Shown: in pieces, positions 1 to 55,442 of the stretch | How the letters are laid out: each line of letters opens with the position of its first letter | How positions within the stretch are numbered: position 1 is the stretch's first letter | Virus record (IMG/VR): IMGVR_UViG_3300009183_008372 | Location: 1-55,442 of that record | Reading direction: 5' to 3' (one strand) | Origin: a virus | Length of the DNA: 55,442 nucleotides | Translations under genes and position numbers: made by a program | Notes under the pieces: model-generated | The model's input: the letters and a program-made list of their open reading frames with translations, nothing else | Database searches by the model: none | What the model was told of the DNA's origin: nothing

Positions 1-145
1 GCCAGTCTATGCAGGTAATGCTGAAAGAAATACTGCTGCTGGTACTCCAACCAACGGCATGTTCTGCTACAACACAACGACAGGCAATGTAGAAGTCTAT
101 GTTGGCGGAGCATGGAAGAGCGTCAACACATCTGCGATAGTTTAA
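1..145 (+). CDS. C-terminus of a phage fibre/virion protein (partial)
   Basis: Partial gene entering from the left edge; the reading frame starts at base 2 and gives 47 residues before a TAA at 143-145. The segment has the pattern NGMFCYNTTTGNVEVYVGG followed by AW, which is typical of the C-terminal or repeat modules of phage tail-fibre and related virion proteins (an 'NGMxxYNTTT...GxW' module). The rest of the protein lies outside the window, so its exact role (fibre, decoration or baseplate appendage) cannot be decided. It is followed by a strong hairpin and then another small virion-like gene on the same strand. Confidence 0.6.
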   Translation, partial: PVYAGNAERNTAAGTPTNGMFCYNTTTGNVEVYVGGAWKSVNTSAIV

Positions 146-152
146 TGTAATT

Positions 153-187
153 TTTGAACGGCTTTAAATTTCTTGAAGCCGTTCAAA
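153..187 (+). terminator. 12-bp perfect hairpin downstream of the fibre-like gene
   Basis: TTTGAACGGCTT at 153-164 pairs perfectly with AAGCCGTTCAAA at 176-187 around an 11-nt loop, 8 nt after the stop codon. There is no U-tract after it, so it is either a factor-assisted terminator or a 3'-end stabilising hairpin. A second hairpin follows at once (AAACTTAG 189-196 with CTAAGTTT 210-217). Confidence 0.45.
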
Positions 188-253
188 CAAACTTAGTCTT
201 TATGTTAAGCTAAGTTTATTGTAATTGGTTTTTATATACAAAAGGAGATTATT

Positions 254-817
254 ATGGGAGCTACAACAACAGAAGGAACAGGACAAGGTTCCGCTTCAAA
301 CATCAAGCCATTGGTTTTCAATGGTTCTGTGAAAACAGTAAACATCGAGCCAAATGCTGTGACTGCAGCGAAGCTTGACAACAACGCATTATCAAAAGCA
401 CCATTCGTGCTTGATGTTGCGACAATAACTCTTGATTCTAGCAAGGCTGGAATTCCTTTGGTTTTCACTAGGGCAGCAGGTGTTGTCGTTACTCTTCCGG
501 CAGCTACTGGAACTGGTGATATTTATAAGTTTTATGTTAACACCACTGTAACCAGCAACAGCTACAAGATTCAAGTAGCTAATGCAACGGACATTATTTC
601 TGGCTTGGCTCTTGCCGATGACGGAGAGGGCGATCCAGCAAATGGTTGGCCGACTACTTCAACCACTGATACCATTACAATGAATGGATCTACTCAAGGT
701 GGCATCAAAGGCGACAGTCTTGAGATAGTAGATATCGCTTCTGGTCAGTTCTGCGTAAGGGCATTCCTTACGAATAGCGGTACTGAAGCGAGTCCTTTCA
801 GTGCGGCAGTTTCCTAA
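254..817 (+). CDS. Small virion/fibre-associated protein
   Basis: A 187-residue protein rich in Ala, Thr, Ser and Gly, with little Lys, composition typical of phage decoration or fibre proteins and unlike the Lys-rich enzymes nearby. Residues about 25-45 (GSVKTVNIEPNAVTAAKL) look like the linker motifs found in phage fibre proteins. The start at 254 has a good ribosome-binding site (AAAGGAG). The first 14 residues resemble those of the 951..1307 product (MGA, then small/hydroxyl residues, G-x-G-x-G-S). A strong intrinsic terminator follows. I infer a structural role; no enzyme motif is visible. Confidence 0.5.
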   Translation: MGATTTEGTGQGSASNIKPLVFNGSVKTVNIEPNAVTAAKLDNNALSKAPFVLDVATITLDSSKAGIPLVFTRAAGVVVTLPAATGTGDIYKFYVNTTVTSNSYKIQVANATDIISGLALADDGEGDPANGWPTTSTTDTITMNGSTQGGIKGDSLEIVDIASGQFCVRAFLTNSGTEASPFSAAVS

Positions 818-880
818 GTTCAATTAGGTCTGCGTTTTGGTTTTTTCCAAGATGTATATCATTTTATTTTATAATTTAAA

Positions 881-918
881 AAAGACAATGCGTTTCAAAT
901 GCATTGTCTTTTTTTTTG
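881..918 (+). terminator. Intrinsic terminator
   Basis: AAAGACAATGC (881-891) pairs perfectly with GCATTGTCTTT (901-911) around a 9-nt loop and is followed by a run of T to 918. It ends the transcript of the 254..817 gene. Confidence 0.9.
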
Positions 919-950
919 TTCATATGTTCTACATACCATAGAGGTGAAAA

Positions 951-1307
951 ATGGGTGCTTCAAGCGTTACTGGAATAGGTTGTGGATCGGTTGGGAAATC
1001 ATCGCTTACTGCGACTTCTTCTAATTTAAATAATTCTTGTGTTCCTTTATCTATAAGTAATTTGATGGGTCCAAGAATTATAGCTGCTGGTGTCATGAAT
1101 TTAAAAGAAGAGAATGCAGAAGTTGTATTTACGGCTCCATCAGGATCTGTAGATGAATATACTGTATTTTTGCAAGATAACAATAAAGTGGCAATTGTTA
1201 GTTCAAATTTAAAGACAGATGCCCATAATAGCAACTGGAATTTTTATATTACGGGCAAGCCAAAAACAACAATTTCTTGGATGGTTATAAAATTAGGTAT
1301 CTTTTAA
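951..1307 (+). CDS. Small virion-like protein, paralogous N-terminus
   Basis: A 118-residue protein with a ribosome-binding site GAGGTG just upstream. The N-terminus MGASSVTGIGCGSV parallels MGATTTEGTGQGSA of the 254..817 product, suggesting a shared docking or assembly peptide. Residues about 60-115 read as short beta strands (AEVVFTAPSG, YTVFLQDNN, WNFYITG), consistent with a small beta-rich structural protein. It is convergent with, and overlaps by 4 bp, the minus-strand gene that follows. Function not recognised; virion part is the best guess. Confidence 0.45.
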   Translation: MGASSVTGIGCGSVGKSSLTATSSNLNNSCVPLSISNLMGPRIIAAGVMNLKEENAEVVFTAPSGSVDEYTVFLQDNNKVAIVSSNLKTDAHNSNWNFYITGKPKTTISWMVIKLGIF

Positions 1308-1861
1308 TTATCATCCTTGTCCTGTTTGTTGAATTTCAAGTATCTATCGGACCATTCAATTGCCATGTGCAGTCCTCTGGCTAATAATCCAACAAGATGT
1401 GTTGGATTTCCATTTCCTTCAATTGCAATATTGTCTTTAATGTTCTCTTCCATCCAAACCATGGCAAAAGTCAAATTTTTGCGATTTTTTAGCTCTTTGG
1501 CTATTTGTTTGATTGTGACTAAAGATAAATCTGGAACTCCGTATTCGTCATAGGCTACAACTTTATTTTTTTCAACAAACATTTTAATTCGAGATGAAAA
1601 CAACTTTAGTAATCGATCTACATCTTGATGAAAAACAAGTTGATATGCAGGTTTATCTTCATTAATTGGATGAGTTAAATTCATCATTTTGCAGATTTTA
1701 TCATCTGCTATTTCTTCGACCAAAGCCGTTAAAAGTGCGATAGAATGATCTGATTCACAAGAAAAGAAGACCCAAGTTGTAGGTTCCATTTCTTTCTGGA
1801 AGATATCGATACCTTCTAAGGAATTCAAATTATCTATAAAAGATTTGTATTCATAATCCAT
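1304..1861 (-). CDS. Unknown 185-residue protein
   Basis: I do not recognise this protein. It is a soluble, mixed acidic/basic protein with no membrane segment, signal peptide or cysteine cluster. Its start codon at 1861 abuts the stop of the upstream SWIM-type gene (1861..2397), so the two are almost certainly co-transcribed and translationally coupled. The overlapping plus-strand frame in this region is a shadow with no ribosome-binding site. Confidence 0.5.
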   Translation of the reverse strand: MDYEYKSFIDNLNSLEGIDIFQKEMEPTTWVFFSCESDHSIALLTALVEEIADDKICKMMNLTHPINEDKPAYQLVFHQDVDRLLKLFSSRIKMFVEKNKVVAYDEYGVPDLSLVTIKQIAKELKNRKNLTFAMVWMEENIKDNIAIEGNGNPTHLVGLLARGLHMAIEWSDRYLKFNKQDKDDN

Positions 1862-2397
1862 TAGTCCTCCATGATTTTAGAGTCATTTAACGATTTGATC
1901 AATTTGATCAAATGCTTGCACATTCCGGGTGATTCATTCACATTTGCAATTCTTTCGTTGCTTTTTGACTCATACTTACTTCTTTTTCTTCCATAAAGAC
2001 TTTTATCAATTGAGTTGTAGTAATTGAATCTCCAATAAAAATCAGGGCAACTACATCTTAAGACAACCTCATTAACATCTGACTTTATAGTTTCAAGAAT
2101 ATATTTCTTTTCATCACTTGCAATCAACTTAATGGAATTTTTAGATTCCTTAGTTAGATATTTTATTCCTTTAAACAAAGCAACTGTTGTATATTCCTTT
2201 TGATTATCAATATTTTTTGCTAGACCTTTTACGAAGAGTGTCTTCATTCCAAGATAAGGCAAAAAATTCATCTCAATAATTTTTATCATATCGATGGAAT
2301 TTTGTCTTTTCGTAGTTTTAGGAAACGCATCCACAGTACTATTATAAAGATCGATAACAGTGGACTCATTAAGTCTAACAAACTCATTGAACTTCAT
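1861..2397 (-). CDS. SWIM-type zinc-finger protein
   Basis: A 178-residue protein with the SWIM signature C-x-C (Cys115, Cys117) followed about 43 residues later by C-x-H (Cys160, His162), expected to bind one zinc ion and DNA or protein. Similar short SWIM proteins occur in other phages, mostly without a known role. The first eleven residues (MKFNEFVRLNE) resemble the T4 capsid-targeting peptide and end in L-N-E, a fit to the (L/I)-x-E prohead protease site, so it may be packaged in the head. Divergent from 2427..2732 with only 29 bp between the start codons. Confidence 0.6.
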   Translation of the reverse strand: MKFNEFVRLNESTVIDLYNSTVDAFPKTTKRQNSIDMIKIIEMNFLPYLGMKTLFVKGLAKNIDNQKEYTTVALFKGIKYLTKESKNSIKLIASDEKKYILETIKSDVNEVVLRCSCPDFYWRFNYYNSIDKSLYGRKRSKYESKSNERIANVNESPGMCKHLIKLIKSLNDSKIMED

Positions 2398-2426
2398 AAT
2401 ATATTTAAGCCGATAGGATTTTTAAA

Positions 2427-2732
2427 ATGAATAAAAAAGACCAACAAATGGAAACAAATAATCCAATTCCAGAAGGAAAGAGCAAATTTGAAGTAAGAAT
2501 GTATATGGCTGAAAAGGGAAATCTTAAGCAAGGTATTTTTATTGATGGTCAATTACTAGATTGGTCTGTAGATGTACATGACCTTTTGGAAGCTAAAAAA
2601 ATGGGTACACAATATATAAAAGATTTAGAAATTGATGTTATTAGACATTTTCTTCAATCTATTTCGGATTTTATTGGAAGAAAAGTTTCTGTTGAAGAAA
2701 TGAATCAAGCTAAAAAAAATGGATACATTTAA
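2427..2732 (+). CDS. Unknown 101-residue protein
   Basis: Small soluble protein with a mixed charge pattern and no motif I recognise. The central part (GIFIDGQLLDWSVDVHDLLEAKKMG) is split here by reading as a short beta hairpin followed by a helix. It is a stand-alone plus-strand gene between two minus-strand genes. The start codon follows an AGGAT-like site. It could equally start at an in-frame Met eight codons in (MET at residues 8-10). Confidence 0.4.
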   Translation: MNKKDQQMETNNPIPEGKSKFEVRMYMAEKGNLKQGIFIDGQLLDWSVDVHDLLEAKKMGTQYIKDLEIDVIRHFLQSISDFIGRKVSVEEMNQAKKNGYI

Positions 2733-2735
2733 GTG

Positions 2736-2810
2736 GGAAGACAATACTTTAATTGTTTCGTGTTCAAGGGGGTGAATTTCACTATTTGCGAAACATCTGA
2801 TTGTCTTTCC
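2736..2810. other. Two-stem RNA hairpin between convergent genes
   Basis: Outer stem GGAAGACAAT (736-745 of the 2 kb block, i.e. 2736-2745) pairs with ATTGTCTTTCC (2800-2810) with one bulged T; inner stem GTTTCG (2755-2760) pairs with CGAAAC (2789-2794); the apical region holds GTGAA/TTCAC. It fills the 105-bp gap between convergent genes 2427..2732 and 2838..4175. It is not a tRNA. It may end transcription from both sides or be a small structured RNA. Confidence 0.4.
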
Positions 2811-2837
2811 GCTTAATGCTTATTTTTGTGTAATTAC

Positions 2838-4175
2838 CTAAGGACTTGGCGGAACCATAGTTTTGATAATTTTAGATAAATCTCGAATGTTATTTAAAAC
2901 TTTTGGATTTTTCATAACCATCTGAAACTCTTTAGTTTTCATAATTTTTTCTTGAATGTCTTTAGGTAATTTTCTGATTGATCCAACCACACTAATGTTC
3001 CCTTTGGTGGTTTTTTCTGGATAATTTTTCAGAAATTCTTCTGCTGTTGGTTCAGCTGCTGGATCTGCTGGTGGCGTTTCTCCCGCTTCTGCTGGTGGTG
3101 CTTCTCCTGCTGGTTTAGCTGCTACTTCTGCTGGTGCTTTAGATGTAGCCACATTTCTTAAATTTGCACTTAAATCTGCAATTTGTTTTGAAAGTTCTTT
3201 ATAATTTGCAGCATCAAGTTTGCCAGAAAAATCAGTTAGATGTTTTATGGCATCTTCAATTGACTTTATATCATATTGATCGTATTTTTCATCTCTACTG
3301 CCTTTATAGCCCTTTGTGAAAGCATCCCAAACACTTCCTTCTCCACCACCCATAAAGCGATCAAAACCTCCAGCCAAACCACCTTTTAATCCAGCCCATG
3401 CTCCGCCAAGCCAATTTGCCTCATCTAGAACATATTCGTTGGTAATCCATTCTGCGAATAATTTAGAATCAAAGCCTCTTTCTTCTATAAGAAAACAAAG
3501 ACTTTTAATCCTAGTTTCCATTAATTTTATTTCTATGGGATTAATTTTTCCATGACGATAAGATTCATAATTAAACTGGTCTGGACTTGATGCTCTATCG
3601 GTGGCAGCACCAGCAGCACGAGCTTTAGAAGCAGCGTCAACAGTTGGTGGTCCGCCAGCCATTGGCTTCATTGGCTTTGCACCAGCTTGTGGTGGTATTG
3701 GTGGTGGTTGAGTGGCGACTGGAGTATTTTTTAAGGTTTTTAATATGCCGTACAATGAATCTTGAATATCTTTTTGAGCAAGTCGAGAATTTTGCCTATT
3801 ACTTTTTTTTATAAGGTCATTTATTTTCTCTACTGCTTGATTGCTTGCTACAACCAAAGGGTCTTGATTAGATCCAGATCCTGCCATCATTTTATTGCCA
3901 GCATTTTGCATAAAATTGCCAACAGCACCTTGAACTTTATTTGCAGCACCTTGCATAAAATTGCCAACATTTTGAAAAAATCCTTGTTCATTAACTTTAA
4001 GTTCGGTAACGATCCATTTTTCGGCTTTATCTGCTATATGATCAGTTTCTGAATGGATATCCAGCCATTCAACAAATGCTTCTGGACTAATACCTCTGAT
4101 GATCATTTCTCGAAAACATTCTAATGCCAATTTTTCAGTTTTTTTAAATTCCAAAGATTCTTTAAAGCTAATCAT
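2838..4175 (-). CDS. Large unknown protein with Ala/Pro linkers, possible head-interior protein
   Basis: A 445-residue protein of two similar halves joined by Ala/Pro/Gly-rich low-complexity linkers (about residues 150-195 and 345-380). Each half contains a short helix pattern with F-(V/A)-E-W (FVEWLDIH near residue 35, FAEWITNEY near 240), suggesting an internal duplication. Gly/Phe/Asn/Gln segments (VGNFMQ repeats, about 70-95) follow the first half. It starts MISFKESLEF, loosely like the capsid-targeting peptides listed in the findings. It overlaps by 4 bp the exported protease gene upstream. Function not recognised; virion structural or internal protein is likely. Confidence 0.5.
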   Translation of the reverse strand: MISFKESLEFKKTEKLALECFREMIIRGISPEAFVEWLDIHSETDHIADKAEKWIVTELKVNEQGFFQNVGNFMQGAANKVQGAVGNFMQNAGNKMMAGSGSNQDPLVVASNQAVEKINDLIKKSNRQNSRLAQKDIQDSLYGILKTLKNTPVATQPPPIPPQAGAKPMKPMAGGPPTVDAASKARAAGAATDRASSPDQFNYESYRHGKINPIEIKLMETRIKSLCFLIEERGFDSKLFAEWITNEYVLDEANWLGGAWAGLKGGLAGGFDRFMGGGEGSVWDAFTKGYKGSRDEKYDQYDIKSIEDAIKHLTDFSGKLDAANYKELSKQIADLSANLRNVATSKAPAEVAAKPAGEAPPAEAGETPPADPAAEPTAEEFLKNYPEKTTKGNISVVGSIRKLPKDIQEKIMKTKEFQMVMKNPKVLNNIRDLSKIIKTMVPPSP

Positions 4176-4999
4176 TTTCTTGTGCCTTTCACTTCAAAAT
4201 CCCTCATCCATATCTGATAAATAAGTGTTTGAGGTTGTTTTTTATTTTCCTTATATATGAATGACAAAGCCCCTTCTGATTCATCATCCCAAGTTTTTAT
4301 CCAATAAATTGGAGAAAAATAAGATTGGTTGTTTAAAAACAACGAATCAGATCCACGAATTGAACTTGTAACTCCAATAACCTTATATCCATCTTTATAA
4401 AATAAAGGTCCGCCAGAATCTCCGAATATTGTATAACAATTTGATCTTAAAAATCCTTTAAGGTTTTCTGGCTTTTTTGTATCAACGGATGTTATTGCAC
4501 CAAAATCAATTCGTATATCATCTCCAAGACCATATCCTATTTTAAACACATCTGTTCCAAAATATGGTTTAGAATTAAATTCCATATCTGCACAAGGCAT
4601 TTTTTTATCTGATTTGAATATCAAAATTGCCAAATCCATTTTTTTGTTGATGTTGTAGATTAGTGCTTGATATGTATCAAATTTCGTAATATTTGACCAA
4701 TTATCATAAACTCCGCAATGAACATCGATAGCTGATATTACATTCTCGACATTATGTGCAGCGGTAACTACAACATTTAGGTATTTTTTATCAATAAGTT
4801 CAGATTGAATTAATTCTGATTTTACGATAAATCCACTGGCTACTGCTTGTGATGGTTTTTTCTTACAATCATCGCAATCGCAATTACTTTTATTATAACT
4901 TATCTTTATTGTAGGATATAAACTTTTCTCATGTAGTTTTTTATCTGGTTCTACACTAAATAACCATAAGGGAAATATCAAAAATATTAGATGTTTCAT
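4172..4999 (-). CDS. Exported trypsin-like serine protease
   Basis: A 275-residue protein with an N-terminal hydrophobic signal peptide (residues 3-15) and the chymotrypsin/trypsin-fold triad: His82 in VVTAAHNV, Asp122 in KKMDLAILIF and Ser195 in GDSGGPLF. A cysteine-rich stretch (CDCDDC at 40-45) precedes the catalytic domain. The signal peptide suggests it acts in the host envelope or outside it rather than in prohead maturation. The start at 4999 follows AAGGA and lies 20 bp from the divergent gene at 5020. The downstream gene overlaps by 4 bp, so both are probably one transcript. Confidence 0.8.
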   Translation of the reverse strand: MKHLIFLIFPLWLFSVEPDKKLHEKSLYPTIKISYNKSNCDCDDCKKKPSQAVASGFIVKSELIQSELIDKKYLNVVVTAAHNVENVISAIDVHCGVYDNWSNITKFDTYQALIYNINKKMDLAILIFKSDKKMPCADMEFNSKPYFGTDVFKIGYGLGDDIRIDFGAITSVDTKKPENLKGFLRSNCYTIFGDSGGPLFYKDGYKVIGVTSSIRGSDSLFLNNQSYFSPIYWIKTWDDESEGALSFIYKENKKQPQTLIYQIWMRDFEVKGTRK

Positions 5000-5019
5000 T
5001 TTAAATCCTTGGAGGTATT

Positions 5020-5301
5020 ATGGATAGAAGCTTCCTGTATGGTATAGTAGTTCTACTTTCTTTGACAGATACTGTTATCTATATACAGAAAACAAACCCT
5101 AATCTTATAGAAAAATTTATGCCATCTTCTCAAGATGGTAGTTGGCAGTCAAAAGATCCGGGTTGGAATGTAAAGCCTGATATTGATAAAAAAGAAGAAA
5201 AAAAAGATGGTGCGAATGAAAAAAAGAATTCAGCACCACAAAGCGAAGATGAGCCTAAAGCGGACACAAAAAAAAGATATCACTTTAGATTCTTTAGGTG
5301 A
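5020..5301 (+). CDS. Small membrane-anchored protein with a charged tail
   Basis: A 93-residue protein with one N-terminal hydrophobic segment (residues 5-22) followed by a Lys/Glu/Asp-rich soluble tail. It starts after a good GGAGG site and is followed by an intrinsic terminator, so it forms a one-gene transcript. The layout (one membrane segment near the N-terminus, charged disordered tail) fits a small inner-membrane or spanin/holin-accessory type protein, but nothing specific identifies it. It lies back to back with the exported protease gene. Confidence 0.5.
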   Translation: MDRSFLYGIVVLLSLTDTVIYIQKTNPNLIEKFMPSSQDGSWQSKDPGWNVKPDIDKKEEKKDGANEKKNSAPQSEDEPKADTKKRYHFRFFR

Positions 5302-5326
5302 GGAAGTAATTCAAATTGCTAATAGC

Positions 5327-5357
5327 AAAAAGCCTCTCAGTTTGAGAGGCTTTTTTT
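5327..5357 (+). terminator. Intrinsic terminator
   Basis: AAAAAGCCTCTCA (5327-5339) pairs perfectly with TGAGAGGCTTTTT (5343-5355) around a 3-nt loop, followed by T to 5357. The upstream A-run makes it potentially bidirectional. It separates the membrane protein gene from the following run of small genes. Confidence 0.9.
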
Positions 5358-5391
5358 GTTTTCTTTCTCTATTAAACTGGAGGACAAAAAT

Positions 5392-5649
5392 ATGAATGAA
5401 GTTAAAGGTTGTTATTTTTTCATTGAGGGAGAAAATGAGGACGATAAAATAATTCGTTGTATGTGCATTGAATGTCACGACACGAATTTCAAAAAGGTTG
5501 GCTGGTTTTATAACGCCAAGCATGGATATGGTCCGTTTGACTATATCTGTGTCAAATGCAAAAAAGAAATTTACAAACATACAGGAAATACCGATGAAAA
5601 AAATAAAGCCGATAGTAAAAAAAATGAAACAGATAGTGAAAAAAAGTGA
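5392..5649 (+). CDS. Small zinc-ribbon protein
   Basis: About 85 residues when started at 5392, which has a clear GGAGG site 8 nt upstream; a longer frame to 5356 has no such site and would run into the terminator. Two cysteine pairs (C-M-C-I-E-C near residues 23-28 and C-V-K-C near 60-63) suggest a zinc ribbon. The C-terminus is a Lys/Glu/Asp-rich tail. The gene overlaps the next by about 56 bp in a different frame. Function unknown. Confidence 0.5.
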   Translation: MNEVKGCYFFIEGENEDDKIIRCMCIECHDTNFKKVGWFYNAKHGYGPFDYICVKCKKEIYKHTGNTDEKNKADSKKNETDSEKK

Positions 5650-6328
5650 TGATCAAAATATAACGGAATGGATTATTGGCGAATTTCCACAATCATATCA
5701 AAACATGATTTATATTGATATAATGTGTAGAGATTTGAATATTATGCTGACGAAAGAAAGATCAAAACTAGAAATATTGAATGATACTCACGAAGGAATT
5801 ATTCAAGTTTATAGGGCAATTAGAGACGAAAATAAAGATTTTTCTAAGAAAATTTCAAATGTAAAATGTACAGAATCTACATTTCAAAAATACCTAGAAA
5901 ATCAAAATTTAAAATTCGATGATTATTTAGACAAAGCCGTAAATGAATTTGTTTTGCGTAAATTAAGCAAAAGCGAAAACAAAGAAGTTTTTTCAAATAA
6001 AAAGGTTGAATGGAAAAAAGTTTTGCAAGAAGTTAATGAGCTTCATAAAAGATTGCAAGAAACCTTCATCATGAATAAAGAAGCAATAGAAGTTATACAA
6101 AAATTTAATCATAGTGATAGCGTTCTTTATTATGCTTTGCCTACTGGTCATAAGGATCAATTTTACACTAAATTAGCCAACACATTTAAAAACTTTAGTG
6201 GACATGCAATCATTTCTTGCTCAGATCATAAAATTTTTAAATTATTTTTTCCAGATTGGAAATTAAAAAGAAAAATGTTTCAGAAACTAAATAAGAAAAG
6301 AATTCAATACATTTGGAAAAACTATTGA
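5594..6328 (+). CDS. Unknown 244-residue protein
   Basis: I chose the start at 5594 (MKKIKPIVKK) because the longer frame reads through the preceding gene; the start follows AGGAAAT. The protein is Lys-rich and largely helical. The C-terminal part (about residues 175-235, with HAIISCSDHKIF) loosely resembles the end of D12-type adenine methyltransferases, but no DPPY or AdoMet-binding motif is present, so I do not call it one. It is followed by four small genes on the same strand with short gaps. Confidence 0.45.
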   Translation: MKKIKPIVKKMKQIVKKSDDQNITEWIIGEFPQSYQNMIYIDIMCRDLNIMLTKERSKLEILNDTHEGIIQVYRAIRDENKDFSKKISNVKCTESTFQKYLENQNLKFDDYLDKAVNEFVLRKLSKSENKEVFSNKKVEWKKVLQEVNELHKRLQETFIMNKEAIEVIQKFNHSDSVLYYALPTGHKDQFYTKLANTFKNFSGHAIISCSDHKIFKLFFPDWKLKRKMFQKLNKKRIQYIWKNY

Positions 6329-6334
6329 GGTCAA

Positions 6335-6562
6335 ATGAGAAAATGCCAAATACATGAATGTAAGAATATAGCAAAAAAGTGCGTAAAAAAAGGTACTATT
6401 CGAAATGGTATGGCAAGCAGCAAAGATTTTTGGCATTGTGACGAACATGATTGTCACAATGTTGAAAAAGAATTTAAAGATAAAAATATATCAATACAAA
6501 TGAAAAACCCATTTTGTGATGTTAAATCGGCTATTAAAATCAGACCAAAGACGAATAAATAG
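6335..6562 (+). CDS. Small Cys/His protein
   Basis: A 75-residue, strongly basic protein with several cysteines and histidines (C-x-I-H-E-C at 4-9, then a C-D-E-H-D-C-H cluster near 35-42), consistent with a small zinc-binding domain. It starts 6 nt after the stop of the preceding gene behind GAGGTC, so it is likely co-translated with it. Function not recognised. Confidence 0.45.
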   Translation: MRKCQIHECKNIAKKCVKKGTIRNGMASSKDFWHCDEHDCHNVEKEFKDKNISIQMKNPFCDVKSAIKIRPKTNK

Positions 6563-6565
6563 AAT

Positions 6566-6781
6566 ATGAGTCTTATTTCTTTTAGAGAATGGCTAGATAA
6601 AGAACAAATTGATTTGCCTCTTTTGGGTCAACCAAATAGCAATGCCGATGAAGTATTTGGTTTAACTGGTGTTAAAAGTAAATATGCCATGACGAACACG
6701 AAAAGTGGTCAAACTGATTTTGATCCAGATGAGAAGTTTTTTTGTGGTAAGAAAAAAAATAGAGGAAGGAAAAAAACTTGA
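6566..6781 (+). CDS. Small protein with a capsid-targeting-like N-terminus
   Basis: A 71-residue protein beginning MSLISFREWLDKEQ, matching the pattern Met, short spacer, aromatic/acid/aromatic, then acid that I see at the start of about ten proteins here and that resembles the T4 internal-protein targeting peptide. The remainder is polar and ends with a strongly basic tail (GKKKNRGRKK), which could bind DNA. It starts 3 nt after the previous stop codon. A packaged DNA-binding internal protein is a plausible guess only. Confidence 0.45.
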   Translation: MSLISFREWLDKEQIDLPLLGQPNSNADEVFGLTGVKSKYAMTNTKSGQTDFDPDEKFFCGKKKNRGRKKT

Positions 6782-6813
6782 TTTTAGTTTCTTTTTGTTC
6801 ACTGTTAGAAAAT

Positions 6814-7059
6814 ATGAGAAGAGAGCCATTAGGTTTGAACAACAAATCTATTGCTGTTATAGAAAAAGGCATGGAACTAGATGAAAAATTTTGGGATAAT
6901 TTTCTTCAAATTTTAAACAATACAGATGGATTGGCTCAACTGTTAGATATATCAAGTTCCAAAATCTCAACATGGCATGAAAAAATTAAAGATGCCATAA
7001 AAGAAAGAGATGAACTTAACAAGAATAAACCAGTCGGAAAAAACAATAAACTTATATAG
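6814..7059 (+). CDS. Small unknown protein with HTH-like segment
   Basis: About 81 residues if started at the ATG at 6814; a TTG at 6778 in the same frame overlaps the previous stop and is less likely. The middle (LAQLLDISSSKISTWHEKIK, about residues 38-57) reads as a helix-turn-helix-like pair. No convincing ribosome-binding site marks the start, so the boundary is uncertain. It is part of the rightward run from 5392 to about 9952. Confidence 0.4.
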   Translation: MRREPLGLNNKSIAVIEKGMELDEKFWDNFLQILNNTDGLAQLLDISSSKISTWHEKIKDAIKERDELNKNKPVGKNNKLI

Positions 7060-7068
7060 GGGTGTATC

Positions 7069-7533
7069 ATGTCCTTGAAAAAATTTACTGAGTGGTGCGA
7101 ATTTAAAGAAATGGATGCAAATCAAATGACTATGGGTGGAGCGACACCAATGGCATCTGCACAAGCTCCTGCTCAACCTGCTGGCAATCAACCTTTGGGA
7201 AATGCATCATCCACTCAATCTAATTCTTCTGAACAAGAATTGTCCAAATTAGCTTCAAATGTTGAAAGTAAATATCAAAACTTTATTGGTGTTTTGCCTA
7301 AAAGCATGCCAAAAGCAATGTGGGTAAACTTATTGCATAATTTCGCATCGGTTGCCAAAGCTCAAGGCAAACTAAATGATGATGAACTTAAGAAAATTGT
7401 TCTAGGACAACACTCTGTGACTCAAAAAATGACTAAGAATCATTCTGAACCACAAGTTGGAGGTGTTGCAGCTAATCAACCACAAGTTGGAAATCAACCA
7501 CAAGTTGGAAATCAACCACAAATGGGTCAATAA
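7069..7533 (+). CDS. Putative head-interior protein with C-terminal repeats
   Basis: A 154-residue protein that starts MSLKKFTEWCEFKE, similar to the 6566..6781 product and to the capsid-targeting-like peptides elsewhere. Residues about 25-65 are Ala/Gln/Pro/Ser-rich and disordered, 66-125 look like a small helical domain, and the C-terminus has three repeats of NQPQ(V/M)G encoded by an 18-bp tandem repeat. GGGGTG precedes the start. Function unknown; the architecture suggests a virion internal protein. Confidence 0.5.
   Translation: MSLKKFTEWCEFKEMDANQMTMGGATPMASAQAPAQPAGNQPLGNASSTQSNSSEQELSKLASNVESKYQNFIGVLPKSMPKAMWVNLLHNFASVAKAQGKLNDDELKKIVLGQHSVTQKMTKNHSEPQVGGVAANQPQVGNQPQVGNQPQMGQ
7474..7527 (+). 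repeat. Three 18-bp tandem repeats in coding sequence
   Basis: Units at 7474-7491, 7492-7509 and 7510-7527; the first two are identical (AATCAACCACAAGTTGGA) and the third differs at a few bases. They encode NQPQVG, NQPQVG and NQPQMG at the C-terminus of the 7069..7533 product. Confidence 0.9.
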
Positions 7534-7540
7534 TTTTTAA

Positions 7541-9229
7541 ATGATTTATAAAAAATATAAAAATGCAACAAAGGATGTAGTCAAAAAAAAAGGAATTATA
7601 AAAATAAATTACATGGAGGTAAAAACTCCATCATGGTTCAATTCATCTGAATTAAAAGATATAGATATTTCCATCATAGTTCCATGCTATAAAAGCAAAG
7701 ATTATATAATTGAACATATAAAATCTTGGGATTTAACAAATGATAATTTAAAAGTAGAAATCATTTATGTTGATGATCATTGCCCTCAACACACGCATCT
7801 ACAATGTGTCAAATCTTGGGAAGAAAGAAAAACAGAATTAAAAAATCCTGTTGGCAAATGTTTCCTAATATTGGGAAAAAATTCTGGCTTTTCAAATGCT
7901 TGCAATACTGGTGCTAAAGAAGCTAGAGGTAAATATTTACTATTTTTAAATGCAGACACCATATTGACCAAAAATTGGCTACAGCCGATTTATAATTCTT
8001 TCAAAATTGATGAAAAAATAGGCATTGTTGGCAACATGCAATTATCAAAAAATAACTTTATTGACTCTTGTGCTTCTGAATGGCGTTGGAAAGAGCATAT
8101 GTTTTTTCACATTGGAAAAAACATATATCAACAACAAACAATTGAGCCATTTGAATTGTCTTCTGCTCCCGAAGAAGTAATAAAGAGCAAAGAAGTAAAA
8201 ATGATAAATGGTTCTTGTTTGATGATATCAAAAGAATTATTTGATAAAGTCTGTGGATTTGATAATGCATATAAAATCGGATATTGGGAAGATTCTGACT
8301 TATGCATGAAGGTTGTCATGGAGGGTTATAAGATTTGGTTTTGTGGAGAATCAAAAATTTATCATTTTGGAGGTCATAGCGGGCAAAGTAACCACAAATA
8401 CTCTTCAGAAAATAAAACTTTGTTTTATAATAAATGGATAAAAACAAAATTGTTGAATTGTCACCTTCAAGATTCTAATAAATTGAATGTTAATTCAAAC
8501 AATTCGGTTGTATACACATCGATAACAAATAAATATGATTCTCTTAAAAACCACAAACAAAAAGATATTCCATATGTTGCGTTTCTTGATGAATATATAA
8601 ATAGTCAATATTGGGATATAAGATCGGCATGCAAAGAATTTTCTGATCCGAATAGAAATGCAAAAATACACAAAGTTCTTTCGCATATTTATTTTCCAGA
8701 TAAAGAATTCAGTTTATGGGTTGATGGAAGCATAAAAATTAAGTTTACTTGGAGCATGAAATCTTTATTTGAAACATATTTAAGTGATTGTGACATGGTT
8801 GTTTTCAAGCACGGAGAAAGAGATTGCATTTATGAAGAAGCAAAAATTTGTTGCGAAAGAAATTTAGATGATATAAATACAATCACAAAACAAATGGAAA
8901 GATATAAACGATGCAAGATAAATAAAAACAAAGGTCTTTCTGAGTGTTCGGTGATTTTAAGAAAACATAATGAAAAAGTAAAATTATTCAATGAGATTTG
9001 GTGGGAAGAAATCTGTCAAGGATCGAAGAGAGATCAACTTAGTTTTGATTACTCGGTTAAAAAAAGTGGCGTTAATTTAAAATACTTTCCGGGAAATCTT
9101 CCCAATAACAATTACTTTTTCAACAGAGAAATTCATGGCACACATACCGAAGATTCAAATTGCTGCGAAATAAAAGAAGTAATTACAGAAAGTATTTTTA
9201 ATAGGTGTTTAAAACTATTAAAAGGATAA
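7541..9229 (+). CDS. Two-domain glycosyltransferase: GT2 plus TOD1/MUCI70-like domain
   Basis: A 562-residue protein. Residues about 42-300 are a family-2 glycosyltransferase with ISIIVPCYKS, the sugar-nucleotide site YVDDH, N-A-D-T in place of DxD, and a C-terminal WEDSD acceptor-side motif. Residues about 330-555 look like the TOD1/MUCI70 (DUF616) glycosyltransferase-like domain, with VVYTSITNKYD, a FPD...WVDGSI strand and the KHGERDCIYEE segment. It probably makes two successive sugar transfers. The next gene, another GT2 enzyme, starts 3 nt later. An alternative start is Met25 (7613). Acceptor unknown. Confidence 0.8.
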   Translation: MIYKKYKNATKDVVKKKGIIKINYMEVKTPSWFNSSELKDIDISIIVPCYKSKDYIIEHIKSWDLTNDNLKVEIIYVDDHCPQHTHLQCVKSWEERKTELKNPVGKCFLILGKNSGFSNACNTGAKEARGKYLLFLNADTILTKNWLQPIYNSFKIDEKIGIVGNMQLSKNNFIDSCASEWRWKEHMFFHIGKNIYQQQTIEPFELSSAPEEVIKSKEVKMINGSCLMISKELFDKVCGFDNAYKIGYWEDSDLCMKVVMEGYKIWFCGESKIYHFGGHSGQSNHKYSSENKTLFYNKWIKTKLLNCHLQDSNKLNVNSNNSVVYTSITNKYDSLKNHKQKDIPYVAFLDEYINSQYWDIRSACKEFSDPNRNAKIHKVLSHIYFPDKEFSLWVDGSIKIKFTWSMKSLFETYLSDCDMVVFKHGERDCIYEEAKICCERNLDDINTITKQMERYKRCKINKNKGLSECSVILRKHNEKVKLFNEIWWEEICQGSKRDQLSFDYSVKKSGVNLKYFPGNLPNNNYFFNREIHGTHTEDSNCCEIKEVITESIFNRCLKLLKG

Positions 9230-9232
9230 TAA

Positions 9233-9952
9233 ATGTTTTTAAAAAAAACAAATGTATCAATAATAATTCCAACCCACAACAGATATGATGTTGTCATAGA
9301 ATCAATAGCAGAAATAAAAAAACAAAAATATAAAAATTATGAGATAATTATTTGTGATGATAGCGATAAAGAATACTACATTAAAAATTTTTCACACTAT
9401 GAAAAAAAATTAAATTCATATAAAGTAAAGCACATATATGGTGCGAGATATGATATAAATGGAAAAAAAGATTATGGATTAGCAAGAAGTAGAAATCTTG
9501 GAATTATTGAATCTATGGGAAAATTTTTAATTTTTATAGATGATAGGTTTACATTCGCAGATGAATTTGTAATTGAAAAATTCGTCAAAGAGTTATCGAA
9601 AGACAAAGAAAAAGTTTGGATATTTGGAAACAAGGGTTGTTATAACATCATTGATGAAAATGGAAATTTAAAACAAATAGAACAACCAAAGACAACATTT
9701 GTTGAAAACTTTTCAGCAATTAGAAGAGAACACATTATAAATGCTGGTATGTTTTGCGAAAGAATAGACCAATATGGAGGCATGACAGAAGAAATAACAC
9801 TTAGACTTAGCAAGCAAGGATTTAGATTTTTCTTTCATTCTGACATACAAGCAAAACAAATTTGTAAGAGTTCTGGTTGGGATAGAAAGCCAGAACAAAT
9901 CACGGCAATGTCAAAAGTTATATATAAAATGCATAAATATAAAGCAACATAA
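9233..9952 (+). CDS. Family-2 glycosyltransferase
   Basis: A 239-residue GT-A enzyme with the N-terminal NVSIIIPTHNR strand, the CDDSD nucleotide-sugar site (about residue 42), the LARSRNLGI helix and IFIDDR as the DxD metal-binding motif (about residue 100), followed by a GMTEEITLRL acceptor-side acidic motif. It is short for the family but carries all core motifs. It is directly downstream of the bimodular transferase, so both probably act on the same glycan. No membrane segment is seen. Confidence 0.8.
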   Translation: MFLKKTNVSIIIPTHNRYDVVIESIAEIKKQKYKNYEIIICDDSDKEYYIKNFSHYEKKLNSYKVKHIYGARYDINGKKDYGLARSRNLGIIESMGKFLIFIDDRFTFADEFVIEKFVKELSKDKEKVWIFGNKGCYNIIDENGNLKQIEQPKTTFVENFSAIRREHIINAGMFCERIDQYGGMTEEITLRLSKQGFRFFFHSDIQAKQICKSSGWDRKPEQITAMSKVIYKMHKYKAT

Positions 9953-9968
9953 CAATATATATTTTATT

Positions 9969-11069
9969 ATGAATAACAATAACGCTACATTTTTCGGATT
10001 CTCCTCTTTCATGCGATTAGATGAAATTGACTGGGAAAATACATTTAGTGATGTTGGCAAGGTATGTCCAGACGCAAAAGAAGTTGTAAAATACTTAAAT
10101 GATGTCAAAGGAAATGCAAATGCTGCCTATGGAGAAAGAAAAAAGTTCCCTATAAAATCACCATTTATACATTCAAAATCTAGTTTTTTTCAAAAAGGCG
10201 AATCAGAAGTAGATGTTGATGAATTTATTCAAAGAATAACAAAGAAGCCAAACAACATCATTAATACAAATGAAAAGATTTTAAAAAGTGGTGGTCCTCA
10301 GGAATTTGTTTATAAAACAGGCATTCCAGCATTCAGAGGCATAGTTTACGATTTAGAAAATAAAAAGTTTTTTTTCGTAAATACTTGCCCCGGAGCAGGA
10401 GATTGTGTGGTTAATTGTTACGCCAGAAAAGGTAATTATATTAGATATCCAAATTCATATGATAGCATGACACGAAGAATCAATTATTTGTTGAATTCTC
10501 CAGATAAATATGAAGAACAACTATATCAAGAATTAAAAGCAAAGTGCGAAGAACACGAAGCTAAACAAGGTTATAAGCCAACAGTAGTTATTCGATGGAA
10601 TGACTCTGGTGATTTCTTTGGTGTTAAGTATGAAAATATTGCCACTGATGTTAAAAACAAGTTAACTAAAGAAGGCTATAAGATAAAAGCATATGCTTAT
10701 ACTAAAGTTGCTGAGACTGCGAAAAAAGGCAAAGTTGGTCTTGTGACTTTTTCACAAGGAGCAAAAAGTTCAGAAACAGAAAAAGCAAAAAATATTAAGA
10801 GAAATTCTTATATCATACCAAAATCAATTTTTTCTAATTTAAATTTGATGAAAATAGAAGATGAAGATAAACTTAAATTAAATGTAATTTCTTATATGAA
10901 AAGTAAATTAAAAATAGATATTCCTTTTATGAATTTACTTAGTTATGATGAATTAAAGCAAATACCAGAAAAAGGAAATCCTAGATGGTATGTTATAGTC
11001 ACATCTGAAGACGGAGATGATGCAGCATTTCGTAAAGATGTAAAAGGCGTTTTACTTTTAGAACATTAG
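9969..11069 (+). CDS. GP88-like cysteine protein
   Basis: A 366-residue protein with the signature of phage GP88-domain proteins: C-P-G-A-x-x-C-x-x-x-C-Y-A-R (Cys140, Cys146, Cys150) and, further on, VIRWNDSGDFF. The cysteine cluster suggests a metal or iron-sulfur site; the family has no proven function that I know. The N-terminus (FFGFSSFMRLDE) loosely resembles the capsid-targeting-like peptides, and L-D-E would fit a prohead protease site. It converges with the epimerase gene and overlaps it by 4 bp. No neighbouring radical-SAM or metallo-enzyme partner is visible. Confidence 0.7.
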   Translation: MNNNNATFFGFSSFMRLDEIDWENTFSDVGKVCPDAKEVVKYLNDVKGNANAAYGERKKFPIKSPFIHSKSSFFQKGESEVDVDEFIQRITKKPNNIINTNEKILKSGGPQEFVYKTGIPAFRGIVYDLENKKFFFVNTCPGAGDCVVNCYARKGNYIRYPNSYDSMTRRINYLLNSPDKYEEQLYQELKAKCEEHEAKQGYKPTVVIRWNDSGDFFGVKYENIATDVKNKLTKEGYKIKAYAYTKVAETAKKGKVGLVTFSQGAKSSETEKAKNIKRNSYIIPKSIFSNLNLMKIEDEDKLKLNVISYMKSKLKIDIPFMNLLSYDELKQIPEKGNPRWYVIVTSEDGDDAAFRKDVKGVLLLEH

Positions 11070-11926
11070 AGATTATGTAAAAACATTTCAATATAATCTG
11101 ACAAATCAAATTTTGGTTTCCAATTTAATTCTTTTTCTGAGAAAGAAGTATCTGCTAATGTTTCGTAAGCCTCTCCAATTCTTGATGGAATATATTCAAT
11201 CTTTGAAGGTTTGAACATATGTGCCACTTCATTTATTGAATAATTTTTACCTCTTCCTAAATTAAAAATTTCTCCATTCCAATTTTTTTCATGCATTTTT
11301 AAAAGTCCCGAACAAATATCTCCGACATAAGTAAAATCTCTTCTTTGTTCGCCATTTCCAGTTATTGTTAAGGGTTTATTTTTTATAATTTGACTTTCAA
11401 ATATGCCAATAACATTTGCGAATTCACCATTTAAAATCTGCCTATTTCCATACACATTAAAGAATCTTGCAATTACGATTGAAAGACCATAAACACGATT
11501 GTACATAATGCAATTTTGTTCTGCGATATATTTGGAGTGGGAATAAGGATTTGCATATATGTCATGCTCAACAGATGAAGATCCAGCAAAAATAACTTTA
11601 CTTTTTCTGAATCTTGCATACTCCAACATATTGACAGTTCCAAGACAATTTACAAATAAAACTTCACTTGGATGTTTAAAACTTGGTGCAATTCTTGGCA
11701 AGGCAGCTAAATGATAAATAACTTGAGGATCATAATTCTTCAAAGCGTTATTTGACTCCCAATTATCTTTAACATTAAAATTTACAAAAGAAGCTCTATA
11801 ATTTATATTTTTTTTAATTCCAGTTGTCAAATTATCAACTACCAAAACATCATTATCTTGTTCGATTAAATAATCTATAAGATTACTTCCAATGAATCCT
11901 GCTCCTCCAGTAACTAAAATTTTCAC
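11066..11926 (-). CDS. NAD-dependent sugar epimerase/dehydratase
   Basis: A 286-residue extended short-chain dehydrogenase of the UDP-glucose 4-epimerase type. It shows the Rossmann motif TGGAGFIG (residues 6-13), the D-N-L acidic/loop region after strand 2 (31-33), YHLAA (71-75), the active-site Ser in AGSSS and the Tyr128-x-x-x-Lys132 pair (YSHSK), and RFFNVYG (about 153). It would interconvert or modify a nucleotide sugar for the glycosyltransferases next door. The exact substrate cannot be told. Divergent from 11991..12413. Confidence 0.85.
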   Translation of the reverse strand: MKILVTGGAGFIGSNLIDYLIEQDNDVLVVDNLTTGIKKNINYRASFVNFNVKDNWESNNALKNYDPQVIYHLAALPRIAPSFKHPSEVLFVNCLGTVNMLEYARFRKSKVIFAGSSSVEHDIYANPYSHSKYIAEQNCIMYNRVYGLSIVIARFFNVYGNRQILNGEFANVIGIFESQIIKNKPLTITGNGEQRRDFTYVGDICSGLLKMHEKNWNGEIFNLGRGKNYSINEVAHMFKPSKIEYIPSRIGEAYETLADTSFSEKELNWKPKFDLSDYIEMFLHNL

Positions 11927-11964
11927 AGTTAGACCTCGTTTTTAAATTGCCATTTAGACAACTA

Positions 11965-11972
11965 TATAAATG
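11965..11972 (+). promoter_or_regulatory. Candidate T4-like late promoter octamer
   Basis: TATAAATG, one mismatch from the T4 late -10 octamer TATAAATA, lies 19 nt before the start codon at 11991 with a GAAGGAG ribosome-binding site between them. The gp55-like sigma factor encoded at 41634..42170 makes this kind of promoter plausible. Confidence 0.4.
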
Positions 11973-11990
11973 ATATGAAGGAGAAATATT

Positions 11991-12413
11991 ATGATTAAAA
12001 AACAACTCACAACAGATGAAGTACAAGAAGTAATTGAAGTAATAAAAAATTATATCATTGATTTAAAAAATCGTTGGGATTTAGAAAGACCACCACATGC
12101 TAGTAAATTCGGCATATGTCGTGAATATCTGACAAAAGGAACATTGTTTATTTTAAAAGTAACAGATGAGATGATCCAATTTGTTGAAGGCATTATACCA
12201 AATGGAAAAGATAAAAAAGAAACTGTATTGTTAGTTGCTGGAACTTTGTTTGATTACATCATTATATCTTCTTTGCCAATATGGTTGAAGCCTATGTCTG
12301 GATTGATTAGGAAGATTGCAATTGAAGTATTATTTAGCGAAATGATTGAATTTATAGTGGAGAAATATAGCACTGGTTATTGGAAAGTAGAAAATGAAGA
12401 AAAAAAATCATAA
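11991..12413 (+). CDS. Unknown 140-residue protein with hydrophobic segments
   Basis: The start follows GAAGGAG. The middle (about residues 82-115) has moderately hydrophobic stretches (VLLVAGTLFDYIIISSLPIW) that may be a membrane-associated hairpin, flanked by charged helices. It overlaps the subtilisin-like protease gene by 20 bp in another frame, so the two are likely co-expressed; it could be a partner or inhibitor of that protease, but nothing in the sequence proves it. Not recognised. Confidence 0.45.
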   Translation: MIKKQLTTDEVQEVIEVIKNYIIDLKNRWDLERPPHASKFGICREYLTKGTLFILKVTDEMIQFVEGIIPNGKDKKETVLLVAGTLFDYIIISSLPIWLKPMSGLIRKIAIEVLFSEMIEFIVEKYSTGYWKVENEEKKS

Positions 12414-13335
12414 ATGCAAATTACTTCCATTTGAAAGAATGGAAGTAATTTCTGTTCAAGAAGCGAAACAAAGATGTAATTGGGGAGTTACAGCTTTCAA
12501 CTTGCCAAAAATGTGGAAATCATCACAAGGTGAAGGCGTTAAAGTTGCCGTAATTGATACTGGTTGTGATTTGCAGCATCCAGATCTTATAGAGAATTTG
12601 CTTCCCGGCAAGAACATGATAAATGAAAAAAAAGATCCCATAGATGGAAACGGTCATGGAACCCATGTTGCTGGAATAATTTGTGCATCTAATAACGAAT
12701 TTGGTGTTGTTGGTGTGGCTCCAAAATGCAAAGTAATTCCAATCAAAGTATTAGATGACAACGGCAATGGCGATCTCATCACTGTTGCCAATGGAATTAA
12801 ATGGGCTATAGAACAAAATGTCGATTTTATAACTTTAAGCTTAGGTAGTCCAAGTCCTGTACAGCAGGTAAGAAAGGCAATTCAAGCAGCCGAGGAAAAA
12901 GGCATAGTTACCTTTTGTGCTGCTGGAAACGCTGGAAAAACGCATGAGATTTTCTATCCAGCAAATTATCCAGAAACAATTGGAATCGGCTCAATAGATC
13001 AAAATTTAGAACGATCTAAATTTAGTTGTACTGGTCAAGATTTAGACTTTTTAGCTCCGGGAAATAAAATATTAAGCACAGTTCCAGAATCTTGGTATGC
13101 CATTTTATCTGGCACTAGTATGAGCAATCCTTTTGCTGTTGGAATTGCCTCATTGTTATTATCTTGGAATAGAAGTAATGGAAATAAAATAAAATTAAAT
13201 TGTTCTGAGGATTATAGAACGATTTTTAAAAAGCATACTTTTTCTGTAAAAGATAAAAATTTTGCGAAGAATAAGTTTTTTGAAGGGTTTGGAATTATTG
13301 ATCCAAAGGATCTAGAGTCTTGGCTTTCCGAATAA
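12394..13335 (+). CDS. Intracellular subtilisin-like serine protease (S8)
   Basis: A 313-residue S8 peptidase with the complete triad: Asp55 in VAVIDTG, His88 in NGHGTHVAG and Ser242 in GTSMSNP, plus the oxyanion-hole Asn in AAGNAG. No signal peptide and only a short N-terminal extension, like intracellular subtilisins without a classical propeptide. It overlaps the preceding gene by 20 bp. An alternative start at 12439 (MEVISVQ) lies inside a perfect 14-bp inverted repeat that could control initiation. Targets may be host or phage proteins; unknown. Confidence 0.85.
   Translation: MKKKNHKCKLLPFERMEVISVQEAKQRCNWGVTAFNLPKMWKSSQGEGVKVAVIDTGCDLQHPDLIENLLPGKNMINEKKDPIDGNGHGTHVAGIICASNNEFGVVGVAPKCKVIPIKVLDDNGNGDLITVANGIKWAIEQNVDFITLSLGSPSPVQQVRKAIQAAEEKGIVTFCAAGNAGKTHEIFYPANYPETIGIGSIDQNLERSKFSCTGQDLDFLAPGNKILSTVPESWYAILSGTSMSNPFAVGIASLLLSWNRSNGNKIKLNCSEDYRTIFKKHTFSVKDKNFAKNKFFEGFGIIDPKDLESWLSE
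12418..12451 (+). promoter_or_regulatory. Perfect 14-bp inverted repeat over the protease start region
   Basis: AAATTACTTCCATT (12418-12431) pairs perfectly with AATGGAAGTAATTT (12438-12451) around a 6-nt loop. It begins five bases after the stop of 11991..12413, lies 8 codons into the protease frame, and includes the alternative ATG at 12439. It could be a translational control hairpin or a transcriptional attenuator. Confidence 0.5.
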
Positions 13336-13726
13336 TTGCATCTTTGCATTTTTTGGCAAGTTCATAGTTTTCAACTACAATTGCAGACATCATAATTTTT
13401 TCAATTTTTTCAATTGTAATGTTATCAAAACATAATGGTCTTTTTCCACAATGAGTCAATGATTGTTGAAATTTTTTCAACATTTTATCGACAAATACTT
13501 TGAACTGGACATAACAATTGCTACATCCCATTCTTCCATTGTTTTGTAAATCCATCAATAATAGACCACAATTTGAACAAGATATAAAAACAAGGTCTTT
13601 AATGTCCATGAATCCACTGCAATTTTGACATATATAGCAATCTTTTATATTATCAGCATCATTGATGTGATAATGAATATTTTTTATATTAGGGCAAGGA
13701 TTGTTTGATATTGGGCAATTATCCAT
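13295..13726 (-). CDS. McsA-like zinc protein with UVR-type motif
   Basis: A 143-residue protein. The N-terminal two thirds hold cysteine pairs (Cys30/33/36, Cys50/53, Cys68/71) and the McsA hallmark GRMGCSNCY...F followed by a CGKRP segment (93-97). The C-terminus (IEKIMMSAIVVENYELAKKC, about 108-127) matches the UVR motif shared by UvrB, UvrC, McsA and ClpC-family adaptors. McsA activates the McsB arginine kinase and Clp proteolysis in Firmicutes; no McsB is visible here. The 3' end overlaps the protease gene on the other strand by 41 bp. Confidence 0.65.
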   Translation of the reverse strand: MDNCPISNNPCPNIKNIHYHINDADNIKDCYICQNCSGFMDIKDLVFISCSNCGLLLMDLQNNGRMGCSNCYVQFKVFVDKMLKKFQQSLTHCGKRPLCFDNITIEKIEKIMMSAIVVENYELAKKCKDAIIRKAKTLDPLDQ

Positions 13727-14247
13727 TATTTCGAGTCCTTAATTTTTTTCATATAACTAGATATCTCTTCATTTGTAAGTTCGTTTTTATATTTTTTAAA
13801 AAACACATCATTATATTTTTCTAATTCTGCGACAAAATTTTTCCTTGAAATTTCTAGTTTATCTAAATATACCAAAACTTCTTTTTTTGTGGCAGGTCTA
13901 GATTCTGAAGATGTAATCAATTTGTGATTTGGATTATCGAATCTTTTAATTTCTTCTTGCCAATATTCTTCTATTTTTATAATTGAGCTTAATGTTCTAT
14001 TTCCAACGACAAACATAAACATATCTTTTTGGTATTCACTTAATTCATTCCATAATAATTCTTTTTCCGAATATTTGTTCTTTAAAATAATTTCTGTCCA
14101 TGTTTTATTTTCAAAAACTCCTTTTGCCATTTTTGCTACATGATCAATTTTATCTTCATATTCAGCCACTGTTGGAGAATATTGCTTGTGTGTTTGAGAA
14201 AATGCAAATCCCACTATAAACAAAAAAAATATAAGCAATAATCTCAA
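13726..14247 (-). CDS. Exported protein of unknown function
   Basis: A 173-residue protein with a clear signal peptide (MRLLLIFFLFIVGFAFSQ, cleavage probably after Ser17 or Gln18). The mature part is helical, Lys/Glu-rich and cysteine-free. It overlaps by 4 bp with the virion-like gene upstream and abuts the McsA-like gene downstream, so all three are likely one leftward transcript. A periplasmic or envelope-interaction role is an inference from the signal peptide only. Confidence 0.6.
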   Translation of the reverse strand: MRLLLIFFLFIVGFAFSQTHKQYSPTVAEYEDKIDHVAKMAKGVFENKTWTEIILKNKYSEKELLWNELSEYQKDMFMFVVGNRTLSSIIKIEEYWQEEIKRFDNPNHKLITSSESRPATKKEVLVYLDKLEISRKNFVAELEKYNDVFFKKYKNELTNEEISSYMKKIKDSK

Positions 14248-15083
14248 ATTATCTCTCCTTTAATCTTTAGAGAAAATCCGTCATTTTCCATTGGGTTTAC
14301 ACCAGCAACAACACTTCTTTTTACCCAAACTGAAAAATATTCAGTTGGCTTAAGATTTCCTATAAGCAAAGGAGATGATGACGATGTTTCGACAAAAGTA
14401 ATATTATTTGGAGCATTAATTTCTGATGCTATTTCAGTGGCTGTTTTTAATTTTGGTCCGCCATCAAAAACTTTTTGTAAGGTGAATGTTGCATTTACAT
14501 CTACGAATGATTGCGACAAACTAACAACTTCTAATGATTCAAAATATCTCTTTGAACTTGTTCCAATAAAATTAACAGAAAAATAAGCAGTAGTTCCAAG
14601 ATAATACCCACTTATTGCAACTTGTTCTAATCCAGAAATAGATCTAATTGAGTTTTGAAAATTACTAGCCCAAATACTAATGTTTAAATCGTGTACGAAT
14701 GAAAATTGAATATTTGCATCTGTAAAGAAATCATAAAACTGTAATGTTATAGTTCCAGATGATACACTGCCAGCATTTGCAATATAGATGTCTTGCCTAT
14801 CATTATTTACTTCAATTCCAATTGTAATTGATGCACCACCAGAAACTTGACTATCCACATAAATTCCAGCATTGAGCAATGTATCTGTACTGTTAATATT
14901 ATTGAAATACACACATCGATAGTCTGTATATCCAGCAGTATTCTGTGCTGCAGAAACATTATCAAATATTCTATTAGATGATAAAACATAATTGGAGATT
15001 GCCCCTCCAATGCTAGAGTCAGGATTGTTATTTGATCCGCCACCAGAATAAAACAATTTTATATCATCATTTTGCAGAGTCAT
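14244..15083 (-). CDS. Beta-rich virion protein
   Basis: A 279-residue protein with the opening pattern found in a widespread group of phage structural proteins: SGGGSNNNPDSSIGGAIS, then NVSAAQNTAGYTDYRCVYF with later IGIEV and a closing YFSVWVKRSV...NDG-F-x-L-x-I-x-G. Little Lys and much Ser/Thr/Asn fit a tail or baseplate appendage protein. It overlaps by 17 bp the HTH gene upstream. Function within the virion is not clear; the family assignment is from memory of similar phage proteins. Confidence 0.6.
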   Translation of the reverse strand: MTLQNDDIKLFYSGGGSNNNPDSSIGGAISNYVLSSNRIFDNVSAAQNTAGYTDYRCVYFNNINSTDTLLNAGIYVDSQVSGGASITIGIEVNNDRQDIYIANAGSVSSGTITLQFYDFFTDANIQFSFVHDLNISIWASNFQNSIRSISGLEQVAISGYYLGTTAYFSVNFIGTSSKRYFESLEVVSLSQSFVDVNATFTLQKVFDGGPKLKTATEIASEINAPNNITFVETSSSSPLLIGNLKPTEYFSVWVKRSVVAGVNPMENDGFSLKIKGEII

Positions 15084-15378
15084 GTTCCCTCAAAGGATTT
15101 TTCAATATGTACCTTACATTCCTTGCTGAATATCCTGTAAAATTTGCGATTTCTTTAATTCCCCATCCCAAACCATGTAAGTGCTGAACCTTTTCTTTGT
15201 GTAAATTCTTTCTATTGGGATTTATTTGACTTACATGAAGTATCCGATAAACCTCTCTTTCTGACAAACCAAACATATTTCCAATTTTAGATACAGAAAG
15301 ATCGGGTCTGCCCAAGTAAATATTTATTACTTGGCTTTCGTTTTGATTGTTTTCAAAAAATTCAATAAAGCCTTGCAT
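15067..15378 (-). CDS. Double helix-turn-helix DNA-binding protein
   Basis: A 103-residue protein with two HTH-like segments: DLSVSKIGNMFGLSEREVYRI in the first half (split by the turn at GLS) and GWGIKEIANFTGYSARNVRY in the second. These resemble homeodomain-like or sigma-70 region-4-type helices, so it probably recognises DNA. The N-terminus (MQGFIEFFENN) also fits the capsid-targeting-like pattern. It is the first gene of a leftward group and lies divergent to 15436..16182 with a 57-bp gap, so autoregulation is possible. Confidence 0.6.
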   Translation of the reverse strand: MQGFIEFFENNQNESQVINIYLGRPDLSVSKIGNMFGLSEREVYRILHVSQINPNRKNLHKEKVQHLHGLGWGIKEIANFTGYSARNVRYILKNPLREHDSAK

Positions 15379-15435
15379 AAATTATATATTGAATAACCTT
15401 TTGGAAAAAACTTATAATTAATCATTGGAGTCATT

Positions 15436-16182
15436 GTGTTTAAAAGATCTATTAGTATTAAGTGGTATGATGACGATAAAAGGAACAATAATATTTTACA
15501 AATATATAAAAAGGGTCTTGAATTTTCCTTTGTATCTGAAAATAATGAGCAATGTCATCCTTTTGTGTTTTGTAAGGATTTCTTGCAAATAGTTATATTT
15601 GCAAATATTTACAATAGGATTGTAAGCATATTCAATTTTAATTATAATCCAAGAAAAAATCCTATTTGCTTAAAAGAAATTCGTATTTTGTTAAAAAACA
15701 AATCAGATAAGGAATTTATAGATAAAATCAACAATTCAATTGATTTTATCAACCAATTTGAAAGAAAATTACGAATAAAAAAAACTAAGTTTAAAATATG
15801 CGAAGATAATACCGTACTTTTAATTGCAAGCAAAAGATGGCTTAAATCTCCGCCTCTTATATCGATGTATATGTTGCTAATTCGCATAGGAATGGTTCAC
15901 AAAATAAACAAAAAAACTGATTTTACAATAAATGGGATTTTAGAAAGCAAAATAAAACCGTATCAATTAAAAGATTGCTCATTATTGAAAAATTCTATGT
16001 ATGGAATAAAAAAAATAATGAGTATTGGTGATCGCAAATGTTTTTGTCAAGATATCCGTAAAAATTATCCAGATATAAATCTTATTACAATTCATAGAGA
16101 TGGAATACTATCTTATAGTACAGACCTATTTCAATCAGATAATCAGAATTTGCAAACAATTACTCGATGGCAATCACTATAG
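15436..16182 (+). CDS. Unknown 248-residue protein
   Basis: I prefer the GTG start at 15436 because it has a good TTGGAG site 7 nt upstream; no ATG nearby fits better. The protein is basic, rich in Ile, Lys and Asn, with no recognisable motif, membrane segment or zinc cluster. TATAATTA at 15413-15420 is a possible late promoter octamer. It is followed nine bases later by the amidoligase gene, with which it is probably co-transcribed. Confidence 0.45.
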   Translation: MFKRSISIKWYDDDKRNNNILQIYKKGLEFSFVSENNEQCHPFVFCKDFLQIVIFANIYNRIVSIFNFNYNPRKNPICLKEIRILLKNKSDKEFIDKINNSIDFINQFERKLRIKKTKFKICEDNTVLLIASKRWLKSPPLISMYMLLIRIGMVHKINKKTDFTINGILESKIKPYQLKDCSLLKNSMYGIKKIMSIGDRKCFCQDIRKNYPDINLITIHRDGILSYSTDLFQSDNQNLQTITRWQSL

Positions 16183-16191
16183 GAGGCAATT

Positions 16192-17112
16192 ATGTTTTCA
16201 TTTGGCTCTGATCCAGAAGTATTTATTTCCAGCAATGGTAAAATAATAAATGCCATTAATGTACTTCCAAACAAAGAAAACAAAATTAGCCGAGGTTACA
16301 CATCCATCTATTATGATAATGTTTTGGCAGAAATGCAAATTACTCCTGCATATTCAGCATCTGAAGCTATTCATAATATCCGCACGGCATTTCAAATGTT
16401 GCAAGAAAATATAAAAGATCATGAAATAAAAATCGAATCTGCTCATTGGCTTGATAATCAAGATCTTCTTGATAAAGAATCTAGAATCGTTGGGTGTAAT
16501 TCTGAATTTTGTGCATATACACTTGAACAAATTCAGCCACCAGAAGATGTGATTAAAAGCACTGGATTTCGTACTGCTGGTGGTCATATTCATTTGGGAA
16601 ACAGCGATCTATTCCAAGATAGCAAAGGAATATTAAACACAGTTCGAATGTTAGATTTATTTGTAGCAATACCATCAGTGTTGCTTGATCAAGATATAAC
16701 GCAAAAATATAGAAGAAAAATCTATGGTCACGCTGGCAGTCATAGAATTCCAGATCATGGTTTAGAATATCGTTGTCTTGGTAATTTTTGGTTAAAAAGC
16801 CCAAGACTTGTAGAGTTAATTTATGATTTGACTGCTTATACAATTAATTTTGTGGAAAAAGAGAAGAATAAACTTTTTTGGATTACAGATGAAGAGTTTG
16901 ACGAAAATGTTGATCAGACAACTTTTTGTTTTGGTTACGATGCCAACCTACTTCAAACTTGCATAAACACATGCGATAGAAGAAAAGCTGAAAAGTTTAT
17001 GCATATTGTAAACTGTCATCTACCAAAAGACTTGGCTTATAAAATAGAAGATTTCTCTGAAACTAACTTTGATTTTTATCATGAATGGGGAATAGATTGT
17101 TTGGATTCATAA
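16192..17112 (+). CDS. phiEco32-type COOH.NH2 ligase (ATP-grasp amidoligase)
   Basis: A 306-residue protein with the signature of the phage phiEco32-like COOH.NH2 ligase type-2 family: FGSDPEVF at residues 4-11, an LAEMQITPA strand (46-53), RTAGGHIHLG (127-136), and RKIYGHAGSHR followed by GLEYRCLGNFW (175-200). Family members are predicted ATP-dependent enzymes that join a carboxyl to an amino group, possibly on proteins or cell-wall peptides. AGGAGG precedes the start. It overlaps the hydrolase gene by 28 bp, which suggests paired function. Substrate unknown. Confidence 0.8.
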   Translation: MFSFGSDPEVFISSNGKIINAINVLPNKENKISRGYTSIYYDNVLAEMQITPAYSASEAIHNIRTAFQMLQENIKDHEIKIESAHWLDNQDLLDKESRIVGCNSEFCAYTLEQIQPPEDVIKSTGFRTAGGHIHLGNSDLFQDSKGILNTVRMLDLFVAIPSVLLDQDITQKYRRKIYGHAGSHRIPDHGLEYRCLGNFWLKSPRLVELIYDLTAYTINFVEKEKNKLFWITDEEFDENVDQTTFCFGYDANLLQTCINTCDRRKAEKFMHIVNCHLPKDLAYKIEDFSETNFDFYHEWGIDCLDS

Positions 17113-17702
17113 AAAAAAACTCAAACAAAAAGATAGAAAAAAATATATTTCTTTTGGTTGGAAGAAACCAAGAGCCAGAAGCCCTATTATCTTTGTATGA
17201 AAATAATTCCGACATAATGAAGAATTGTAAAATTACTGTTATAACACCAGAAGTTGAATGGTATCCAAAACCTTCTGGAATTACAAATCAAAACAAATCA
17301 ATCAAAGGCTTAGTGAAAACATCATTAAGTTTGCGTCATGTTATAAATGATATAATGAATCTTGAAAAAATAGATCCAGAGAAGACAATCATTGGCGGTT
17401 ATTCTGCTGGTGCTGTTGTAGCCTTTCAAATTTGGATGACAAGCAAAATCAAAACATGCATAAGCCATAGCGGATGCATATTAAATGTTGATAATATTAT
17501 TTTAAATGAAACTCAAAAAAAATGTCTATTGATTCATAATCGTGATGACGAAATTTTTACTTGGGAAGAAAGATACTTGCCCACAAGAAATTCACTAGTA
17601 GCGTTAAATTACGATGTTACAGCCATTGAAGGAACATATGGTGGTCATAGCATTTCGGACAAACACATAAGATATGTAAGTAATTATCTTGATTTGTTTT
17701 GA
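17085..17702 (+). CDS. Alpha/beta hydrolase (carboxylesterase/phospholipase type)
   Basis: A 205-residue alpha/beta hydrolase with the nucleophile elbow G-Y-S-A-G (Ser106), an acid in HNRDDEIF (Asp153/154) and His187 in GGHSIS. The layout matches small esterases of the carboxylesterase/phospholipase group or peptide hydrolases. It overlaps the amidoligase by 28 bp, so it may remove or trim what that enzyme adds, or process its substrate. No signal peptide, so probably cytoplasmic. It ends convergent with the PrimPol-like gene. Confidence 0.8.
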   Translation: MGNRLFGFIKKNSNKKIEKNIFLLVGRNQEPEALLSLYENNSDIMKNCKITVITPEVEWYPKPSGITNQNKSIKGLVKTSLSLRHVINDIMNLEKIDPEKTIIGGYSAGAVVAFQIWMTSKIKTCISHSGCILNVDNIILNETQKKCLLIHNRDDEIFTWEERYLPTRNSLVALNYDVTAIEGTYGGHSISDKHIRYVSNYLDLF

Positions 17703-18406
17703 TTTCTTATATTCCTGCAGTTTAAATTTATATTTATTTCTCTGCACTTTCTACAAGACCAAACTTTATCCATAGATAAAAATGCTTGGACTTCAAGCTT
17801 TAATCTTTTTTTATGAATAATGAAATAATTTTTACAATTATGACAAAGACTTTTTTTGAAATTTTCTCGTAAGGTTTTTACCTTTGGTTTTTTTCTTGTT
17901 TTGACTTCACTTTTTCTTTGATTTTTTCTATTCTCCCAATAAAACTTTAACAATTCCTCTGGCATTGGTGGTATTGGAAATGTGCTTTCTTTCAAAAATC
18001 TGTAGCGACTACCATTCACATGTATAGAAGGAGGAAATACTGATTGAACATTATTGCCCCTAAATTCAATGCCACGAAATTTTGTTGCAGTTAATGTCAC
18101 ATCTGGATTTAAAAATATGTGATGAATAGATCTGCTGCTTTCAAAACAAGGATGTTTGTAATTTCCTATTAAAGAATAAAGTAATTCATTTGATTCTTCT
18201 GTATCTGCTTCTACATCAATAATATCGCCAAGTAAAATTCCAATATTAAGATTATCATGCTCCTGCAATAACATTTTCCATTTGTTTTGATCGTATTTAG
18301 AATTCCACTTAGATAATAGTGGCTTTTTAGATGCTGGATGAAGTAATATTGGTTTAAGCCCAATGCTTAAGTATTTTTCAAAATATGTTTTTATTTCATT
18401 GGACAT
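17684..18406 (-). CDS. PrimPol-type (AEP) primase-polymerase domain with zinc ribbon
   Basis: About 240 residues from the ATG at 18406 (a TTG three codons earlier is less likely). The N-terminal 165 residues match the archaeo-eukaryotic primase/PrimPol fold: PASKKPLL...W near the start, NIGILLGD, the acidic motif IIDVEAD, the S-x-H region SRSIHHIFL and GIEFRGNNVQ followed by FPPSIH...RYRFL. The C-terminus has C-x-x-C...C-x-x-C (zinc ribbon). It lacks the helicase part often fused to this domain. It may prime phage replication; T4 uses a different primase. Confidence 0.7.
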   Translation of the reverse strand: MSNEIKTYFEKYLSIGLKPILLHPASKKPLLSKWNSKYDQNKWKMLLQEHDNLNIGILLGDIIDVEADTEESNELLYSLIGNYKHPCFESSRSIHHIFLNPDVTLTATKFRGIEFRGNNVQSVFPPSIHVNGSRYRFLKESTFPIPPMPEELLKFYWENRKNQRKSEVKTRKKPKVKTLRENFKKSLCHNCKNYFIIHKKRLKLEVQAFLSMDKVWSCRKCREININLNCRNIRNQNKSR

Positions 18407-18460
18407 AATTGACAAAAAACCTCAAAATGATCCTATCTTAATGACAAAGGAGATTTGAAC

Positions 18461-19360
18461 ATGGCAAGAATATTAGTTACTGGTGCTTCTGGATTCATTG
18501 GTTCCGCATTAGCAAATAAACTTCATGATCTTGGTCATGAGATCATTGTATCTGGAAGTAGAAGTGAAAGGAAGTGCAAGCATGATTACTTTTTACCTCC
18601 GAACTGTGCAGGACTAAGTAAATTAAAAACTTTAGACTATTGCTTTCATCAGGCTGCACACAATGACACCACCGACACTGATGAAAAATACATGTATTCT
18701 ATAAATTGTGATTTCTCTTTGGAAGTTTTCAATGAAGTTGCAAATATGGGTTGCAAAAAAATTATTTATGCAAGTAGTGCATCTGTATATGGTTTGTTGC
18801 CTCCTCCACATCGAGAAGATGGCGAAACATGTCCTGCCAATATTTATTCGCAATCAAAAAATACACTAGAAAATATCGCAAATAAATTTTCAGAAGATAA
18901 AAAAATACCAGTCATTGGTTTGAGATATTTTAATGTTTATGGTATTGAAGAACAGCATAAACAAAAACGAGCAAGCATGATTTATAAATTATGCAAACAA
19001 GCAATACAAAATGGAAAAGTCAGTGTATTTAAATCTGGCGAGCAAACAAGAGATTGGATTGCCGTTGAGGATATTGTTGATTTAAATATTTCCTGTTTAG
19101 AATATAATAAATCTAATATTTTCAATGCTGGTACAGGTGTTGGAACTTCTATAAATGATATCATATCCACTATTAAAGAAAATTTAGGGAAACCACTTGA
19201 AGTAGAATATTTAGATAATCCATTCACTTTATTCTTTCAAAATCACACTAAAGCTCATATCGAAAAGTCTCAAGAACTATTGAATTACAAGCCAAAAGTT
19301 GATATCAAAACTGGTATAAAAAATTTGCTTGAGAAAATGAAAAAAGCCTCAAGTCTTTAG
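18461..19360 (+). CDS. HldD-like sugar-nucleotide epimerase
   Basis: A 299-residue extended short-chain dehydrogenase. I use the ATG at 18461, 8 nt after AAAGGAG. It has TGASGFIG (7-14), the active-site Tyr129-x-x-x-Lys133 (YSQSK) and, distinctively, FHQAAHNDTTDTDEKYM (62-78), close to the FHxGAxSxTTExDxxYM motif of ADP-glycero-manno-heptose 6-epimerase, plus RYFNVYG and ATRDWI-like QTRDWIAVEDIVD. It would make an LPS-type heptose or related sugar donor. A terminator begins within its last codons. Confidence 0.75.
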   Translation: MARILVTGASGFIGSALANKLHDLGHEIIVSGSRSERKCKHDYFLPPNCAGLSKLKTLDYCFHQAAHNDTTDTDEKYMYSINCDFSLEVFNEVANMGCKKIIYASSASVYGLLPPPHREDGETCPANIYSQSKNTLENIANKFSEDKKIPVIGLRYFNVYGIEEQHKQKRASMIYKLCKQAIQNGKVSVFKSGEQTRDWIAVEDIVDLNISCLEYNKSNIFNAGTGVGTSINDIISTIKENLGKPLEVEYLDNPFTLFFQNHTKAHIEKSQELLNYKPKVDIKTGIKNLLEKMKKASSL

Positions 19361-19371
19361 ACATGAGGCTT
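19342..19371 (+). terminator. Intrinsic terminator-like hairpin
   Basis: AAAGCCTCA (19342-19350) pairs with TGAGGCTTT (19363-19371); the loop contains a second short stem GTCT/AGAC and the stop codon of the HldD-like gene. A weak T-rich stretch (GATTTTAT) follows. It sits between convergent genes and may act in both directions. Confidence 0.8.
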
Positions 19372-19392
19372 TGATTTTATATTGAAAAAATG

Positions 19393-20172
19393 TTAGCTAA
19401 TGCCATCAAAGAATTTTTGAGTTGGATTTGCACCAAAAACTCCTTCCATCCAAGAAGATTCATTTTTGATCTTTTTCATTTTCTTTTTTGCAATTGCAAT
19501 TGCAAGTTTTTCTGGCAAGCCTTTTTTGACAAGTTTACTTGTTATAGAAGCTTCTGAATCTTCGCTTGAATCTTCGCTTGATTCAACATCTTTTTTTGGA
19601 ACAATTTTCTTTGATTTCTTTTTGTGTGTAGATTTCTTAGATTCATTATAAGAAGATTCTTTCATACACTTCATGCACTTCATATGCTTCATATTTTTTT
19701 TATGCTTTTTAGATTCTTCAAATTCATCCTCGTCACTTTCATCGTGATCTTCATCACCCTCATCATGATCTTCATCACCTTCATCATGATCTTCATCACC
19801 TTCATCATGATCTTCGTGATCTTCATCACCTTCATCATGATCTTCGTGATCTTCATCACCTTCATCATGATCTTCATGATCTTCGTGATCTTCATCTTCA
19901 TAATCCATGTCTTCTTTTTTCATCTTTTTGGAATATTTTCCACAATATTTACACTTGCTCATCTTTGGATCATCTTTTTCGGATGCTGCTGGGACCGTTT
20001 CTCCATCACCACTTTCATCTTCGATAACTTCTTTTTTTGCTTTAGCTTCACTATGAACTGGATCAAATAGACTAGAAGGACTAACTAATCCCAAATTTTG
20101 GTGATTCGAAAGACCTAAAGTTTGATTAAAAAAACTTTCGTTTAAAGATTTCCAATTTTTATAAGACAACAT
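19393..20172 (-). CDS. Acidic Asp/Glu/His-repeat protein, putative head-interior protein
   Basis: About 259 residues from the ATG at 20172 (GGAG 7 nt upstream; an in-frame TTG at 20184 overlaps that site). It starts MLSYKNWKSLNES, a capsid-targeting-like peptide with an L-N-E cleavage fit. Residues about 90-155 are a nearly pure Asp/Glu/His/Gly repeat (units DEGDEDH and DEGDEDHEDH) flanked by CKYCGKY and a KHMKCMKCMK segment, so metal binding is likely. A basic C-terminal domain (LPEKLAIAIAKKKMKK) follows. Overall strongly acidic, like core/scaffold-associated proteins; function inferred only. Confidence 0.55.
   Translation of the reverse strand: MLSYKNWKSLNESFFNQTLGLSNHQNLGLVSPSSLFDPVHSEAKAKKEVIEDESGDGETVPAASEKDDPKMSKCKYCGKYSKKMKKEDMDYEDEDHEDHEDHDEGDEDHEDHDEGDEDHEDHDEGDEDHDEGDEDHDEGDEDHDESDEDEFEESKKHKKNMKHMKCMKCMKESSYNESKKSTHKKKSKKIVPKKDVESSEDSSEDSEASITSKLVKKGLPEKLAIAIAKKKMKKIKNESSWMEGVFGANPTQKFFDGIS
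19740..19896. repeat. Tandem repeat of 21- and 30-bp units encoding Asp/Glu/His
   Basis: Repeated TCATCATGATCTTCATCACC-type units (21 bp), some lengthened by 9 bp to 30 bp, with few substitutions. On the minus strand they encode DEGDEDH and DEGDEDHEDH. The near identity of units suggests recent expansion and probable length variation between relatives. Confidence 0.9.
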
Positions 20173-20201
20173 ATTATTCTCCAATTCTTTACATAACTAG
20201 G

Positions 20202-20963
20202 ATGATGAAAAAATTCTACTTAGCATTGTTATTTATCTTATTTTTTTTGTTTTTTTACAACAAAAGACAAACAGATGTCGTTTTTTTAAAAAAAAATGGC
20301 AATTCGCAAAATAAAACAGAATATAAATCTATAAAATCATTAGCTTCATATAATCTATCCATACATCTAATACAAAGATTTCCAATAACTTTGAATGGCA
20401 ATCTTTTCTATGATGATAAAAAGTTTAGATTGTCTGCATCAAGTTTTTTTGGAAAAGAACTTGATATTGGCATAAATGATAATTTTTTATGGTATTGGTC
20501 AAAAAGATCTAAACCAAAAGCGATTTATTATTCTAATATAAATAACTTGAATAAGACTGGATTGAAATCGGCATTAAATCCAGAATGGATAATTATAAGC
20601 CTTAATATTAACAACCATATTAAAAATTCAAAAGAAATTATAAAACTTCCACAAGGAAATTTATATCTTAAAGATCACAACAATGCTTTAGAGAATGGCA
20701 TGACTGTCGGAACTTTAATTGACAACGATATCGTTAAAGGTAACTATTTATTTTCCAATAATGGTAAAATGATCGCCAGCAGTGAGATCATCGAAAATCA
20801 GACCATTGCTGGCGTTTTAATTCCAAAGAAATTGCATATCATTTGGTACGATGAAAACATCATTATGGATTGGTACATATCTGATGTTCGATTAAATCAA
20901 CATATCCATAATAATGTTTGGTTAATGCCAAACATCTATCCAAAAATAGACATTGGAAAATAA
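20202..20963 (+). CDS. LolA-like exported/membrane-anchored protein
   Basis: A 253-residue protein with an N-terminal hydrophobic segment (residues 4-19). The segment KFRLSASSFFGKELDIGINDNF, split at the Gly-Lys turn, followed by LWYWSKRSKPKAIYYS and LNPEWIIISL, resembles LolA-like lipoprotein carrier proteins described mainly in planctomycetes (pattern RLxAxxxxGxExDxGxNDxxFWxW). It probably resides in the periplasm or inner membrane. A phage copy is unusual. The start is uncertain (ATGATG at 20202/20205 with a poor ribosome-binding site). An internal terminator-like hairpin lies at 20774-20814. Confidence 0.5.
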   Translation: MMKKFYLALLFILFFLFFYNKRQTDVVFLKKNGNSQNKTEYKSIKSLASYNLSIHLIQRFPITLNGNLFYDDKKFRLSASSFFGKELDIGINDNFLWYWSKRSKPKAIYYSNINNLNKTGLKSALNPEWIIISLNINNHIKNSKEIIKLPQGNLYLKDHNNALENGMTVGTLIDNDIVKGNYLFSNNGKMIASSEIIENQTIAGVLIPKKLHIIWYDENIIMDWYISDVRLNQHIHNNVWLMPNIYPKIDIGK

Positions 20964-20964
20964 T

Positions 20965-21216
20965 TTACTTTCCAAACGCTTTTCGTATGGCATCTCTTCT
21001 TACTTGTTGTATTTTTCTTTTTTCATTATATGCTCCAGAAGCACTGCGAGGTGCAGGTGGAGTTTGTGAAGTCGTTTGTGCAATTGTCTGCATATTTTTA
21101 GGTGGCATGACAATATTTTTTGTTGCATTTGCAACAGGCTTCAGTGCAGCCTGTTGTCTTGGACCCGAACTAGATCTATTTGTTCCAAAGCTATTTTTTT
21201 TGCATCCGCAAGCCAT
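20965..21216 (-). CDS. Small CGCK-motif protein
   Basis: An 83-residue protein starting MACGCKKNSFG after a good GAGGTG site; the rest is Ala/Pro/Thr/Gln-rich and basic at the end. Small proteins opening with MACGCxK are common near phage structural genes but have no known function. The downstream neighbour shares the CGCK motif, so both may be paralogous or bind the same metal or partner. A long plus-strand frame over the same bases lacks a start signal and is a shadow. Confidence 0.55.
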   Translation of the reverse strand: MACGCKKNSFGTNRSSSGPRQQAALKPVANATKNIVMPPKNMQTIAQTTSQTPPAPRSASGAYNEKRKIQQVRRDAIRKAFGK

Positions 21217-21225
21217 AAATCACCT

Positions 21226-21417
21226 CTATAGATATTTAGTTTTTTTCATTTTATCGTGCAGATCCTGCAATTTTCGCTCTTTGCTAACTGTTGGTCGTTT
21301 ATTCTTGCAGCCACATCCCTTTTTAACTTCTTGTTTTGCTACTTTCGTATCTTCTTGCAAAGGTTGTTGTGGAATTGCTTCCTGCAATTTATTTTGATCT
21401 GTGTTCTCTTTTAACAT
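21226..21417 (-). CDS. Small protein with an internal CGCK motif
   Basis: A 63-residue, Lys/Gln-rich protein with KKGCGCKNKRP at about residues 33-43, matching the CGCK motif of its downstream neighbour (9 bp away). It is otherwise disordered in appearance. The start at 21417 has no good ribosome-binding site, and an octamer CATAAATA lies just upstream on the same strand. It is divergent from the TPR-glycosyltransferase gene with a 23-bp gap. Function unknown. Confidence 0.45.
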   Translation of the reverse strand: MLKENTDQNKLQEAIPQQPLQEDTKVAKQEVKKGCGCKNKRPTVSKERKLQDLHDKMKKTKYL

Positions 21418-21440
21418 AATATATTTATGAGGAATAAAAA

Positions 21441-22973
21441 ATGTTTAACGAAGAACAAATAAAAAATATTAAAGAAAAAGCAGAAACATTGCTTATTGAT
21501 AGGTTTTCTTGTGGAAAAGATAGAGATGCAGAGCTTCTTGCTACTCAAATCTTAAAAATAGATCCAAATAATGCAAAAATAATTCAACTTCTTGGATTGT
21601 TGAAACACAAACAACAAGATTATAACGCAGCTTTAGATTACTTTAAAAAATCAACATTAATTGAGCCAAATAATTTTGAAAATTACAATAATATTGGATT
21701 ATGCCTCTCTGGTCTTGGCAAATACAACGAGGCAATTGAAGTTCTAGAAAAAGCAAAAACCCTAAGACCAGATTTAGATTACATTTATTCCAATCTTGGC
21801 TTGCAATATAGAAGCAATAAAGAAATCGACAAAGCAATTGCATGTTTTGAAGATGCTTTGAAAATAAAAGAATCAGCAGAATCGTGGAGTATGCTTGGTG
21901 GTTGTTATGGAGAAATTAGAGATTTGTCCAAAGCAGAAATTTGCTTTATTGCTGCGATAAAGTTAAACGAAGATTCTGCTGCAGCACATGTAGATTTAGC
22001 ATCAATATATCAATTTAGAGGTCAATGGAAAGAAGCTTGGTCTGAATATGAGTGGAGGTTCAAACTTTACGAACAATCTAAATTTTGGGATTTTGTATTT
22101 GATCCAGATAAAAGGCTTAAATGTGGGCAAAACATAAATAATAAAAGAATACTCATCCATTCCGAACAAGGAACTGGCGATATGATTCATTTCTTTCGTT
22201 ATGTTAAATTCATGAAACAAAAGGGTGCTTATGTAATATTGCATTGTTGGGAAAGTTTAAAGCCATTATTCGAATCAGAGGTTGATGAAATTTATACAAA
22301 AGAACCAGCAGAAATTCCGGGATATAAGTATAGAGATGCTGATTTCGACATGCCAATTCATGATTATCACTGTTCTATTATAAGTCTACCATACATTCTT
22401 GATATGAATTTTATTCCCAATGATCCATATTTAAAATCAACCAAAAAGTTCAATACAAAAGATTATAAAGATAATTTCAAAATTGGAATTGTTTGGGCTG
22501 GAAATCCCCAACATCCAAATGACAAATACAGATCTTGTAAATTAAAAGATTTTAAGAAAATTCACGATATTCCTCATGTCAAATTATTTAACTTACAAAA
22601 AGATATGCGTCCTAGAATGTATCGTTTTGAAGATGAGCCTGTAGATTTAACAGATGGTGCAGATAGTTTTAAGATTGTAGATGCATCTGAATTTCAAAAA
22701 GATTATGATTATACGGCTTCAATTATTGAAGCAATGGACTTGATAATTACTGTCGATACTTCAATATTGCATTTGGCTGGATCTTTGGGAAAGCCAACAT
22801 TTGCATTGATTTCTTGGAATGGTGATTGGAGATGGAAATTAGATGGTACAAAAACTGAGTGGTATCCATCAGTAAAGTTATTTAGGCAGAAAAATCTCAA
22901 TGATTGGGATTATGTTTTTGAAGAAATTTACGAAGAAATCATGAGGTCACATGAAAACAGTCTACAGAATTAG
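21441..22973 (+). CDS. TPR-repeat glycosyltransferase (GT9/GT41-like)
   Basis: A 510-residue protein. The N-terminal half (residues about 20-215) consists of TPR repeats with the A-x-x-x-x-x-x-A-I spacing (YNAALDYFKKS, YNEAIEVLEKA, DKAIACFEDAL). The C-terminal half is a GT-B glycosyltransferase domain with RILIHSEQGTGDMIHFFRYV, GIVWAGNPQHPND, the donor-binding ITVDTSILHLAGSLGKPTF and DWRWKLDG-x-x-x-x-WYPS. Such TPR-linked transferases may glycosylate proteins. GAGGAA precedes the start. It overlaps the next transferase gene by 23 bp. Confidence 0.8.
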   Translation: MFNEEQIKNIKEKAETLLIDRFSCGKDRDAELLATQILKIDPNNAKIIQLLGLLKHKQQDYNAALDYFKKSTLIEPNNFENYNNIGLCLSGLGKYNEAIEVLEKAKTLRPDLDYIYSNLGLQYRSNKEIDKAIACFEDALKIKESAESWSMLGGCYGEIRDLSKAEICFIAAIKLNEDSAAAHVDLASIYQFRGQWKEAWSEYEWRFKLYEQSKFWDFVFDPDKRLKCGQNINNKRILIHSEQGTGDMIHFFRYVKFMKQKGAYVILHCWESLKPLFESEVDEIYTKEPAEIPGYKYRDADFDMPIHDYHCSIISLPYILDMNFIPNDPYLKSTKKFNTKDYKDNFKIGIVWAGNPQHPNDKYRSCKLKDFKKIHDIPHVKLFNLQKDMRPRMYRFEDEPVDLTDGADSFKIVDASEFQKDYDYTASIIEAMDLIITVDTSILHLAGSLGKPTFALISWNGDWRWKLDGTKTEWYPSVKLFRQKNLNDWDYVFEEIYEEIMRSHENSLQN

Positions 22974-23799
22974 TGATAATGGATATGTGAAGCCAAAGCT
23001 TCCCGGAGCAACTAAATTGCTTTGTCTTGAAAACTTTTTAGAAACATTTGGTAAAATTGATTATTTAATAGCTGACAATTGCTCTAACGAAACAATTGAA
23101 AAAATTTCTACTTTGGCAGAACAATTTCATGTAACCAAACTTGGTAACGCACCTTCATTTATTTATTCTGTAAATATTCTTGCCAAAGAGAGTATAGAGA
23201 ATGATGAATTGATTTATTTTGTTGAAGATGATTATATCCATCATCCAAACAGTAAAAGTACTTTAGAAGACGCACTTGGTTTGGCAGATTATTTAACTCT
23301 TTTTGATCATCCCGACAAATATTCTAGAATGTATAATTATGGAGAAACAAGCAAGGTACAACGAGTTAAAAATCAACACTGGAAAACCTCTGTAAGTACA
23401 ACTATGACATTTGCTTGTAAGTATAAAACCATTAAAGATGATTGTAGGGTTTTTAAAAAATCCTGTGTTGATTTTCATCCAAATGATCACGAAATTTTTG
23501 AGCGTTTGCAAAAAACATACAAAAGAAAGTTAATGGTTTCTATACCGGGACTTTCATTTCATACAGATGTTACCACATATATTATGAATGTTGATTCTCT
23601 TTCTAAAAGCATGGATAGTTGGGCAGTTGATTACATAATAGAAAAAATGAAGGTTCTTATCTTTAAGACAAATGATGGTGACTTGGTAGAAGAACTTGAA
23701 GGATTGATAAGAAAAAAAAATCGTGATTACTCAGTATCGAATAATTTGGCATATTTAGAAAATTTATCTACGATATATGAAAAAAGAAAATTAAAATAA
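22951..23799 (+). CDS. GT-A type glycosyltransferase-like protein
   Basis: A 282-residue protein with an N-terminal strand (YRISDNG), a CLENFLETFG helix, LIADNCSNETIEKI and YFVEDDYIHHP, which fits the DxD-type metal site of GT-A glycosyltransferases; FDHPDKYSRMYNYG and SVSTTMTF follow as acceptor-side segments. It overlaps the TPR-transferase gene by 23 bp, with GAGGTC upstream of its start, so the two probably work together. It converges with the next minus-strand gene. Donor and acceptor are unknown. Confidence 0.65.
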   Translation: MKTVYRISDNGYVKPKLPGATKLLCLENFLETFGKIDYLIADNCSNETIEKISTLAEQFHVTKLGNAPSFIYSVNILAKESIENDELIYFVEDDYIHHPNSKSTLEDALGLADYLTLFDHPDKYSRMYNYGETSKVQRVKNQHWKTSVSTTMTFACKYKTIKDDCRVFKKSCVDFHPNDHEIFERLQKTYKRKLMVSIPGLSFHTDVTTYIMNVDSLSKSMDSWAVDYIIEKMKVLIFKTNDGDLVEELEGLIRKKNRDYSVSNNLAYLENLSTIYEKRKLK

Positions 23800-24429
23800 A
23801 AAATTATTAGAGAATAATTTTAGCTTATCCAATGATTGCTTTTGATTTATCAAAGGCAATATAAAGATTGGATTTTTTATAGTGTTTATATTTTCAATAG
23901 CAGATTCAATTGCTTGTTTTATGGAACAATACATAAAATGAGAATCTATTTTCAAATAAGATGGATTGAAGCAGACCAATATCTCAATTATTGTTTTTTC
24001 TAATTCTCTAAACAATATTTGATTATCTTCATTGCCAATAAGATCAATGTTCAAAAACCAACTAAATGACTCATCGTCATAATCCAAAGCCAAATGTTTA
24101 AGTCCTGATTTTTTATGAATTTCTATATAATCTTCTATTTGGCTTAGAAACAATGGGTTTTCTAAGTTTTTTGATTTATAAATTTCATAAAGATAAGCGA
24201 TAATTGATTTGAATGAAAAGATGACAATCTTTTTTGATTTCATATCTTTACGAAAACAAAAGCTGCAAAAAAATTCATCATCAACAATACTTTTGGGAAT
24301 TTTTTGTACCATATCATGATTTATTAGCACTTGTTTTGAACAAAATGTGCAAGTTTTATAGAATTCATCAGATAATTCATCTTTCATTTTTTGTTCGACT
24401 GGAAAAATTTCAATTTTATACTCATACAT
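23791..24429 (-). CDS. Unknown zinc-binding protein
   Basis: A 212-residue protein with two cysteine pairs near the N-terminus (CTFC at about 27-30 and CSFC at about 55-58) that could form a treble-clef or zinc-ribbon, followed by an Ile/Lys/Asn-rich helical domain with no motif I recognise. The 3' end overlaps the preceding plus-strand gene by 9 bp. Its upstream region to 24611 is one of the longer non-coding stretches here and holds a small inverted repeat, CTTAGC-TT-GCTAAG. Confidence 0.5.
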   Translation of the reverse strand: MYEYKIEIFPVEQKMKDELSDEFYKTCTFCSKQVLINHDMVQKIPKSIVDDEFFCSFCFRKDMKSKKIVIFSFKSIIAYLYEIYKSKNLENPLFLSQIEDYIEIHKKSGLKHLALDYDDESFSWFLNIDLIGNEDNQILFRELEKTIIEILVCFNPSYLKIDSHFMYCSIKQAIESAIENINTIKNPIFILPLINQKQSLDKLKLFSNNFLF

Positions 24430-24611
24430 AATAAAACCCCTTCTTCTTAGCTTGCTAAGTTTTGAAGATAAATGGTTTATGATCAGATGTCAACGATTAT
24501 AGACCAAGATGGCTGATATATTTTAGAAATTTTTGAGATCAGAACCCTAAATAGAGCATATGATCTTAGACTGGCTAATGTCAGTTAAAATGAAATTTAA
24601 AGAGGTTAACT

Positions 24612-24863
24612 ATGAAGTCTTTTATTGAATTTTGTCAGGAAACGAAAAAAGAATTGCCCGTTTACGATTTGTCAGAAAAGACAGCTAGGGCTGGAATTAT
24701 GAGTTGGGCTTATCCTGATGGATATGTTAGAAGTCATTATCCCGCTGCTTACTTTATGCCAAAGGCAGCTGATGCTGTTCAGAAAATGGGTAAAAATGCC
24801 AATGATGAAAATAAGGTTGATCATGGACAGTTCAAGTATAAAAATCATGACAATCTTGACTAA
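24612..24863 (+). CDS. Small protein with a capsid-targeting-like N-terminus
   Basis: An 83-residue protein beginning MKSFIEFCQETKKE, one of the best matches here to the T4 internal-protein targeting peptide (MKTYQEFIAE); LSE at residues 20-22 would fit a prohead protease site. The rest is polar with an aromatic stretch (WAYPDGYVRSHYPAAYF). AGAGG precedes the start, CCTAAATA (24546) is a possible upstream late promoter, and a strong terminator follows, so it is a stand-alone transcript. A small internal head protein is my inference. Confidence 0.55.
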   Translation: MKSFIEFCQETKKELPVYDLSEKTARAGIMSWAYPDGYVRSHYPAAYFMPKAADAVQKMGKNANDENKVDHGQFKYKNHDNLD

Positions 24864-24880
24864 GATACATCTGATCAACA

Positions 24881-24917
24881 AAAAAACCTCTCTTGCATTT
24901 GCTTGAGAGGTTTTTTT
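24881..24917 (+). terminator. Bidirectional intrinsic terminator
   Basis: AAAAAACCTCTC (24881-24892) pairs with GAGAGGTTTTTT (24905-24916) around a 12-nt loop, with a T-run after and an A-run before. It separates convergent genes 24612..24863 and 24922..25248 and should work in both directions. Confidence 0.9.
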
Positions 24918-24921
24918 GTTT

Positions 24922-25248
24922 TTAGTTTTTTGCATTTTTCAGTCTATGCTTATGATCTTCTTGTGTTGTTGTGTAATTTTTCTTGGGAATTAAATCTAGA
25001 TGATTTTCCCAATAGCCCCACATTTCTTCATTTTGAGGGCATTGAAAAATCATACCTCTTTTAAAATACTTTTCAATAATTTCTTCAACCCTTTGTTTTG
25101 ATAGATTTGCTTCTTTAGATAATTGTGCAACACTTCTCCATTTCCACTTCGAATGCCTAGATATAGCAATGAAAAAACCTTGTTCTTCATCACCTTCTTT
25201 TGTTCCTTGTGGATAAACCTGTGTCCAATTTTTAATTTTATGAGCCAT
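24922..25248 (-). CDS. Winged-helix-like DNA-binding protein
   Basis: A 108-residue protein with a helix-turn-helix in RSVAQLSKEANLSKQRVEEI (about residues 38-57) followed by YFKRGMIFQCP, which reads as a wing. It is a plausible small transcription regulator, autogenous or acting on neighbouring genes. The N-terminus (WTQVYPQGTKEGDEEQGFFIAI) precedes the domain. The long gap upstream (25249-25361) would hold its promoter. Target genes are unknown. Confidence 0.6.
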   Translation of the reverse strand: MAHKIKNWTQVYPQGTKEGDEEQGFFIAISRHSKWKWRSVAQLSKEANLSKQRVEEIIEKYFKRGMIFQCPQNEEMWGYWENHLDLIPKKNYTTTQEDHKHRLKNAKN

Positions 25249-25361
25249 AATTAAACCTTTTAAGTAAAAACAAATACAAAATATTATAGTTGATTTCTTT
25301 TTATAAAAAACAATTTTCTTAAAGATACTAGATTAATTGACACCAACCAAAAGGAAAAGTC

Positions 25362-25793
25362 ATGCCAAAACCAAGAAGACTCACAAGAGAAGAAAAAATT
25401 CAAAAAAGAGAAAATAGTTTTAAAGGTACTGGACTCTATATTTATGAGAACAATACTGATGGCTATTTAACTTTACCAAAACCAGCAAGTGATGGTCGAA
25501 AAGTAATTCCGCCTCGTGGCAAATTCAATGGTGATAGTTATTTTATGCAGCTTGTAAAACCTCCATCAAACTTATTGCGTTTTATGGAAGAAATAAAAGA
25601 GGAGAAAAAAATGACAGAACAGAAACTTATTCTTGATCAACCTGATACCGTAACTGCAAAGGGAACTATCGAACATGTTGTCGATAACAATGTTCCTTCG
25701 CAACGAATCAATGATTCTGTAGATAATGCTAAAAAACCAGATGTTCTTTTGAACGAAAGTCCAATTGATGGTCTAGAAATCATTAAGGCTTAA
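25362..25793 (+). CDS. Unknown 143-residue protein
   Basis: A basic N-terminal half (MPKPRRLTREEKIQKRE) leads into a compact segment (GLYIYENNTDGYLTLPKPA, then VIPPRGKFNGDSYF) and an acidic, disordered C-terminal half. The middle resembles phage proteins with a KxVxPxxxFxGDSYF motif, probably structural, but I cannot name the family. AAAAGGAAAAG precedes the start. It is followed by a 20-bp stem hairpin. Confidence 0.45.
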   Translation: MPKPRRLTREEKIQKRENSFKGTGLYIYENNTDGYLTLPKPASDGRKVIPPRGKFNGDSYFMQLVKPPSNLLRFMEEIKEEKKMTEQKLILDQPDTVTAKGTIEHVVDNNVPSQRINDSVDNAKKPDVLLNESPIDGLEIIKA

Positions 25794-25804
25794 TTGCAAA
25801 ACAT

Positions 25805-25854
25805 TTGTTTGAAATTGTCTAAAAATCAAATATATTTTAGACAATTTCGAACAA
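25805..25854. other. 20-bp near-perfect hairpin
   Basis: The arm at 25805-25824 (TTGTTTGAAATTGTC then TAAAA) pairs with 25835-25854 over 20 bp with a single G-T wobble and a 10-nt loop. No T-run follows on either strand. It lies 12 bp after the stop of 25362..25793 in a 180-bp gap. Possible 3'-end stabiliser, RNase III target or factor-dependent terminator. The rest of the gap, to the gene at 25974, shows nothing recognisable. Confidence 0.6.
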
Positions 25855-25973
25855 TATGGCGTTTAATGAACAAGTGTATACATAAATTTCTCTAAAAAAT
25901 TACATTTTAAATAACATTATCTTATCGATATTTGTAAATAACTTCATATAAGATTTTTCTTTAGTGAGGTTAT

Positions 25974-26486
25974 ATGGCAGAAAATATACGCTGGATAGCC
26001 CAAAAGAATCTTTACTCTTGTGGTCCTATTGCCATTTTAAACACATTAAAATGGATTGGATTTCCCATAAGCTATAAGCAAAATTATAAATTTTGGAAGA
26101 AAAAATGTCGTTGCACAGAAGGTGGAACACATCAACATTACTTTCAAATATGCCTAAACAATATTAAAAACGCAACAATTATTTCAAAAAATCTTCCAAC
26201 TATAGAATCCATCGAACACGCTTTGGCATCTGAACAAATTATAATTATGAAGTCTTCTTATGTTCTTGATAAAAGAAAAATAGAAGGGCATTTCTTTATA
26301 ATATCAAATATGACAGATGAACAGTTTTTCTGCGTAAATGTAGAAGGCAAGCATATGTGGTATAATAAAAAATTATTTGCTCAGTATTATTTGCAATACC
26401 ACAGAGCTTATTGTGACTTTTGTGGAACTTCAAATTTTTGTGGAGTTTCGCCATATGCTTGGTTTGTAAAAAAACAATATGTTTAA
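25974..26486 (+). CDS. C39-like cysteine peptidase
   Basis: A 170-residue protein with the papain-like C39 layout: NLYSCGPIAILNTL places the catalytic Cys at 16, His106 is in IEGHFFIISN and Asn122 or a nearby acid follows in FFCVNVEG. The C-terminus carries extra cysteines (CDFCGTSNFCG). C39 peptidases usually cleave leader peptides during export of small peptides; here there is no transporter. Start: GTGAGG, 7 nt before ATG. It abuts the GNAT gene (7 bp), suggesting a shared substrate. Confidence 0.6.
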   Translation: MAENIRWIAQKNLYSCGPIAILNTLKWIGFPISYKQNYKFWKKKCRCTEGGTHQHYFQICLNNIKNATIISKNLPTIESIEHALASEQIIIMKSSYVLDKRKIEGHFFIISNMTDEQFFCVNVEGKHMWYNKKLFAQYYLQYHRAYCDFCGTSNFCGVSPYAWFVKKQYV

Positions 26487-26493
26487 GGGAACG

Positions 26494-26910
26494 ATGATAA
26501 TTTCAAAATTAAATGAAGAATCAATAGATCAGAATTTTATTGATACCATTTCAACCTTTCGCCCCTGCATGATTTCGGTGTCTGAGGCAAAAGAAATATA
26601 TCGCTCACTTCCAATCAATATTGAAATATATATTGCTAAAGATTCAAACAAAACAATAGCTTCTGGAACACTCCTAATAGAACAGAAATTTATTCATAAT
26701 GGCGGAAAAGTTGCTCACATAGAAGATATTATTGTTCATCCAAACTATCGTGGTCGTGGAATTGGAAAATTACTTATAGAACACCTGCTGTTTGAAGCCG
26801 ATAAAAAAAATTGCTACAAAACTATCTTAGATTGCGATGAAAGTGTAAGTGGATTTTACGAAAAATTTAGCTTTAAAAAATCTTCTTTACAAATGCGTAA
26901 AGATTCATAA
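26494..26910 (+). CDS. GNAT-family N-acetyltransferase
   Basis: About 138 residues from the ATG at 26494 (AAGGGAACG upstream); a TTG-like upstream start overlaps the C39 gene. It has the acetyl-CoA binding motif A: IEDIIVHPNYRGRGIGKLLI (about 82-101), with R/Q-x-x-G-x-G/A as RGRGIG, followed by the C-terminal FYEKFSFKK motif B. It would transfer an acetyl group to a sugar, amino acid or protein amine; with the sugar nucleotidyltransferase next door, sugar acetylation is plausible. Confidence 0.85.
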   Translation: MIISKLNEESIDQNFIDTISTFRPCMISVSEAKEIYRSLPINIEIYIAKDSNKTIASGTLLIEQKFIHNGGKVAHIEDIIVHPNYRGRGIGKLLIEHLLFEADKKNCYKTILDCDESVSGFYEKFSFKKSSLQMRKDS

Positions 26911-26920
26911 GGAATAAAAT

Positions 26921-27670
26921 ATGAAGGGCGTTATTTTAGCTGGTGGTCTTGGAACCCGTCTCATGCCTCTTACTAAAGTTACAAACAAATGCTTATTGCC
27001 AGTTTACAATAAGCCAATGATTTATTATCCAATAGAAACATTTGTAAACAGTGGCATTACAGACATTCTTATTGTTTGTGGTGGTAATGCTGCTGGTGAA
27101 TTTCTTAGAATCCTTGGCAATGGCGAGGCATTTGGTTTAAAACATCTGCATTACACATATCAAGCAGAACCAAAAGGCATTGCCGATGCTCTTGGTTTGG
27201 CAGAAGAATGGGCAAATAACGAACCTATTGCAGTAATTTTGGCTGATAACATTTTTGAAAATGATGTTAAAAATTCAGTTCTAAATTTTGAAGAAAATCC
27301 AAGTGGTGCAAAAATATTTCTTACTCAGGTAAATAATCCAGAACATTATGGTGTTGTGAAAATAAATTCAAAAGGCGAAGTTCAAAACATTGAAGAAAAG
27401 CCAAAAAATCCAAAGTCGAATTGGATTGCTACTGGTCTTTACATGTACGATTCTTCAGTTTGGAAAATAATCAAAGGATTATCGCCATCTGCAAGAAACG
27501 AACTTGAAATTACAGATATAAATAAAATGTATTTAAAATTGAAAATGCTAAAAGCAATTGAGGTTGATGGTTGGTGGATGGATGCTGGAGAAAATATCGA
27601 TGGCTATATGGAAGCATGTATAAAAGCTCAAGAAATTACTCAAAAACAAAAACCCAAGTGCCACAAATAG
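26921..27670 (+). CDS. Sugar-1-phosphate nucleotidyltransferase, RmlA-like
   Basis: A 249-residue protein with the nucleotidyltransferase signature GVILAGGLGTRLMPLT (residues 3-18) followed by NKCLLPVYNKPMIYYPIE, then GEFLRILGNGEAFGL and AEPKGIADAL (substrate loop), ILADNIFE (catalytic Asp) and EEKPKNPKSNW. This matches glucose-1-phosphate thymidylyltransferase RmlA, though about 40 residues short at the C-terminus. It would make dTDP-glucose, the donor for deoxysugars. Start 10 nt after the GNAT stop (GGAATAAAAT). No RmlB/C/D is in view. Confidence 0.8.
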   Translation: MKGVILAGGLGTRLMPLTKVTNKCLLPVYNKPMIYYPIETFVNSGITDILIVCGGNAAGEFLRILGNGEAFGLKHLHYTYQAEPKGIADALGLAEEWANNEPIAVILADNIFENDVKNSVLNFEENPSGAKIFLTQVNNPEHYGVVKINSKGEVQNIEEKPKNPKSNWIATGLYMYDSSVWKIIKGLSPSARNELEITDINKMYLKLKMLKAIEVDGWWMDAGENIDGYMEACIKAQEITQKQKPKCHK

Positions 27671-27712
27671 AACAGATTTCACAATTTGTATAATTACTAC
27701 AACAACTACAAA

Positions 27713-28258
27713 TCATTTTGGACCTCTTTTTAAATTAACTGGCTTTAATTTCTCTTGATGTCTGTCTGGCTGATCTTTTAGATGATGCATCATATTTTTA
27801 ACTTCTTTTGCAATCTCTGATGCATTATCAGCACATTTTTTAGTTGATTGTACAGATATTGTTTTTCTTTCTTTGTTATAAAATCCTTTAGAAATAAGAA
27901 AACATTTTTCCCTATCACTCCAGCTTATAACGCCAGTCCATTCTCCATCATCCCAATTTCTTGAACTTACAAGTAATCGCAATGGTTTCTCTTCAAATAC
28001 ATGCTTTGTGTGCAATCCCATCTTTTTAAGACCAGCACTGACATAGCCAAGAACTAATTTTGCAAATGCTTCCATTACATCTTCTTTGTTTGTTCTATAG
28101 TCAACATTAATGCTATAGCGAGATGTTTGAGATGATTCGACAAATATTTTTTTAGTTAATTCTTTAGCAGCAATTGAAAAAACTTCACTTTGAACTTTTT
28201 CAAGTTGTGAATGTAATTCTTCGTGATGTTTAACAAGCCATGTTTTGTAATCTACCAT
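27713..28258 (-). CDS. Unknown protein downstream of the gp13-like gene
   Basis: About 181 residues from the ATG at 28258, one base after the stop codon of the upstream neck gene; a longer frame to 28360 would overlap that gene without a start signal. Helical N-terminus (HHEELHSQLEKVQ), then ESSQTSRYSINVDYRTNKEDV and a beta-rich middle with SSRNWDDGEWTGVISWSDREK split across strands. In T4-like phages the gene after gp13 is gp14, but this is unrelated to it. Possibly a neck-associated or assembly protein. Confidence 0.5.
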   Translation of the reverse strand: MVDYKTWLVKHHEELHSQLEKVQSEVFSIAAKELTKKIFVESSQTSRYSINVDYRTNKEDVMEAFAKLVLGYVSAGLKKMGLHTKHVFEEKPLRLLVSSRNWDDGEWTGVISWSDREKCFLISKGFYNKERKTISVQSTKKCADNASEIAKEVKNMMHHLKDQPDRHQEKLKPVNLKRGPK

Positions 28259-28259
28259 T

Positions 28260-29132
28260 TTAACCCCAACTTGGACCAAGGATATCGCCAAACTTATTGA
28301 GTAACTTTTCTTCCCATTCTTTCTTCTCTTGCAATCCTTCTTGTAAAATAGCCTGACCATCTAATTGAACACCGCCATTTGGACCGGGAGGATTTGAAAT
28401 TTTACTTCGGATTCTACCAAGAATAATTTTTGTAAATGCCAATGCGCCTTCCTGCATTACTTGTGTAACTTGAGCAAAGTCAGGCTTCTTTTGTAAGTAG
28501 CGAACAATTACAGGATAAACTCTATATGGAGTTGGATAAATCTTAACATTTTGATATCCGCCCAACCATTCCCAACCACCTTGTTGTCCAGAAGCTCGGT
28601 TATACATATCTTCATATTGCTTGTAAAGTACCCACTCATTCATTTTTCCCCATACTGGAGTTTGTGGGTTTACACCACCAGCAATACTACCATACGCACC
28701 AGCACCCATATATTCCAATGGTATAACGCCACCTAAATCGGCAGCAGAAAAAGCATATTGTGCTGTTTCTTTATAGGAAACGCTTCTAATATATCCAATT
28801 TCATAAGGCATTTCATAGACTGATTGTCCGGGAACTGTCATGAATGTATAGTACTGAAAATATTCCATTGGTGCATATTCTTCGAATACTTGTAGTGCGA
28901 AGTCAATTGCATTGCTGATTTGCTGATCATCTAATTCCAATGAAATTACTGGCGCACCAAGCATCGTAAGAACATATTCTCTGATTTGTTCTCTAACTTT
29001 TAATCTATTTCTTCTTGGTGATATTTTCTTAAGGGGGTCGGTTGGACCAATATCGCTGCAGCCACCACACTCTGATAAACAGTTGTATTGGTCTGATGTC
29101 GGTCTTGGAATATACAATTTATTAGTGTCCAT
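28260..29132 (-). CDS. T4 gp13-like neck protein
   Basis: A 290-residue homologue of T4 gp13 (309 aa), the neck protein joining the filled head to the tail. Near residue 55 REYVLTMLGAPVISLELDDQ and the following N-A-I-D-F-A-L match the T4 pattern (LRRLGAPIINVELTPDQ). The C-terminus, with IRSKISNPPGPNGGVQLDGQ, then LQEGLQEKKEWEEKLL, also matches the gp13 end. A cysteine cluster (CLSECGGC) near residue 18 is not in T4. It is on the minus strand, apart from the plus-strand tail genes. Confidence 0.8.
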   Translation of the reverse strand: MDTNKLYIPRPTSDQYNCLSECGGCSDIGPTDPLKKISPRRNRLKVREQIREYVLTMLGAPVISLELDDQQISNAIDFALQVFEEYAPMEYFQYYTFMTVPGQSVYEMPYEIGYIRSVSYKETAQYAFSAADLGGVIPLEYMGAGAYGSIAGGVNPQTPVWGKMNEWVLYKQYEDMYNRASGQQGGWEWLGGYQNVKIYPTPYRVYPVIVRYLQKKPDFAQVTQVMQEGALAFTKIILGRIRSKISNPPGPNGGVQLDGQAILQEGLQEKKEWEEKLLNKFGDILGPSWG

Positions 29133-29179
29133 ATTACTATATAGATAAAATAATTAGAATCTAAAAGCAGGTAAATGAA

Positions 29180-31456
29180 ATGAAATTTTCAAATTTTATA
29201 AAACAAAAAATTTTTAACGAAATGGCAATTATGGGAGATGTTATTCGTCAACCAATTCGCCTAGATAAAGACGATATCGAATTTTTACATCAATTTCCTC
29301 CAGAACTTTGGGTTCAAGCAATTAGAAAAAGATATCATGATGATCTTGCAGAAGCTTTAGACGCAAGAAGTAAAGCAAGATTAAGTGACAAAAATAAGAT
29401 TAAAGAATTGGCAATTAAATCTATTAGATCTAGAAATTTCAAACAACTCAATGATGATTATCCACAATATTTTGATAAAAAAACTGTTGATGAATTGCGC
29501 AAAGAATATAACAAAATAGAAAAAAAACATTATCAAGATCAAGGTTCAGAAGAATATGAAAAAGCATTAGAAAATGCTGGAGATGCAATTGCTTATTATG
29601 CTATAGAAAAAATTCATCCTCATGCAGAATTAAATAATACTCCTAAAGTATATGATTTTAAAAATGGACAAAAAAAAGTTACAATTACGGCAAAACCATT
29701 CATTAATCGGCTTATTCATAAATTAGAAAAAACAAAAGGCGAGAAACACGATAAAGGAGTTGGTCTACATCCAGATGAACATAGTCACGGACAATATGGT
29801 TATGATTTACAAAAGGCTTTTTCTGGACATGGTTTACTTCCCGGTGCAACTGAAGGCATGCAATTGATAACTAAAGATATGGCAGAAGAAGCGATTAAAG
29901 AATTAATGAAAGACAACTATCAGCATTATTATGGAAAGCTTCCAGATGTTGGCGAAGAGATAGAATTGCCAGATGGAAGCACTAAAGTTATAGATAAAGA
30001 ATCTCATGTTCCACAATTAGGATCAAAAGCACATCGAGAAGACGATACAATTGAAGGTGAAGACAAAAAAATAAAACTTCCAACATTTAAACAAGAAATT
30101 ATTGTGAATGGTGAACCTAAAGAAATTGACATGCCATTTATTAGGTCGGCAAAATATACCAAACATGTTGGTGAAAACCAAGGAAATATTGGAAAAAGAA
30201 AAGATAGAATTGAAATTGATCCAGATAATTATATGGATGTAGCTTCTGAATCCGGTGTAAGTAGCGGCGGATCTTTTACATCTAATAAAAATAGAGCAGC
30301 AGAAAGAAAAAAAGCATTTGGAGTTGCTGGATATAAGGAAGAAAAAGAAAAAGTTATTGGAGTGATGGAAAAGTATGGTCCAGAAAATAAAGATTATCCA
30401 AATCTTTATAAAGATATTGTTACTGGTATTATGCAAGCGATCACACAAAAAAAATCATATACAATGATTAGAGATCATGAAGCTTCCATTGCAAAAAATA
30501 ACATTAAAGAACTTCATGATATGATTTTAAATAAACTTGAAAATAATATAAGTAACAAAAAATATCATGGTAAAAATTATAAAGCAAATCAAGCAAGAAA
30601 AGATTTTGCGAAAAATGCAACCATTTCAATTCTTGGAAATAATATATGGGATGGAGAAACAAGAAGATTGCGAACTTCTGAAAAGAATGCTCCAGAAACA
30701 ATTCCAACATCTTTAAGAACACCAAAACAAGAAGAATTAATTTCAAATCTTCATAAAATGGCAGATGAATTATCTGTAACAGGAAGAAAAATAATTGCTG
30801 GTGAGTTGGCATTTCCTTACACATACCTCAAAAAAATTGTTAAAAATATTGAGGATGAAAGTTCCGAAGCAGAAAAAGCAGATAGAATCATAGGACAATC
30901 GGCAGACATGGCTCCAGAGCTATTAGAAAAAATATTTGGAGAAAATCATCGCAGAAAAGCACTTTTGATTTCTGCTATGAAAGAAGTTTTAGAAAAGCTT
31001 ATTTTTACAAATTCTGCCGGTACATTAAGTACTCCTAAGTCCGAAGAAGAAGCCAACAAAGTTATTGCAAATCAAATACTTCCTAAAAAAACAATTTCTG
31101 CTATGGTTGCTTCTTTCGCTCATTTGACAATGGTGCAAAATGCAATGCGAGAAGAGCCAGTTGCTATTATTCCAACTACAAATTTTGAAACTAAACAAAA
31201 ATATTCTAAATTGCCAAAAGACATAAGTGATCCTCGTGAAAGAGCCGAAACAAAAGTTCCTTGGTCAACATTGCGATCTAAAGAAGATTGGTTGGCACTT
31301 GTATTTAGGCATGATTTTATGGATAAAGCCGAAATGGGAACTCTATTATCTATAGAGAAATGGATTAATGATCAATACACAGCTGGTAAGATTCCTAATC
31401 AATATTATGCTCCAGCAATGGAAGAAATAAAGCATTATAAAAATAATAAGAAATAA
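29180..31456 (+). CDS. Large unknown, probable virion or head-interior protein
   Basis: A 758-residue, strongly charged, helical protein rich in Lys and Glu. It starts MKFSNFIKQKIFNE, one of the capsid-targeting-like peptides (F-N-E fits the cleavage pattern less well than L-N-E). No enzyme motif, membrane segment or coiled-coil heptads are obvious, though long helices are likely. Start preceded by a TATAGATA octamer (29140) and GCAGG. It could be an ejected internal protein; length and location near neck genes suggest a virion component. Confidence 0.5.
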   Translation: MKFSNFIKQKIFNEMAIMGDVIRQPIRLDKDDIEFLHQFPPELWVQAIRKRYHDDLAEALDARSKARLSDKNKIKELAIKSIRSRNFKQLNDDYPQYFDKKTVDELRKEYNKIEKKHYQDQGSEEYEKALENAGDAIAYYAIEKIHPHAELNNTPKVYDFKNGQKKVTITAKPFINRLIHKLEKTKGEKHDKGVGLHPDEHSHGQYGYDLQKAFSGHGLLPGATEGMQLITKDMAEEAIKELMKDNYQHYYGKLPDVGEEIELPDGSTKVIDKESHVPQLGSKAHREDDTIEGEDKKIKLPTFKQEIIVNGEPKEIDMPFIRSAKYTKHVGENQGNIGKRKDRIEIDPDNYMDVASESGVSSGGSFTSNKNRAAERKKAFGVAGYKEEKEKVIGVMEKYGPENKDYPNLYKDIVTGIMQAITQKKSYTMIRDHEASIAKNNIKELHDMILNKLENNISNKKYHGKNYKANQARKDFAKNATISILGNNIWDGETRRLRTSEKNAPETIPTSLRTPKQEELISNLHKMADELSVTGRKIIAGELAFPYTYLKKIVKNIEDESSEAEKADRIIGQSADMAPELLEKIFGENHRRKALLISAMKEVLEKLIFTNSAGTLSTPKSEEEANKVIANQILPKKTISAMVASFAHLTMVQNAMREEPVAIIPTTNFETKQKYSKLPKDISDPRERAETKVPWSTLRSKEDWLALVFRHDFMDKAEMGTLLSIEKWINDQYTAGKIPNQYYAPAMEEIKHYKNNKK

Positions 31457-31482
31457 ACAGCTACAAAAAATTTGGAGAAAAT

Positions 31483-31755
31483 ATGTCGAATGGAAATTGG
31501 TTTAATTTCATGTCTAACCCGATGGCTCATTACATCAAAAAATCAATGTTTGAACTATTAAAAGAGAGATATGGAAAACACGAACAAATAATTGATAGAA
31601 TTGGAAATTCTCTTACCACCGAAAAAGATATGAAGGATTTTATCTCCATGATGATTGACACCTACGAAGTTGGGTTCGTCAGAGCTATTGATGAACAAAG
31701 AGATAAATTAGAAAAGCTTGGTTTAGGAGTAAGAATTACAGGAAAAGAAAATTAA
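31483..31755 (+). CDS. Unknown 90-residue protein
   Basis: A small, helical, charged protein starting after TTGGAG, 26 nt downstream of the large 29180..31456 gene and probably co-transcribed with it. Its N-terminus, WFNFMSNPMAHYIKKSMFELL, reads as an amphipathic helix. It overlaps by 4 bp with the convergent minus-strand gene. No motif recognised. Confidence 0.45.
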   Translation: MSNGNWFNFMSNPMAHYIKKSMFELLKERYGKHEQIIDRIGNSLTTEKDMKDFISMMIDTYEVGFVRAIDEQRDKLEKLGLGVRITGKEN

Positions 31756-32342
31756 ACATTTTCAAAATGTGGTTGATAAGAAGATGGATAGCAAGAATAT
31801 AAATAGCCTCCAGTCTTATTTTCTCTATCAACTATCTTCCACCATCTTTTATGATTTGTTTTAGGAAATATAACACTTTCTTTATCCATTTCTGTTGTTG
31901 TCCAGAAATTCAAAAATAAATCATGTTCTTCTGTAATAACCGCCTCAAAAGAAAATGGATTTCCGTAAGTAACTGTTACAAATTCTTCATCATATAAATT
32001 ATCAATCTTTTTTTGAAGTATTGATGGCAAACAATAAATAAATGATTTTTTCAAACCATCATCTTCTTTTTCTTTTATTTTTTCTTTTTCTTTTATTACA
32101 ACAGGTTTTCTTTCGATTATTGGCTCTTCTTTTGGAGGTTGAGTCATATTCAATTCATCTATAAATTTGTCTTTTATAGAAAAATCAGTGTTTAAAGGCT
32201 CTATTTTTATAGTGTCTTCTTGAACAACTGGATTCCATTTCATGTTGTGAATTGTATACTTAGTCCAAACATTTTGCTCTTTTAAAAGCAAATTAGGACC
32301 ACGAAGCCTATAGACAGAACCATCTTTATTTTTAAGTACCAT
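31752..32342 (-). CDS. Unknown protein with the LKN-x-DG N-terminal motif
   Basis: A 196-residue protein opening MVLKNKDGSVYRLRGP, similar to MALKNTDGTCYKPLGS of the gp14-like neck protein at 34517..35059. A Lys/Glu-rich linker (about residues 70-100) separates the N-terminal part from a domain with FVTVTYGNPFSFEAVI and HDLFLNFWTTTE, ending KRWWKIVDRENKTGGYLYS. It may be a virion protein using the same N-terminal docking peptide as the neck protein. Convergent with 31483..31755. Confidence 0.45.
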   Translation of the reverse strand: MVLKNKDGSVYRLRGPNLLLKEQNVWTKYTIHNMKWNPVVQEDTIKIEPLNTDFSIKDKFIDELNMTQPPKEEPIIERKPVVIKEKEKIKEKEDDGLKKSFIYCLPSILQKKIDNLYDEEFVTVTYGNPFSFEAVITEEHDLFLNFWTTTEMDKESVIFPKTNHKRWWKIVDRENKTGGYLYSCYPSSYQPHFENV

Positions 32343-32386
32343 ACTATTCTATTTAAGGAAAATTAGAAAAAAATTTATCATTATCT

Positions 32387-32394
32387 TCTAAATA
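32387..32394 (+). promoter_or_regulatory. Candidate T4-like late promoter octamer
   Basis: TCTAAATA, one mismatch from TATAAATA, lies 25 nt before the start codon at 32419 with AAAGGAG between. It precedes a virion-like gene that has its own terminator. Confidence 0.4.
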
Positions 32395-32418
32395 AGACAC
32401 AGTCAAAGGAGAATTAAC

Positions 32419-32847
32419 ATGAGTTTACTTGTACCTGATGTTGGCGAAATTTTAATGTTGCAGTATCTTGTAAATATGATTTCTACAGATGGAACTGCTG
32501 CTCCAGCTAATGGCGAAAGACTTTTACGATTATTTACGAACAATCTTACACCAGTAGAAGGAACTACTCTTTCAACCGTTACAGAAGCAGTTGGTTCTAC
32601 TGGATATGCACCAGTAACATTGGTTGGATCAAGCTGGACGACCACTCAATCTGTTGGCGTTACCACTGCAGTTTATAGCGAACAAACATTCACATTTACA
32701 ACTGCGGTAACTGTTTATGGTTACTATGTAACGACCATCTATGGATCTCCAGCCTTATTATGGCTCGAAAGATTCTCTGGTGCGCCTTTCATTTTGCCAA
32801 GTGGTGGCGGTCAAATTGCAATTAGTCCAAGAATAAGTTTAGACTAA
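32419..32847 (+). CDS. Small virion protein
   Basis: A 142-residue, Thr/Ser/Gly/Val-rich protein of the phage structural type that opens MSLLVPDVGEILMLQ and continues with LLRLFTNNLTPVEGTT, TEAVGSTGYAPVTL, and a GSSW strand. This pattern (xLLVPxVGE...LxLFxNNxTP...GYxxxTL) recurs in uncharacterised phage virion proteins. A candidate late promoter precedes it and an intrinsic terminator follows, so it is a monocistronic late gene, consistent with high expression. Confidence 0.55.
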   Translation: MSLLVPDVGEILMLQYLVNMISTDGTAAPANGERLLRLFTNNLTPVEGTTLSTVTEAVGSTGYAPVTLVGSSWTTTQSVGVTTAVYSEQTFTFTTAVTVYGYYVTTIYGSPALLWLERFSGAPFILPSGGGQIAISPRISLD

Positions 32848-32865
32848 TAAATATAAAAATTATGT

Positions 32866-32897
32866 AGAGACTAATTGAAAAATTAGTCTCTTTTTTT
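32866..32897 (+). terminator. Intrinsic terminator
   Basis: AGAGACTAATT (32866-32876) pairs perfectly with AATTAGTCTCT (32881-32891) around a GAAA tetraloop, followed by T to 32897. Confidence 0.92.
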
Positions 32898-32907
32898 ATT
32901 TATTGTA

Positions 32908-32915
32908 CATAAATA
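32908..32915 (+). promoter_or_regulatory. Candidate T4-like late promoter octamer
   Basis: CATAAATA, one mismatch from TATAAATA, lies 19 nt before the start at 32934 with GAGAGG between, and directly after the terminator of the preceding gene. Best-placed of the late-promoter candidates here. Confidence 0.45.
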
Positions 32916-32933
32916 AGCCTGAGAGGTAAATAT

Positions 32934-34514
32934 ATGATTAATATTTTATTTGGAAAATGGTTCTTAGAGAACGACACATTCACAATTTCTTTATTCAATA
33001 ATTCAATTAACGAAGCAAAAAAATTGGGAGGCGAAGGGTTTTTAGATGAATTATCCTTAGAGTATTATGAAAAAGAAATTAAATATAGAATCAAACAATT
33101 CGCAGATAGGTTGAAAGATAAAGAAAAAATAAAACAAATTGTTCATTCTAGCATATTAGAAGACTTAGCTAAACAAAAAAAAATTACAATTAATGTACTT
33201 ATAGACGATATACATAAGGCTGCAAATAAATATAACAAAGATGAAGATGAAATAAAATATACTTCTTTTCTGCAAAATTTGCACATTCATAAAATGCATC
33301 CAAGTGGATCAGATGCTTTAGCGACTTCTCTTTTTCAAAAAATAAAATCTAAAACCAAACCAAATTACATTTATCGTAGTCTTAAGACAGTGGATAAAAT
33401 TATTGATAATGATAAATCAGAACTTAAAAATCCTCCAGAAAATCCAAAAATTGGAGATAGGCACCTAGCCCAAGGTTACACATGGAAATTCATGAGTGAC
33501 AGAACATGGATAAAAATTAGAAAAGACACAGACGAGTATGAAGGAACAGAATTGTTAAATATGTTTAATAGAAGCAAATTAGATCGTCCTATGTTGAAAG
33601 CAATTTTGCATTATTATGATAATAATAATACCGATGGCGATGGAAAATATTATTTTAATGAAAAAGATGTCATAAAAGACTTTGAAGGTTCATGTAAATA
33701 TATTGGAAGAAATCAATTGAAAAAAGATATTGGAAAAAATGCAATGGTGAAAGCCGATCCATACAAAGGAGATAAAACCAAAATATTTGAAAGAGCAAAA
33801 ATTAAATTCCCTAATCCAGAAATAGATAGTATCTATAAAGATGAAGAAACTAACACTACTTGGAATTGGATTTATTCAAATAAAACAAAAGGCATGGGAT
33901 GGAAAGAAATTCTAAAACAAAAACCAATTTCACATATTAGCTTACACGGTGAAGACGGAGATGACCTTGAAGTAGAAGGAAAAGAAAAAGAAGAAAATCC
34001 ATTAGATCCAGAGAGTGAATATAGTTCTAAAGAATATGATGCTGAAATTAAAAATCGTAATGATTACAAAGTCACAAAACCATTTGGCATTGAAAATCCT
34101 CAAAAAAAACCAACAATAGATCAAAAAAAACCAATAACAGATATTGTTTCTGGTCTAGAATCATTTAAAAGCTATTTAGAAACCACCACAACATTGGCGA
34201 ATGATATACCAAAATCTAAAACCAGATATGGTTATATTAAAAAAGATAATACCGAAAAAGATAATTTTTCTGTGTACGAATTTTACCGTAAAATTTTTAT
34301 TGAACTTACTGATGATTTTATCTCACAAATCAAAGGTGGAAAAAATTCATCTGATGTACAAAAGACTTTTCCAAAGTGGTTTGCAAATAAAGAAATTTTA
34401 TTGCCTAGCAATGCTAAAAAAATAGCACTCTGGTCGAGATTTACAAAAGAAAAATATAACTATGAGCTTGAATCATATGCATATAAAAATAATTTTAAAA
34501 TAAAAGATAAATAA
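32934..34514 (+). CDS. Unknown 526-residue charged protein upstream of the neck gene
   Basis: A large, Lys/Asp/Glu-rich protein, starting MINILFGKWFLENDTF, a loose match to the capsid-targeting-like N-terminal pattern. The middle has TWKFMSDRTWIKIR and later TTWNWIYSNKTKGMGW, two similar Trp-rich strands suggesting an internal duplication. A disordered acidic/Lys stretch lies at about 340-400. It is two bases upstream of the gp14-like neck gene and probably co-transcribed with it. Function not recognised; virion role likely. Confidence 0.5.
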   Translation: MINILFGKWFLENDTFTISLFNNSINEAKKLGGEGFLDELSLEYYEKEIKYRIKQFADRLKDKEKIKQIVHSSILEDLAKQKKITINVLIDDIHKAANKYNKDEDEIKYTSFLQNLHIHKMHPSGSDALATSLFQKIKSKTKPNYIYRSLKTVDKIIDNDKSELKNPPENPKIGDRHLAQGYTWKFMSDRTWIKIRKDTDEYEGTELLNMFNRSKLDRPMLKAILHYYDNNNTDGDGKYYFNEKDVIKDFEGSCKYIGRNQLKKDIGKNAMVKADPYKGDKTKIFERAKIKFPNPEIDSIYKDEETNTTWNWIYSNKTKGMGWKEILKQKPISHISLHGEDGDDLEVEGKEKEENPLDPESEYSSKEYDAEIKNRNDYKVTKPFGIENPQKKPTIDQKKPITDIVSGLESFKSYLETTTTLANDIPKSKTRYGYIKKDNTEKDNFSVYEFYRKIFIELTDDFISQIKGGKNSSDVQKTFPKWFANKEILLPSNAKKIALWSRFTKEKYNYELESYAYKNNFKIKDK

Positions 34515-34516
34515 AA

Positions 34517-35059
34517 ATGGCATTAAAAAATACAGATGGAACTTGTTATAAGCCTTTGGGAAGTGTGCAACAGTACAATCCCGATGCACCAGAACATGAT
34601 CTTTTCAATCAATGGGATCAAGAATCTATCAAGCGTGGTGGATCTCCTTTGTATTACTATGAAGTTTTTATTCAACAACAAACTATAGATCCACTTTATT
34701 TGGAAGATCGTGGTAAAATATTTTCAAACAACCCAATTCAATTGTGGTGTAGTTACGAACCAATACCATCTCAAAATGCATTAAGTCAATTTGGTATAGA
34801 TTCACCAGACGAAATGGTATTTGAAGTAAATTACAAGGCTGTTCTTCAATCTATAGGACATCCTCCAAAGATTGGATCAAGAATTTTTAGTCCTCACTTA
34901 AGAGAAAATTGGGTAATTATCCAACGAAACTTAGGTGAGTTCAAATTGTGGGGAGCATTAAGAATGGAACTCATTTGTCAGAGATTCCAAGAATCTGTTA
35001 CGACTGGCGAAGGCGAAGTTACACAGAAACAACCAGACCTTAAAATTAAAATTGTATAG
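34517..35059 (+). CDS. T4 gp14-like neck protein
   Basis: A 180-residue relative of T4 gp14 (256 aa), the neck protein that completes the head below gp13. Evidence: the order YYYEVFI (T4 CYYVPRE), DPLYLEDRGKIF, FGIDSPDEMVFEVNY (T4 KFGMQVQDEVTLSIN) and PPKIGSRIFSPHLRENW (T4 EPKEGDLIYFPMDNSLF). It is shorter than T4 gp14 at the C-terminus. It starts two bases after the previous stop, followed at once by a small disordered protein and later by the gp15-like gene. Confidence 0.7.
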   Translation: MALKNTDGTCYKPLGSVQQYNPDAPEHDLFNQWDQESIKRGGSPLYYYEVFIQQQTIDPLYLEDRGKIFSNNPIQLWCSYEPIPSQNALSQFGIDSPDEMVFEVNYKAVLQSIGHPPKIGSRIFSPHLRENWVIIQRNLGEFKLWGALRMELICQRFQESVTTGEGEVTQKQPDLKIKIV

Positions 35060-35067
35060 GAGATTTC

Positions 35068-35523
35068 ATGGGTGTATTTTTTGAATTCTTAGAAAAAATT
35101 CGTATTGAAAAAATGTTATTAGAACAAGATGCGCCACAAGGTGGCAATCCTCAAGATCAAGGAAATATGACAGCACCAGACGCTCCTCCAGAACAACAAG
35201 ATTCAAGTTCTGGTCAAGGCGAAGATAGTGGTCTATCTCCAACTGCTCATGACGATAATTTTTCAAAATTAATTGATATTATGAAACAAGCTTTGCCAGA
35301 TTTGAAACCAGAAAATAGAAAAATTATTGATGCATTTTTAAAAACAAATAATTTATCTGGCGGAGATGAACCTAAAAAAGATTCCCAAGACCAAGGTCAG
35401 GGTCAGGGGCAAGACCAAGGTCAGGGGCAAGGGCAAGGACAAGGACAAGCACCGCCAACAGGAATGGGCGATCAATCAGGAATGCCAGCACAACCTAATC
35501 AGATGGCTGCTCCACAAATGTAG
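35068..35523 (+). CDS. Disordered Gln/Gly-rich protein with capsid-targeting-like start
   Basis: A 151-residue protein starting MGVFFEFLEKIRIEKMLLEQ; L-L-E at residues 17-19 fits a prohead protease site. The rest is mostly disordered: Pro/Gln/Ser-rich (20-60), a short helical domain (FSKLIDIMKQALPDLKPENR, about 69-88) and a Q-G/D-Q-G tandem repeat (about 108-127). GGAGATTTC precedes the start. Candidate for a packaged head-interior protein. A terminator follows. Confidence 0.5.
   Translation: MGVFFEFLEKIRIEKMLLEQDAPQGGNPQDQGNMTAPDAPPEQQDSSSGQGEDSGLSPTAHDDNFSKLIDIMKQALPDLKPENRKIIDAFLKTNNLSGGDEPKKDSQDQGQGQGQDQGQGQGQGQGQAPPTGMGDQSGMPAQPNQMAAPQM
35388..35450 (+). repeat. Short Gln-Gly tandem repeat in coding sequence
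   Basis: Repeats of CAAGGT/CAGGGG/CAAGGA-type hexamers encoding QGQG and QDQG in the 35068..35523 product. Likely prone to length change. Confidence 0.8.
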
Positions 35524-35611
35524 TGAAGTTTTGTTTTTCATATAGATTAGGCTTATGTACATTTGTTATAAGCGACAAAGGTATTTTTGGCTGTATCAGT
35601 CTTTCGCTTTG

Positions 35612-35647
35612 AAAGATCAAGGGTTTATAACTCTTGGTCTTTTTTTT
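35612..35647 (+). terminator. Intrinsic terminator
   Basis: AAAGATCAAGGGTT (35612-35625) pairs with AACTCTTGGTCTTT (35629-35642), using two G-T wobbles and a 3-nt loop, followed by a T-run to 35647. It ends the 35068..35523 transcript and overlaps the stop of the convergent minus-strand gene. Confidence 0.8.
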
Positions 35648-36485
35648 CAGTTTGAATGGTGGGATTTTCATTTTTTCCTTTTACTAATTTTCTAGCTATA
35701 CGACCCCTTGGTTTTGCTTTTATTTCTTCTAAATATTTTTGAACATGAGGACATCCATGTTTCGCAGCAACAGATGCAAGTTTTTTATATTTATCGTCAA
35801 ACTGATGACCGCCTTCAGATGTCCATGTTAAGCCAGCAATGCTTCTTGCGTTATCTGCAATTATTCCGTCTTGCGATCCTCTTTTAAAAATTTCTTGCTC
35901 TGTCATAGGCTCTACTTCATAAGAGACTTTTTTTGGCAAAATTAAAATTTGTGCATATGGCTCGTCTTTTCTAAATATATATTTTTGTCCTTCGACTGGA
36001 TTTTTAAAAACAACAAAAAATATTTTTGACCACCAACTAGTTTGCAAATGCCCCGGAACTACACATGGAACAGTATTTGTTGTGTCGGTATAAAATCTTG
36101 GATGAGACTCCATTCTTAGTACATATCCATCTGGAACTTGTATGTCTAAGCATGATGTCATTCCAAAATGACCATCAGCAAAACAAGCAAATGGAGGGAG
36201 ATTAACTCCTTGTGATTTTGTGATTTCATTTTCTGCTGCAAAATCACCTTCAAAATGCATCTTGCCGTCACGCATTGTGGCGTGAAATTCAGTTTTAAAT
36301 GGGAATGTTAATTCCATTCCATAAGTTGATCCATCGATAAATGGCTGGCAATGCCATGGTTGTGCTTTACTTCCATTTCTGTGTGTGTGATCACAGCCAC
36401 TCCAGCCGGGAATTTGAAGTTTTATAGATTTTGGCGGTTTTCCCAAGTGCCATGTTCGACACTTAACTCTAATAGTTTCAGACAT
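35625..36485 (-). CDS. Unknown protein, DUF6065-like
   Basis: About 286 residues from the ATG at 36485; an in-frame GTG four codons upstream is an alternative. It has a rigid, Trp/Pro/His-rich N-terminal half (PGWSG, QPWHCQPF) followed by YGMELTFPFKTEFHA and a repeat of short beta strands, ending with a Lys-rich tail. The pattern resembles the DUF6065 family of uncharacterised proteins, from memory only. It lies between the neck and tail genes on the opposite strand. Function unknown; it may be an accessory enzyme or virion protein. Confidence 0.5.
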   Translation of the reverse strand: MSETIRVKCRTWHLGKPPKSIKLQIPGWSGCDHTHRNGSKAQPWHCQPFIDGSTYGMELTFPFKTEFHATMRDGKMHFEGDFAAENEITKSQGVNLPPFACFADGHFGMTSCLDIQVPDGYVLRMESHPRFYTDTTNTVPCVVPGHLQTSWWSKIFFVVFKNPVEGQKYIFRKDEPYAQILILPKKVSYEVEPMTEQEIFKRGSQDGIIADNARSIAGLTWTSEGGHQFDDKYKKLASVAAKHGCPHVQKYLEEIKAKPRGRIARKLVKGKNENPTIQTEKKDQEL

Positions 36486-36525
36486 TTTTGGTGTCACACT
36501 CCATAACTAGGTATAAAGGAAAAAA

Positions 36526-37518
36526 ATGAACGATATTAATCATCCATCAAAAGGTCTTAATGAATGCAATGATAAAAGCCCTTTGAATTATAATGAAAAT
36601 CTTGATTCATTTCCATCAAATTGCAAACCCGGAGAAAATAATTCCAATTTTCGCCAAGTCAATGACGAATCATTGAATTGGCTTAAAGATACGACAAATA
36701 AAAAAGTTGGTTTAGGTGCTGCTGCAAATTGTGATCCTATGCAGACTGGATATATTTTAAATGATCCCAATAAAACTAGTCGTGACACCATTTATCGTTA
36801 CTCGAAGGCGAAGCGTGGTTGCGATGATGCAATGAGAGATCTTTTTACAGATATTATTGTTATTGATGAAAATGCAAAAGCTCATCCCATTCCCATTATT
36901 TGGGGTACACAAGAAAAAGCAGTTGCAGCAATTCTTTTGGACAATGTAAGAAAAGATGAAACATTGGTTGTTGATAGAATTAAATTGCCAATGTTAGCAA
37001 TTCATGATTCAGACATTCAGTTCAATACAAGTAGATATACATATCACAAGGCTTTAGATTATAGAAGATATCTAAGAGAAGATAATAAGCCGGGATTTAC
37101 AATTGATGAAAAATATAGTAGAGACACAGTACTTGGATTTGCTCGTGGAATACCAGTAGATATTACATATACTCTTTATGCTTGGACATTATATGTCGAA
37201 GATATGAATCAAATTTTAGAACAAATTTTGTTAAAATTTAGTCAGACAGCATATATAAGCGTAACTGGCGTTCCGTATGAGATAATAGTAAAACTTGATT
37301 CAATTGCTAATAATTTGGATTATGAACCCGGAGATCAAGCAATCAGAGTTATAAAGTATCAGTTTAATATGACAACTGAAACATATATACCTCAACCGAT
37401 CACCAGACAAAAAGCCGTACTAAAAACAAAAATTGATTTTGTTGATGGCTTAGAAGAAAACGAAATTCAGCAGGTTATGGCGAGATTGGAAGAAAGTGTA
37501 AAGGAACTTAAATGTTAG
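36526..37518 (+). CDS. T4 gp15-like tail terminator/sheath stabiliser
   Basis: A 330-residue relative of T4 gp15 (272 aa), the protein that caps the tail tube and sheath at the head-proximal end. Matching segments: IPIIWGTQEKAVAA (T4 VPITYASKEHFMM), VDRIKLPMLAIHDSDIQFN (T4 VETILPRINLHLVDFSYN), TLYAWTLYVEDMNQILEQIL (T4 YELSIFTRYEDDMFQIVEQIL) and QFNMTTETYIPQPI near the end. It has an extra disordered N-terminus of about 60 residues. CATAACTA (36502) precedes it. Overlaps the next gene by 7 bp. Confidence 0.75.
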   Translation: MNDINHPSKGLNECNDKSPLNYNENLDSFPSNCKPGENNSNFRQVNDESLNWLKDTTNKKVGLGAAANCDPMQTGYILNDPNKTSRDTIYRYSKAKRGCDDAMRDLFTDIIVIDENAKAHPIPIIWGTQEKAVAAILLDNVRKDETLVVDRIKLPMLAIHDSDIQFNTSRYTYHKALDYRRYLREDNKPGFTIDEKYSRDTVLGFARGIPVDITYTLYAWTLYVEDMNQILEQILLKFSQTAYISVTGVPYEIIVKLDSIANNLDYEPGDQAIRVIKYQFNMTTETYIPQPITRQKAVLKTKIDFVDGLEENEIQQVMARLEESVKELKC

Positions 37519-37739
37519 AAATTAAGAACAAGCATAGATTTCCAGTTCAATTAATCATAAGGTCAAGGAAGGCTCCTCGTGCTTTCACAACTTTGAATAT
37601 TCCGGGAATAGGTTGTGGAAAAAATATTTTTTATTTAGAAGATGAACGAGCAACTGAATATATAGACAGAGCAGTAACTGACGGATTTATCTCTGTCAAG
37701 CATGTACCGAACAATATTTTGTTAAAAAAGGGAGAATAG
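37512..37739 (+). CDS. Small protein between the gp15-like gene and the sheath
   Basis: A 75-residue basic protein starting inside the last codons of the gp15-like gene and ending three bases before the tail sheath. It reads as beta-strand segments (FPVQLIIRSRK, FTTLNIPGIGCGKNIFYL) and a helix. The tight overlaps on both sides show it belongs to the tail operon, and its position suggests a role in sheath or tail completion. Not recognised; small genes at this place exist in other phages. Confidence 0.55.
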   Translation: MLEIKNKHRFPVQLIIRSRKAPRAFTTLNIPGIGCGKNIFYLEDERATEYIDRAVTDGFISVKHVPNNILLKKGE

Positions 37740-37742
37740 ACT

Positions 37743-40100
37743 ATGGCGATACTTAGAGGTTTTCCACCATCAAACACAATCAGTCCAAGTGTTCGCATTG
37801 CCGAAAAGGACTTGAGTTTTGTCGCACCAGAGCAATCTTTGCACAGGGCGGCTTTAATTGGATTTGCAAGCAAAGGTCCAATTAATATTCCTACTATCAT
37901 TGCAAGCCAAAGACAGCTTCGTAGAACCTTTGGTAATCCTCATCCAGAAAATGGAGATCCATATCTCATCTACGCTGCAGAAAGTTATTTGCTTATTGCA
38001 AATGAATTGTATGTTGTTCGTGTTGCAGATACCGATCCAGTTAGCGATGAGTCTGCGACTATGGCAGAAGTAGAAGTTCCTTCTGCTGGTACAATTATTG
38101 AAGTTGTTACTGATGTCGATGCACCATATTGCTCTAGCGATATCCCATTGTTTTTCCGCTGGAGGCTTAATGGCGTTCTAAGTGAAAAGACTTTGATTGT
38201 TGATCCTGAAAACACAGGATATGATACAGATGAACTTGTAAACTTATTGAATGGTCAACTTGATTTTCAAAATGATGGAATTCAATTCTTCAAGGGACCA
38301 TCACCCGATGATAGACTTGGCGTAAGAACTCTTTGGGCTTATGGTCCTTCTGCAGAACTTGAATTTGTTGCTGTAAAAGACTCCATTTGTGGTTCCGAAG
38401 GCTCTACTGGTTTTGGATCAGACATGGAAGTTGCTGTAATATTAGGCACTGCAACTCATTACCCTGATGTTACTTACACAACAGCAGGATTTTATAATTT
38501 TGATGATTTGACTGGTATTACTCTTAATATCGTTGTTGATGGAACAGACAGTGTTCTTATTGATAATGTAGTTCAAGTTATTGATCTTTCTACTTTTGAC
38601 GGCATGGGCGATGTAGGCATTGATGACATCGTTGACGAAATCAATAGTCAAGTAGAATCCGGAAGTCTTCCCGGTGGCTGGATAGCTTCTGTATCTGGAT
38701 CATCTTTGAAGTTTGAAACACTTCATAGTGGTCGTGATGCTAGATTGCGTATTAAACCAGATAGCACTGGAGAACTTATATTCGGATTGCCGACATCAAC
38801 TGCAATCGGTAGAAGTGATCCAACCGTTGTTGGCGATATGTCAGATTGGACATATGGCAGAATAGCTGGTGCCTCTAATACTACTGGCGATATTTCTTTC
38901 ATGGTTACTGCAGATTCAGTTGGTATTGAAGGAAACTTCACTCAAGTTGTTGTCAAAAACAACACTCGTGATAGTAATTGGATTCTAGAAGTTTACAACA
39001 ATGGAAATCAAGTAGAATCTTGGGGTCAACTCACAAAAGATTCCGCAAGCACATTCTATATTGGAAGCTACTTATCTTTAGTATCTGATTATGTTCGTGC
39101 GACAGATAATACAGATGTTCTTGCCGGACCTGCAGATGGTACATATACATTGTCTGGTGGTTCTGATGGTATTCCTTCAGATCCAGACATGCAAGATTCT
39201 TTATTGATCGGTAGTTCGGTTGGATACAGTGGTATTTATGCTGTATCTGAATCTGAACAATATGACATCGATTTAATTGCAGTTCCCGGACATAGTAGCA
39301 CAACTGTAGTAACAGAATTGCTTTACATGTGTCAAAATTTCCGTATGGATTGCATGGCAATTATTGATGCTCCATTCGGCTTGACTGTAAATGAAATCAT
39401 TGCATGGCAAAATGGAACTCATCCTTTAAACACCACTAGATTCGATAGTGACTTTGGTGCGCTTTACTGGCCATGGGTTCGTATTCGTGACAACTTCAAC
39501 AGAGTAGACATTTGGGCGCCACCTAGCGGATCTATCATGGCAGTTTATGCACAGAGTGATCGCTTGGCTCGTCCTTGGTTTGCTCCCGCAGGTATCACCC
39601 GTGGTGTTGTTCCCGGTATTAATGATGTTTATTCTCGCCCTTCACAAGAAGAAAGAGACTTGATGTATGGCTATAGGAACTGCATTAATCCTATCGTACA
39701 GTTTGTAGATACTGAAGGTTTCGTGGTTTGGGGTCAGAAAACTATGCAGAGAAGACCTACTGCTCTTGATCGTGTAAATGTAAGACGCTTAATGTTTTAT
39801 ATTGAAAAACAAATCAAGATGAAATCACGAATTCTATTGTTTGAACCACATGATGCACAATTTAGAGCAGAGTTCGTAAGAATTGCAACTTTAGTTCTTC
39901 AAGAAGTTCAGACTGACCGAGGTATTACAGCCTTTAAAATTAAGGCTGATGCCGAACTCAATACTTCCGATGTGATCGATAGGAATGAGTTTAGAGCAAG
40001 AATTGGTGTACAGCCAACAAGAGCAGTTGAATTCATGTTCCTTGAGTTCAGTATTCATCGAACCGGCAGTGACTTTACCGAAAGCACAGATGCATTCTAA
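37743..40100 (+). CDS. Contractile tail sheath protein (gp18-like)
   Basis: A 785-residue tail sheath protein, longer than T4 gp18 (659 aa). The N-terminus (SVRIAEKDLSFVAP, then AALIGFASKGPIN, LRRTFGNP) and the C-terminal domain (PAGITRGVVPGINDVYSRPSQ, NPIVQFVDTEGFVVWGQKT, VNVRRLMFYIEKQIK) are diagnostic of sheath proteins. The long middle insertion (about residues 250-480) is Ser/Thr/Gly-rich and probably forms surface domains. GGGAG precedes the start. Followed by two tail-tube genes; polymerises around the tube and contracts on infection. Confidence 0.92.
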   Translation: MAILRGFPPSNTISPSVRIAEKDLSFVAPEQSLHRAALIGFASKGPINIPTIIASQRQLRRTFGNPHPENGDPYLIYAAESYLLIANELYVVRVADTDPVSDESATMAEVEVPSAGTIIEVVTDVDAPYCSSDIPLFFRWRLNGVLSEKTLIVDPENTGYDTDELVNLLNGQLDFQNDGIQFFKGPSPDDRLGVRTLWAYGPSAELEFVAVKDSICGSEGSTGFGSDMEVAVILGTATHYPDVTYTTAGFYNFDDLTGITLNIVVDGTDSVLIDNVVQVIDLSTFDGMGDVGIDDIVDEINSQVESGSLPGGWIASVSGSSLKFETLHSGRDARLRIKPDSTGELIFGLPTSTAIGRSDPTVVGDMSDWTYGRIAGASNTTGDISFMVTADSVGIEGNFTQVVVKNNTRDSNWILEVYNNGNQVESWGQLTKDSASTFYIGSYLSLVSDYVRATDNTDVLAGPADGTYTLSGGSDGIPSDPDMQDSLLIGSSVGYSGIYAVSESEQYDIDLIAVPGHSSTTVVTELLYMCQNFRMDCMAIIDAPFGLTVNEIIAWQNGTHPLNTTRFDSDFGALYWPWVRIRDNFNRVDIWAPPSGSIMAVYAQSDRLARPWFAPAGITRGVVPGINDVYSRPSQEERDLMYGYRNCINPIVQFVDTEGFVVWGQKTMQRRPTALDRVNVRRLMFYIEKQIKMKSRILLFEPHDAQFRAEFVRIATLVLQEVQTDRGITAFKIKADAELNTSDVIDRNEFRARIGVQPTRAVEFMFLEFSIHRTGSDFTESTDAF

Positions 40101-40122
40101 TTTTTGAAAGGGGAATTAAAAA

Positions 40123-40704
40123 ATGGCACAGTTAATGCACTTAAATGAGTTGGCTACAAACACCAACTTGGTATTCAAAAGAAAATATAGATGGACATTC
40201 GAAGTTAAATGGAACGGCAAAAAGATCGGCAAAAACTTTGTAAAGTTAGCTAGTCGTCCTAATTTAACAGTCGAAGAAACTGAAATCAACTACTTGCATG
40301 GAAAAATGTATATTCCGGGCAAAGCAAGTTGGGAAACCATCACTGTAACCTATTATGATGTTGCTCGCTCAGTAGGCAATGGCATGACAGATCTTTATAG
40401 CTGGTTGGCTTCGATCTATAATTTTCAAGATCAAGGCGAAAAAATGATGCAGCAAACTACCATCCAAGGCGATGGAAATAATGGTGGTTGGGCTGGCACA
40501 GGTAATTTAACTATGTATGATGGTTGCGGAACAGAACTCGAACGATGGGAACTTCGAGGCGTTTGGCCATCAGCCGTAAACTTTGGTGATCTTGACTATA
40601 GTTCTTCTGAAGAAGCGACTATCGAGTTGACCCTTAGATATTACCAAGCTATATATAACAATCTTTGCGGATCAAACCCCAAACCAGAATGCTTGGGTTG
40701 TTAA
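40123..40704 (+). CDS. Tail tube protein (gp19-like), copy 1
   Basis: A 193-residue tail-tube family protein, similar in size to T4 gp19 (163 aa). It has FKRKYRWTF near the N-terminus, IPGKASWETITVTYYDV, LTMYDGCGTELERWEL and PSAVNFGDLDYSSSE, all shared with the neighbouring paralogue, and a cysteine-containing C-terminal tail (ECLGC). AAGGGGA precedes the start, 22 bp after the sheath stop. It is followed by a terminator. It probably forms the main tail tube, or the tube initiator/terminator ring. Confidence 0.85.
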   Translation: MAQLMHLNELATNTNLVFKRKYRWTFEVKWNGKKIGKNFVKLASRPNLTVEETEINYLHGKMYIPGKASWETITVTYYDVARSVGNGMTDLYSWLASIYNFQDQGEKMMQQTTIQGDGNNGGWAGTGNLTMYDGCGTELERWELRGVWPSAVNFGDLDYSSSEEATIELTLRYYQAIYNNLCGSNPKPECLGC

Positions 40705-40729
40705 TAGTAATAATCTTTTCAAAAATCGT

Positions 40730-40767
40730 AAAGCTCCGAATCTTATAAAGATACGGGGCTTTATTTT
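40730..40767 (+). terminator. Intrinsic terminator
   Basis: AAAGCTCCG (40730-40738) pairs with CGGGGCTTT (40754-40762; one wobble); the loop contains an inner ATCTT/AAGAT stem, and a T-rich run follows. It separates the two tail-tube genes. Confidence 0.85.
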
Positions 40768-40781
40768 CATAAGGGACAATA

Positions 40782-41294
40782 ATGGCACAAAGAATGAGTT
40801 TTGATTTTGGATTAGAAAAAACAACCGCTTGTTTTAAACGAAAGTATAGATGGCTTTTAAAGATTGATGGTGTTTCGGCAGAAGGAATTGATGCTTTGCC
40901 TCCAACGAAATCTGGTCGTCCAAGTTTAACATTTAAAAGTATGGAAGCACAACATTTTCATGAAACCATTTATTTTCCCGGCAAACCAGATTGGAAACCT
41001 ATAAATTTAACTTTATTTGATTTGAAAAAAAATAAACATCCAGTAATAGAATGGATCAATAAATATTATGAAGTAAATTCTTCTGGTGTTACACTTAAAA
41101 CTGCGACCAATGGATTTAAAAAACAAGGTAAGTTAGAACTATATGATGGCTGTGGCGAAATAATAGAAAAGTGGATATTTGAAAACATGTATCCAGAAAC
41201 AATAGAATTCGGTGAATTAGATCACAGCGATTCAAATATCATTTATGTAGATCTTAGCTTAAGATACGATAGAGCGTATTATGAGCCAGTTTAA
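40782..41294 (+). CDS. Tail tube protein (gp19-like), copy 2
   Basis: A 170-residue paralogue of 40123..40704: it shares FKRKYRW, the FPGKPDWKPINLTLFD segment, LELYDGCGEIIEKW and PETIEFGELDHSDSN. Lacking the extra C-terminal tail, it is nearer to T4 gp19 in size. It is separately expressed (own terminator upstream, AAGGGAC site). One of the pair may be the tube and the other a specialised ring at an end of the tube; which is which cannot be read from sequence. It converges with the next minus-strand gene. Confidence 0.8.
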   Translation: MAQRMSFDFGLEKTTACFKRKYRWLLKIDGVSAEGIDALPPTKSGRPSLTFKSMEAQHFHETIYFPGKPDWKPINLTLFDLKKNKHPVIEWINKYYEVNSSGVTLKTATNGFKKQGKLELYDGCGEIIEKWIFENMYPETIEFGELDHSDSNIIYVDLSLRYDRAYYEPV

Positions 41295-41548
41295 TCTTCT
41301 TCTGGATCTGTTGGACTACTAAAATAAAGATCATTCTTTAAAATTTCTCTACACTCTTCTAGTGCCTGTTCAAGTTCTTTTGGTTTCCATCCCAAAACTC
41401 GACATGCACCACTCTTGTTGAGTCTTCCCTTTTTAGTGTACACATCTTTTTCATTTTCAAGAAGTGCATCTATAAGTGGTGCATATCCCTTTTCCATTAA
41501 TTTTTGTATAAGTTCTTGTTTTTCTAATTGCTCAATAAGATTGCTCAT
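41291..41548 (-). CDS. Small conserved phage-type protein
   Basis: An 85-residue protein with a helical N-terminus and the segment KKGRLNKSGACRVLGWKPKE (about 39-58), which reads as a small HTH-like motif and recurs in proteins of other large phages as I recall. The C-terminus is acidic. It overlaps the tail-tube gene by 4 bp on the opposite strand and follows the sigma factor gene by 85 bp, so it might assist late transcription; no proof. Confidence 0.5.
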   Translation of the reverse strand: MSNLIEQLEKQELIQKLMEKGYAPLIDALLENEKDVYTKKGRLNKSGACRVLGWKPKELEQALEECREILKNDLYFSSPTDPEED

Positions 41549-41633
41549 ATGTTACCTAAATTAAGTGGCGTACAATATCCACTATTAAAATTATAAGTAT
41601 GCTGGAAATATTTTTCAAGCAATCAAATGAAAG

Positions 41634-42170
41634 TTACCTATCATTTGATTGATAATTTTTATATGTTCCTTTAATCTGTCTCTGGCTCTGTTCCATGCTC
41701 ACGCTTAAGTGATCTTGATATTTTTTTTTAAGTTCATTGTAATTTCTTGCTGTTCTATATAATTGTCTGAAGTGATTGATAATACAAGTTGTCATATAGT
41801 TGAATGCTTTGCCCTTACTTGGATCAAATCGATCAACTTTTTCAAAGCATATAAGAACACCTTCTTGAACTGCATCGTCTGGATCAATAAGGTTAAATTT
41901 TCTATATCTAACAATATTTTCCGACAATAAATAAAAAGCAGTAGTTAATTTATCTTTTAATTTGTTATATTCTGCAAAATAAAATTTGAATTCTCTTTCA
42001 TAAGAATCCCAAGATTCTGGTCTTACAAAGTTATCTCTTTTAGATGTTCTTTCTTCTGTAGCTTTTATTTCTTCGATAAGTGTTTCGAATTTTACTTTAT
42101 TTCTTTTTATCTTTATAAATTCAGAAATAATGACTTCAAAATTTTTGTTATTTAAATATTCATTAGCCAT
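41634..42170 (-). CDS. Late sigma factor, T4 gp55-like
   Basis: A 178-residue protein close in size to T4 gp55 (185 aa). The region LIDPDDAVQEGVLICFEKVDRF then DPSKGKAFNYMTTCIINHF, split at the F-D turn, parallels gp55 ([34 protein letters not shown]) and is the sigma region 2-like element that binds RNA polymerase and reads the TATAAATA late promoter. It has no region 4, as in gp55. It overlaps the upstream glycosyltransferase gene by 8 bp. Late promoter octamers occur at 11965, 32387 and 32908. Confidence 0.75.
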   Translation of the reverse strand: MANEYLNNKNFEVIISEFIKIKRNKVKFETLIEEIKATEERTSKRDNFVRPESWDSYEREFKFYFAEYNKLKDKLTTAFYLLSENIVRYRKFNLIDPDDAVQEGVLICFEKVDRFDPSKGKAFNYMTTCIINHFRQLYRTARNYNELKKKYQDHLSVSMEQSQRQIKGTYKNYQSNDR

Positions 42171-43068
42171 TAAGTTCCTTAGATTTTAAATAAATTTTCA
42201 TGTTATTTTCTTTCTTCCATTCTTCAATTCGTTCGAGAGCTTCTTTTTTGGCATCTTCATACCATTTGTCGCATATCTTATAGTAGGAACGACTATACAA
42301 TTTTCCTGATGTAAAACTTCTAAAGTGATCAATATTATCATCTAATGTCCTTTTGAAATTTTCTTCTTTGCCAATCAAATGTGGTTCAATTTTGTGTGAT
42401 CTTAAAATATAATTACCTAACAACTCCGTATCTGGCCAACAAGGTCGTCTTGGATCTGGTATTGGATCTTTGATATTAAATATGTTGCAAAGTCTGCGTA
42501 AACTCCATCCAAAGCCAATTATATCCATCGTTGGAATGTGATACATTGTAGCCGTATGAGAAACCATTCCCTTCCAATCTTCATGCGCTCTGGGCGATAT
42601 TTCATATCCAACAACTGGCGATTTTGTTTTGCACAAATCAATCATTTCATTTAAAAATGTTTTTTTTCTTAAAAAAACATCAGAATGAGTGGCAAATAGA
42701 TATTCCGTTCGGCAGCATGAGAATGCTAAATCCATAGCAATAGCTGGAAAGTCGCTTGGATGAAGAACGCCATTAAATTTCAAACTATGAACTTCAACAT
42801 CATCATTCCTTAATCCACATATCTTTTTGTATTCTTCTTCATTGCTGCCAGTATCTACAATTACAATAAATGGCTTCAATGATTGTTCTTTCAACAGTTG
42901 AATACATATGTTAAGTTGTTCAAATGTATCCATGACTGGAATAACGGCTGTAACTTTGTAATGCCAAGGTTTTTTTTCAATACTTCCTTCCCATGGCTTT
43001 TTTAGTGTAAGAACATTACGAGTAGGAGCAAATTTGTTGAAAATATCTGATATAATGTTAGGAATCAT
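42163..43068 (-). CDS. Family-2-like glycosyltransferase
   Basis: A 301-residue GT-A protein: VTAVIPVMDTFEQLNIC, IVIVDTGSNEEEY, FATHSDVFLRKKTFL (DxD-type site as HSD), and FGWSLRRLCNIF/PDTELLGNYIL acceptor-side segments. The 5' end overlaps by 14 bp the start of the divergent 43055..43216 gene, an unusual head-to-head overlap. It overlaps the late sigma gene by 8 bp, so both may be co-expressed. Acceptor unknown. Confidence 0.7.
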   Translation of the reverse strand: MIPNIISDIFNKFAPTRNVLTLKKPWEGSIEKKPWHYKVTAVIPVMDTFEQLNICIQLLKEQSLKPFIVIVDTGSNEEEYKKICGLRNDDVEVHSLKFNGVLHPSDFPAIAMDLAFSCCRTEYLFATHSDVFLRKKTFLNEMIDLCKTKSPVVGYEISPRAHEDWKGMVSHTATMYHIPTMDIIGFGWSLRRLCNIFNIKDPIPDPRRPCWPDTELLGNYILRSHKIEPHLIGKEENFKRTLDDNIDHFRSFTSGKLYSRSYYKICDKWYEDAKKEALERIEEWKKENNMKIYLKSKELNG

Positions 43069-43216
43069 TGAAAACCCTCATTCGCCAAAGTATTACAAAG
43101 AATTATGTCTGTATTATAATCATATTGGAAGGCACAACGAAGCCGAAGCCATTATACATTTAATTGAAACAAAATTTAATGAAAAATTTCACATTCGTAA
43201 TAACATGCAGAAATAA
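43055..43216 (+). CDS. Small TPR-like peptide upstream of a glycosyltransferase
   Basis: About 53 residues from the ATG at 43055, overlapping by 14 bp the first codons of the divergent glycosyltransferase. NPHSPKYYKELCLYYNHIGR then HNEAEAIIHLIE form one TPR-like helix pair. Its 3' end overlaps the next gene by 38 bp in another frame. It could be a remnant of a longer TPR protein or a partner of the TPR-bearing transferase that follows. The alternative ATG at 43034 is less likely because it lies deeper in the opposite gene. Confidence 0.4.
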   Translation: MLGIIENPHSPKYYKELCLYYNHIGRHNEAEAIIHLIETKFNEKFHIRNNMQK

Positions 43217-44135
43217 TGAATCTACACTTGCCGAGTGTATTGATTCATGTAAGAAATTAGATTCTGAAATACTTATTGCTGATATAAACAGTTCGGACAA
43301 ATCTTCGGATATCATCGAAAAGATTGGATGCAATACTATATTCTTTGGATTTCACAACGATTATGCAAAAATAAAAAACAAAATTATAAATGAATGCAAA
43401 ACAGAATGGATGATGTTTTTAAATGCTAATGAAATTATATTAAAAGGTTTAGATAAAATACAAGAATATATTGAAGGTAAAGATTGCAGAAGAATAAGTG
43501 TCATCCAAGAACAAGTTATTACAAAACCAATTCGTTTGATAAATAAATCAAATAATTGTATTTTTTCAAATCCAGTATTCGAACATATATCTCATTCTTC
43601 TATACATAGCGATATATTCGTGAAATCTCAAACAATTGATCGTTATGAAGAGAATATGGAGATCATAAAAAATTGGATGAAAGAAAAGCCACTGGTAGCA
43701 CAAACTCACTATTACTTGAGTTGTATTTATCTTGGGAAAAATAAATGGGATGATTTCATTAGAACTGCCAATTATTATTTGTTTTTAGAAAAAAACAAAC
43801 CTATGTCATATTTTATGACAAAATATTATCTTGCAATGATTTATGCCTATGTTGAGAAGAACTACAAATTAGCATCGCAACAATTGTTTGAACTCATTAT
43901 AGAAAAACCTCTGATGGCTGAATACTGGTGTTTGCTAGGAGACATCTATTATTCCTTAGATAAGTTTGAAAAAGCATTTCATTTTTATGAAAATGCAATG
44001 CTTTTAGGATCACGAAGACTTAAGAGTGATGAATTTCCATTTCATATTGAAAAATATAAAAAGCATCCAGAAGAAATGATGTTAAATTGCAAAAATGTTA
44101 TAAATTCATCTAAGTTATATAAGTCTAATAAATAA
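43179..44135 (+). CDS. Glycosyltransferase with C-terminal TPR repeats
   Basis: About 318 residues from the ATG at 43179 (an in-frame TTG is at 43164). N-terminal half: GT2-like fold with FTFVITCRNNESTLAECI, EILIADINSSD and WMMFLNANEI (D-x-D replaced by N-A-N), then a conserved SVIQEQVITKPIRLI. The C-terminal half (about 170-300) has TPR-like helix pairs (TKYYLAMIYAYVEKNYKLA, YWCLLGDIYYSLDKFEKA). This combination occurs in SPBc2-type glycosyltransferases. It may glycosylate a protein or fibre. Confidence 0.65.
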   Translation: MKNFTFVITCRNNESTLAECIDSCKKLDSEILIADINSSDKSSDIIEKIGCNTIFFGFHNDYAKIKNKIINECKTEWMMFLNANEIILKGLDKIQEYIEGKDCRRISVIQEQVITKPIRLINKSNNCIFSNPVFEHISHSSIHSDIFVKSQTIDRYEENMEIIKNWMKEKPLVAQTHYYLSCIYLGKNKWDDFIRTANYYLFLEKNKPMSYFMTKYYLAMIYAYVEKNYKLASQQLFELIIEKPLMAEYWCLLGDIYYSLDKFEKAFHFYENAMLLGSRRLKSDEFPFHIEKYKKHPEEMMLNCKNVINSSKLYKSNK

Positions 44136-44511
44136 CATCTAAATCATTTACAATAACAGTAACTTGGTCTTCATATCTTGATATTGCAATTTGTTTTCTT
44201 CCAACTCCGAGTTTTCTCAAATGACCTTCAAGGTCATCTACAGAACAATTTATGACTGAAAATTTATTCTGTGCGAGTTTCTTTACTTCTTCTTGAATAT
44301 TGCTAATTTCACGATTTGGAAAATACTGTTTTATTTGATCGGAACAATCAGATAAAATTTTTCGATACAATGGCATGTTGCATGCACATCCGGGATTCTT
44401 TAAAAATTTATGCACCTCTTCCATCATGTCTGGTGGTAAAGTATCTCTAAATCTTGAATCCTTAAGTGCTTGCTTAATATCCAGCAGGGTTATCGTCTTG
44501 TTTTGGCTCAT
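44125..44511 (-). CDS. Unknown 128-residue protein, common phage type
   Basis: It contains FLKNPGCACNMPLYRKIL (about 40-57), a motif that recurs in hypothetical proteins of other T4-like and jumbo phages as I recall, followed by YFPNREISNIQEEV and a beta-rich end (QVTVIVNDLDVIY). Start at 44511 with GAGG five bases upstream. It overlaps the zinc-ribbon gene by 38 bp in another frame. Function unknown. Confidence 0.55.
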   Translation of the reverse strand: MSQNKTITLLDIKQALKDSRFRDTLPPDMMEEVHKFLKNPGCACNMPLYRKILSDCSDQIKQYFPNREISNIQEEVKKLAQNKFSVINCSVDDLEGHLRKLGVGRKQIAISRYEDQVTVIVNDLDVIY

Positions 44512-44737
44512 TATACCTCATTATAAATGTAATGCGACCACATTTAGGACATTTGATCTTTGACTTACCTTTTTTTTGCTTAGGTGTCTCTATTTTTTTC
44601 GTAAAAGGATTCAATATTGGTATATTAGATTGTATATCAACACTTTTTTGAAGAGAAAGATCTTTTACATCTTCGTCTCCAAATATTTTTTTATAGTGAC
44701 ATGCCTGACAATATATTTGATATTTATATATTTTCAT
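44474..44737 (-). CDS. Small zinc-ribbon protein
   Basis: An 87-residue protein with CQAC (9-12) and CPKCGR (64-69), a four-cysteine zinc ribbon split by a Lys-rich linker. Similar two-pair ribbons are common small phage proteins near structural genes. It overlaps the membrane-protein gene upstream by 14 bp and the next gene downstream by 38 bp, so the three are tightly coupled. No function known. Confidence 0.55.
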   Translation of the reverse strand: MKIYKYQIYCQACHYKKIFGDEDVKDLSLQKSVDIQSNIPILNPFTKKIETPKQKKGKSKIKCPKCGRITFIMRYNEPKQDDNPAGY

Positions 44738-45077
44738 TTTTTTGTTCTGGCAAATTAATTATGGTTGCTGATTCAATATAATTCAAAATCATTGCAGCAA
44801 AATTTGAAAGAAATCCACCAGCACAACCACAGGCGAATGTTGTCAAGATGCTAAGAGTGATATTGTTTATAAAATATCCATAAACAATATATCCCATAAA
44901 AAATCCAGCCCATGTTCCAGAACACATGTAGCATTCAACAATTTCGCCAAGTTTTGGCAAATTGATCTTTTTTGTAAATGATTTCACAAAATCTCTAAAT
45001 GATTCGAGAATTGATCCATCCACAATAATATGAGCCATTCCAATAGATCCAAAAGCAAACAAAAGAAAATTTTCCAT
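44724..45077 (-). CDS. Membrane protein, DUF1360-like
   Basis: About 117 residues from the ATG at 45077 (GGAG six bases upstream; ATG at 45083 and upstream frames are less likely). Hydrophobic segments at about 3-20, 52-72 and 75-98, with ECYMCSGTWAGFFMGYIVYG in the middle, matching the C-x-x-C-x-G-x-W-x-G pattern of DUF1360 phage/host membrane proteins of unknown function. The extra Cys (FACGCAGG) may matter for disulfides. Likely inserted in the host inner membrane. Confidence 0.6.
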   Translation of the reverse strand: MENFLLFAFGSIGMAHIIVDGSILESFRDFVKSFTKKINLPKLGEIVECYMCSGTWAGFFMGYIVYGYFINNITLSILTTFACGCAGGFLSNFAAMILNYIESATIINLPEQKNENI

Positions 45078-45079
45078 TA

Positions 45080-45442
45080 TCATCTCCAAGTGGTTATAAA
45101 AACTGTATTTCCACGCCTTGTTAAACAAAAATCATTAAAGTTATCAAACTTACATATTTTTTCTTCCAATTCGTCAATGTTGAATAAAAAGCTTTCAATC
45201 AACTTGTCATTCATCTTATCAATAAAAATAGGTTCTCCAAAAAAAGATGCCAATTTCTCAACAGACTCTTCTGTAATGTTATTTAAGAAATCTAATATAG
45301 CCCTTTTTCCTAAATCTCTCAATCCCGGAACTCTTATGGATAGCAACCAATTACTATAACATTGACTTAATTCTGGTATGTGTTGCCATACTTTTGAATT
45401 ATAAAAAATTATTTCTTCGATATTTTGAAAATTTATTTCCAT
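45080..45442 (-). CDS. Unknown 120-residue protein
   Basis: I use the ATG at 45442 (MEINFQNIEE) because longer frames run into the divergent baseplate gene. The protein is Ile/Phe/Asn/Glu-rich with helical periodicity, and its TGA overlaps the start region of the downstream membrane protein gene, indicating translational coupling. No motif recognised. Confidence 0.45.
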   Translation of the reverse strand: MEINFQNIEEIIFYNSKVWQHIPELSQCYSNWLLSIRVPGLRDLGKRAILDFLNNITEESVEKLASFFGEPIFIDKMNDKLIESFLFNIDELEEKICKFDNFNDFCLTRRGNTVFITTWR

Positions 45443-45495
45443 ACACACTATTTTAAAGTCAAAGGTGAATTTTAGCAACAACATAGGAGTCAATA

Positions 45496-46533
45496 ATGGC
45501 AGAGAATAATTTGAACAAAGAAGGAAGCCCAATCAACATTCAAGGGAATGTACCTCAAGAATTTTTGCAAGTTTTGAAAAATCAAGGAAATCAAGGAAAT
45601 CAAGATGCTCCACAATCTACCTTGCAAAAACCAAATCAATCTTTTGCAAATTTGCGAGATAGAGATAATGGTAATACAAATGCTCCTAGTGTAACCAAAG
45701 CTCCATCATCATATCCGCAAAACAACCAAAGTGGAAGACTTAAAGAAATTCTTGAATCCCTCAAGGGGTCACTTGCTCAATATGAAGAATTGCAATTGCC
45801 ATCAAAAGGAAGATTCTATGATGGTACAAATGGACCTGCTGATGGTATTATTCATATTCGACCAATGACTGGCGAAGAAGAGCAAATTTTAGCGACTCCT
45901 AGATTTGTCCGCAAAGGACAAGCAATCAACATGATCTTTCAAAAATGCATTAAAGAAGATTTTAAAGCAGAAAATTTACTCACTGTAGATCGAACCTATC
46001 TATTACTTTATCTTCGTGGTATCTCTTATTCTCATAGCTACGATGTCGAAGTAAAGTGTTCGGAATGTTCTTCTAAGTTTAGTACAAATGTTGATTTAAG
46101 TGCTTTGTTTGTAAATCAATGTCCTTATGATTTCGGACCAGTTCTTGAAGATGTTTTGCCAAATTCAAAATATCGATTTAAGTATCGTCTTTCAACTGGT
46201 CGTGACGAACAAGAAATCAATGAATATCGTGAACGCAGAATGAAGATGTTTGGCGATAATGCTACTGATGATACATTGACCTATAGAACTGCCCAACTAT
46301 TAGAAGAAATTGATGGGATCAATGATAAGATGGAACTTCAAATTTTATTGAAGAATCTTCCAATCAATGATGTTTCTTATATTCGTGGTATCATCAACGA
46401 GCCTCCGTTTGGTGTAGATACAAATGTAGAAATCAATTGTCCAAGTTGCTCTTCTGAGTTTTCTATCGATTTGCCTCTTGAAGCAAATTTTTTCTTCCCC
46501 CGGAGGAAGAAGGAAAAGAACACCCAAGCATAA
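45496..46533 (+). CDS. T4 gp26-like baseplate protein with two CxxC knuckles
   Basis: A 345-residue protein of the T4 baseplate hub-associated (gp26-like) type. A disordered Gln/Asn-rich N-terminus (about 1-85) precedes YEELQLPSKGRFYDG, then IRPMTGEEEQIL, and RTYLLLYLRGISYSHSYDVEVKCSEC, split at S-Y. Two CxxC pairs (Cys188/191 and Cys315/318) may hold one zinc. It ends ...DLPLEANFFFPRRKK, and a U-UUU-UUC slip site at 46488 links it to a conserved -1 frame. AGGAG precedes the start. T4 gp26 (208 aa) lacks the extensions. Confidence 0.7.
   Translation: MAENNLNKEGSPINIQGNVPQEFLQVLKNQGNQGNQDAPQSTLQKPNQSFANLRDRDNGNTNAPSVTKAPSSYPQNNQSGRLKEILESLKGSLAQYEELQLPSKGRFYDGTNGPADGIIHIRPMTGEEEQILATPRFVRKGQAINMIFQKCIKEDFKAENLLTVDRTYLLLYLRGISYSHSYDVEVKCSECSSKFSTNVDLSALFVNQCPYDFGPVLEDVLPNSKYRFKYRLSTGRDEQEINEYRERRMKMFGDNATDDTLTYRTAQLLEEIDGINDKMELQILLKNLPINDVSYIRGIINEPPFGVDTNVEINCPSCSSEFSIDLPLEANFFFPRRKKEKNTQA
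46488..46494 (+). promoter_or_regulatory. Candidate -1 ribosomal frameshift site (T TTT TTC)
   Basis: Canonical slippery heptamer in the zero frame of the gp26-like gene (last base of AAT, then TTT, TTC). After slipping, translation continues in the -1 frame through 46721. A purine-rich GGAGGAAGAAGGA follows at 46502-46514; whether it stimulates slippage is unknown. Confidence 0.5.
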
Positions 46534-46721
46534 CGCTTGGAAAAAACCTCCTAGAAGAAATATTTTTCTTTTCATATCATCTGCACCAAGACATGCAGAA
46601 GACATTGTCCATGCCAATCAATATCAGGCAATGGATGGTGCAGAGATTTATAGAACAAAAAGAAAAAGAAAATCAAGCAATGGAAGCAGAGCGAAGAAAA
46701 TCTAGTAGTAAAAGAAGGTAA
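46495..46721 (+). CDS. -1 frame extension of the gp26-like gene, tail/baseplate chaperone-type
   Basis: About 75 codons in the -1 frame relative to the gp26-like gene, ending TAA at 46719-46721, with no canonical start codon before the conserved part. It encodes ...ITLGKNLLEEIFFFSYHLHQ, then DMQKTLSMPINIRQWMVQRF and IEQKEKENQAMEAERRKSSS. The SYHLH...MPI-x-x-R-x-W-x-x-x-R-(F)-I-x-x-x-x-x-E pattern is typical of the small chaperone-like proteins encoded just after gp26-type genes and of the T part of tail-assembly G/GT frameshift products. The next gene starts 2 nt later. Confidence 0.6.
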
Positions 46722-46723
46722 AT

Positions 46724-47467
46724 ATGCCACTAAAAGAAAGATTGCAAAATCCAACTTGTAACGACACGATTAGGTTGCGTCTTTTTTCCTACAACAGCAA
46801 CAATCGAGCTAATTTACAAGACATTCAAAAAGTGGACATTTACACACTTGATCCTAACGAAATATCACAAGCTAATCCTGATGGTCGAAGGTTAGTTGCA
46901 ACCATAGATGGTGCCGATGTGATTTCTGAATCTGCTGGATCTTATTATGTCGATATATCTGCAGATTCTCCACTTTACACAATTGGAGATTATGTTGATG
47001 TGTGGGCAGTAAGCTTTGAAAGCGACCATTGTTCTTTGGCGGAAATTCAAAATAGATTTAGAATTTATCCTAACTTGTGGTTCACAAGTCCTGTTCCGCC
47101 TGTTTATGATTTTTCATTTGGATTTAGACCCAACAGAATTGTAAAAGGGTCTAAAAGATATTTGGTGATCCAAATTTCACCAAATGTTCCACGAGGAGCC
47201 GATTTACTACCATATTACGAAAATCTCGCCATAGTCTCAGATTTGCGTATTTCAATCGAAAAAAACTGCGGGGATTGTGTCCCACAGGAAAAAGATCTCC
47301 GATTGGTAGTGGATCGGCAACTTGTGGATTATCGTGAAAAAATGTATGGGTATTACTTTATTGATACATCAGATTACGATTCTGGAATATACAATGTGTG
47401 GTTTGAATTGCAATATGCAGAAAACACATTCATTTCTGAAAAAAATCAAATCCAAATTTTCGAATGA
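46724..47467 (+). CDS. Beta-rich virion structural protein
   Basis: A 247-residue protein starting MPLKERLQNPTC after AAGAAGG, right behind the frameshift product. Regular beta strands (TIRLRLFSYNSNNRA, GSYYVDISADSPLY, YVDVWAVSFESD, SKRYLVIQISPNVPRG) and a Pro/Phe-rich middle (WFTSPVPPVYDFSFGFRPNR) suggest Ig-like or baseplate wedge-type domains. Its position next to the gp26-like gene supports a baseplate or tail role. I cannot assign a specific family. Confidence 0.55.
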   Translation: MPLKERLQNPTCNDTIRLRLFSYNSNNRANLQDIQKVDIYTLDPNEISQANPDGRRLVATIDGADVISESAGSYYVDISADSPLYTIGDYVDVWAVSFESDHCSLAEIQNRFRIYPNLWFTSPVPPVYDFSFGFRPNRIVKGSKRYLVIQISPNVPRGADLLPYYENLAIVSDLRISIEKNCGDCVPQEKDLRLVVDRQLVDYREKMYGYYFIDTSDYDSGIYNVWFELQYAENTFISEKNQIQIFE

Positions 47468-47528
47468 TTGTATTTAAAAACTAAACAATTCGTGATATCA
47501 TGCCTTTTTCAATTTTGGAGAAGGCTTT

Positions 47529-48575
47529 ATGAACTTAGATTACAAGTTAGATAATTGGATAAGATACAATCAAAATGTTTTGATGATTGGCAAGCATGGT
47601 GTTGGGAAAACCGCACTAATAAAAAAAGCATTTGAAAGAAATGGTTTAAAGTGGAGGTATTTTAGTGCAGCCACCATGGACCCTTGGACTGATTTTGTTG
47701 GTATTCCAAAAGAAGCAACAAAAGTTATAGGCGATCAATCTGTAAGTTACATAAAGATGATTCGTCCTTTGGACTTTGTTCTTGGTGAAGTAGAAGCAAT
47801 TTTCATGGATGAATTCAACAGATCTCCAAAGAAAGTTAGAAATGCAGTTCTCGAATTGATTCAATTCAAAAGCATAAATGGAGAAAAATTTCCAAATTTA
47901 AGGATGGTTTGGGCTGCGATAAATCCAGAAGATGATCCAGAGTCTTATGATGTTGAAAAACTTGATATGGCTCAAATGGATCGTTTTGAAGTTCATAGAA
48001 AAATTGATTACAAGCCAGATGTTGAGTTCTTTAGAGTTAAGTTTGGAAAGACCATTGCGGACAGTGCAATTGCTTGGTGGTCAGAATTAGATGAATCCAC
48101 CAAAAATCTAGTATCTCCTAGAAGATTAGAATACGCTTTAAACTCATTTTCTAGACAAGGAGATCTAAGAGATCATTTGCCACAAGAAAGTGGTGTTTCG
48201 AAGCTTTTACAGGCTTTGAAAGACGGTCCTACAAGTGATAAATTAGCGAGATTTATGTCAGAAGAAGATTCTGGTGCTGCTAAAATTTGGCTAAAAAACG
48301 AGAACAATTTTTCTTCAGCATCAAAATATATCATAGAAAGCAAAACTCTTTGCGATTGGTTTTTACCATTAGTTCCTAAAGAGAAAATCATATCATTAAT
48401 GACTTCTAATGAAAAATTAGCAAAGCATGTTATGTCTAATGTAAATTCTGAAAAAACATATATGGAAATTTGTAAAGAAATATTGAATGCAAAAACTGAC
48501 TATAAGATGTCAAATAAAATTAAACGATTTATGACTCAGAATCCCGACATGGCAAAATTTTTATCTGAAGACTAA
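47529..48575 (+). CDS. MoxR-type AAA+ ATPase
   Basis: A 348-residue AAA+ protein with Walker A GKHGVGKT (21-28), Walker B AIFMDEFNR (Asp93, Glu94), sensor region WAAINP and the arginine-containing LDMAQMDRFEVH segment. This matches MoxR ATPases, which work with VWA-domain partners as chaperones for metal insertion or protein remodelling. TTGGAG precedes the start. The VWA/metallopeptidase partner begins one base after its stop codon, confirming a functional pair. Targets unknown. Confidence 0.85.
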   Translation: MNLDYKLDNWIRYNQNVLMIGKHGVGKTALIKKAFERNGLKWRYFSAATMDPWTDFVGIPKEATKVIGDQSVSYIKMIRPLDFVLGEVEAIFMDEFNRSPKKVRNAVLELIQFKSINGEKFPNLRMVWAAINPEDDPESYDVEKLDMAQMDRFEVHRKIDYKPDVEFFRVKFGKTIADSAIAWWSELDESTKNLVSPRRLEYALNSFSRQGDLRDHLPQESGVSKLLQALKDGPTSDKLARFMSEEDSGAAKIWLKNENNFSSASKYIIESKTLCDWFLPLVPKEKIISLMTSNEKLAKHVMSNVNSEKTYMEICKEILNAKTDYKMSNKIKRFMTQNPDMAKFLSED

Positions 48576-48576
48576 T

Positions 48577-49872
48577 ATGCATAAGATAAATCCCGATGAA
48601 TGGTTGGAAATATCCAACAAATTAGAACAGCATCATGCAATCTTTTATAAATTGTGGGCTGTTGGCAAGCCAATTTTTAAAGATGAGATTGAAACGGCAG
48701 CTATTGAATTTGATCGTAATGGAAATTATATACAATTTTCTTTCAATCCTATCTTCTGGTCTAACCTTTCATTAGATTCAAAGCTATTCGTAATATGTCA
48801 TGAAATGTTACATGTAATACTAAATCATGGAAAAAGATCAAAAAATCTCACCATACAAAAAAAAGTAACAGCAAACATATGTCTTGATATTGTCGTAAAT
48901 CATAGCTTGATAAATAATTTTGGATTTGAAAAAAATAATATAGAAGCAGGAATTCGCAATGCTATAAATTTAAATTCAGAAAATAATGAAAAAAACATTT
49001 TGTGTTGGGTTGATAATATATTTCCAGATGAGAAATATCCAGAAGATGAATGTTTTGAATTTTATTTCAATAAATATAATGAAAAATATGGCGATGGTCA
49101 TTCAAATCAAGCAAGCAATCCAAATCAAGGTTGTCTAGATGATCATTCGCAATTGTCTGAAGAAGATTACGACAAATTTGTTGGAAAAATAATATCAAGT
49201 CTAAGTAAAGACGAAATAGAAGCTATAGCTAATTTTGCCAAAAAAAATCAAGACATAAGTCCTGCTGGATCTGGTATTGGTTGGTGGCACTCTTTAGGTG
49301 CTTTATCGAAACAAATAAAAAAGAAATGGGAAACCATTATAAGATCTTGGGAAATTAAACAATCAAAAGATTGTTATGGTTCTGCAGAGCAATGGCTTAG
49401 AAAATCTAGAAGATATGTAAACATTGATGATAATTTATTTTTACCATGCGAAATAGAAACATATCAAAGAATTACAGAAGAAGACAAAATTAATGTTTTT
49501 TTCTTTATGGACACATCTGGAAGTTGTTTTGGATTAAAGGATAGGTTTTTTAAGTGTGCCTCTAGTTTAGACTCGCAAAAATTCAAAGTACGACTTTTTT
49601 GTTTTGATACAAAAGTTCAAGAAACATCATTGAAATCAAATAAAATATATGGTGGCGGAGGAACTTCATTCAGTGTAATTAAAAACTACATTAAAAAAGA
49701 AATAGAAAATAATATGTCCAAGCATCCTTATGTGTTTGTTTTAACAGATGGATTTGGAGATACTATAAAAGTAGATAAACCAGAAAAATGGCATTGGTTT
49801 TTAACTGCCGATGGAACAAAGCTGTGGATAGATAAAAATTGTAATATTTATAATTTGAAAGATTATGAATGA
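48577..49872 (+). CDS. VWA-like metallopeptidase partner (DUF2201-type)
   Basis: A 431-residue protein. The N-terminal domain has the zinc peptidase motif H75-E-M-L-H79 followed by VILNHGKR and NICLDIVVNH, typical of the DUF2201 putative metallopeptidase. The C-terminal domain carries the MIDAS motif D312-T-S-G-S of a von Willebrand A-like fold and a YGGGGTSF loop, then FVLTDGFGD. Together with the MoxR ATPase upstream this is the standard MoxR-VWA couple. In phages it is of unknown role; it might remodel or cleave a host complex. Confidence 0.85.
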   Translation: MHKINPDEWLEISNKLEQHHAIFYKLWAVGKPIFKDEIETAAIEFDRNGNYIQFSFNPIFWSNLSLDSKLFVICHEMLHVILNHGKRSKNLTIQKKVTANICLDIVVNHSLINNFGFEKNNIEAGIRNAINLNSENNEKNILCWVDNIFPDEKYPEDECFEFYFNKYNEKYGDGHSNQASNPNQGCLDDHSQLSEEDYDKFVGKIISSLSKDEIEAIANFAKKNQDISPAGSGIGWWHSLGALSKQIKKKWETIIRSWEIKQSKDCYGSAEQWLRKSRRYVNIDDNLFLPCEIETYQRITEEDKINVFFFMDTSGSCFGLKDRFFKCASSLDSQKFKVRLFCFDTKVQETSLKSNKIYGGGGTSFSVIKNYIKKEIENNMSKHPYVFVLTDGFGDTIKVDKPEKWHWFLTADGTKLWIDKNCNIYNLKDYE

Positions 49873-50060
49873 TTTTTTTTATTTGAAAAATATTCACAAG
49901 TATGTCTTCTGCTTGGAACAAGTGGTAAAAATTCTTTTTGATCAGCCTTTTTGTTGAATGCATTGCTACATCTCAAGCCAAGACCAAGACCAATACCCCA
50001 AAATAAATGCTTGCAATTGAAGCAAACTTCTTCTTCTGGTTTTGGATCTTCTTTGTTCAT
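49863..50060 (-). CDS. Small cysteine-rich protein
   Basis: A 65-residue protein with CFNCKH (13-18) followed by LGLGLRCSNAF and a later PSRRHTCEYF, giving four cysteines that could form a zinc knuckle. The pattern CxxCKH...GLRCS...PSRRHTCxxF recurs in small proteins of other large phages from memory. It overlaps the STAS gene by 4 bp and converges with the VWA gene over 10 bp. Function unknown. Confidence 0.55.
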   Translation of the reverse strand: MNKEDPKPEEEVCFNCKHLFWGIGLGLGLRCSNAFNKKADQKEFLPLVPSRRHTCEYFSNKKNHS

Positions 50061-50377
50061 ACTTCTATTTTAAAAAACTTATCTAATCGTGTTATTACAA
50101 AAACCTCATGAATGTTTTCGCTCATATTTTTAAGAATCAAAATTATTTCTTTCTCTTTTAATTTCTTATTCATTGTGATCATTTTGCCAAGTGCTGCACT
50201 TGATAAATAATCAACACCAGTGAAATCTAAGATTACCTTGCTCTTTTCTGGCGTTGCTTCTACTACCTCTAATAATTCTGATCCTAATTCTGATATTGAA
50301 GCTTCATCAAACATTCTTCCATTTGTAAATTTTACCAAAGTAAAAGTTTCTTCCGTGAAAACAGATAAAAATTTCAT
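50057..50377 (-). CDS. STAS-domain anti-sigma factor antagonist
   Basis: A 106-residue STAS protein of the SpoIIAA/RsbV type. Strand VILDFTGVDYLSSAALGK (48-65) carries the conserved Asp and the phospho-acceptor Ser (Ser59 or Ser60), then KLKEKEIILILKNMSENIHEVF split by the loop, and VITRLDKFFKI at the end. Such proteins release a sigma factor by binding its anti-sigma kinase. The ITRLDKxFxI ending is common in planctomycete STAS proteins. Start overlaps the nuclease stop (TAATG), so the two are coupled. Confidence 0.8.
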   Translation of the reverse strand: MKFLSVFTEETFTLVKFTNGRMFDEASISELGSELLEVVEATPEKSKVILDFTGVDYLSSAALGKMITMNKKLKEKEIILILKNMSENIHEVFVITRLDKFFKIEV

Positions 50378-50934
50378 TATCCTCCAAGATTTATAAAGAA
50401 TTCATTTTCAATCTTCAAAAGATCATTAAGCAAAATTCCAGTCCACTCTCTATATTTAAGCATGTACTTGAATTCTCTTCCTTTTAATTCTTCCGTCTTC
50501 AAAAAAACAAGCCAAGATTTTCTTGTTCTTTTCCAACAAAGCATAGGTTTTCTTTCACATCTAACAGAATCCGCAACAACCTGATCCAAGAAATGATCTA
50601 ATTCTGTTGATCCATGTTCAAAAATTCCATTCAAATCAATGCCGTCATAACCACCCTTTGATTCTAAGCAAAATATAAAATTAGCAGGAACAATTAGATC
50701 GCCAGAAAAAACATCTCTAGCATGTTTAGGAAGATGACTGACTTGACCCCATCTATTTCCAGATCCAACCGATCTGGAAAAATCTTGACAATTAAATCTG
50801 GTGTTTAATATTTTAGTTAGTTCTCTTTCGACTCTTCCACCTTTTTGTTTGCCATTTACTTTTTTTTTCTTTTTTTCTTTATTTTTCAATATGTCATCAA
50901 CAACAAAATCCTCATCATCATAATTATTTTCCAT
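50377..50934 (-). CDS. PD-(D/E)XK nuclease, Holliday-junction resolvase-like
   Basis: A 185-residue protein with a Lys/Glu-rich N-terminus and then KGGRVERELTKILN (Glu36/Glu38), DVFSGDLIVP (Asp79) and FCLESKGGY (Glu91-x-Lys93), the D...ExK pattern of PD-(D/E)XK nucleases such as Hjc-like resolvases; SRSVGSGNRW fits the substrate loop. It could resolve recombination intermediates or branched phage DNA before packaging. Upstream GATase gene ends 7 bp before its start; downstream STAS gene is coupled. Confidence 0.65.
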   Translation of the reverse strand: MENNYDDEDFVVDDILKNKEKKKKKVNGKQKGGRVERELTKILNTRFNCQDFSRSVGSGNRWGQVSHLPKHARDVFSGDLIVPANFIFCLESKGGYDGIDLNGIFEHGSTELDHFLDQVVADSVRCERKPMLCWKRTRKSWLVFLKTEELKGREFKYMLKYREWTGILLNDLLKIENEFFINLGG

Positions 50935-50941
50935 GTAACCT

Positions 50942-52081
50942 CTAGTCGAAAATATTTTCTATATCTAAAAATGATTTTTTCTGTTCATCTAACAAAGATA
51001 AAATTTGTTCCACATCACTAACAGAAATAGAATTGTTCCTAAGTAATACTTGGGAATTTGCATAAATGTTTCTGCATGTCTCTTGTATCTTCTCGATTTT
51101 TTTTTCCATTTCATCAAGGAGCTTATCGGCATCGTCATCAGTTGCAGGAACATAAACATAATCTTCCCCTGTAGATAATGGAGTTATTATATTTACTTCT
51201 ATGTCATCTTTTGCAAGAGATAATGCATTTCCGCTATAAGACCATTCTTTACATTCAGATGAAGTTACATAATATTTGTTAGGATATGTAATATTTTGTT
51301 TTTCAGAATCTAATGAAAAATGCCAAATCTCATGATCTATAACTTCAATTATTTTTGAATTGATTATTGATTTATCACCCAAAGCATTGGCTGCACTCTT
51401 CCAAATTAAAGGGTCTGAAAAGAAAAATATTTGACCAAGATTATTTCTCGCATCAGCAATCCATAATGGTCTATGTTCATTTCTAAATAACCATAAATTT
51501 CTACCATTATTATTTTTCCACTCTCCAATAGCAACTGCCATATGACCTTGAGTTACATAAGAAAATATGTCTTTAATTCCAGCCATTCTTTCTCGTTCTG
51601 GTAAGATTCCGACATATTCATTTAAGAAATTTTCAGAATATTGGTGTTTAGCTTGTTCGAATATTCTCAAAAGAATTTCAGAATCACATTGAGAATGAAC
51701 ATTATATTTCTTTTTCAAAGAATCATATTCATCAATTCTGCCGTTGTGAATTAATGCTATATTGCTTTTTTCGCTTAAAAATGGATGATTATTTTTATTT
51801 ACCAGCGGATTTCCAGATCCACGACTAGCTCCACGGGCATGAACTAAAGCTAAATTCACTTCGACATTTTTGTTAGATTTCCAAATATCAGAATTTATAA
51901 ATTCGCTAGATCTTCCCGGTTGTTTATGAGTATAAACACTTCCATCATCTCCACTTTCTGCCAACCAATATCCAGAAGCGTCTATGCCACGAGAATCTAG
52001 CCTTTCGAATAATTCAGATAAAAGTTCAAATGATAATGTGTTGTTTTTAGATTTCCCTATAAAACCAGCTATTCCGCACAT
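50942..52081 (-). CDS. Class II glutamine amidotransferase
   Basis: A 379-residue protein starting MCGIAGFIG, so Cys2 is the Ntn-type glutaminase nucleophile after Met removal. It has LDSRGIDASG, LVHARGASRG (Arg-loop for glutamine) and ALIHNGRIDEYDSLKKKY, matching GlmS/AsnB/PurF-type GATase domains. No synthetase or isomerase domain follows; residues about 280-379 are helical. The released ammonia presumably feeds a partner; candidates are the amidoligase at 16192..17112 or an unseen enzyme. Start after TAGGAG. Confidence 0.8.
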   Translation of the reverse strand: MCGIAGFIGKSKNNTLSFELLSELFERLDSRGIDASGYWLAESGDDGSVYTHKQPGRSSEFINSDIWKSNKNVEVNLALVHARGASRGSGNPLVNKNNHPFLSEKSNIALIHNGRIDEYDSLKKKYNVHSQCDSEILLRIFEQAKHQYSENFLNEYVGILPERERMAGIKDIFSYVTQGHMAVAIGEWKNNNGRNLWLFRNEHRPLWIADARNNLGQIFFFSDPLIWKSAANALGDKSIINSKIIEVIDHEIWHFSLDSEKQNITYPNKYYVTSSECKEWSYSGNALSLAKDDIEVNIITPLSTGEDYVYVPATDDDADKLLDEMEKKIEKIQETCRNIYANSQVLLRNNSISVSDVEQILSLLDEQKKSFLDIENIFD

Positions 52082-52090
52082 GGAATTCTC

Positions 52091-52615
52091 CTATATGTTT
52101 TTCAAATCCCCTGTGCTTCCTCCCAATGTAGGAACTTCTTGCTGTGGTGGTCCGCCGGGGCTTGTTGGTTGAATGACACTTTGATCAGATGGAGGAACAA
52201 CCGCTTTTGCGGATTTTTTAATTTTATCGGAAGTTCCCTTATCATCTTTTGTTTTTTGTATATCTGCTGATGCAATATCATTGATTGGTGAACCCAATTT
52301 ATTGACAATATTTTTTATTGCCATATTTGATTTTGATAACGCATCTTCGAGCGAAATGTCATTTGTTCCATCTATAGACTTCAATAGCATCACACCAATA
52401 TTTGAAAGCTTCTCTAAATGTTCTTTGTGTTCTTTAACATCCATGCTTCTTATAATTTTGCGAATTTGACCAACAATATTTTGAGTTGCAACAATGGTGG
52501 CTTTGCCCTTTTTTTGAGCTATATCACCTAGATTTTGCAAAGCATTGTAAATATCGCCAATCCTATTTGCTAAATCTCTTGTATCTTCATTTATAAGGAA
52601 CTGTTTAAAATTCAT
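52091..52615 (-). CDS. Putative head-interior protein
   Basis: A 174-residue protein beginning MNFKQFLINEDT, the closest match here to the T4 capsid-targeting sequence: Met, Lys/Asn, aromatic, Gln/Glu, Phe, then I-N-E fits the (L/I)-x-E prohead protease site. The middle is helical, and the C-terminus (about 130-174) is Pro/Gly/Gln-rich and disordered. Its start overlaps by 4 bp the stop of CTP synthase. No other motif; packaging with DNA is inferred from the N-terminus. Confidence 0.5.
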   Translation of the reverse strand: MNFKQFLINEDTRDLANRIGDIYNALQNLGDIAQKKGKATIVATQNIVGQIRKIIRSMDVKEHKEHLEKLSNIGVMLLKSIDGTNDISLEDALSKSNMAIKNIVNKLGSPINDIASADIQKTKDDKGTSDKIKKSAKAVVPPSDQSVIQPTSPGGPPQQEVPTLGGSTGDLKNI

Positions 52616-54252
52616 ACTTTATTTATGGTTTCAGCTTCAAGTTTTTTGTTTTTAAGTGAAAAAGCAATCAATCCTACGAACAAAGGTGCTGCAGCTGTTA
52701 ATTTGCTTTTAAATTCTGGATGGGCTTGCGTTCCTACAAAATAAGGATGAATATCCCTATTTAATTCCATAATTTCCACAAGATTAGTTTGAGGGTTTCT
52801 GCCACTTACAATAAAACCTTTAGTTTCAAGCTGAGAAACATATTCTTCACTAACTTCGTAGCGATGTCTGTGTCTTTCTTGAATGGTTTTTTGACCATAT
52901 AAGTCATAAACAATTGAATCTTTTTTCAATTCGCAATCATATGATCCAAGCCTCATGCTTGCAGCTTTTTTGACAATAGACTCTTGTCCTTGAACAAACT
53001 TAACAACAGGATGTTTTGTTTCTTTGTCAAATTCCATACTATTTGCATCATCTAATTTGCAAACATTTCTGGCGTATTCGATGACCGCACACTGCAATCC
53101 TAAGCATATTCCTAAAAATGGAATTTTCTTTTCACGAACATATTGAATGGCTTTTATTTTACCCTCAATACCACGATTGTCAAAACCGCCGGGAATAATA
53201 ATGCCATCCAACTCATCGAAAATTTTATGCAACCCTCTATTATCTTTATATTTTTCTAATTCTTCACTTTTATACCACTTGATTAGAACTTTAGCATCAT
53301 TAACAATTCCAGCATGTAGTAACGCTTCTTTTAAAGAAATGTATGCTTCATCACAATTATCATACTTTCCAAAAATTCCAATAGTCACAGGCTGAAGATT
53401 GTTGTTGGTGTATTTTTCAACCACATCTCGATACTTGTGTATTCTGCAAGAACTTCTATTTAAATGTAACAAATCAACAAACAAATCATCTACATGACGA
53501 TCATAAAACGAAAGAGGAACTTGATAAATTGATTCAAAGTCAGGAGCATCAAAAACACATTCTCTGGTTACATTAGAAAGCTGAGAAACTTTTTTCATGA
53601 TCTTTTCTGGCACGGAGCTTTCTGTTCTGCAAAAAAGAACATCTGGCTGAAGTCCGTGTCTTTGCAATTCTTTTACAGCATTTTGCAAAGGCTTAGTCTT
53701 GAACTCCTTGATTGTTTTAACCCAAAGAATTGGAGCAACCATAACAATCAAAACATTAGCACGATGAATTTGTTTGAATAATCGAATAGATTCAAAAAAC
53801 GCAAAGCTTTCCGAATCTCCAACTGTGCCACCAACTTCTGCAATAACAATATCGTGACTTTTACCCAAATCGACTAATCTTTTTTCAATTTTATCAGTTA
53901 GATGAGGGTTAACTTGAATAGTTTCGCCAAGATATTTGCCATGCTCTTGTTCTTCAATTAATTCTTTTTGAAGAATGCCATGTGTGCAAATATTGTTTTT
54001 ACTAACTGTTATTCCAGCAATTCTTTCGTAATGTCCAAGATCTAAATCTGTTTCAGTTCCGTCATCACAAAGAAAACATTCACCATGTTCTCCGGGTCCA
54101 AGAATTCCAGCGTTGATATTGTAATATGGGTCAAATTTAACTAGCGTAATATTATGACCACGAAGTCTTAGTAGAAGACCTATACTAGCAGCTGCGACAC
54201 CTTTGCCTGTTCCAGAGATAACGCCACCAACTACAAAAATGTATTTAGCCAT
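52612..54252 (-). CDS. pyrG: CTP synthase
   Basis: A 546-residue full-length CTP synthase. N-terminal synthetase domain: VVGGVISGTGKGVAAASIG (P-loop-like, residues 7-25), KFDPYYNINAGILGPGEHGE (split over the loop), DLGHYERI, EVGGTVGDSES. C-terminal class I glutaminase: GICLGLQ with nucleophile Cys383 and AHPEFKS carrying the catalytic His/Glu. It converts UTP and glutamine to CTP. Unusual details: KFDPYYNINAG where bacteria often have K.DPY.N.D.G. Probably supplies dCTP precursors with the reductase nearby. Confidence 0.95.
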   Translation of the reverse strand: MAKYIFVVGGVISGTGKGVAAASIGLLLRLRGHNITLVKFDPYYNINAGILGPGEHGECFLCDDGTETDLDLGHYERIAGITVSKNNICTHGILQKELIEEQEHGKYLGETIQVNPHLTDKIEKRLVDLGKSHDIVIAEVGGTVGDSESFAFFESIRLFKQIHRANVLIVMVAPILWVKTIKEFKTKPLQNAVKELQRHGLQPDVLFCRTESSVPEKIMKKVSQLSNVTRECVFDAPDFESIYQVPLSFYDRHVDDLFVDLLHLNRSSCRIHKYRDVVEKYTNNNLQPVTIGIFGKYDNCDEAYISLKEALLHAGIVNDAKVLIKWYKSEELEKYKDNRGLHKIFDELDGIIIPGGFDNRGIEGKIKAIQYVREKKIPFLGICLGLQCAVIEYARNVCKLDDANSMEFDKETKHPVVKFVQGQESIVKKAASMRLGSYDCELKKDSIVYDLYGQKTIQERHRHRYEVSEEYVSQLETKGFIVSGRNPQTNLVEIMELNRDIHPYFVGTQAHPEFKSKLTAAAPLFVGLIAFSLKNKKLEAETINKV

Positions 54253-54333
54253 TCTAAAGCCTCATTAATTCTATTATTTTCTATTAGAGTAAGCTTAAAA
54301 AAAATGTCAAATTAAATGATAAGTTACATCAGA

Positions 54334-54367
54334 ACAAGCAAAATTTTCCATAAGCTTGGTGTTATCT
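54334..54367. repeat. Displaced copy of the reductase C-terminal codons
   Basis: 34 bp that match 54695-54728, inside the reductase gene, at 32 of 34 positions. On the minus strand the copy encodes DNTKLMENFAC, against DNTKLMENVAC in the gene, then diverges and hits a stop. It lies outside any apparent functional frame, overlapping the end of 54362..54655. It looks like a duplication or recombination scar. Confidence 0.85.
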
Positions 54368-54655
54368 ATAATCAATTTTTTCGTAAGCTCTAACCGAATC
54401 GATCATTTCCTCTAAGTTCAAATCCTTTATTTTTTTGAATTCGGAGCAATGTTCTTTTATGTTGAAGTTTTTGCCATCGAAATCAATCCACTTGTATTTA
54501 TCGCAATAATAAATAGCAGCTTCAAGTCTCATGGCAGAAAACCATGACTCATATCTTGTTTTTGAGAGTTTCTTTTTTAATTCTTTGATTTTCCATTTAT
54601 CAAATTTTTTTTGTTCATCTTGTACTTTTTTACGCACAACAATTACCTCATTCAA
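54362..54655 (-). CDS. Unknown 97-residue protein between reductase and its tail remnant
   Basis: A Lys-rich helical protein (VQDEQKKFDKWKIKELKKK, then YESWFSAMRLEAAIYYCDKYKW) with no motif I can name; no HNH, GIY-YIG or LAGLIDADG signature. It starts 13 bp after the reductase stop (minus-strand order) and its 3' end overlaps a 34-bp copy of the reductase tail codons. That placement suggests it was inserted next to the reductase C-terminus by recombination, like a small mobile gene. Confidence 0.5.
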   Translation of the reverse strand: MNEVIVVRKKVQDEQKKFDKWKIKELKKKLSKTRYESWFSAMRLEAAIYYCDKYKWIDFDGKNFNIKEHCSEFKKIKDLNLEEMIDSVRAYEKIDYR

Positions 54656-54667
54656 TAAGAAACGCCT

Positions 54668-55442
54668 TTAGAAAATACTACAAGCTCCGCCAGCACAAGC
54701 AACATTTTCCATAAGCTTAGTGTTATCTTCTTCTTCGTACATGGCAGTATAATCTACATCTTTATAAACTCTACTCAAATCTTCCCATAACTTATTGTTA
54801 TTTATGTCTTTTAAAAGATAAGTAAGTTCTTTGACATTATTCTGTAAGTGTCTTTCGGCAAATTGTTTTGCTCTTCTAACCCAATCTTTTTGTAAGTTGC
54901 AATGAACCCATTCTGATTGTAATTTTTGCATTATTTCATCATTTAATTTTTCTGGAACCTTTGGCTCTTGAACTTCGAAAACACCTAAGGCAGCATCACA
55001 AGCTCTCCACAAATTGTTGTGAAATGCATGAAGTCCATCAACAATTAATCCAGAAGCATAGATGCAGCTTTTTCCGTATTTACCGACTATTTCGTCAACT
55101 GTAAGAACTTTAGTGAATGGTGCTTGTGGATAATCCAAATCTCCAGTAGAACCAAGCAAAGATATACCAGCGAAACTTTCACGATTTTCATAAATAAATT
55201 CTTCTACATCTTCCCATTCACTTTCCTTGACATTAATTGTATTACTTACATTATGAGACATCCAAGGATGCACACATTTATCTAATCTTTTACCAGCTTC
55301 GACCCAATTTTCTTGAACCAATTTAACGGTTTCTAGAAGTTGAACAGCAGAAATATTGTCTTTTGTTATTACATGTTCTGGCATTTCAATTAAAAAACTA
55401 ATTACTTCATCAGTACCATTTGCATTCCATACTGAATTTTCA
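54668..55442 (-). CDS. C-terminus of B12-dependent ribonucleoside-triphosphate reductase (partial)
   Basis: The gene runs off the right edge: an open frame continues upstream of the Met at 55384 to the end of the window (reading ...ENSVWNANGTDEVISFLIE), so 258 residues are visible of an expected 700 or more. SLLGSTGDLDYPQAPF near residue 95-110 and the C-terminal ACAGGACSIF, with the redox pair Cys-x4-Cys, match monomeric adenosylcobalamin-dependent (class II) reductases of the Lactobacillus leichmannii type. It reduces NTPs to dNTPs for phage DNA synthesis. Confidence 0.8.
   Translation of the reverse strand, partial: ENSVWNANGTDEVISFLIEMPEHVITKDNISAVQLLETVKLVQENWVEAGKRLDKCVHPWMSHNVSNTINVKESEWEDVEEFIYENRESFAGISLLGSTGDLDYPQAPFTKVLTVDEIVGKYGKSCIYASGLIVDGLHAFHNNLWRACDAALGVFEVQEPKVPEKLNDEIMQKLQSEWVHCNLQKDWVRRAKQFAERHLQNNVKELTYLLKDINNNKLWEDLSRVYKDVDYTAMYEEEDNTKLMENVACAGGACSIF

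Follow-up and report, generated by a model that had tools for sequence, protein, structure and literature searches.

T4-like capsid-targeting N-termini predicted on a large set of unrelated proteins in a clade of uncultivated large to huge phages

The window analysed here is a 55,442-nt stretch of viral DNA, IMGVR_UViG_3300009183_008372, a genome fragment. A preliminary description listed ten of its proteins, and more loosely another two, as sharing an N-terminus like the capsid-targeting sequence (CTS) of T4 internal proteins, and the translations at all ten coordinates agree with it. Genes are named below by their first coordinate; scores are those of the profile introduced later.

1861..2397, minus strand: putative CTS protein, 178 aa; score 10.3, predicted junction LNE/S, TAAATA ending 4 nt upstream of the ATG
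2838..4175, minus strand: possible CTS protein, 445 aa; score 5.3, moderate support
6566..6781, plus strand: putative CTS protein, 71 aa; score 14.4 (window maximum), TAAATA 4 nt upstream of the ATG
7069..7533, plus strand: putative CTS protein, 154 aa, low-complexity body; score 14.0
9969..11069, plus strand: GP88-like protein (PF17338, E 5.6e-20); score −2.0, unsupported as a CTS protein
15067..15378, minus strand: putative CTS protein, 103 aa, two HTH-like regions; score 4.7, TATATA 4 nt upstream of the ATG
19393..20172, minus strand: putative CTS protein, 259 aa, Asp/Glu/His-rich repeats; score 9.5, predicted junction LNE/S
24612..24863, plus strand: putative CTS protein, 83 aa; score 12.6, predicted junction LSE/KT
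29180..31456, plus strand: putative CTS protein, 758 aa, with orthologue support; score 6.4, predicted junction FNE/MA
31483..31755, plus strand: weak extra candidate, 90 aa (MSNGNWFNFMSNP), absent from the earlier list; score 3.9
32934..34514, plus strand: putative CTS protein, 526 aa; score 6.5, predicted junction FLE/N
35068..35523, plus strand: putative CTS protein, 151 aa, Q/P-rich, low complexity, immediately upstream of tail genes; score 6.9, putative junction LLE/Q
37743..40100, plus strand: tail sheath, clade marker (phrog_23, E 6e-78)
52091..52615, minus strand: putative CTS protein, 174 aa, four predicted helices; score 12.0, putative junction INE/D, TAAATA 4 nt upstream of the ATG

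A common N-terminal motif, i.e. Met, a spacer, aromatic–x–x–aromatic and then acidic residues, is shared by 9–11 of the 12 listed proteins. Of the loosely listed pair, 32934 is retained and 9969 is not. No mutual similarity was detected among 13 candidates (the listed twelve plus 31483) by BLASTP at E ≤ 0.01, in agreement with the description of the bodies as unrelated, and 19393, described as Asp/His-rich, has Asp/Glu/His-rich repeats. The SWIM zinc and double-HTH labels correspond to weak similarities, that of 1861 to a SWIM-type zinc finger falling under the Pfam cut-off and the HTH matches of 15067 being weak.

Among the 79 N-termini of ORFs called in the window, 16 match M–x(1,4)–[FYW]–x2–[FWY], where 3.0 are expected from internal positions, and in 5000 shuffles of residues 2–13 (mean 4.7, maximum 14) none reached 16, so that the enrichment over shuffled controls proposed as a check is borne out. 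A scan of aromatic spacings gave 16 versus 3.0 expected at spacing 3, the runner-up being spacing 2 (8 versus 3.1). The 16 include eight of the ten listed proteins; the other eight include 32934 and 31483 and also take in signal-peptide-like or membrane-like proteins (4172, 44724). The product of 2838 does not match this pattern, and 7069 is missing solely because the caller chose 7150 as its start in place of 7069. That aromatic-rich N-termini arise by chance or composition in an AT-rich genome could draw on this capture of signal-peptide-like proteins by the plain pattern, on its count in T4 (20/277 versus 14.2 expected, equalled by 100 of 2000 shuffles), which was rejected as evidence, and on pooled phiKZ and cyanophage N-termini, 0.6% of which reach profile score 9, somewhat over internal positions. 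For the set as a whole the shuffles, internal positions and spacing scan rule this explanation out, and with the tag tied to a DNA motif in several genomes and kept by distant orthologues, we regard it as extremely improbable, while single weak members of the set could be chance.

Given the weak T4 pattern count, a 7-column profile was used instead, trained on N-termini of LR756511 alone, a related 595-kb huge phage, with seeds picked only by regular expression; this replaced an earlier, non-independent version whose seeds had been picked via a window profile. A 12-column profile from the ten window tags performed well on LR756511 (20 at ≥8 versus 1.6) and was rejected, with none at ≥8 in T4, and a Mann–Whitney test of scores of the listed proteins (p 5e-7) was left unused as circular, the list having been chosen by eye. 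Applied to T4, the LR756511-trained profile places IPI, IPII, IPIII and hypothetical gp61.1 at ranks 1–4 of 277 ORFs, with 5/277 at ≥9. Within the window, 6566, 7069, 24612, 52091, 1861 and 19393 are the top six of 79 (scores 9.5–14.4; six at ≥8 versus 0.39 expected), and the remaining four of the ten score 4.7–6.9, under two likely false positives (13726, 7.7; 44724, 7.0).

In LR756511 itself 41/1131 ORFs reach a leave-one-out score of ≥9 (2.7 expected), compared with 16/861 in the relative G029 (1.7) and 10/325 in G027 (0.6); the 350-kb G041 has little signal (3/608 versus 0.9). The preliminary figure of about ten tagged proteins holds for the window but is too low for a complete genome, with some forty in LR756511 (tag share ~3–4% of called genes). 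Only three pairs among the 41 are similar at E ≤ 1e-3. Their median length is 138 aa (ORFs ≥60 aa), and their genes are commoner in the head-cluster part, 400–595 kb (25/290 versus 15/730), a boundary chosen post hoc. They are also slightly more basic than other proteins (0.022 versus −0.002 per residue, p 8e-4); charge was left out of the argument, since values in the window spread from −0.13 to +0.08 among its tag proteins. Large tag proteins of the clade have 758–1076 aa. Tag-level scores of SpoVR-like and primase-like LR756511 proteins are probably false positives. Elsewhere, XacN1 and CP220 have a few tag proteins each, a cyanophage has 3/288 tag-like N-termini, and phiKZ shows no tag excess in its first 200 kb (1–200 kb).

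Orthologues mostly keep the tag, down to 19–29% identity. That of 6566 in G027 begins MSLSGFKEWLSK, those of 19393 begin MIPYRKWKFLNES and MLSYKQWKTLNES, and that of 2838 in G019 begins MINYRDF (score 8.2). For 15067, M–x–G–F–x–x–F is kept in four distinct orthologues (MKGFTQFLE, MDGFKEFFAE, MYGFREFLT, MYGFKQFIT), and for 24612 the tag is kept in five, including a near-copy in G014, a 76-kb relative collinear with the window. The G014 copy of 32934 scores 8.5. A G027 counterpart of 31483 reads MASWMDYMSNP (score 7.4); some orthologues lack the pattern and no xxE site was found in 31483. For 7069, phmmer found the near-copy in G014 alone; a G019 N-terminus (L047:12325-12654), MSLKKFSEWAKIME, resembles it by eye, as does LR756511 MISYKQWKILSEN for 19393. 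The 1861 family (69 matched loci) is mixed, the aromatic pair being present in 22/43 aligned rows and the tag missing in 21/43.

The gp21 protease of T4 cuts after [L/I]xE; gp23, whose propeptide is reported as 65 residues, has FLTE followed by AEIGG, and IPII and IPIII have IAE. In the pooled set, [L/I]xE follows the tag in 19/57 cases (9.9 in shuffles, p 0.0013) and the broader [LIVMF]xE in 27 (17.8, p 0.0057), with no enrichment of seven other patterns, e.g. [LI]xD, [LI]xQ and [LI]xxE. For the window and G014 alone, [L/I]xE did not reach significance (5/12 versus 3.1, p 0.16). A conserved [L/I/F/V]xE with a variable middle residue marks the junction in some families but not in all. In 12 aligned sequences of 52091, P1 is E and P3 is L or I in 12/12, with N, I, M or T at P2. 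E–M–A is invariant in the four aligned sequences of 29180 (P1 E 4/4, P3 F or L), even where the LR756511 orthologue has ~17 extra residues between tag and junction. [LV]xE–KT is found in 4/5 distinct sequences of 24612 (the exception is G027), FxE in 3/5 of 15067 with F at P3, and KWFLEND of 32934 is kept in its L009 orthologue (MNNLSFAKWFLEN). Orthologues of 35068 read, by eye, MxxFFEF(L/M/F)EKIR, with LLE, LFE, INE, FYE and INE before Q. For 1861, E stands at the junction in 38/43 rows, and LxE also occupies the aligned place in homologues that lack the tag, those of the cultured XacN1 and CM1, so this conservation may be structural.

The search for a gp21-like protease found none in the window, which is a fragment, and succeeded in G014 (PF03420, E 1.2e-28) and LR756511 (E 6.7e-28). 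G014 encodes the gp21/S77 protease, part of gp20, a gp22-like protein and gp23, and it is very likely that the window phage itself has this protease and T4-type head genes. PF03420 was over cut-off in 21/30 records holding relatives of tag or head proteins and in 1/23 sheath-relative records, mostly short fragments; relatives of the sheath comprise 31 distinct loci in IMG/VR, one (L031) just 28% identical. The tag might instead be a docking motif for another assembly or location, such as tail or neck, membrane or a phage-made compartment, that merely looks like the T4 tag: 35068, 32934 and 29180 adjoin tail genes upstream of the sheath gene, and the bodies mostly have no head-like similarity. 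We consider this improbable, as the T4 proteins picked out by the profile are internal head proteins, the tag is followed by [L/I]xE beyond chance, tag-like proteins lie within the G014 head cluster, one LR756511 tag protein weakly matches a ‘minor head protein’ (phrog_1242, E 1.2e-4), and phiKZ, which forms a compartment, lacks the motif (1–200 kb).

A second question is what the tagged proteins would do once in the head. They could be scaffold helpers resembling T4 gp67/gp68, mostly degraded or with a structural role, and not a cargo that survives or is injected; 35068 and 7069 are of low complexity, many tag proteins are small, and a 612-aa head-cluster protein lies between portal and gp21, as gp67/68 do. 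This protein failed as a model of a conserved cut site, its junction being kept in 6/11 distinct N-termini. Most cargo has no known domain, yet enzyme domains occur in several tag proteins of LR756511 (a C39 protease, a poly(A)-polymerase head, a HAD RNA-repair phosphatase and a phosphoribosyltransferase) and a G029 tag protein has DUF3293 with sub-threshold SAM-lyase similarity, its PDB sequence match to WD40 designs being a repeat artefact. The body of 1861 is also modelled confidently (residues 1–10 mean pLDDT 49; nothing under E 0.001 in a PDB fold search) and that of 52091 less so (mean pLDDT 70.5). On this balance the scaffold-helper explanation appears unlikely, if less so than docking elsewhere.

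The tag is further associated with a DNA motif. A T4-late-like TAAATA lies 3–6 nt before the ATG in a quarter to half of relatives’ tag genes, the core peaking at 4–5 nt, and the tag is associated with TA[AC]ATA at 3–6 nt in LR756511 (Fisher p 6.7e-11), G029 (2.7e-10), G027 (4.6e-7), G014 (6.6e-4) and the window (0.0024), although just 12/49 tag genes of LR756511 have it adjacent. The T4 late promoter arrangement, with a TATAAATA core some 20–30 nt before the start codon and a leader, is not seen in the clade, and when TATAAATA was allowed one mismatch anywhere in 60 nt it did not set tag genes apart (4/11 versus 12/68 other genes); the distinctive feature is the fixed distance to the ATG. A TAAATA this near would leave the mRNA without a leader, and it suggests that tag genes are expressed late and perhaps from leaderless transcripts.

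Mullaney and Black (1996), as cited in excerpts of PMC9958956 and PMC5694885, describe the CTS on T4 IPI, IPII and IPIII (and Alt), and in an excerpt of PMC3012670 the T-even internal set is a varied group of defence proteins whose sole conserved part is the CTS. The clade resembles T4 in its short aromatic–x–x–aromatic tag on unrelated proteins and in T4-type gp20, gp21 and gp23 in relatives, but differs in the size of the set (a handful in T4), in favouring Trp as second aromatic, in its large members and in the motif position, TA[AC]ATA lying mostly 20–30 nt upstream in T4. SPN3US/phiKZ-type ejection proteins are likewise numerous in a large phage, and a prohead protease removes their N-terminal propeptides; excerpts of PMC5694885 and PMC10052503 give several propeptides of >100 residues and sites such as ALE, SQE, STE and TFE, and phiKZ has no PF03420 match. 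The cultured Campylobacter phage CP220 shares the S77 prohead protease and has 9/201 N-termini at ≥7 (2.0 expected), e.g. MKFIDYLKNKALNEMA and MTFKDYLNNITINEA, but a smaller set (2/201 at ≥9 versus 0.5), with TA[AC]ATA mostly 15–30 nt upstream and not adjacent. No title was found on such a set in uncultivated huge phages, the papers found treating T4, SPN3US, P1, P22, applied T4 and other subjects; compared with the known T4 internal proteins, the set in huge phages would be greatly expanded.

The T4 profile ranking, the T4-type head of relatives, orthologue conservation and the late-type motif support the capsid-targeting reading proposed at the outset. We consider it well supported, with a probability of about 0.85, that these N-termini are T4-kind capsid-targeting sequences on proteins that would be made late, packaged and cleaved. 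The phages form an uncultivated clade of the T4 superfamily, large to huge in size (its records reach 533 and 595 kb), in which between a dozen and about forty unrelated proteins would share the one tag. By the mechanism we infer, the first 8–25 residues of each late-made protein would dock it in the prohead, at a scaffold core of gp22 type. Cutting by the gp21 (S77) protease would follow, on the C-terminal side of [L/I/F]-x-E, and the protein in its mature form would remain in the head alongside the DNA, some of these proteins probably being ejected into the host. This suggests a large protein payload packed next to the DNA and possibly delivered into the bacterium. More tentatively, at somewhat under even odds, the tag may be a general secretion-like address in huge phages, through which products of a late leaderless regulon are packed and injected as a takeover and anti-defence kit; this kit would include a protease, enzymes that repair RNA or modify nucleotides and possibly an anti-restriction protein that degrades SAM.

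Tag and site point to the same genes, as does, in many cases, the late-type motif next to the ATG. Huge phages have many genes of unknown function, and those with likely virion-packaged products could in this way be listed from sequence; in laboratory T4, the tags could be used to direct cargo into the head. In T4, IPI is an injected anti-restriction protein, and the tag list is therefore one of candidate anti-defence and host-takeover proteins, from a predicted internal protein load far more varied than that of T4.

The ten products that the preliminary description credited with an N-terminus resembling the capsid-targeting sequence of T4 are all present in the window as described. The tag, made up of Met, a spacer, an aromatic–x–x–aromatic pair and acidic residues, was written as the expression M–x(1,4)–[FYW]–x2–[FWY], which matches 16 of the 79 N-termini of the window, an enrichment over shuffled controls (mean 4.7 and maximum 14 in 5000 shuffles) and over internal positions, which predict 3.0. 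An aromatic spacing of 3 was the most prominent (16 vs 3.0 expected), with lesser excesses at spacings 2, 5 and 6 (8, 7 and 6 vs about 3). The expression was chosen after sight of the description's examples and of T4, and the window test alone is therefore not independent. In the related 595-kb huge phage LR756511, 90 of 1131 ORFs match; internal positions predict 51, and 2000 shuffles gave 47 with a maximum of 72, all counts being approximate since genes were called with a simple in-house caller.

The window, an IMG/VR virus record of 55,442 bases, is probably an incomplete piece of genome. A megablast comparison of the phage collection with its first 50 kb gave no hits. It encodes a tail sheath (37743–40100, phrog_23; IMG/VR yielded 31 loci for it), a sheath stabilizer and two tail tubes, which identify it as a contractile-tailed, T4-related phage. 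The tail-tube paralogues adjoin at 40123–40704 and 40782–41294, both phrog_4542. A protein family beginning MGA(S/T)S..G.G.GS is represented at 254–817 and 951–1307 and at L035:13375–16336; G014, a collinear 76-kb relative of the window, has four such proteins in a row. Candidate genes for sugar epimerases, a nucleotidyltransferase and glutamine amidotransferase/asparagine-synthase-like and CTP-synthase-like proteins were recognised by eye at 11066–11926, 18461–19360, 26921–27670, 50942–52081 and 52612–54252.

A 7-column profile was built from all 90 matching LR756511 ORFs, a training set containing no T4 or window sequence. The top of the 277 T4 ORFs by this profile consists of gp61.1, which the T4 record annotates as hypothetical, and the internal proteins IPI, IPII and IPIII (scores 12.1–13.4), and the top of the 79 window ORFs consists of those labelled 6566, 7069, 24612, 52091, 1861 and 19393. 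In LR756511 itself, leave-one-out scoring gave 41 ORFs at ≥9 (2.7 expected) and 50 at ≥7 (9.2 expected).

N-termini scoring at least 9 in other genomes
G029 (532,729 bases): 16 of 861; expected 1.7
G027: 10 of 325; expected 0.6
G014: 9 of 111; expected 0.3
G017: 5 of 115; expected 0.2
G019: 4 of 102; expected 0.2
G041: 3 of 608; expected 0.9

Among the controls, positions 1–200 kb of phiKZ gave 0 of 228 at this threshold (0.5 expected), cyanophage NC_047714 3 of 288 (0.6) and XacN1 5 of 644 (0.9), two of the last being repeat copies. Campylobacter phage CP220 has 9 of 201 N-termini at ≥7 (2.0 expected), the protein beginning MKFKDYIKSL (below) among them. A tandem pair in CP220 (L279:15925–16599 and 16610–17275) shares an identical first 23 residues (MKFSDFLEEQAIAKSGDYDFGNL) and diverges soon afterwards.

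The gp21-like prohead protease that the preliminary description proposed to seek elsewhere in the genome gave no PF03420 match in the window, and is present in G014. There the order is the end of the portal gene, a 612-aa tagged protein, gp21, a gp22-like gene and gp23, followed by the gene order of the window. Among 23 sheath-relative records, mostly short ones, G014 alone had PF03420 above cut-off; the family also matched 22 of 30 further records that encode tag- or head-protein relatives, 21 of these above cut-off. The head cluster is shared with LR756511.1, an unannotated uncultured phage of 595,163 bases (portal 54% identical, gp21 62%, gp22 52% and gp23 78%, or 77.8% for gp23 more exactly). 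In addition to the head-type copy, further, diverged S77-protease-like matches occur at LR756511 242621–242989 and G041:59960–63027.

A predicted cut site was sought in 57 tagged sequences, 45 from LR756511 and 12 from the window and G014. Of these, 19 carry [L/I]xE downstream of the tag (shuffles give 9.9, p 0.0013) and 27 carry [LIVMF]xE (17.8, p 0.0057), and no enrichment was seen in these sequences for [LI]xD, xQ, xK, xS, xN, [LI]xxE or [LI]E; for the window/G014 subset, [L/I]xE reached 5 of 12 against 3.1 (p 0.16). By family, the 52091 proteins have E at P1 and L/I at P3 in 12/12, with N, I, M or T at P2, and the 29180 proteins [F/L]xE–MA in 4/4, despite about 17 extra preceding residues in the LR756511 member. 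The 35068 family, read by eye, has LLE, LFE, INE, FYE and INE ahead of Q; a G019 protein opens like it (MKSFFEFMEQIR) but differs further on. LNE recurs in the 19393 family (window, L046 and G027), and the predicted junction is found in 4/5 of the 24612 family, 3/5 of the 15067 family (F at P3) and 6/11 distinct sequences of the 612-aa head-cluster protein. The acidic His-rich protein 19393–20172 is 259 aa long and its counterpart L036:16404–17237 277 aa, in near-identical relatives.

In the alignment of the 1861 family, E stands at the junction in 38 of 43 rows; of the 33 rows without gaps there, 31 have L, I or F at P3. It is not counted as proof of cleavage, because only 22 of the 43 rows carry the aromatic pair, short forms retain the E, and the homologues from the cultured phages XacN1 and CM1, which lack the tag, also have LxE; this family may instead show how one protein acquired or lost the tag. 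The predicted structure of 1861 has residues 1–10 at low confidence (pLDDT 49), followed by a mostly well-predicted domain. The N-terminus is short or quite different, with no tag, at L077, L083, L085, L090, L099, L100 and L102–L105; the tagless half amounts to a natural experiment on tag gain or loss. In XacN1 (L275) the tagless homologue directly precedes the gene of a single-stranded-DNA-binding protein, a hint that the family's role may involve DNA.

Among 25 tagged orthologues of 1861 and 52091, the majority have TAAATA (or TACATA) a few nt before the ATG. At window 1861–2397, 6566–6781 and 52091–52615, and in LR756511, G029, G027 and G014, this T4-late-like TAAATA ends 4–5 nt before the ATG, often without a Shine–Dalgarno sequence. 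Tag calls (score ≥9) and TA[AC]ATA at 3–6 nt from the ATG were compared genome by genome; the p values are not independent replicates, since G014 nearly duplicates the window and the remaining genomes are related to them.

Association of the tag with TA[AC]ATA beside the ATG (tag ORFs; other ORFs; p)
LR756511: 12/49; 14/1082; 6.7e-11
G029: 7/16; 6/845; 2.7e-10
G027: 5/10; 3/315; 4.6e-7
G014: 4/9; 3/102; 6.6e-4
G017 and G019: 2/9; 1/208; 0.0045
Window: 3/5 (7069 falls outside the five through its start); 3/74; 0.0024

The association was not seen in T4 (0/5) or G041 (0/3), with little power, and in both the motif is situated farther upstream; in XacN1 TA[AC]ATA lies 3–6 nt before 13 starts, none of them a tag gene. 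A Shine–Dalgarno match is absent from 25 of 49 LR756511 tag genes vs 292 of 1082 others. The T4 late core lies about six nt ahead of the transcription start, so mRNA would begin at or beside the ATG, and tag genes with the adjacent motif are, from their sequence, apparently leaderless late genes. A T4-late-like motif occurs in 35 places in jumbo phage CBB and was predicted ahead of structural genes in its relative GAP32, according to PMC5259590.

Most of the tagged cargo has no known relative. Thirty LR756511 candidates (28 at leave-one-out ≥9, all ≥6.6) gave Pfam matches at E≤0.001 in nine, of which seven cleared the curated threshold, namely C39-type cysteine protease, poly(A)-polymerase head domain, HAD_SAK phosphatase, phosphoribosyltransferase, DUF5661, Toprim and SpoVR, the last two likely false tag calls. 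A PHROGs search of 30 candidates (21 LR756511, nine G029/G027) gave hits at E≤0.001 for three, including a weak match to 'minor head protein' (phrog_1242, E 1.2e-4). G029 L195 is a DUF3293 protein (E 2.5e-17), with a SAM-lyase match below threshold (27.3 vs 28 bits). Matches occur in 70 phage records; in the one Flavobacterium phage inspected the match lies within a 'structural protein' gene of about 11 kb, and the CP220 relative begins MKFKDYIKSL, with FNE–SS later on. Window 25974–26486 is untagged and has by eye a C39-like cysteine-protease start (YSCGP); set against the tagged C39 protein of LR756511, this is possibly a tag gain or loss.

In T4, according to PMC9958956, PMC5694885 and PMC3012670, the capsid-targeting sequence carries internal proteins into the core and fused foreign proteins get packaged, gp21 removes small N-terminal peptides, and IPI is injected and inhibits a restriction enzyme; PMC5694885 describes such a sequence as used by all internal head proteins. 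This pathway is the simplest reading for the tagged huge-phage proteins, for which packaging into the head is likely, cleavage probable for most, and injection into the host plausible. The principle is known; its scale, the clade that uses it and the motif beside the ATG appear to be new. The literature searched, mostly outside subscription journals and including PMC7162821, listed no report of such a tag set in huge phages. We put T4-type capsid targeting, as an explanation of the tags as a whole, at roughly 0.85. A more tentative extension, to which we give less than even odds, is that the tag is a general packaging address of the huge-phage clade. Confidence in both is slightly reduced by the tagless half of the 1861 family and by the adjacent motif in just a quarter of LR756511 tag genes. 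In that wider form, the tagged proteins would make up an injected takeover and anti-defence kit.
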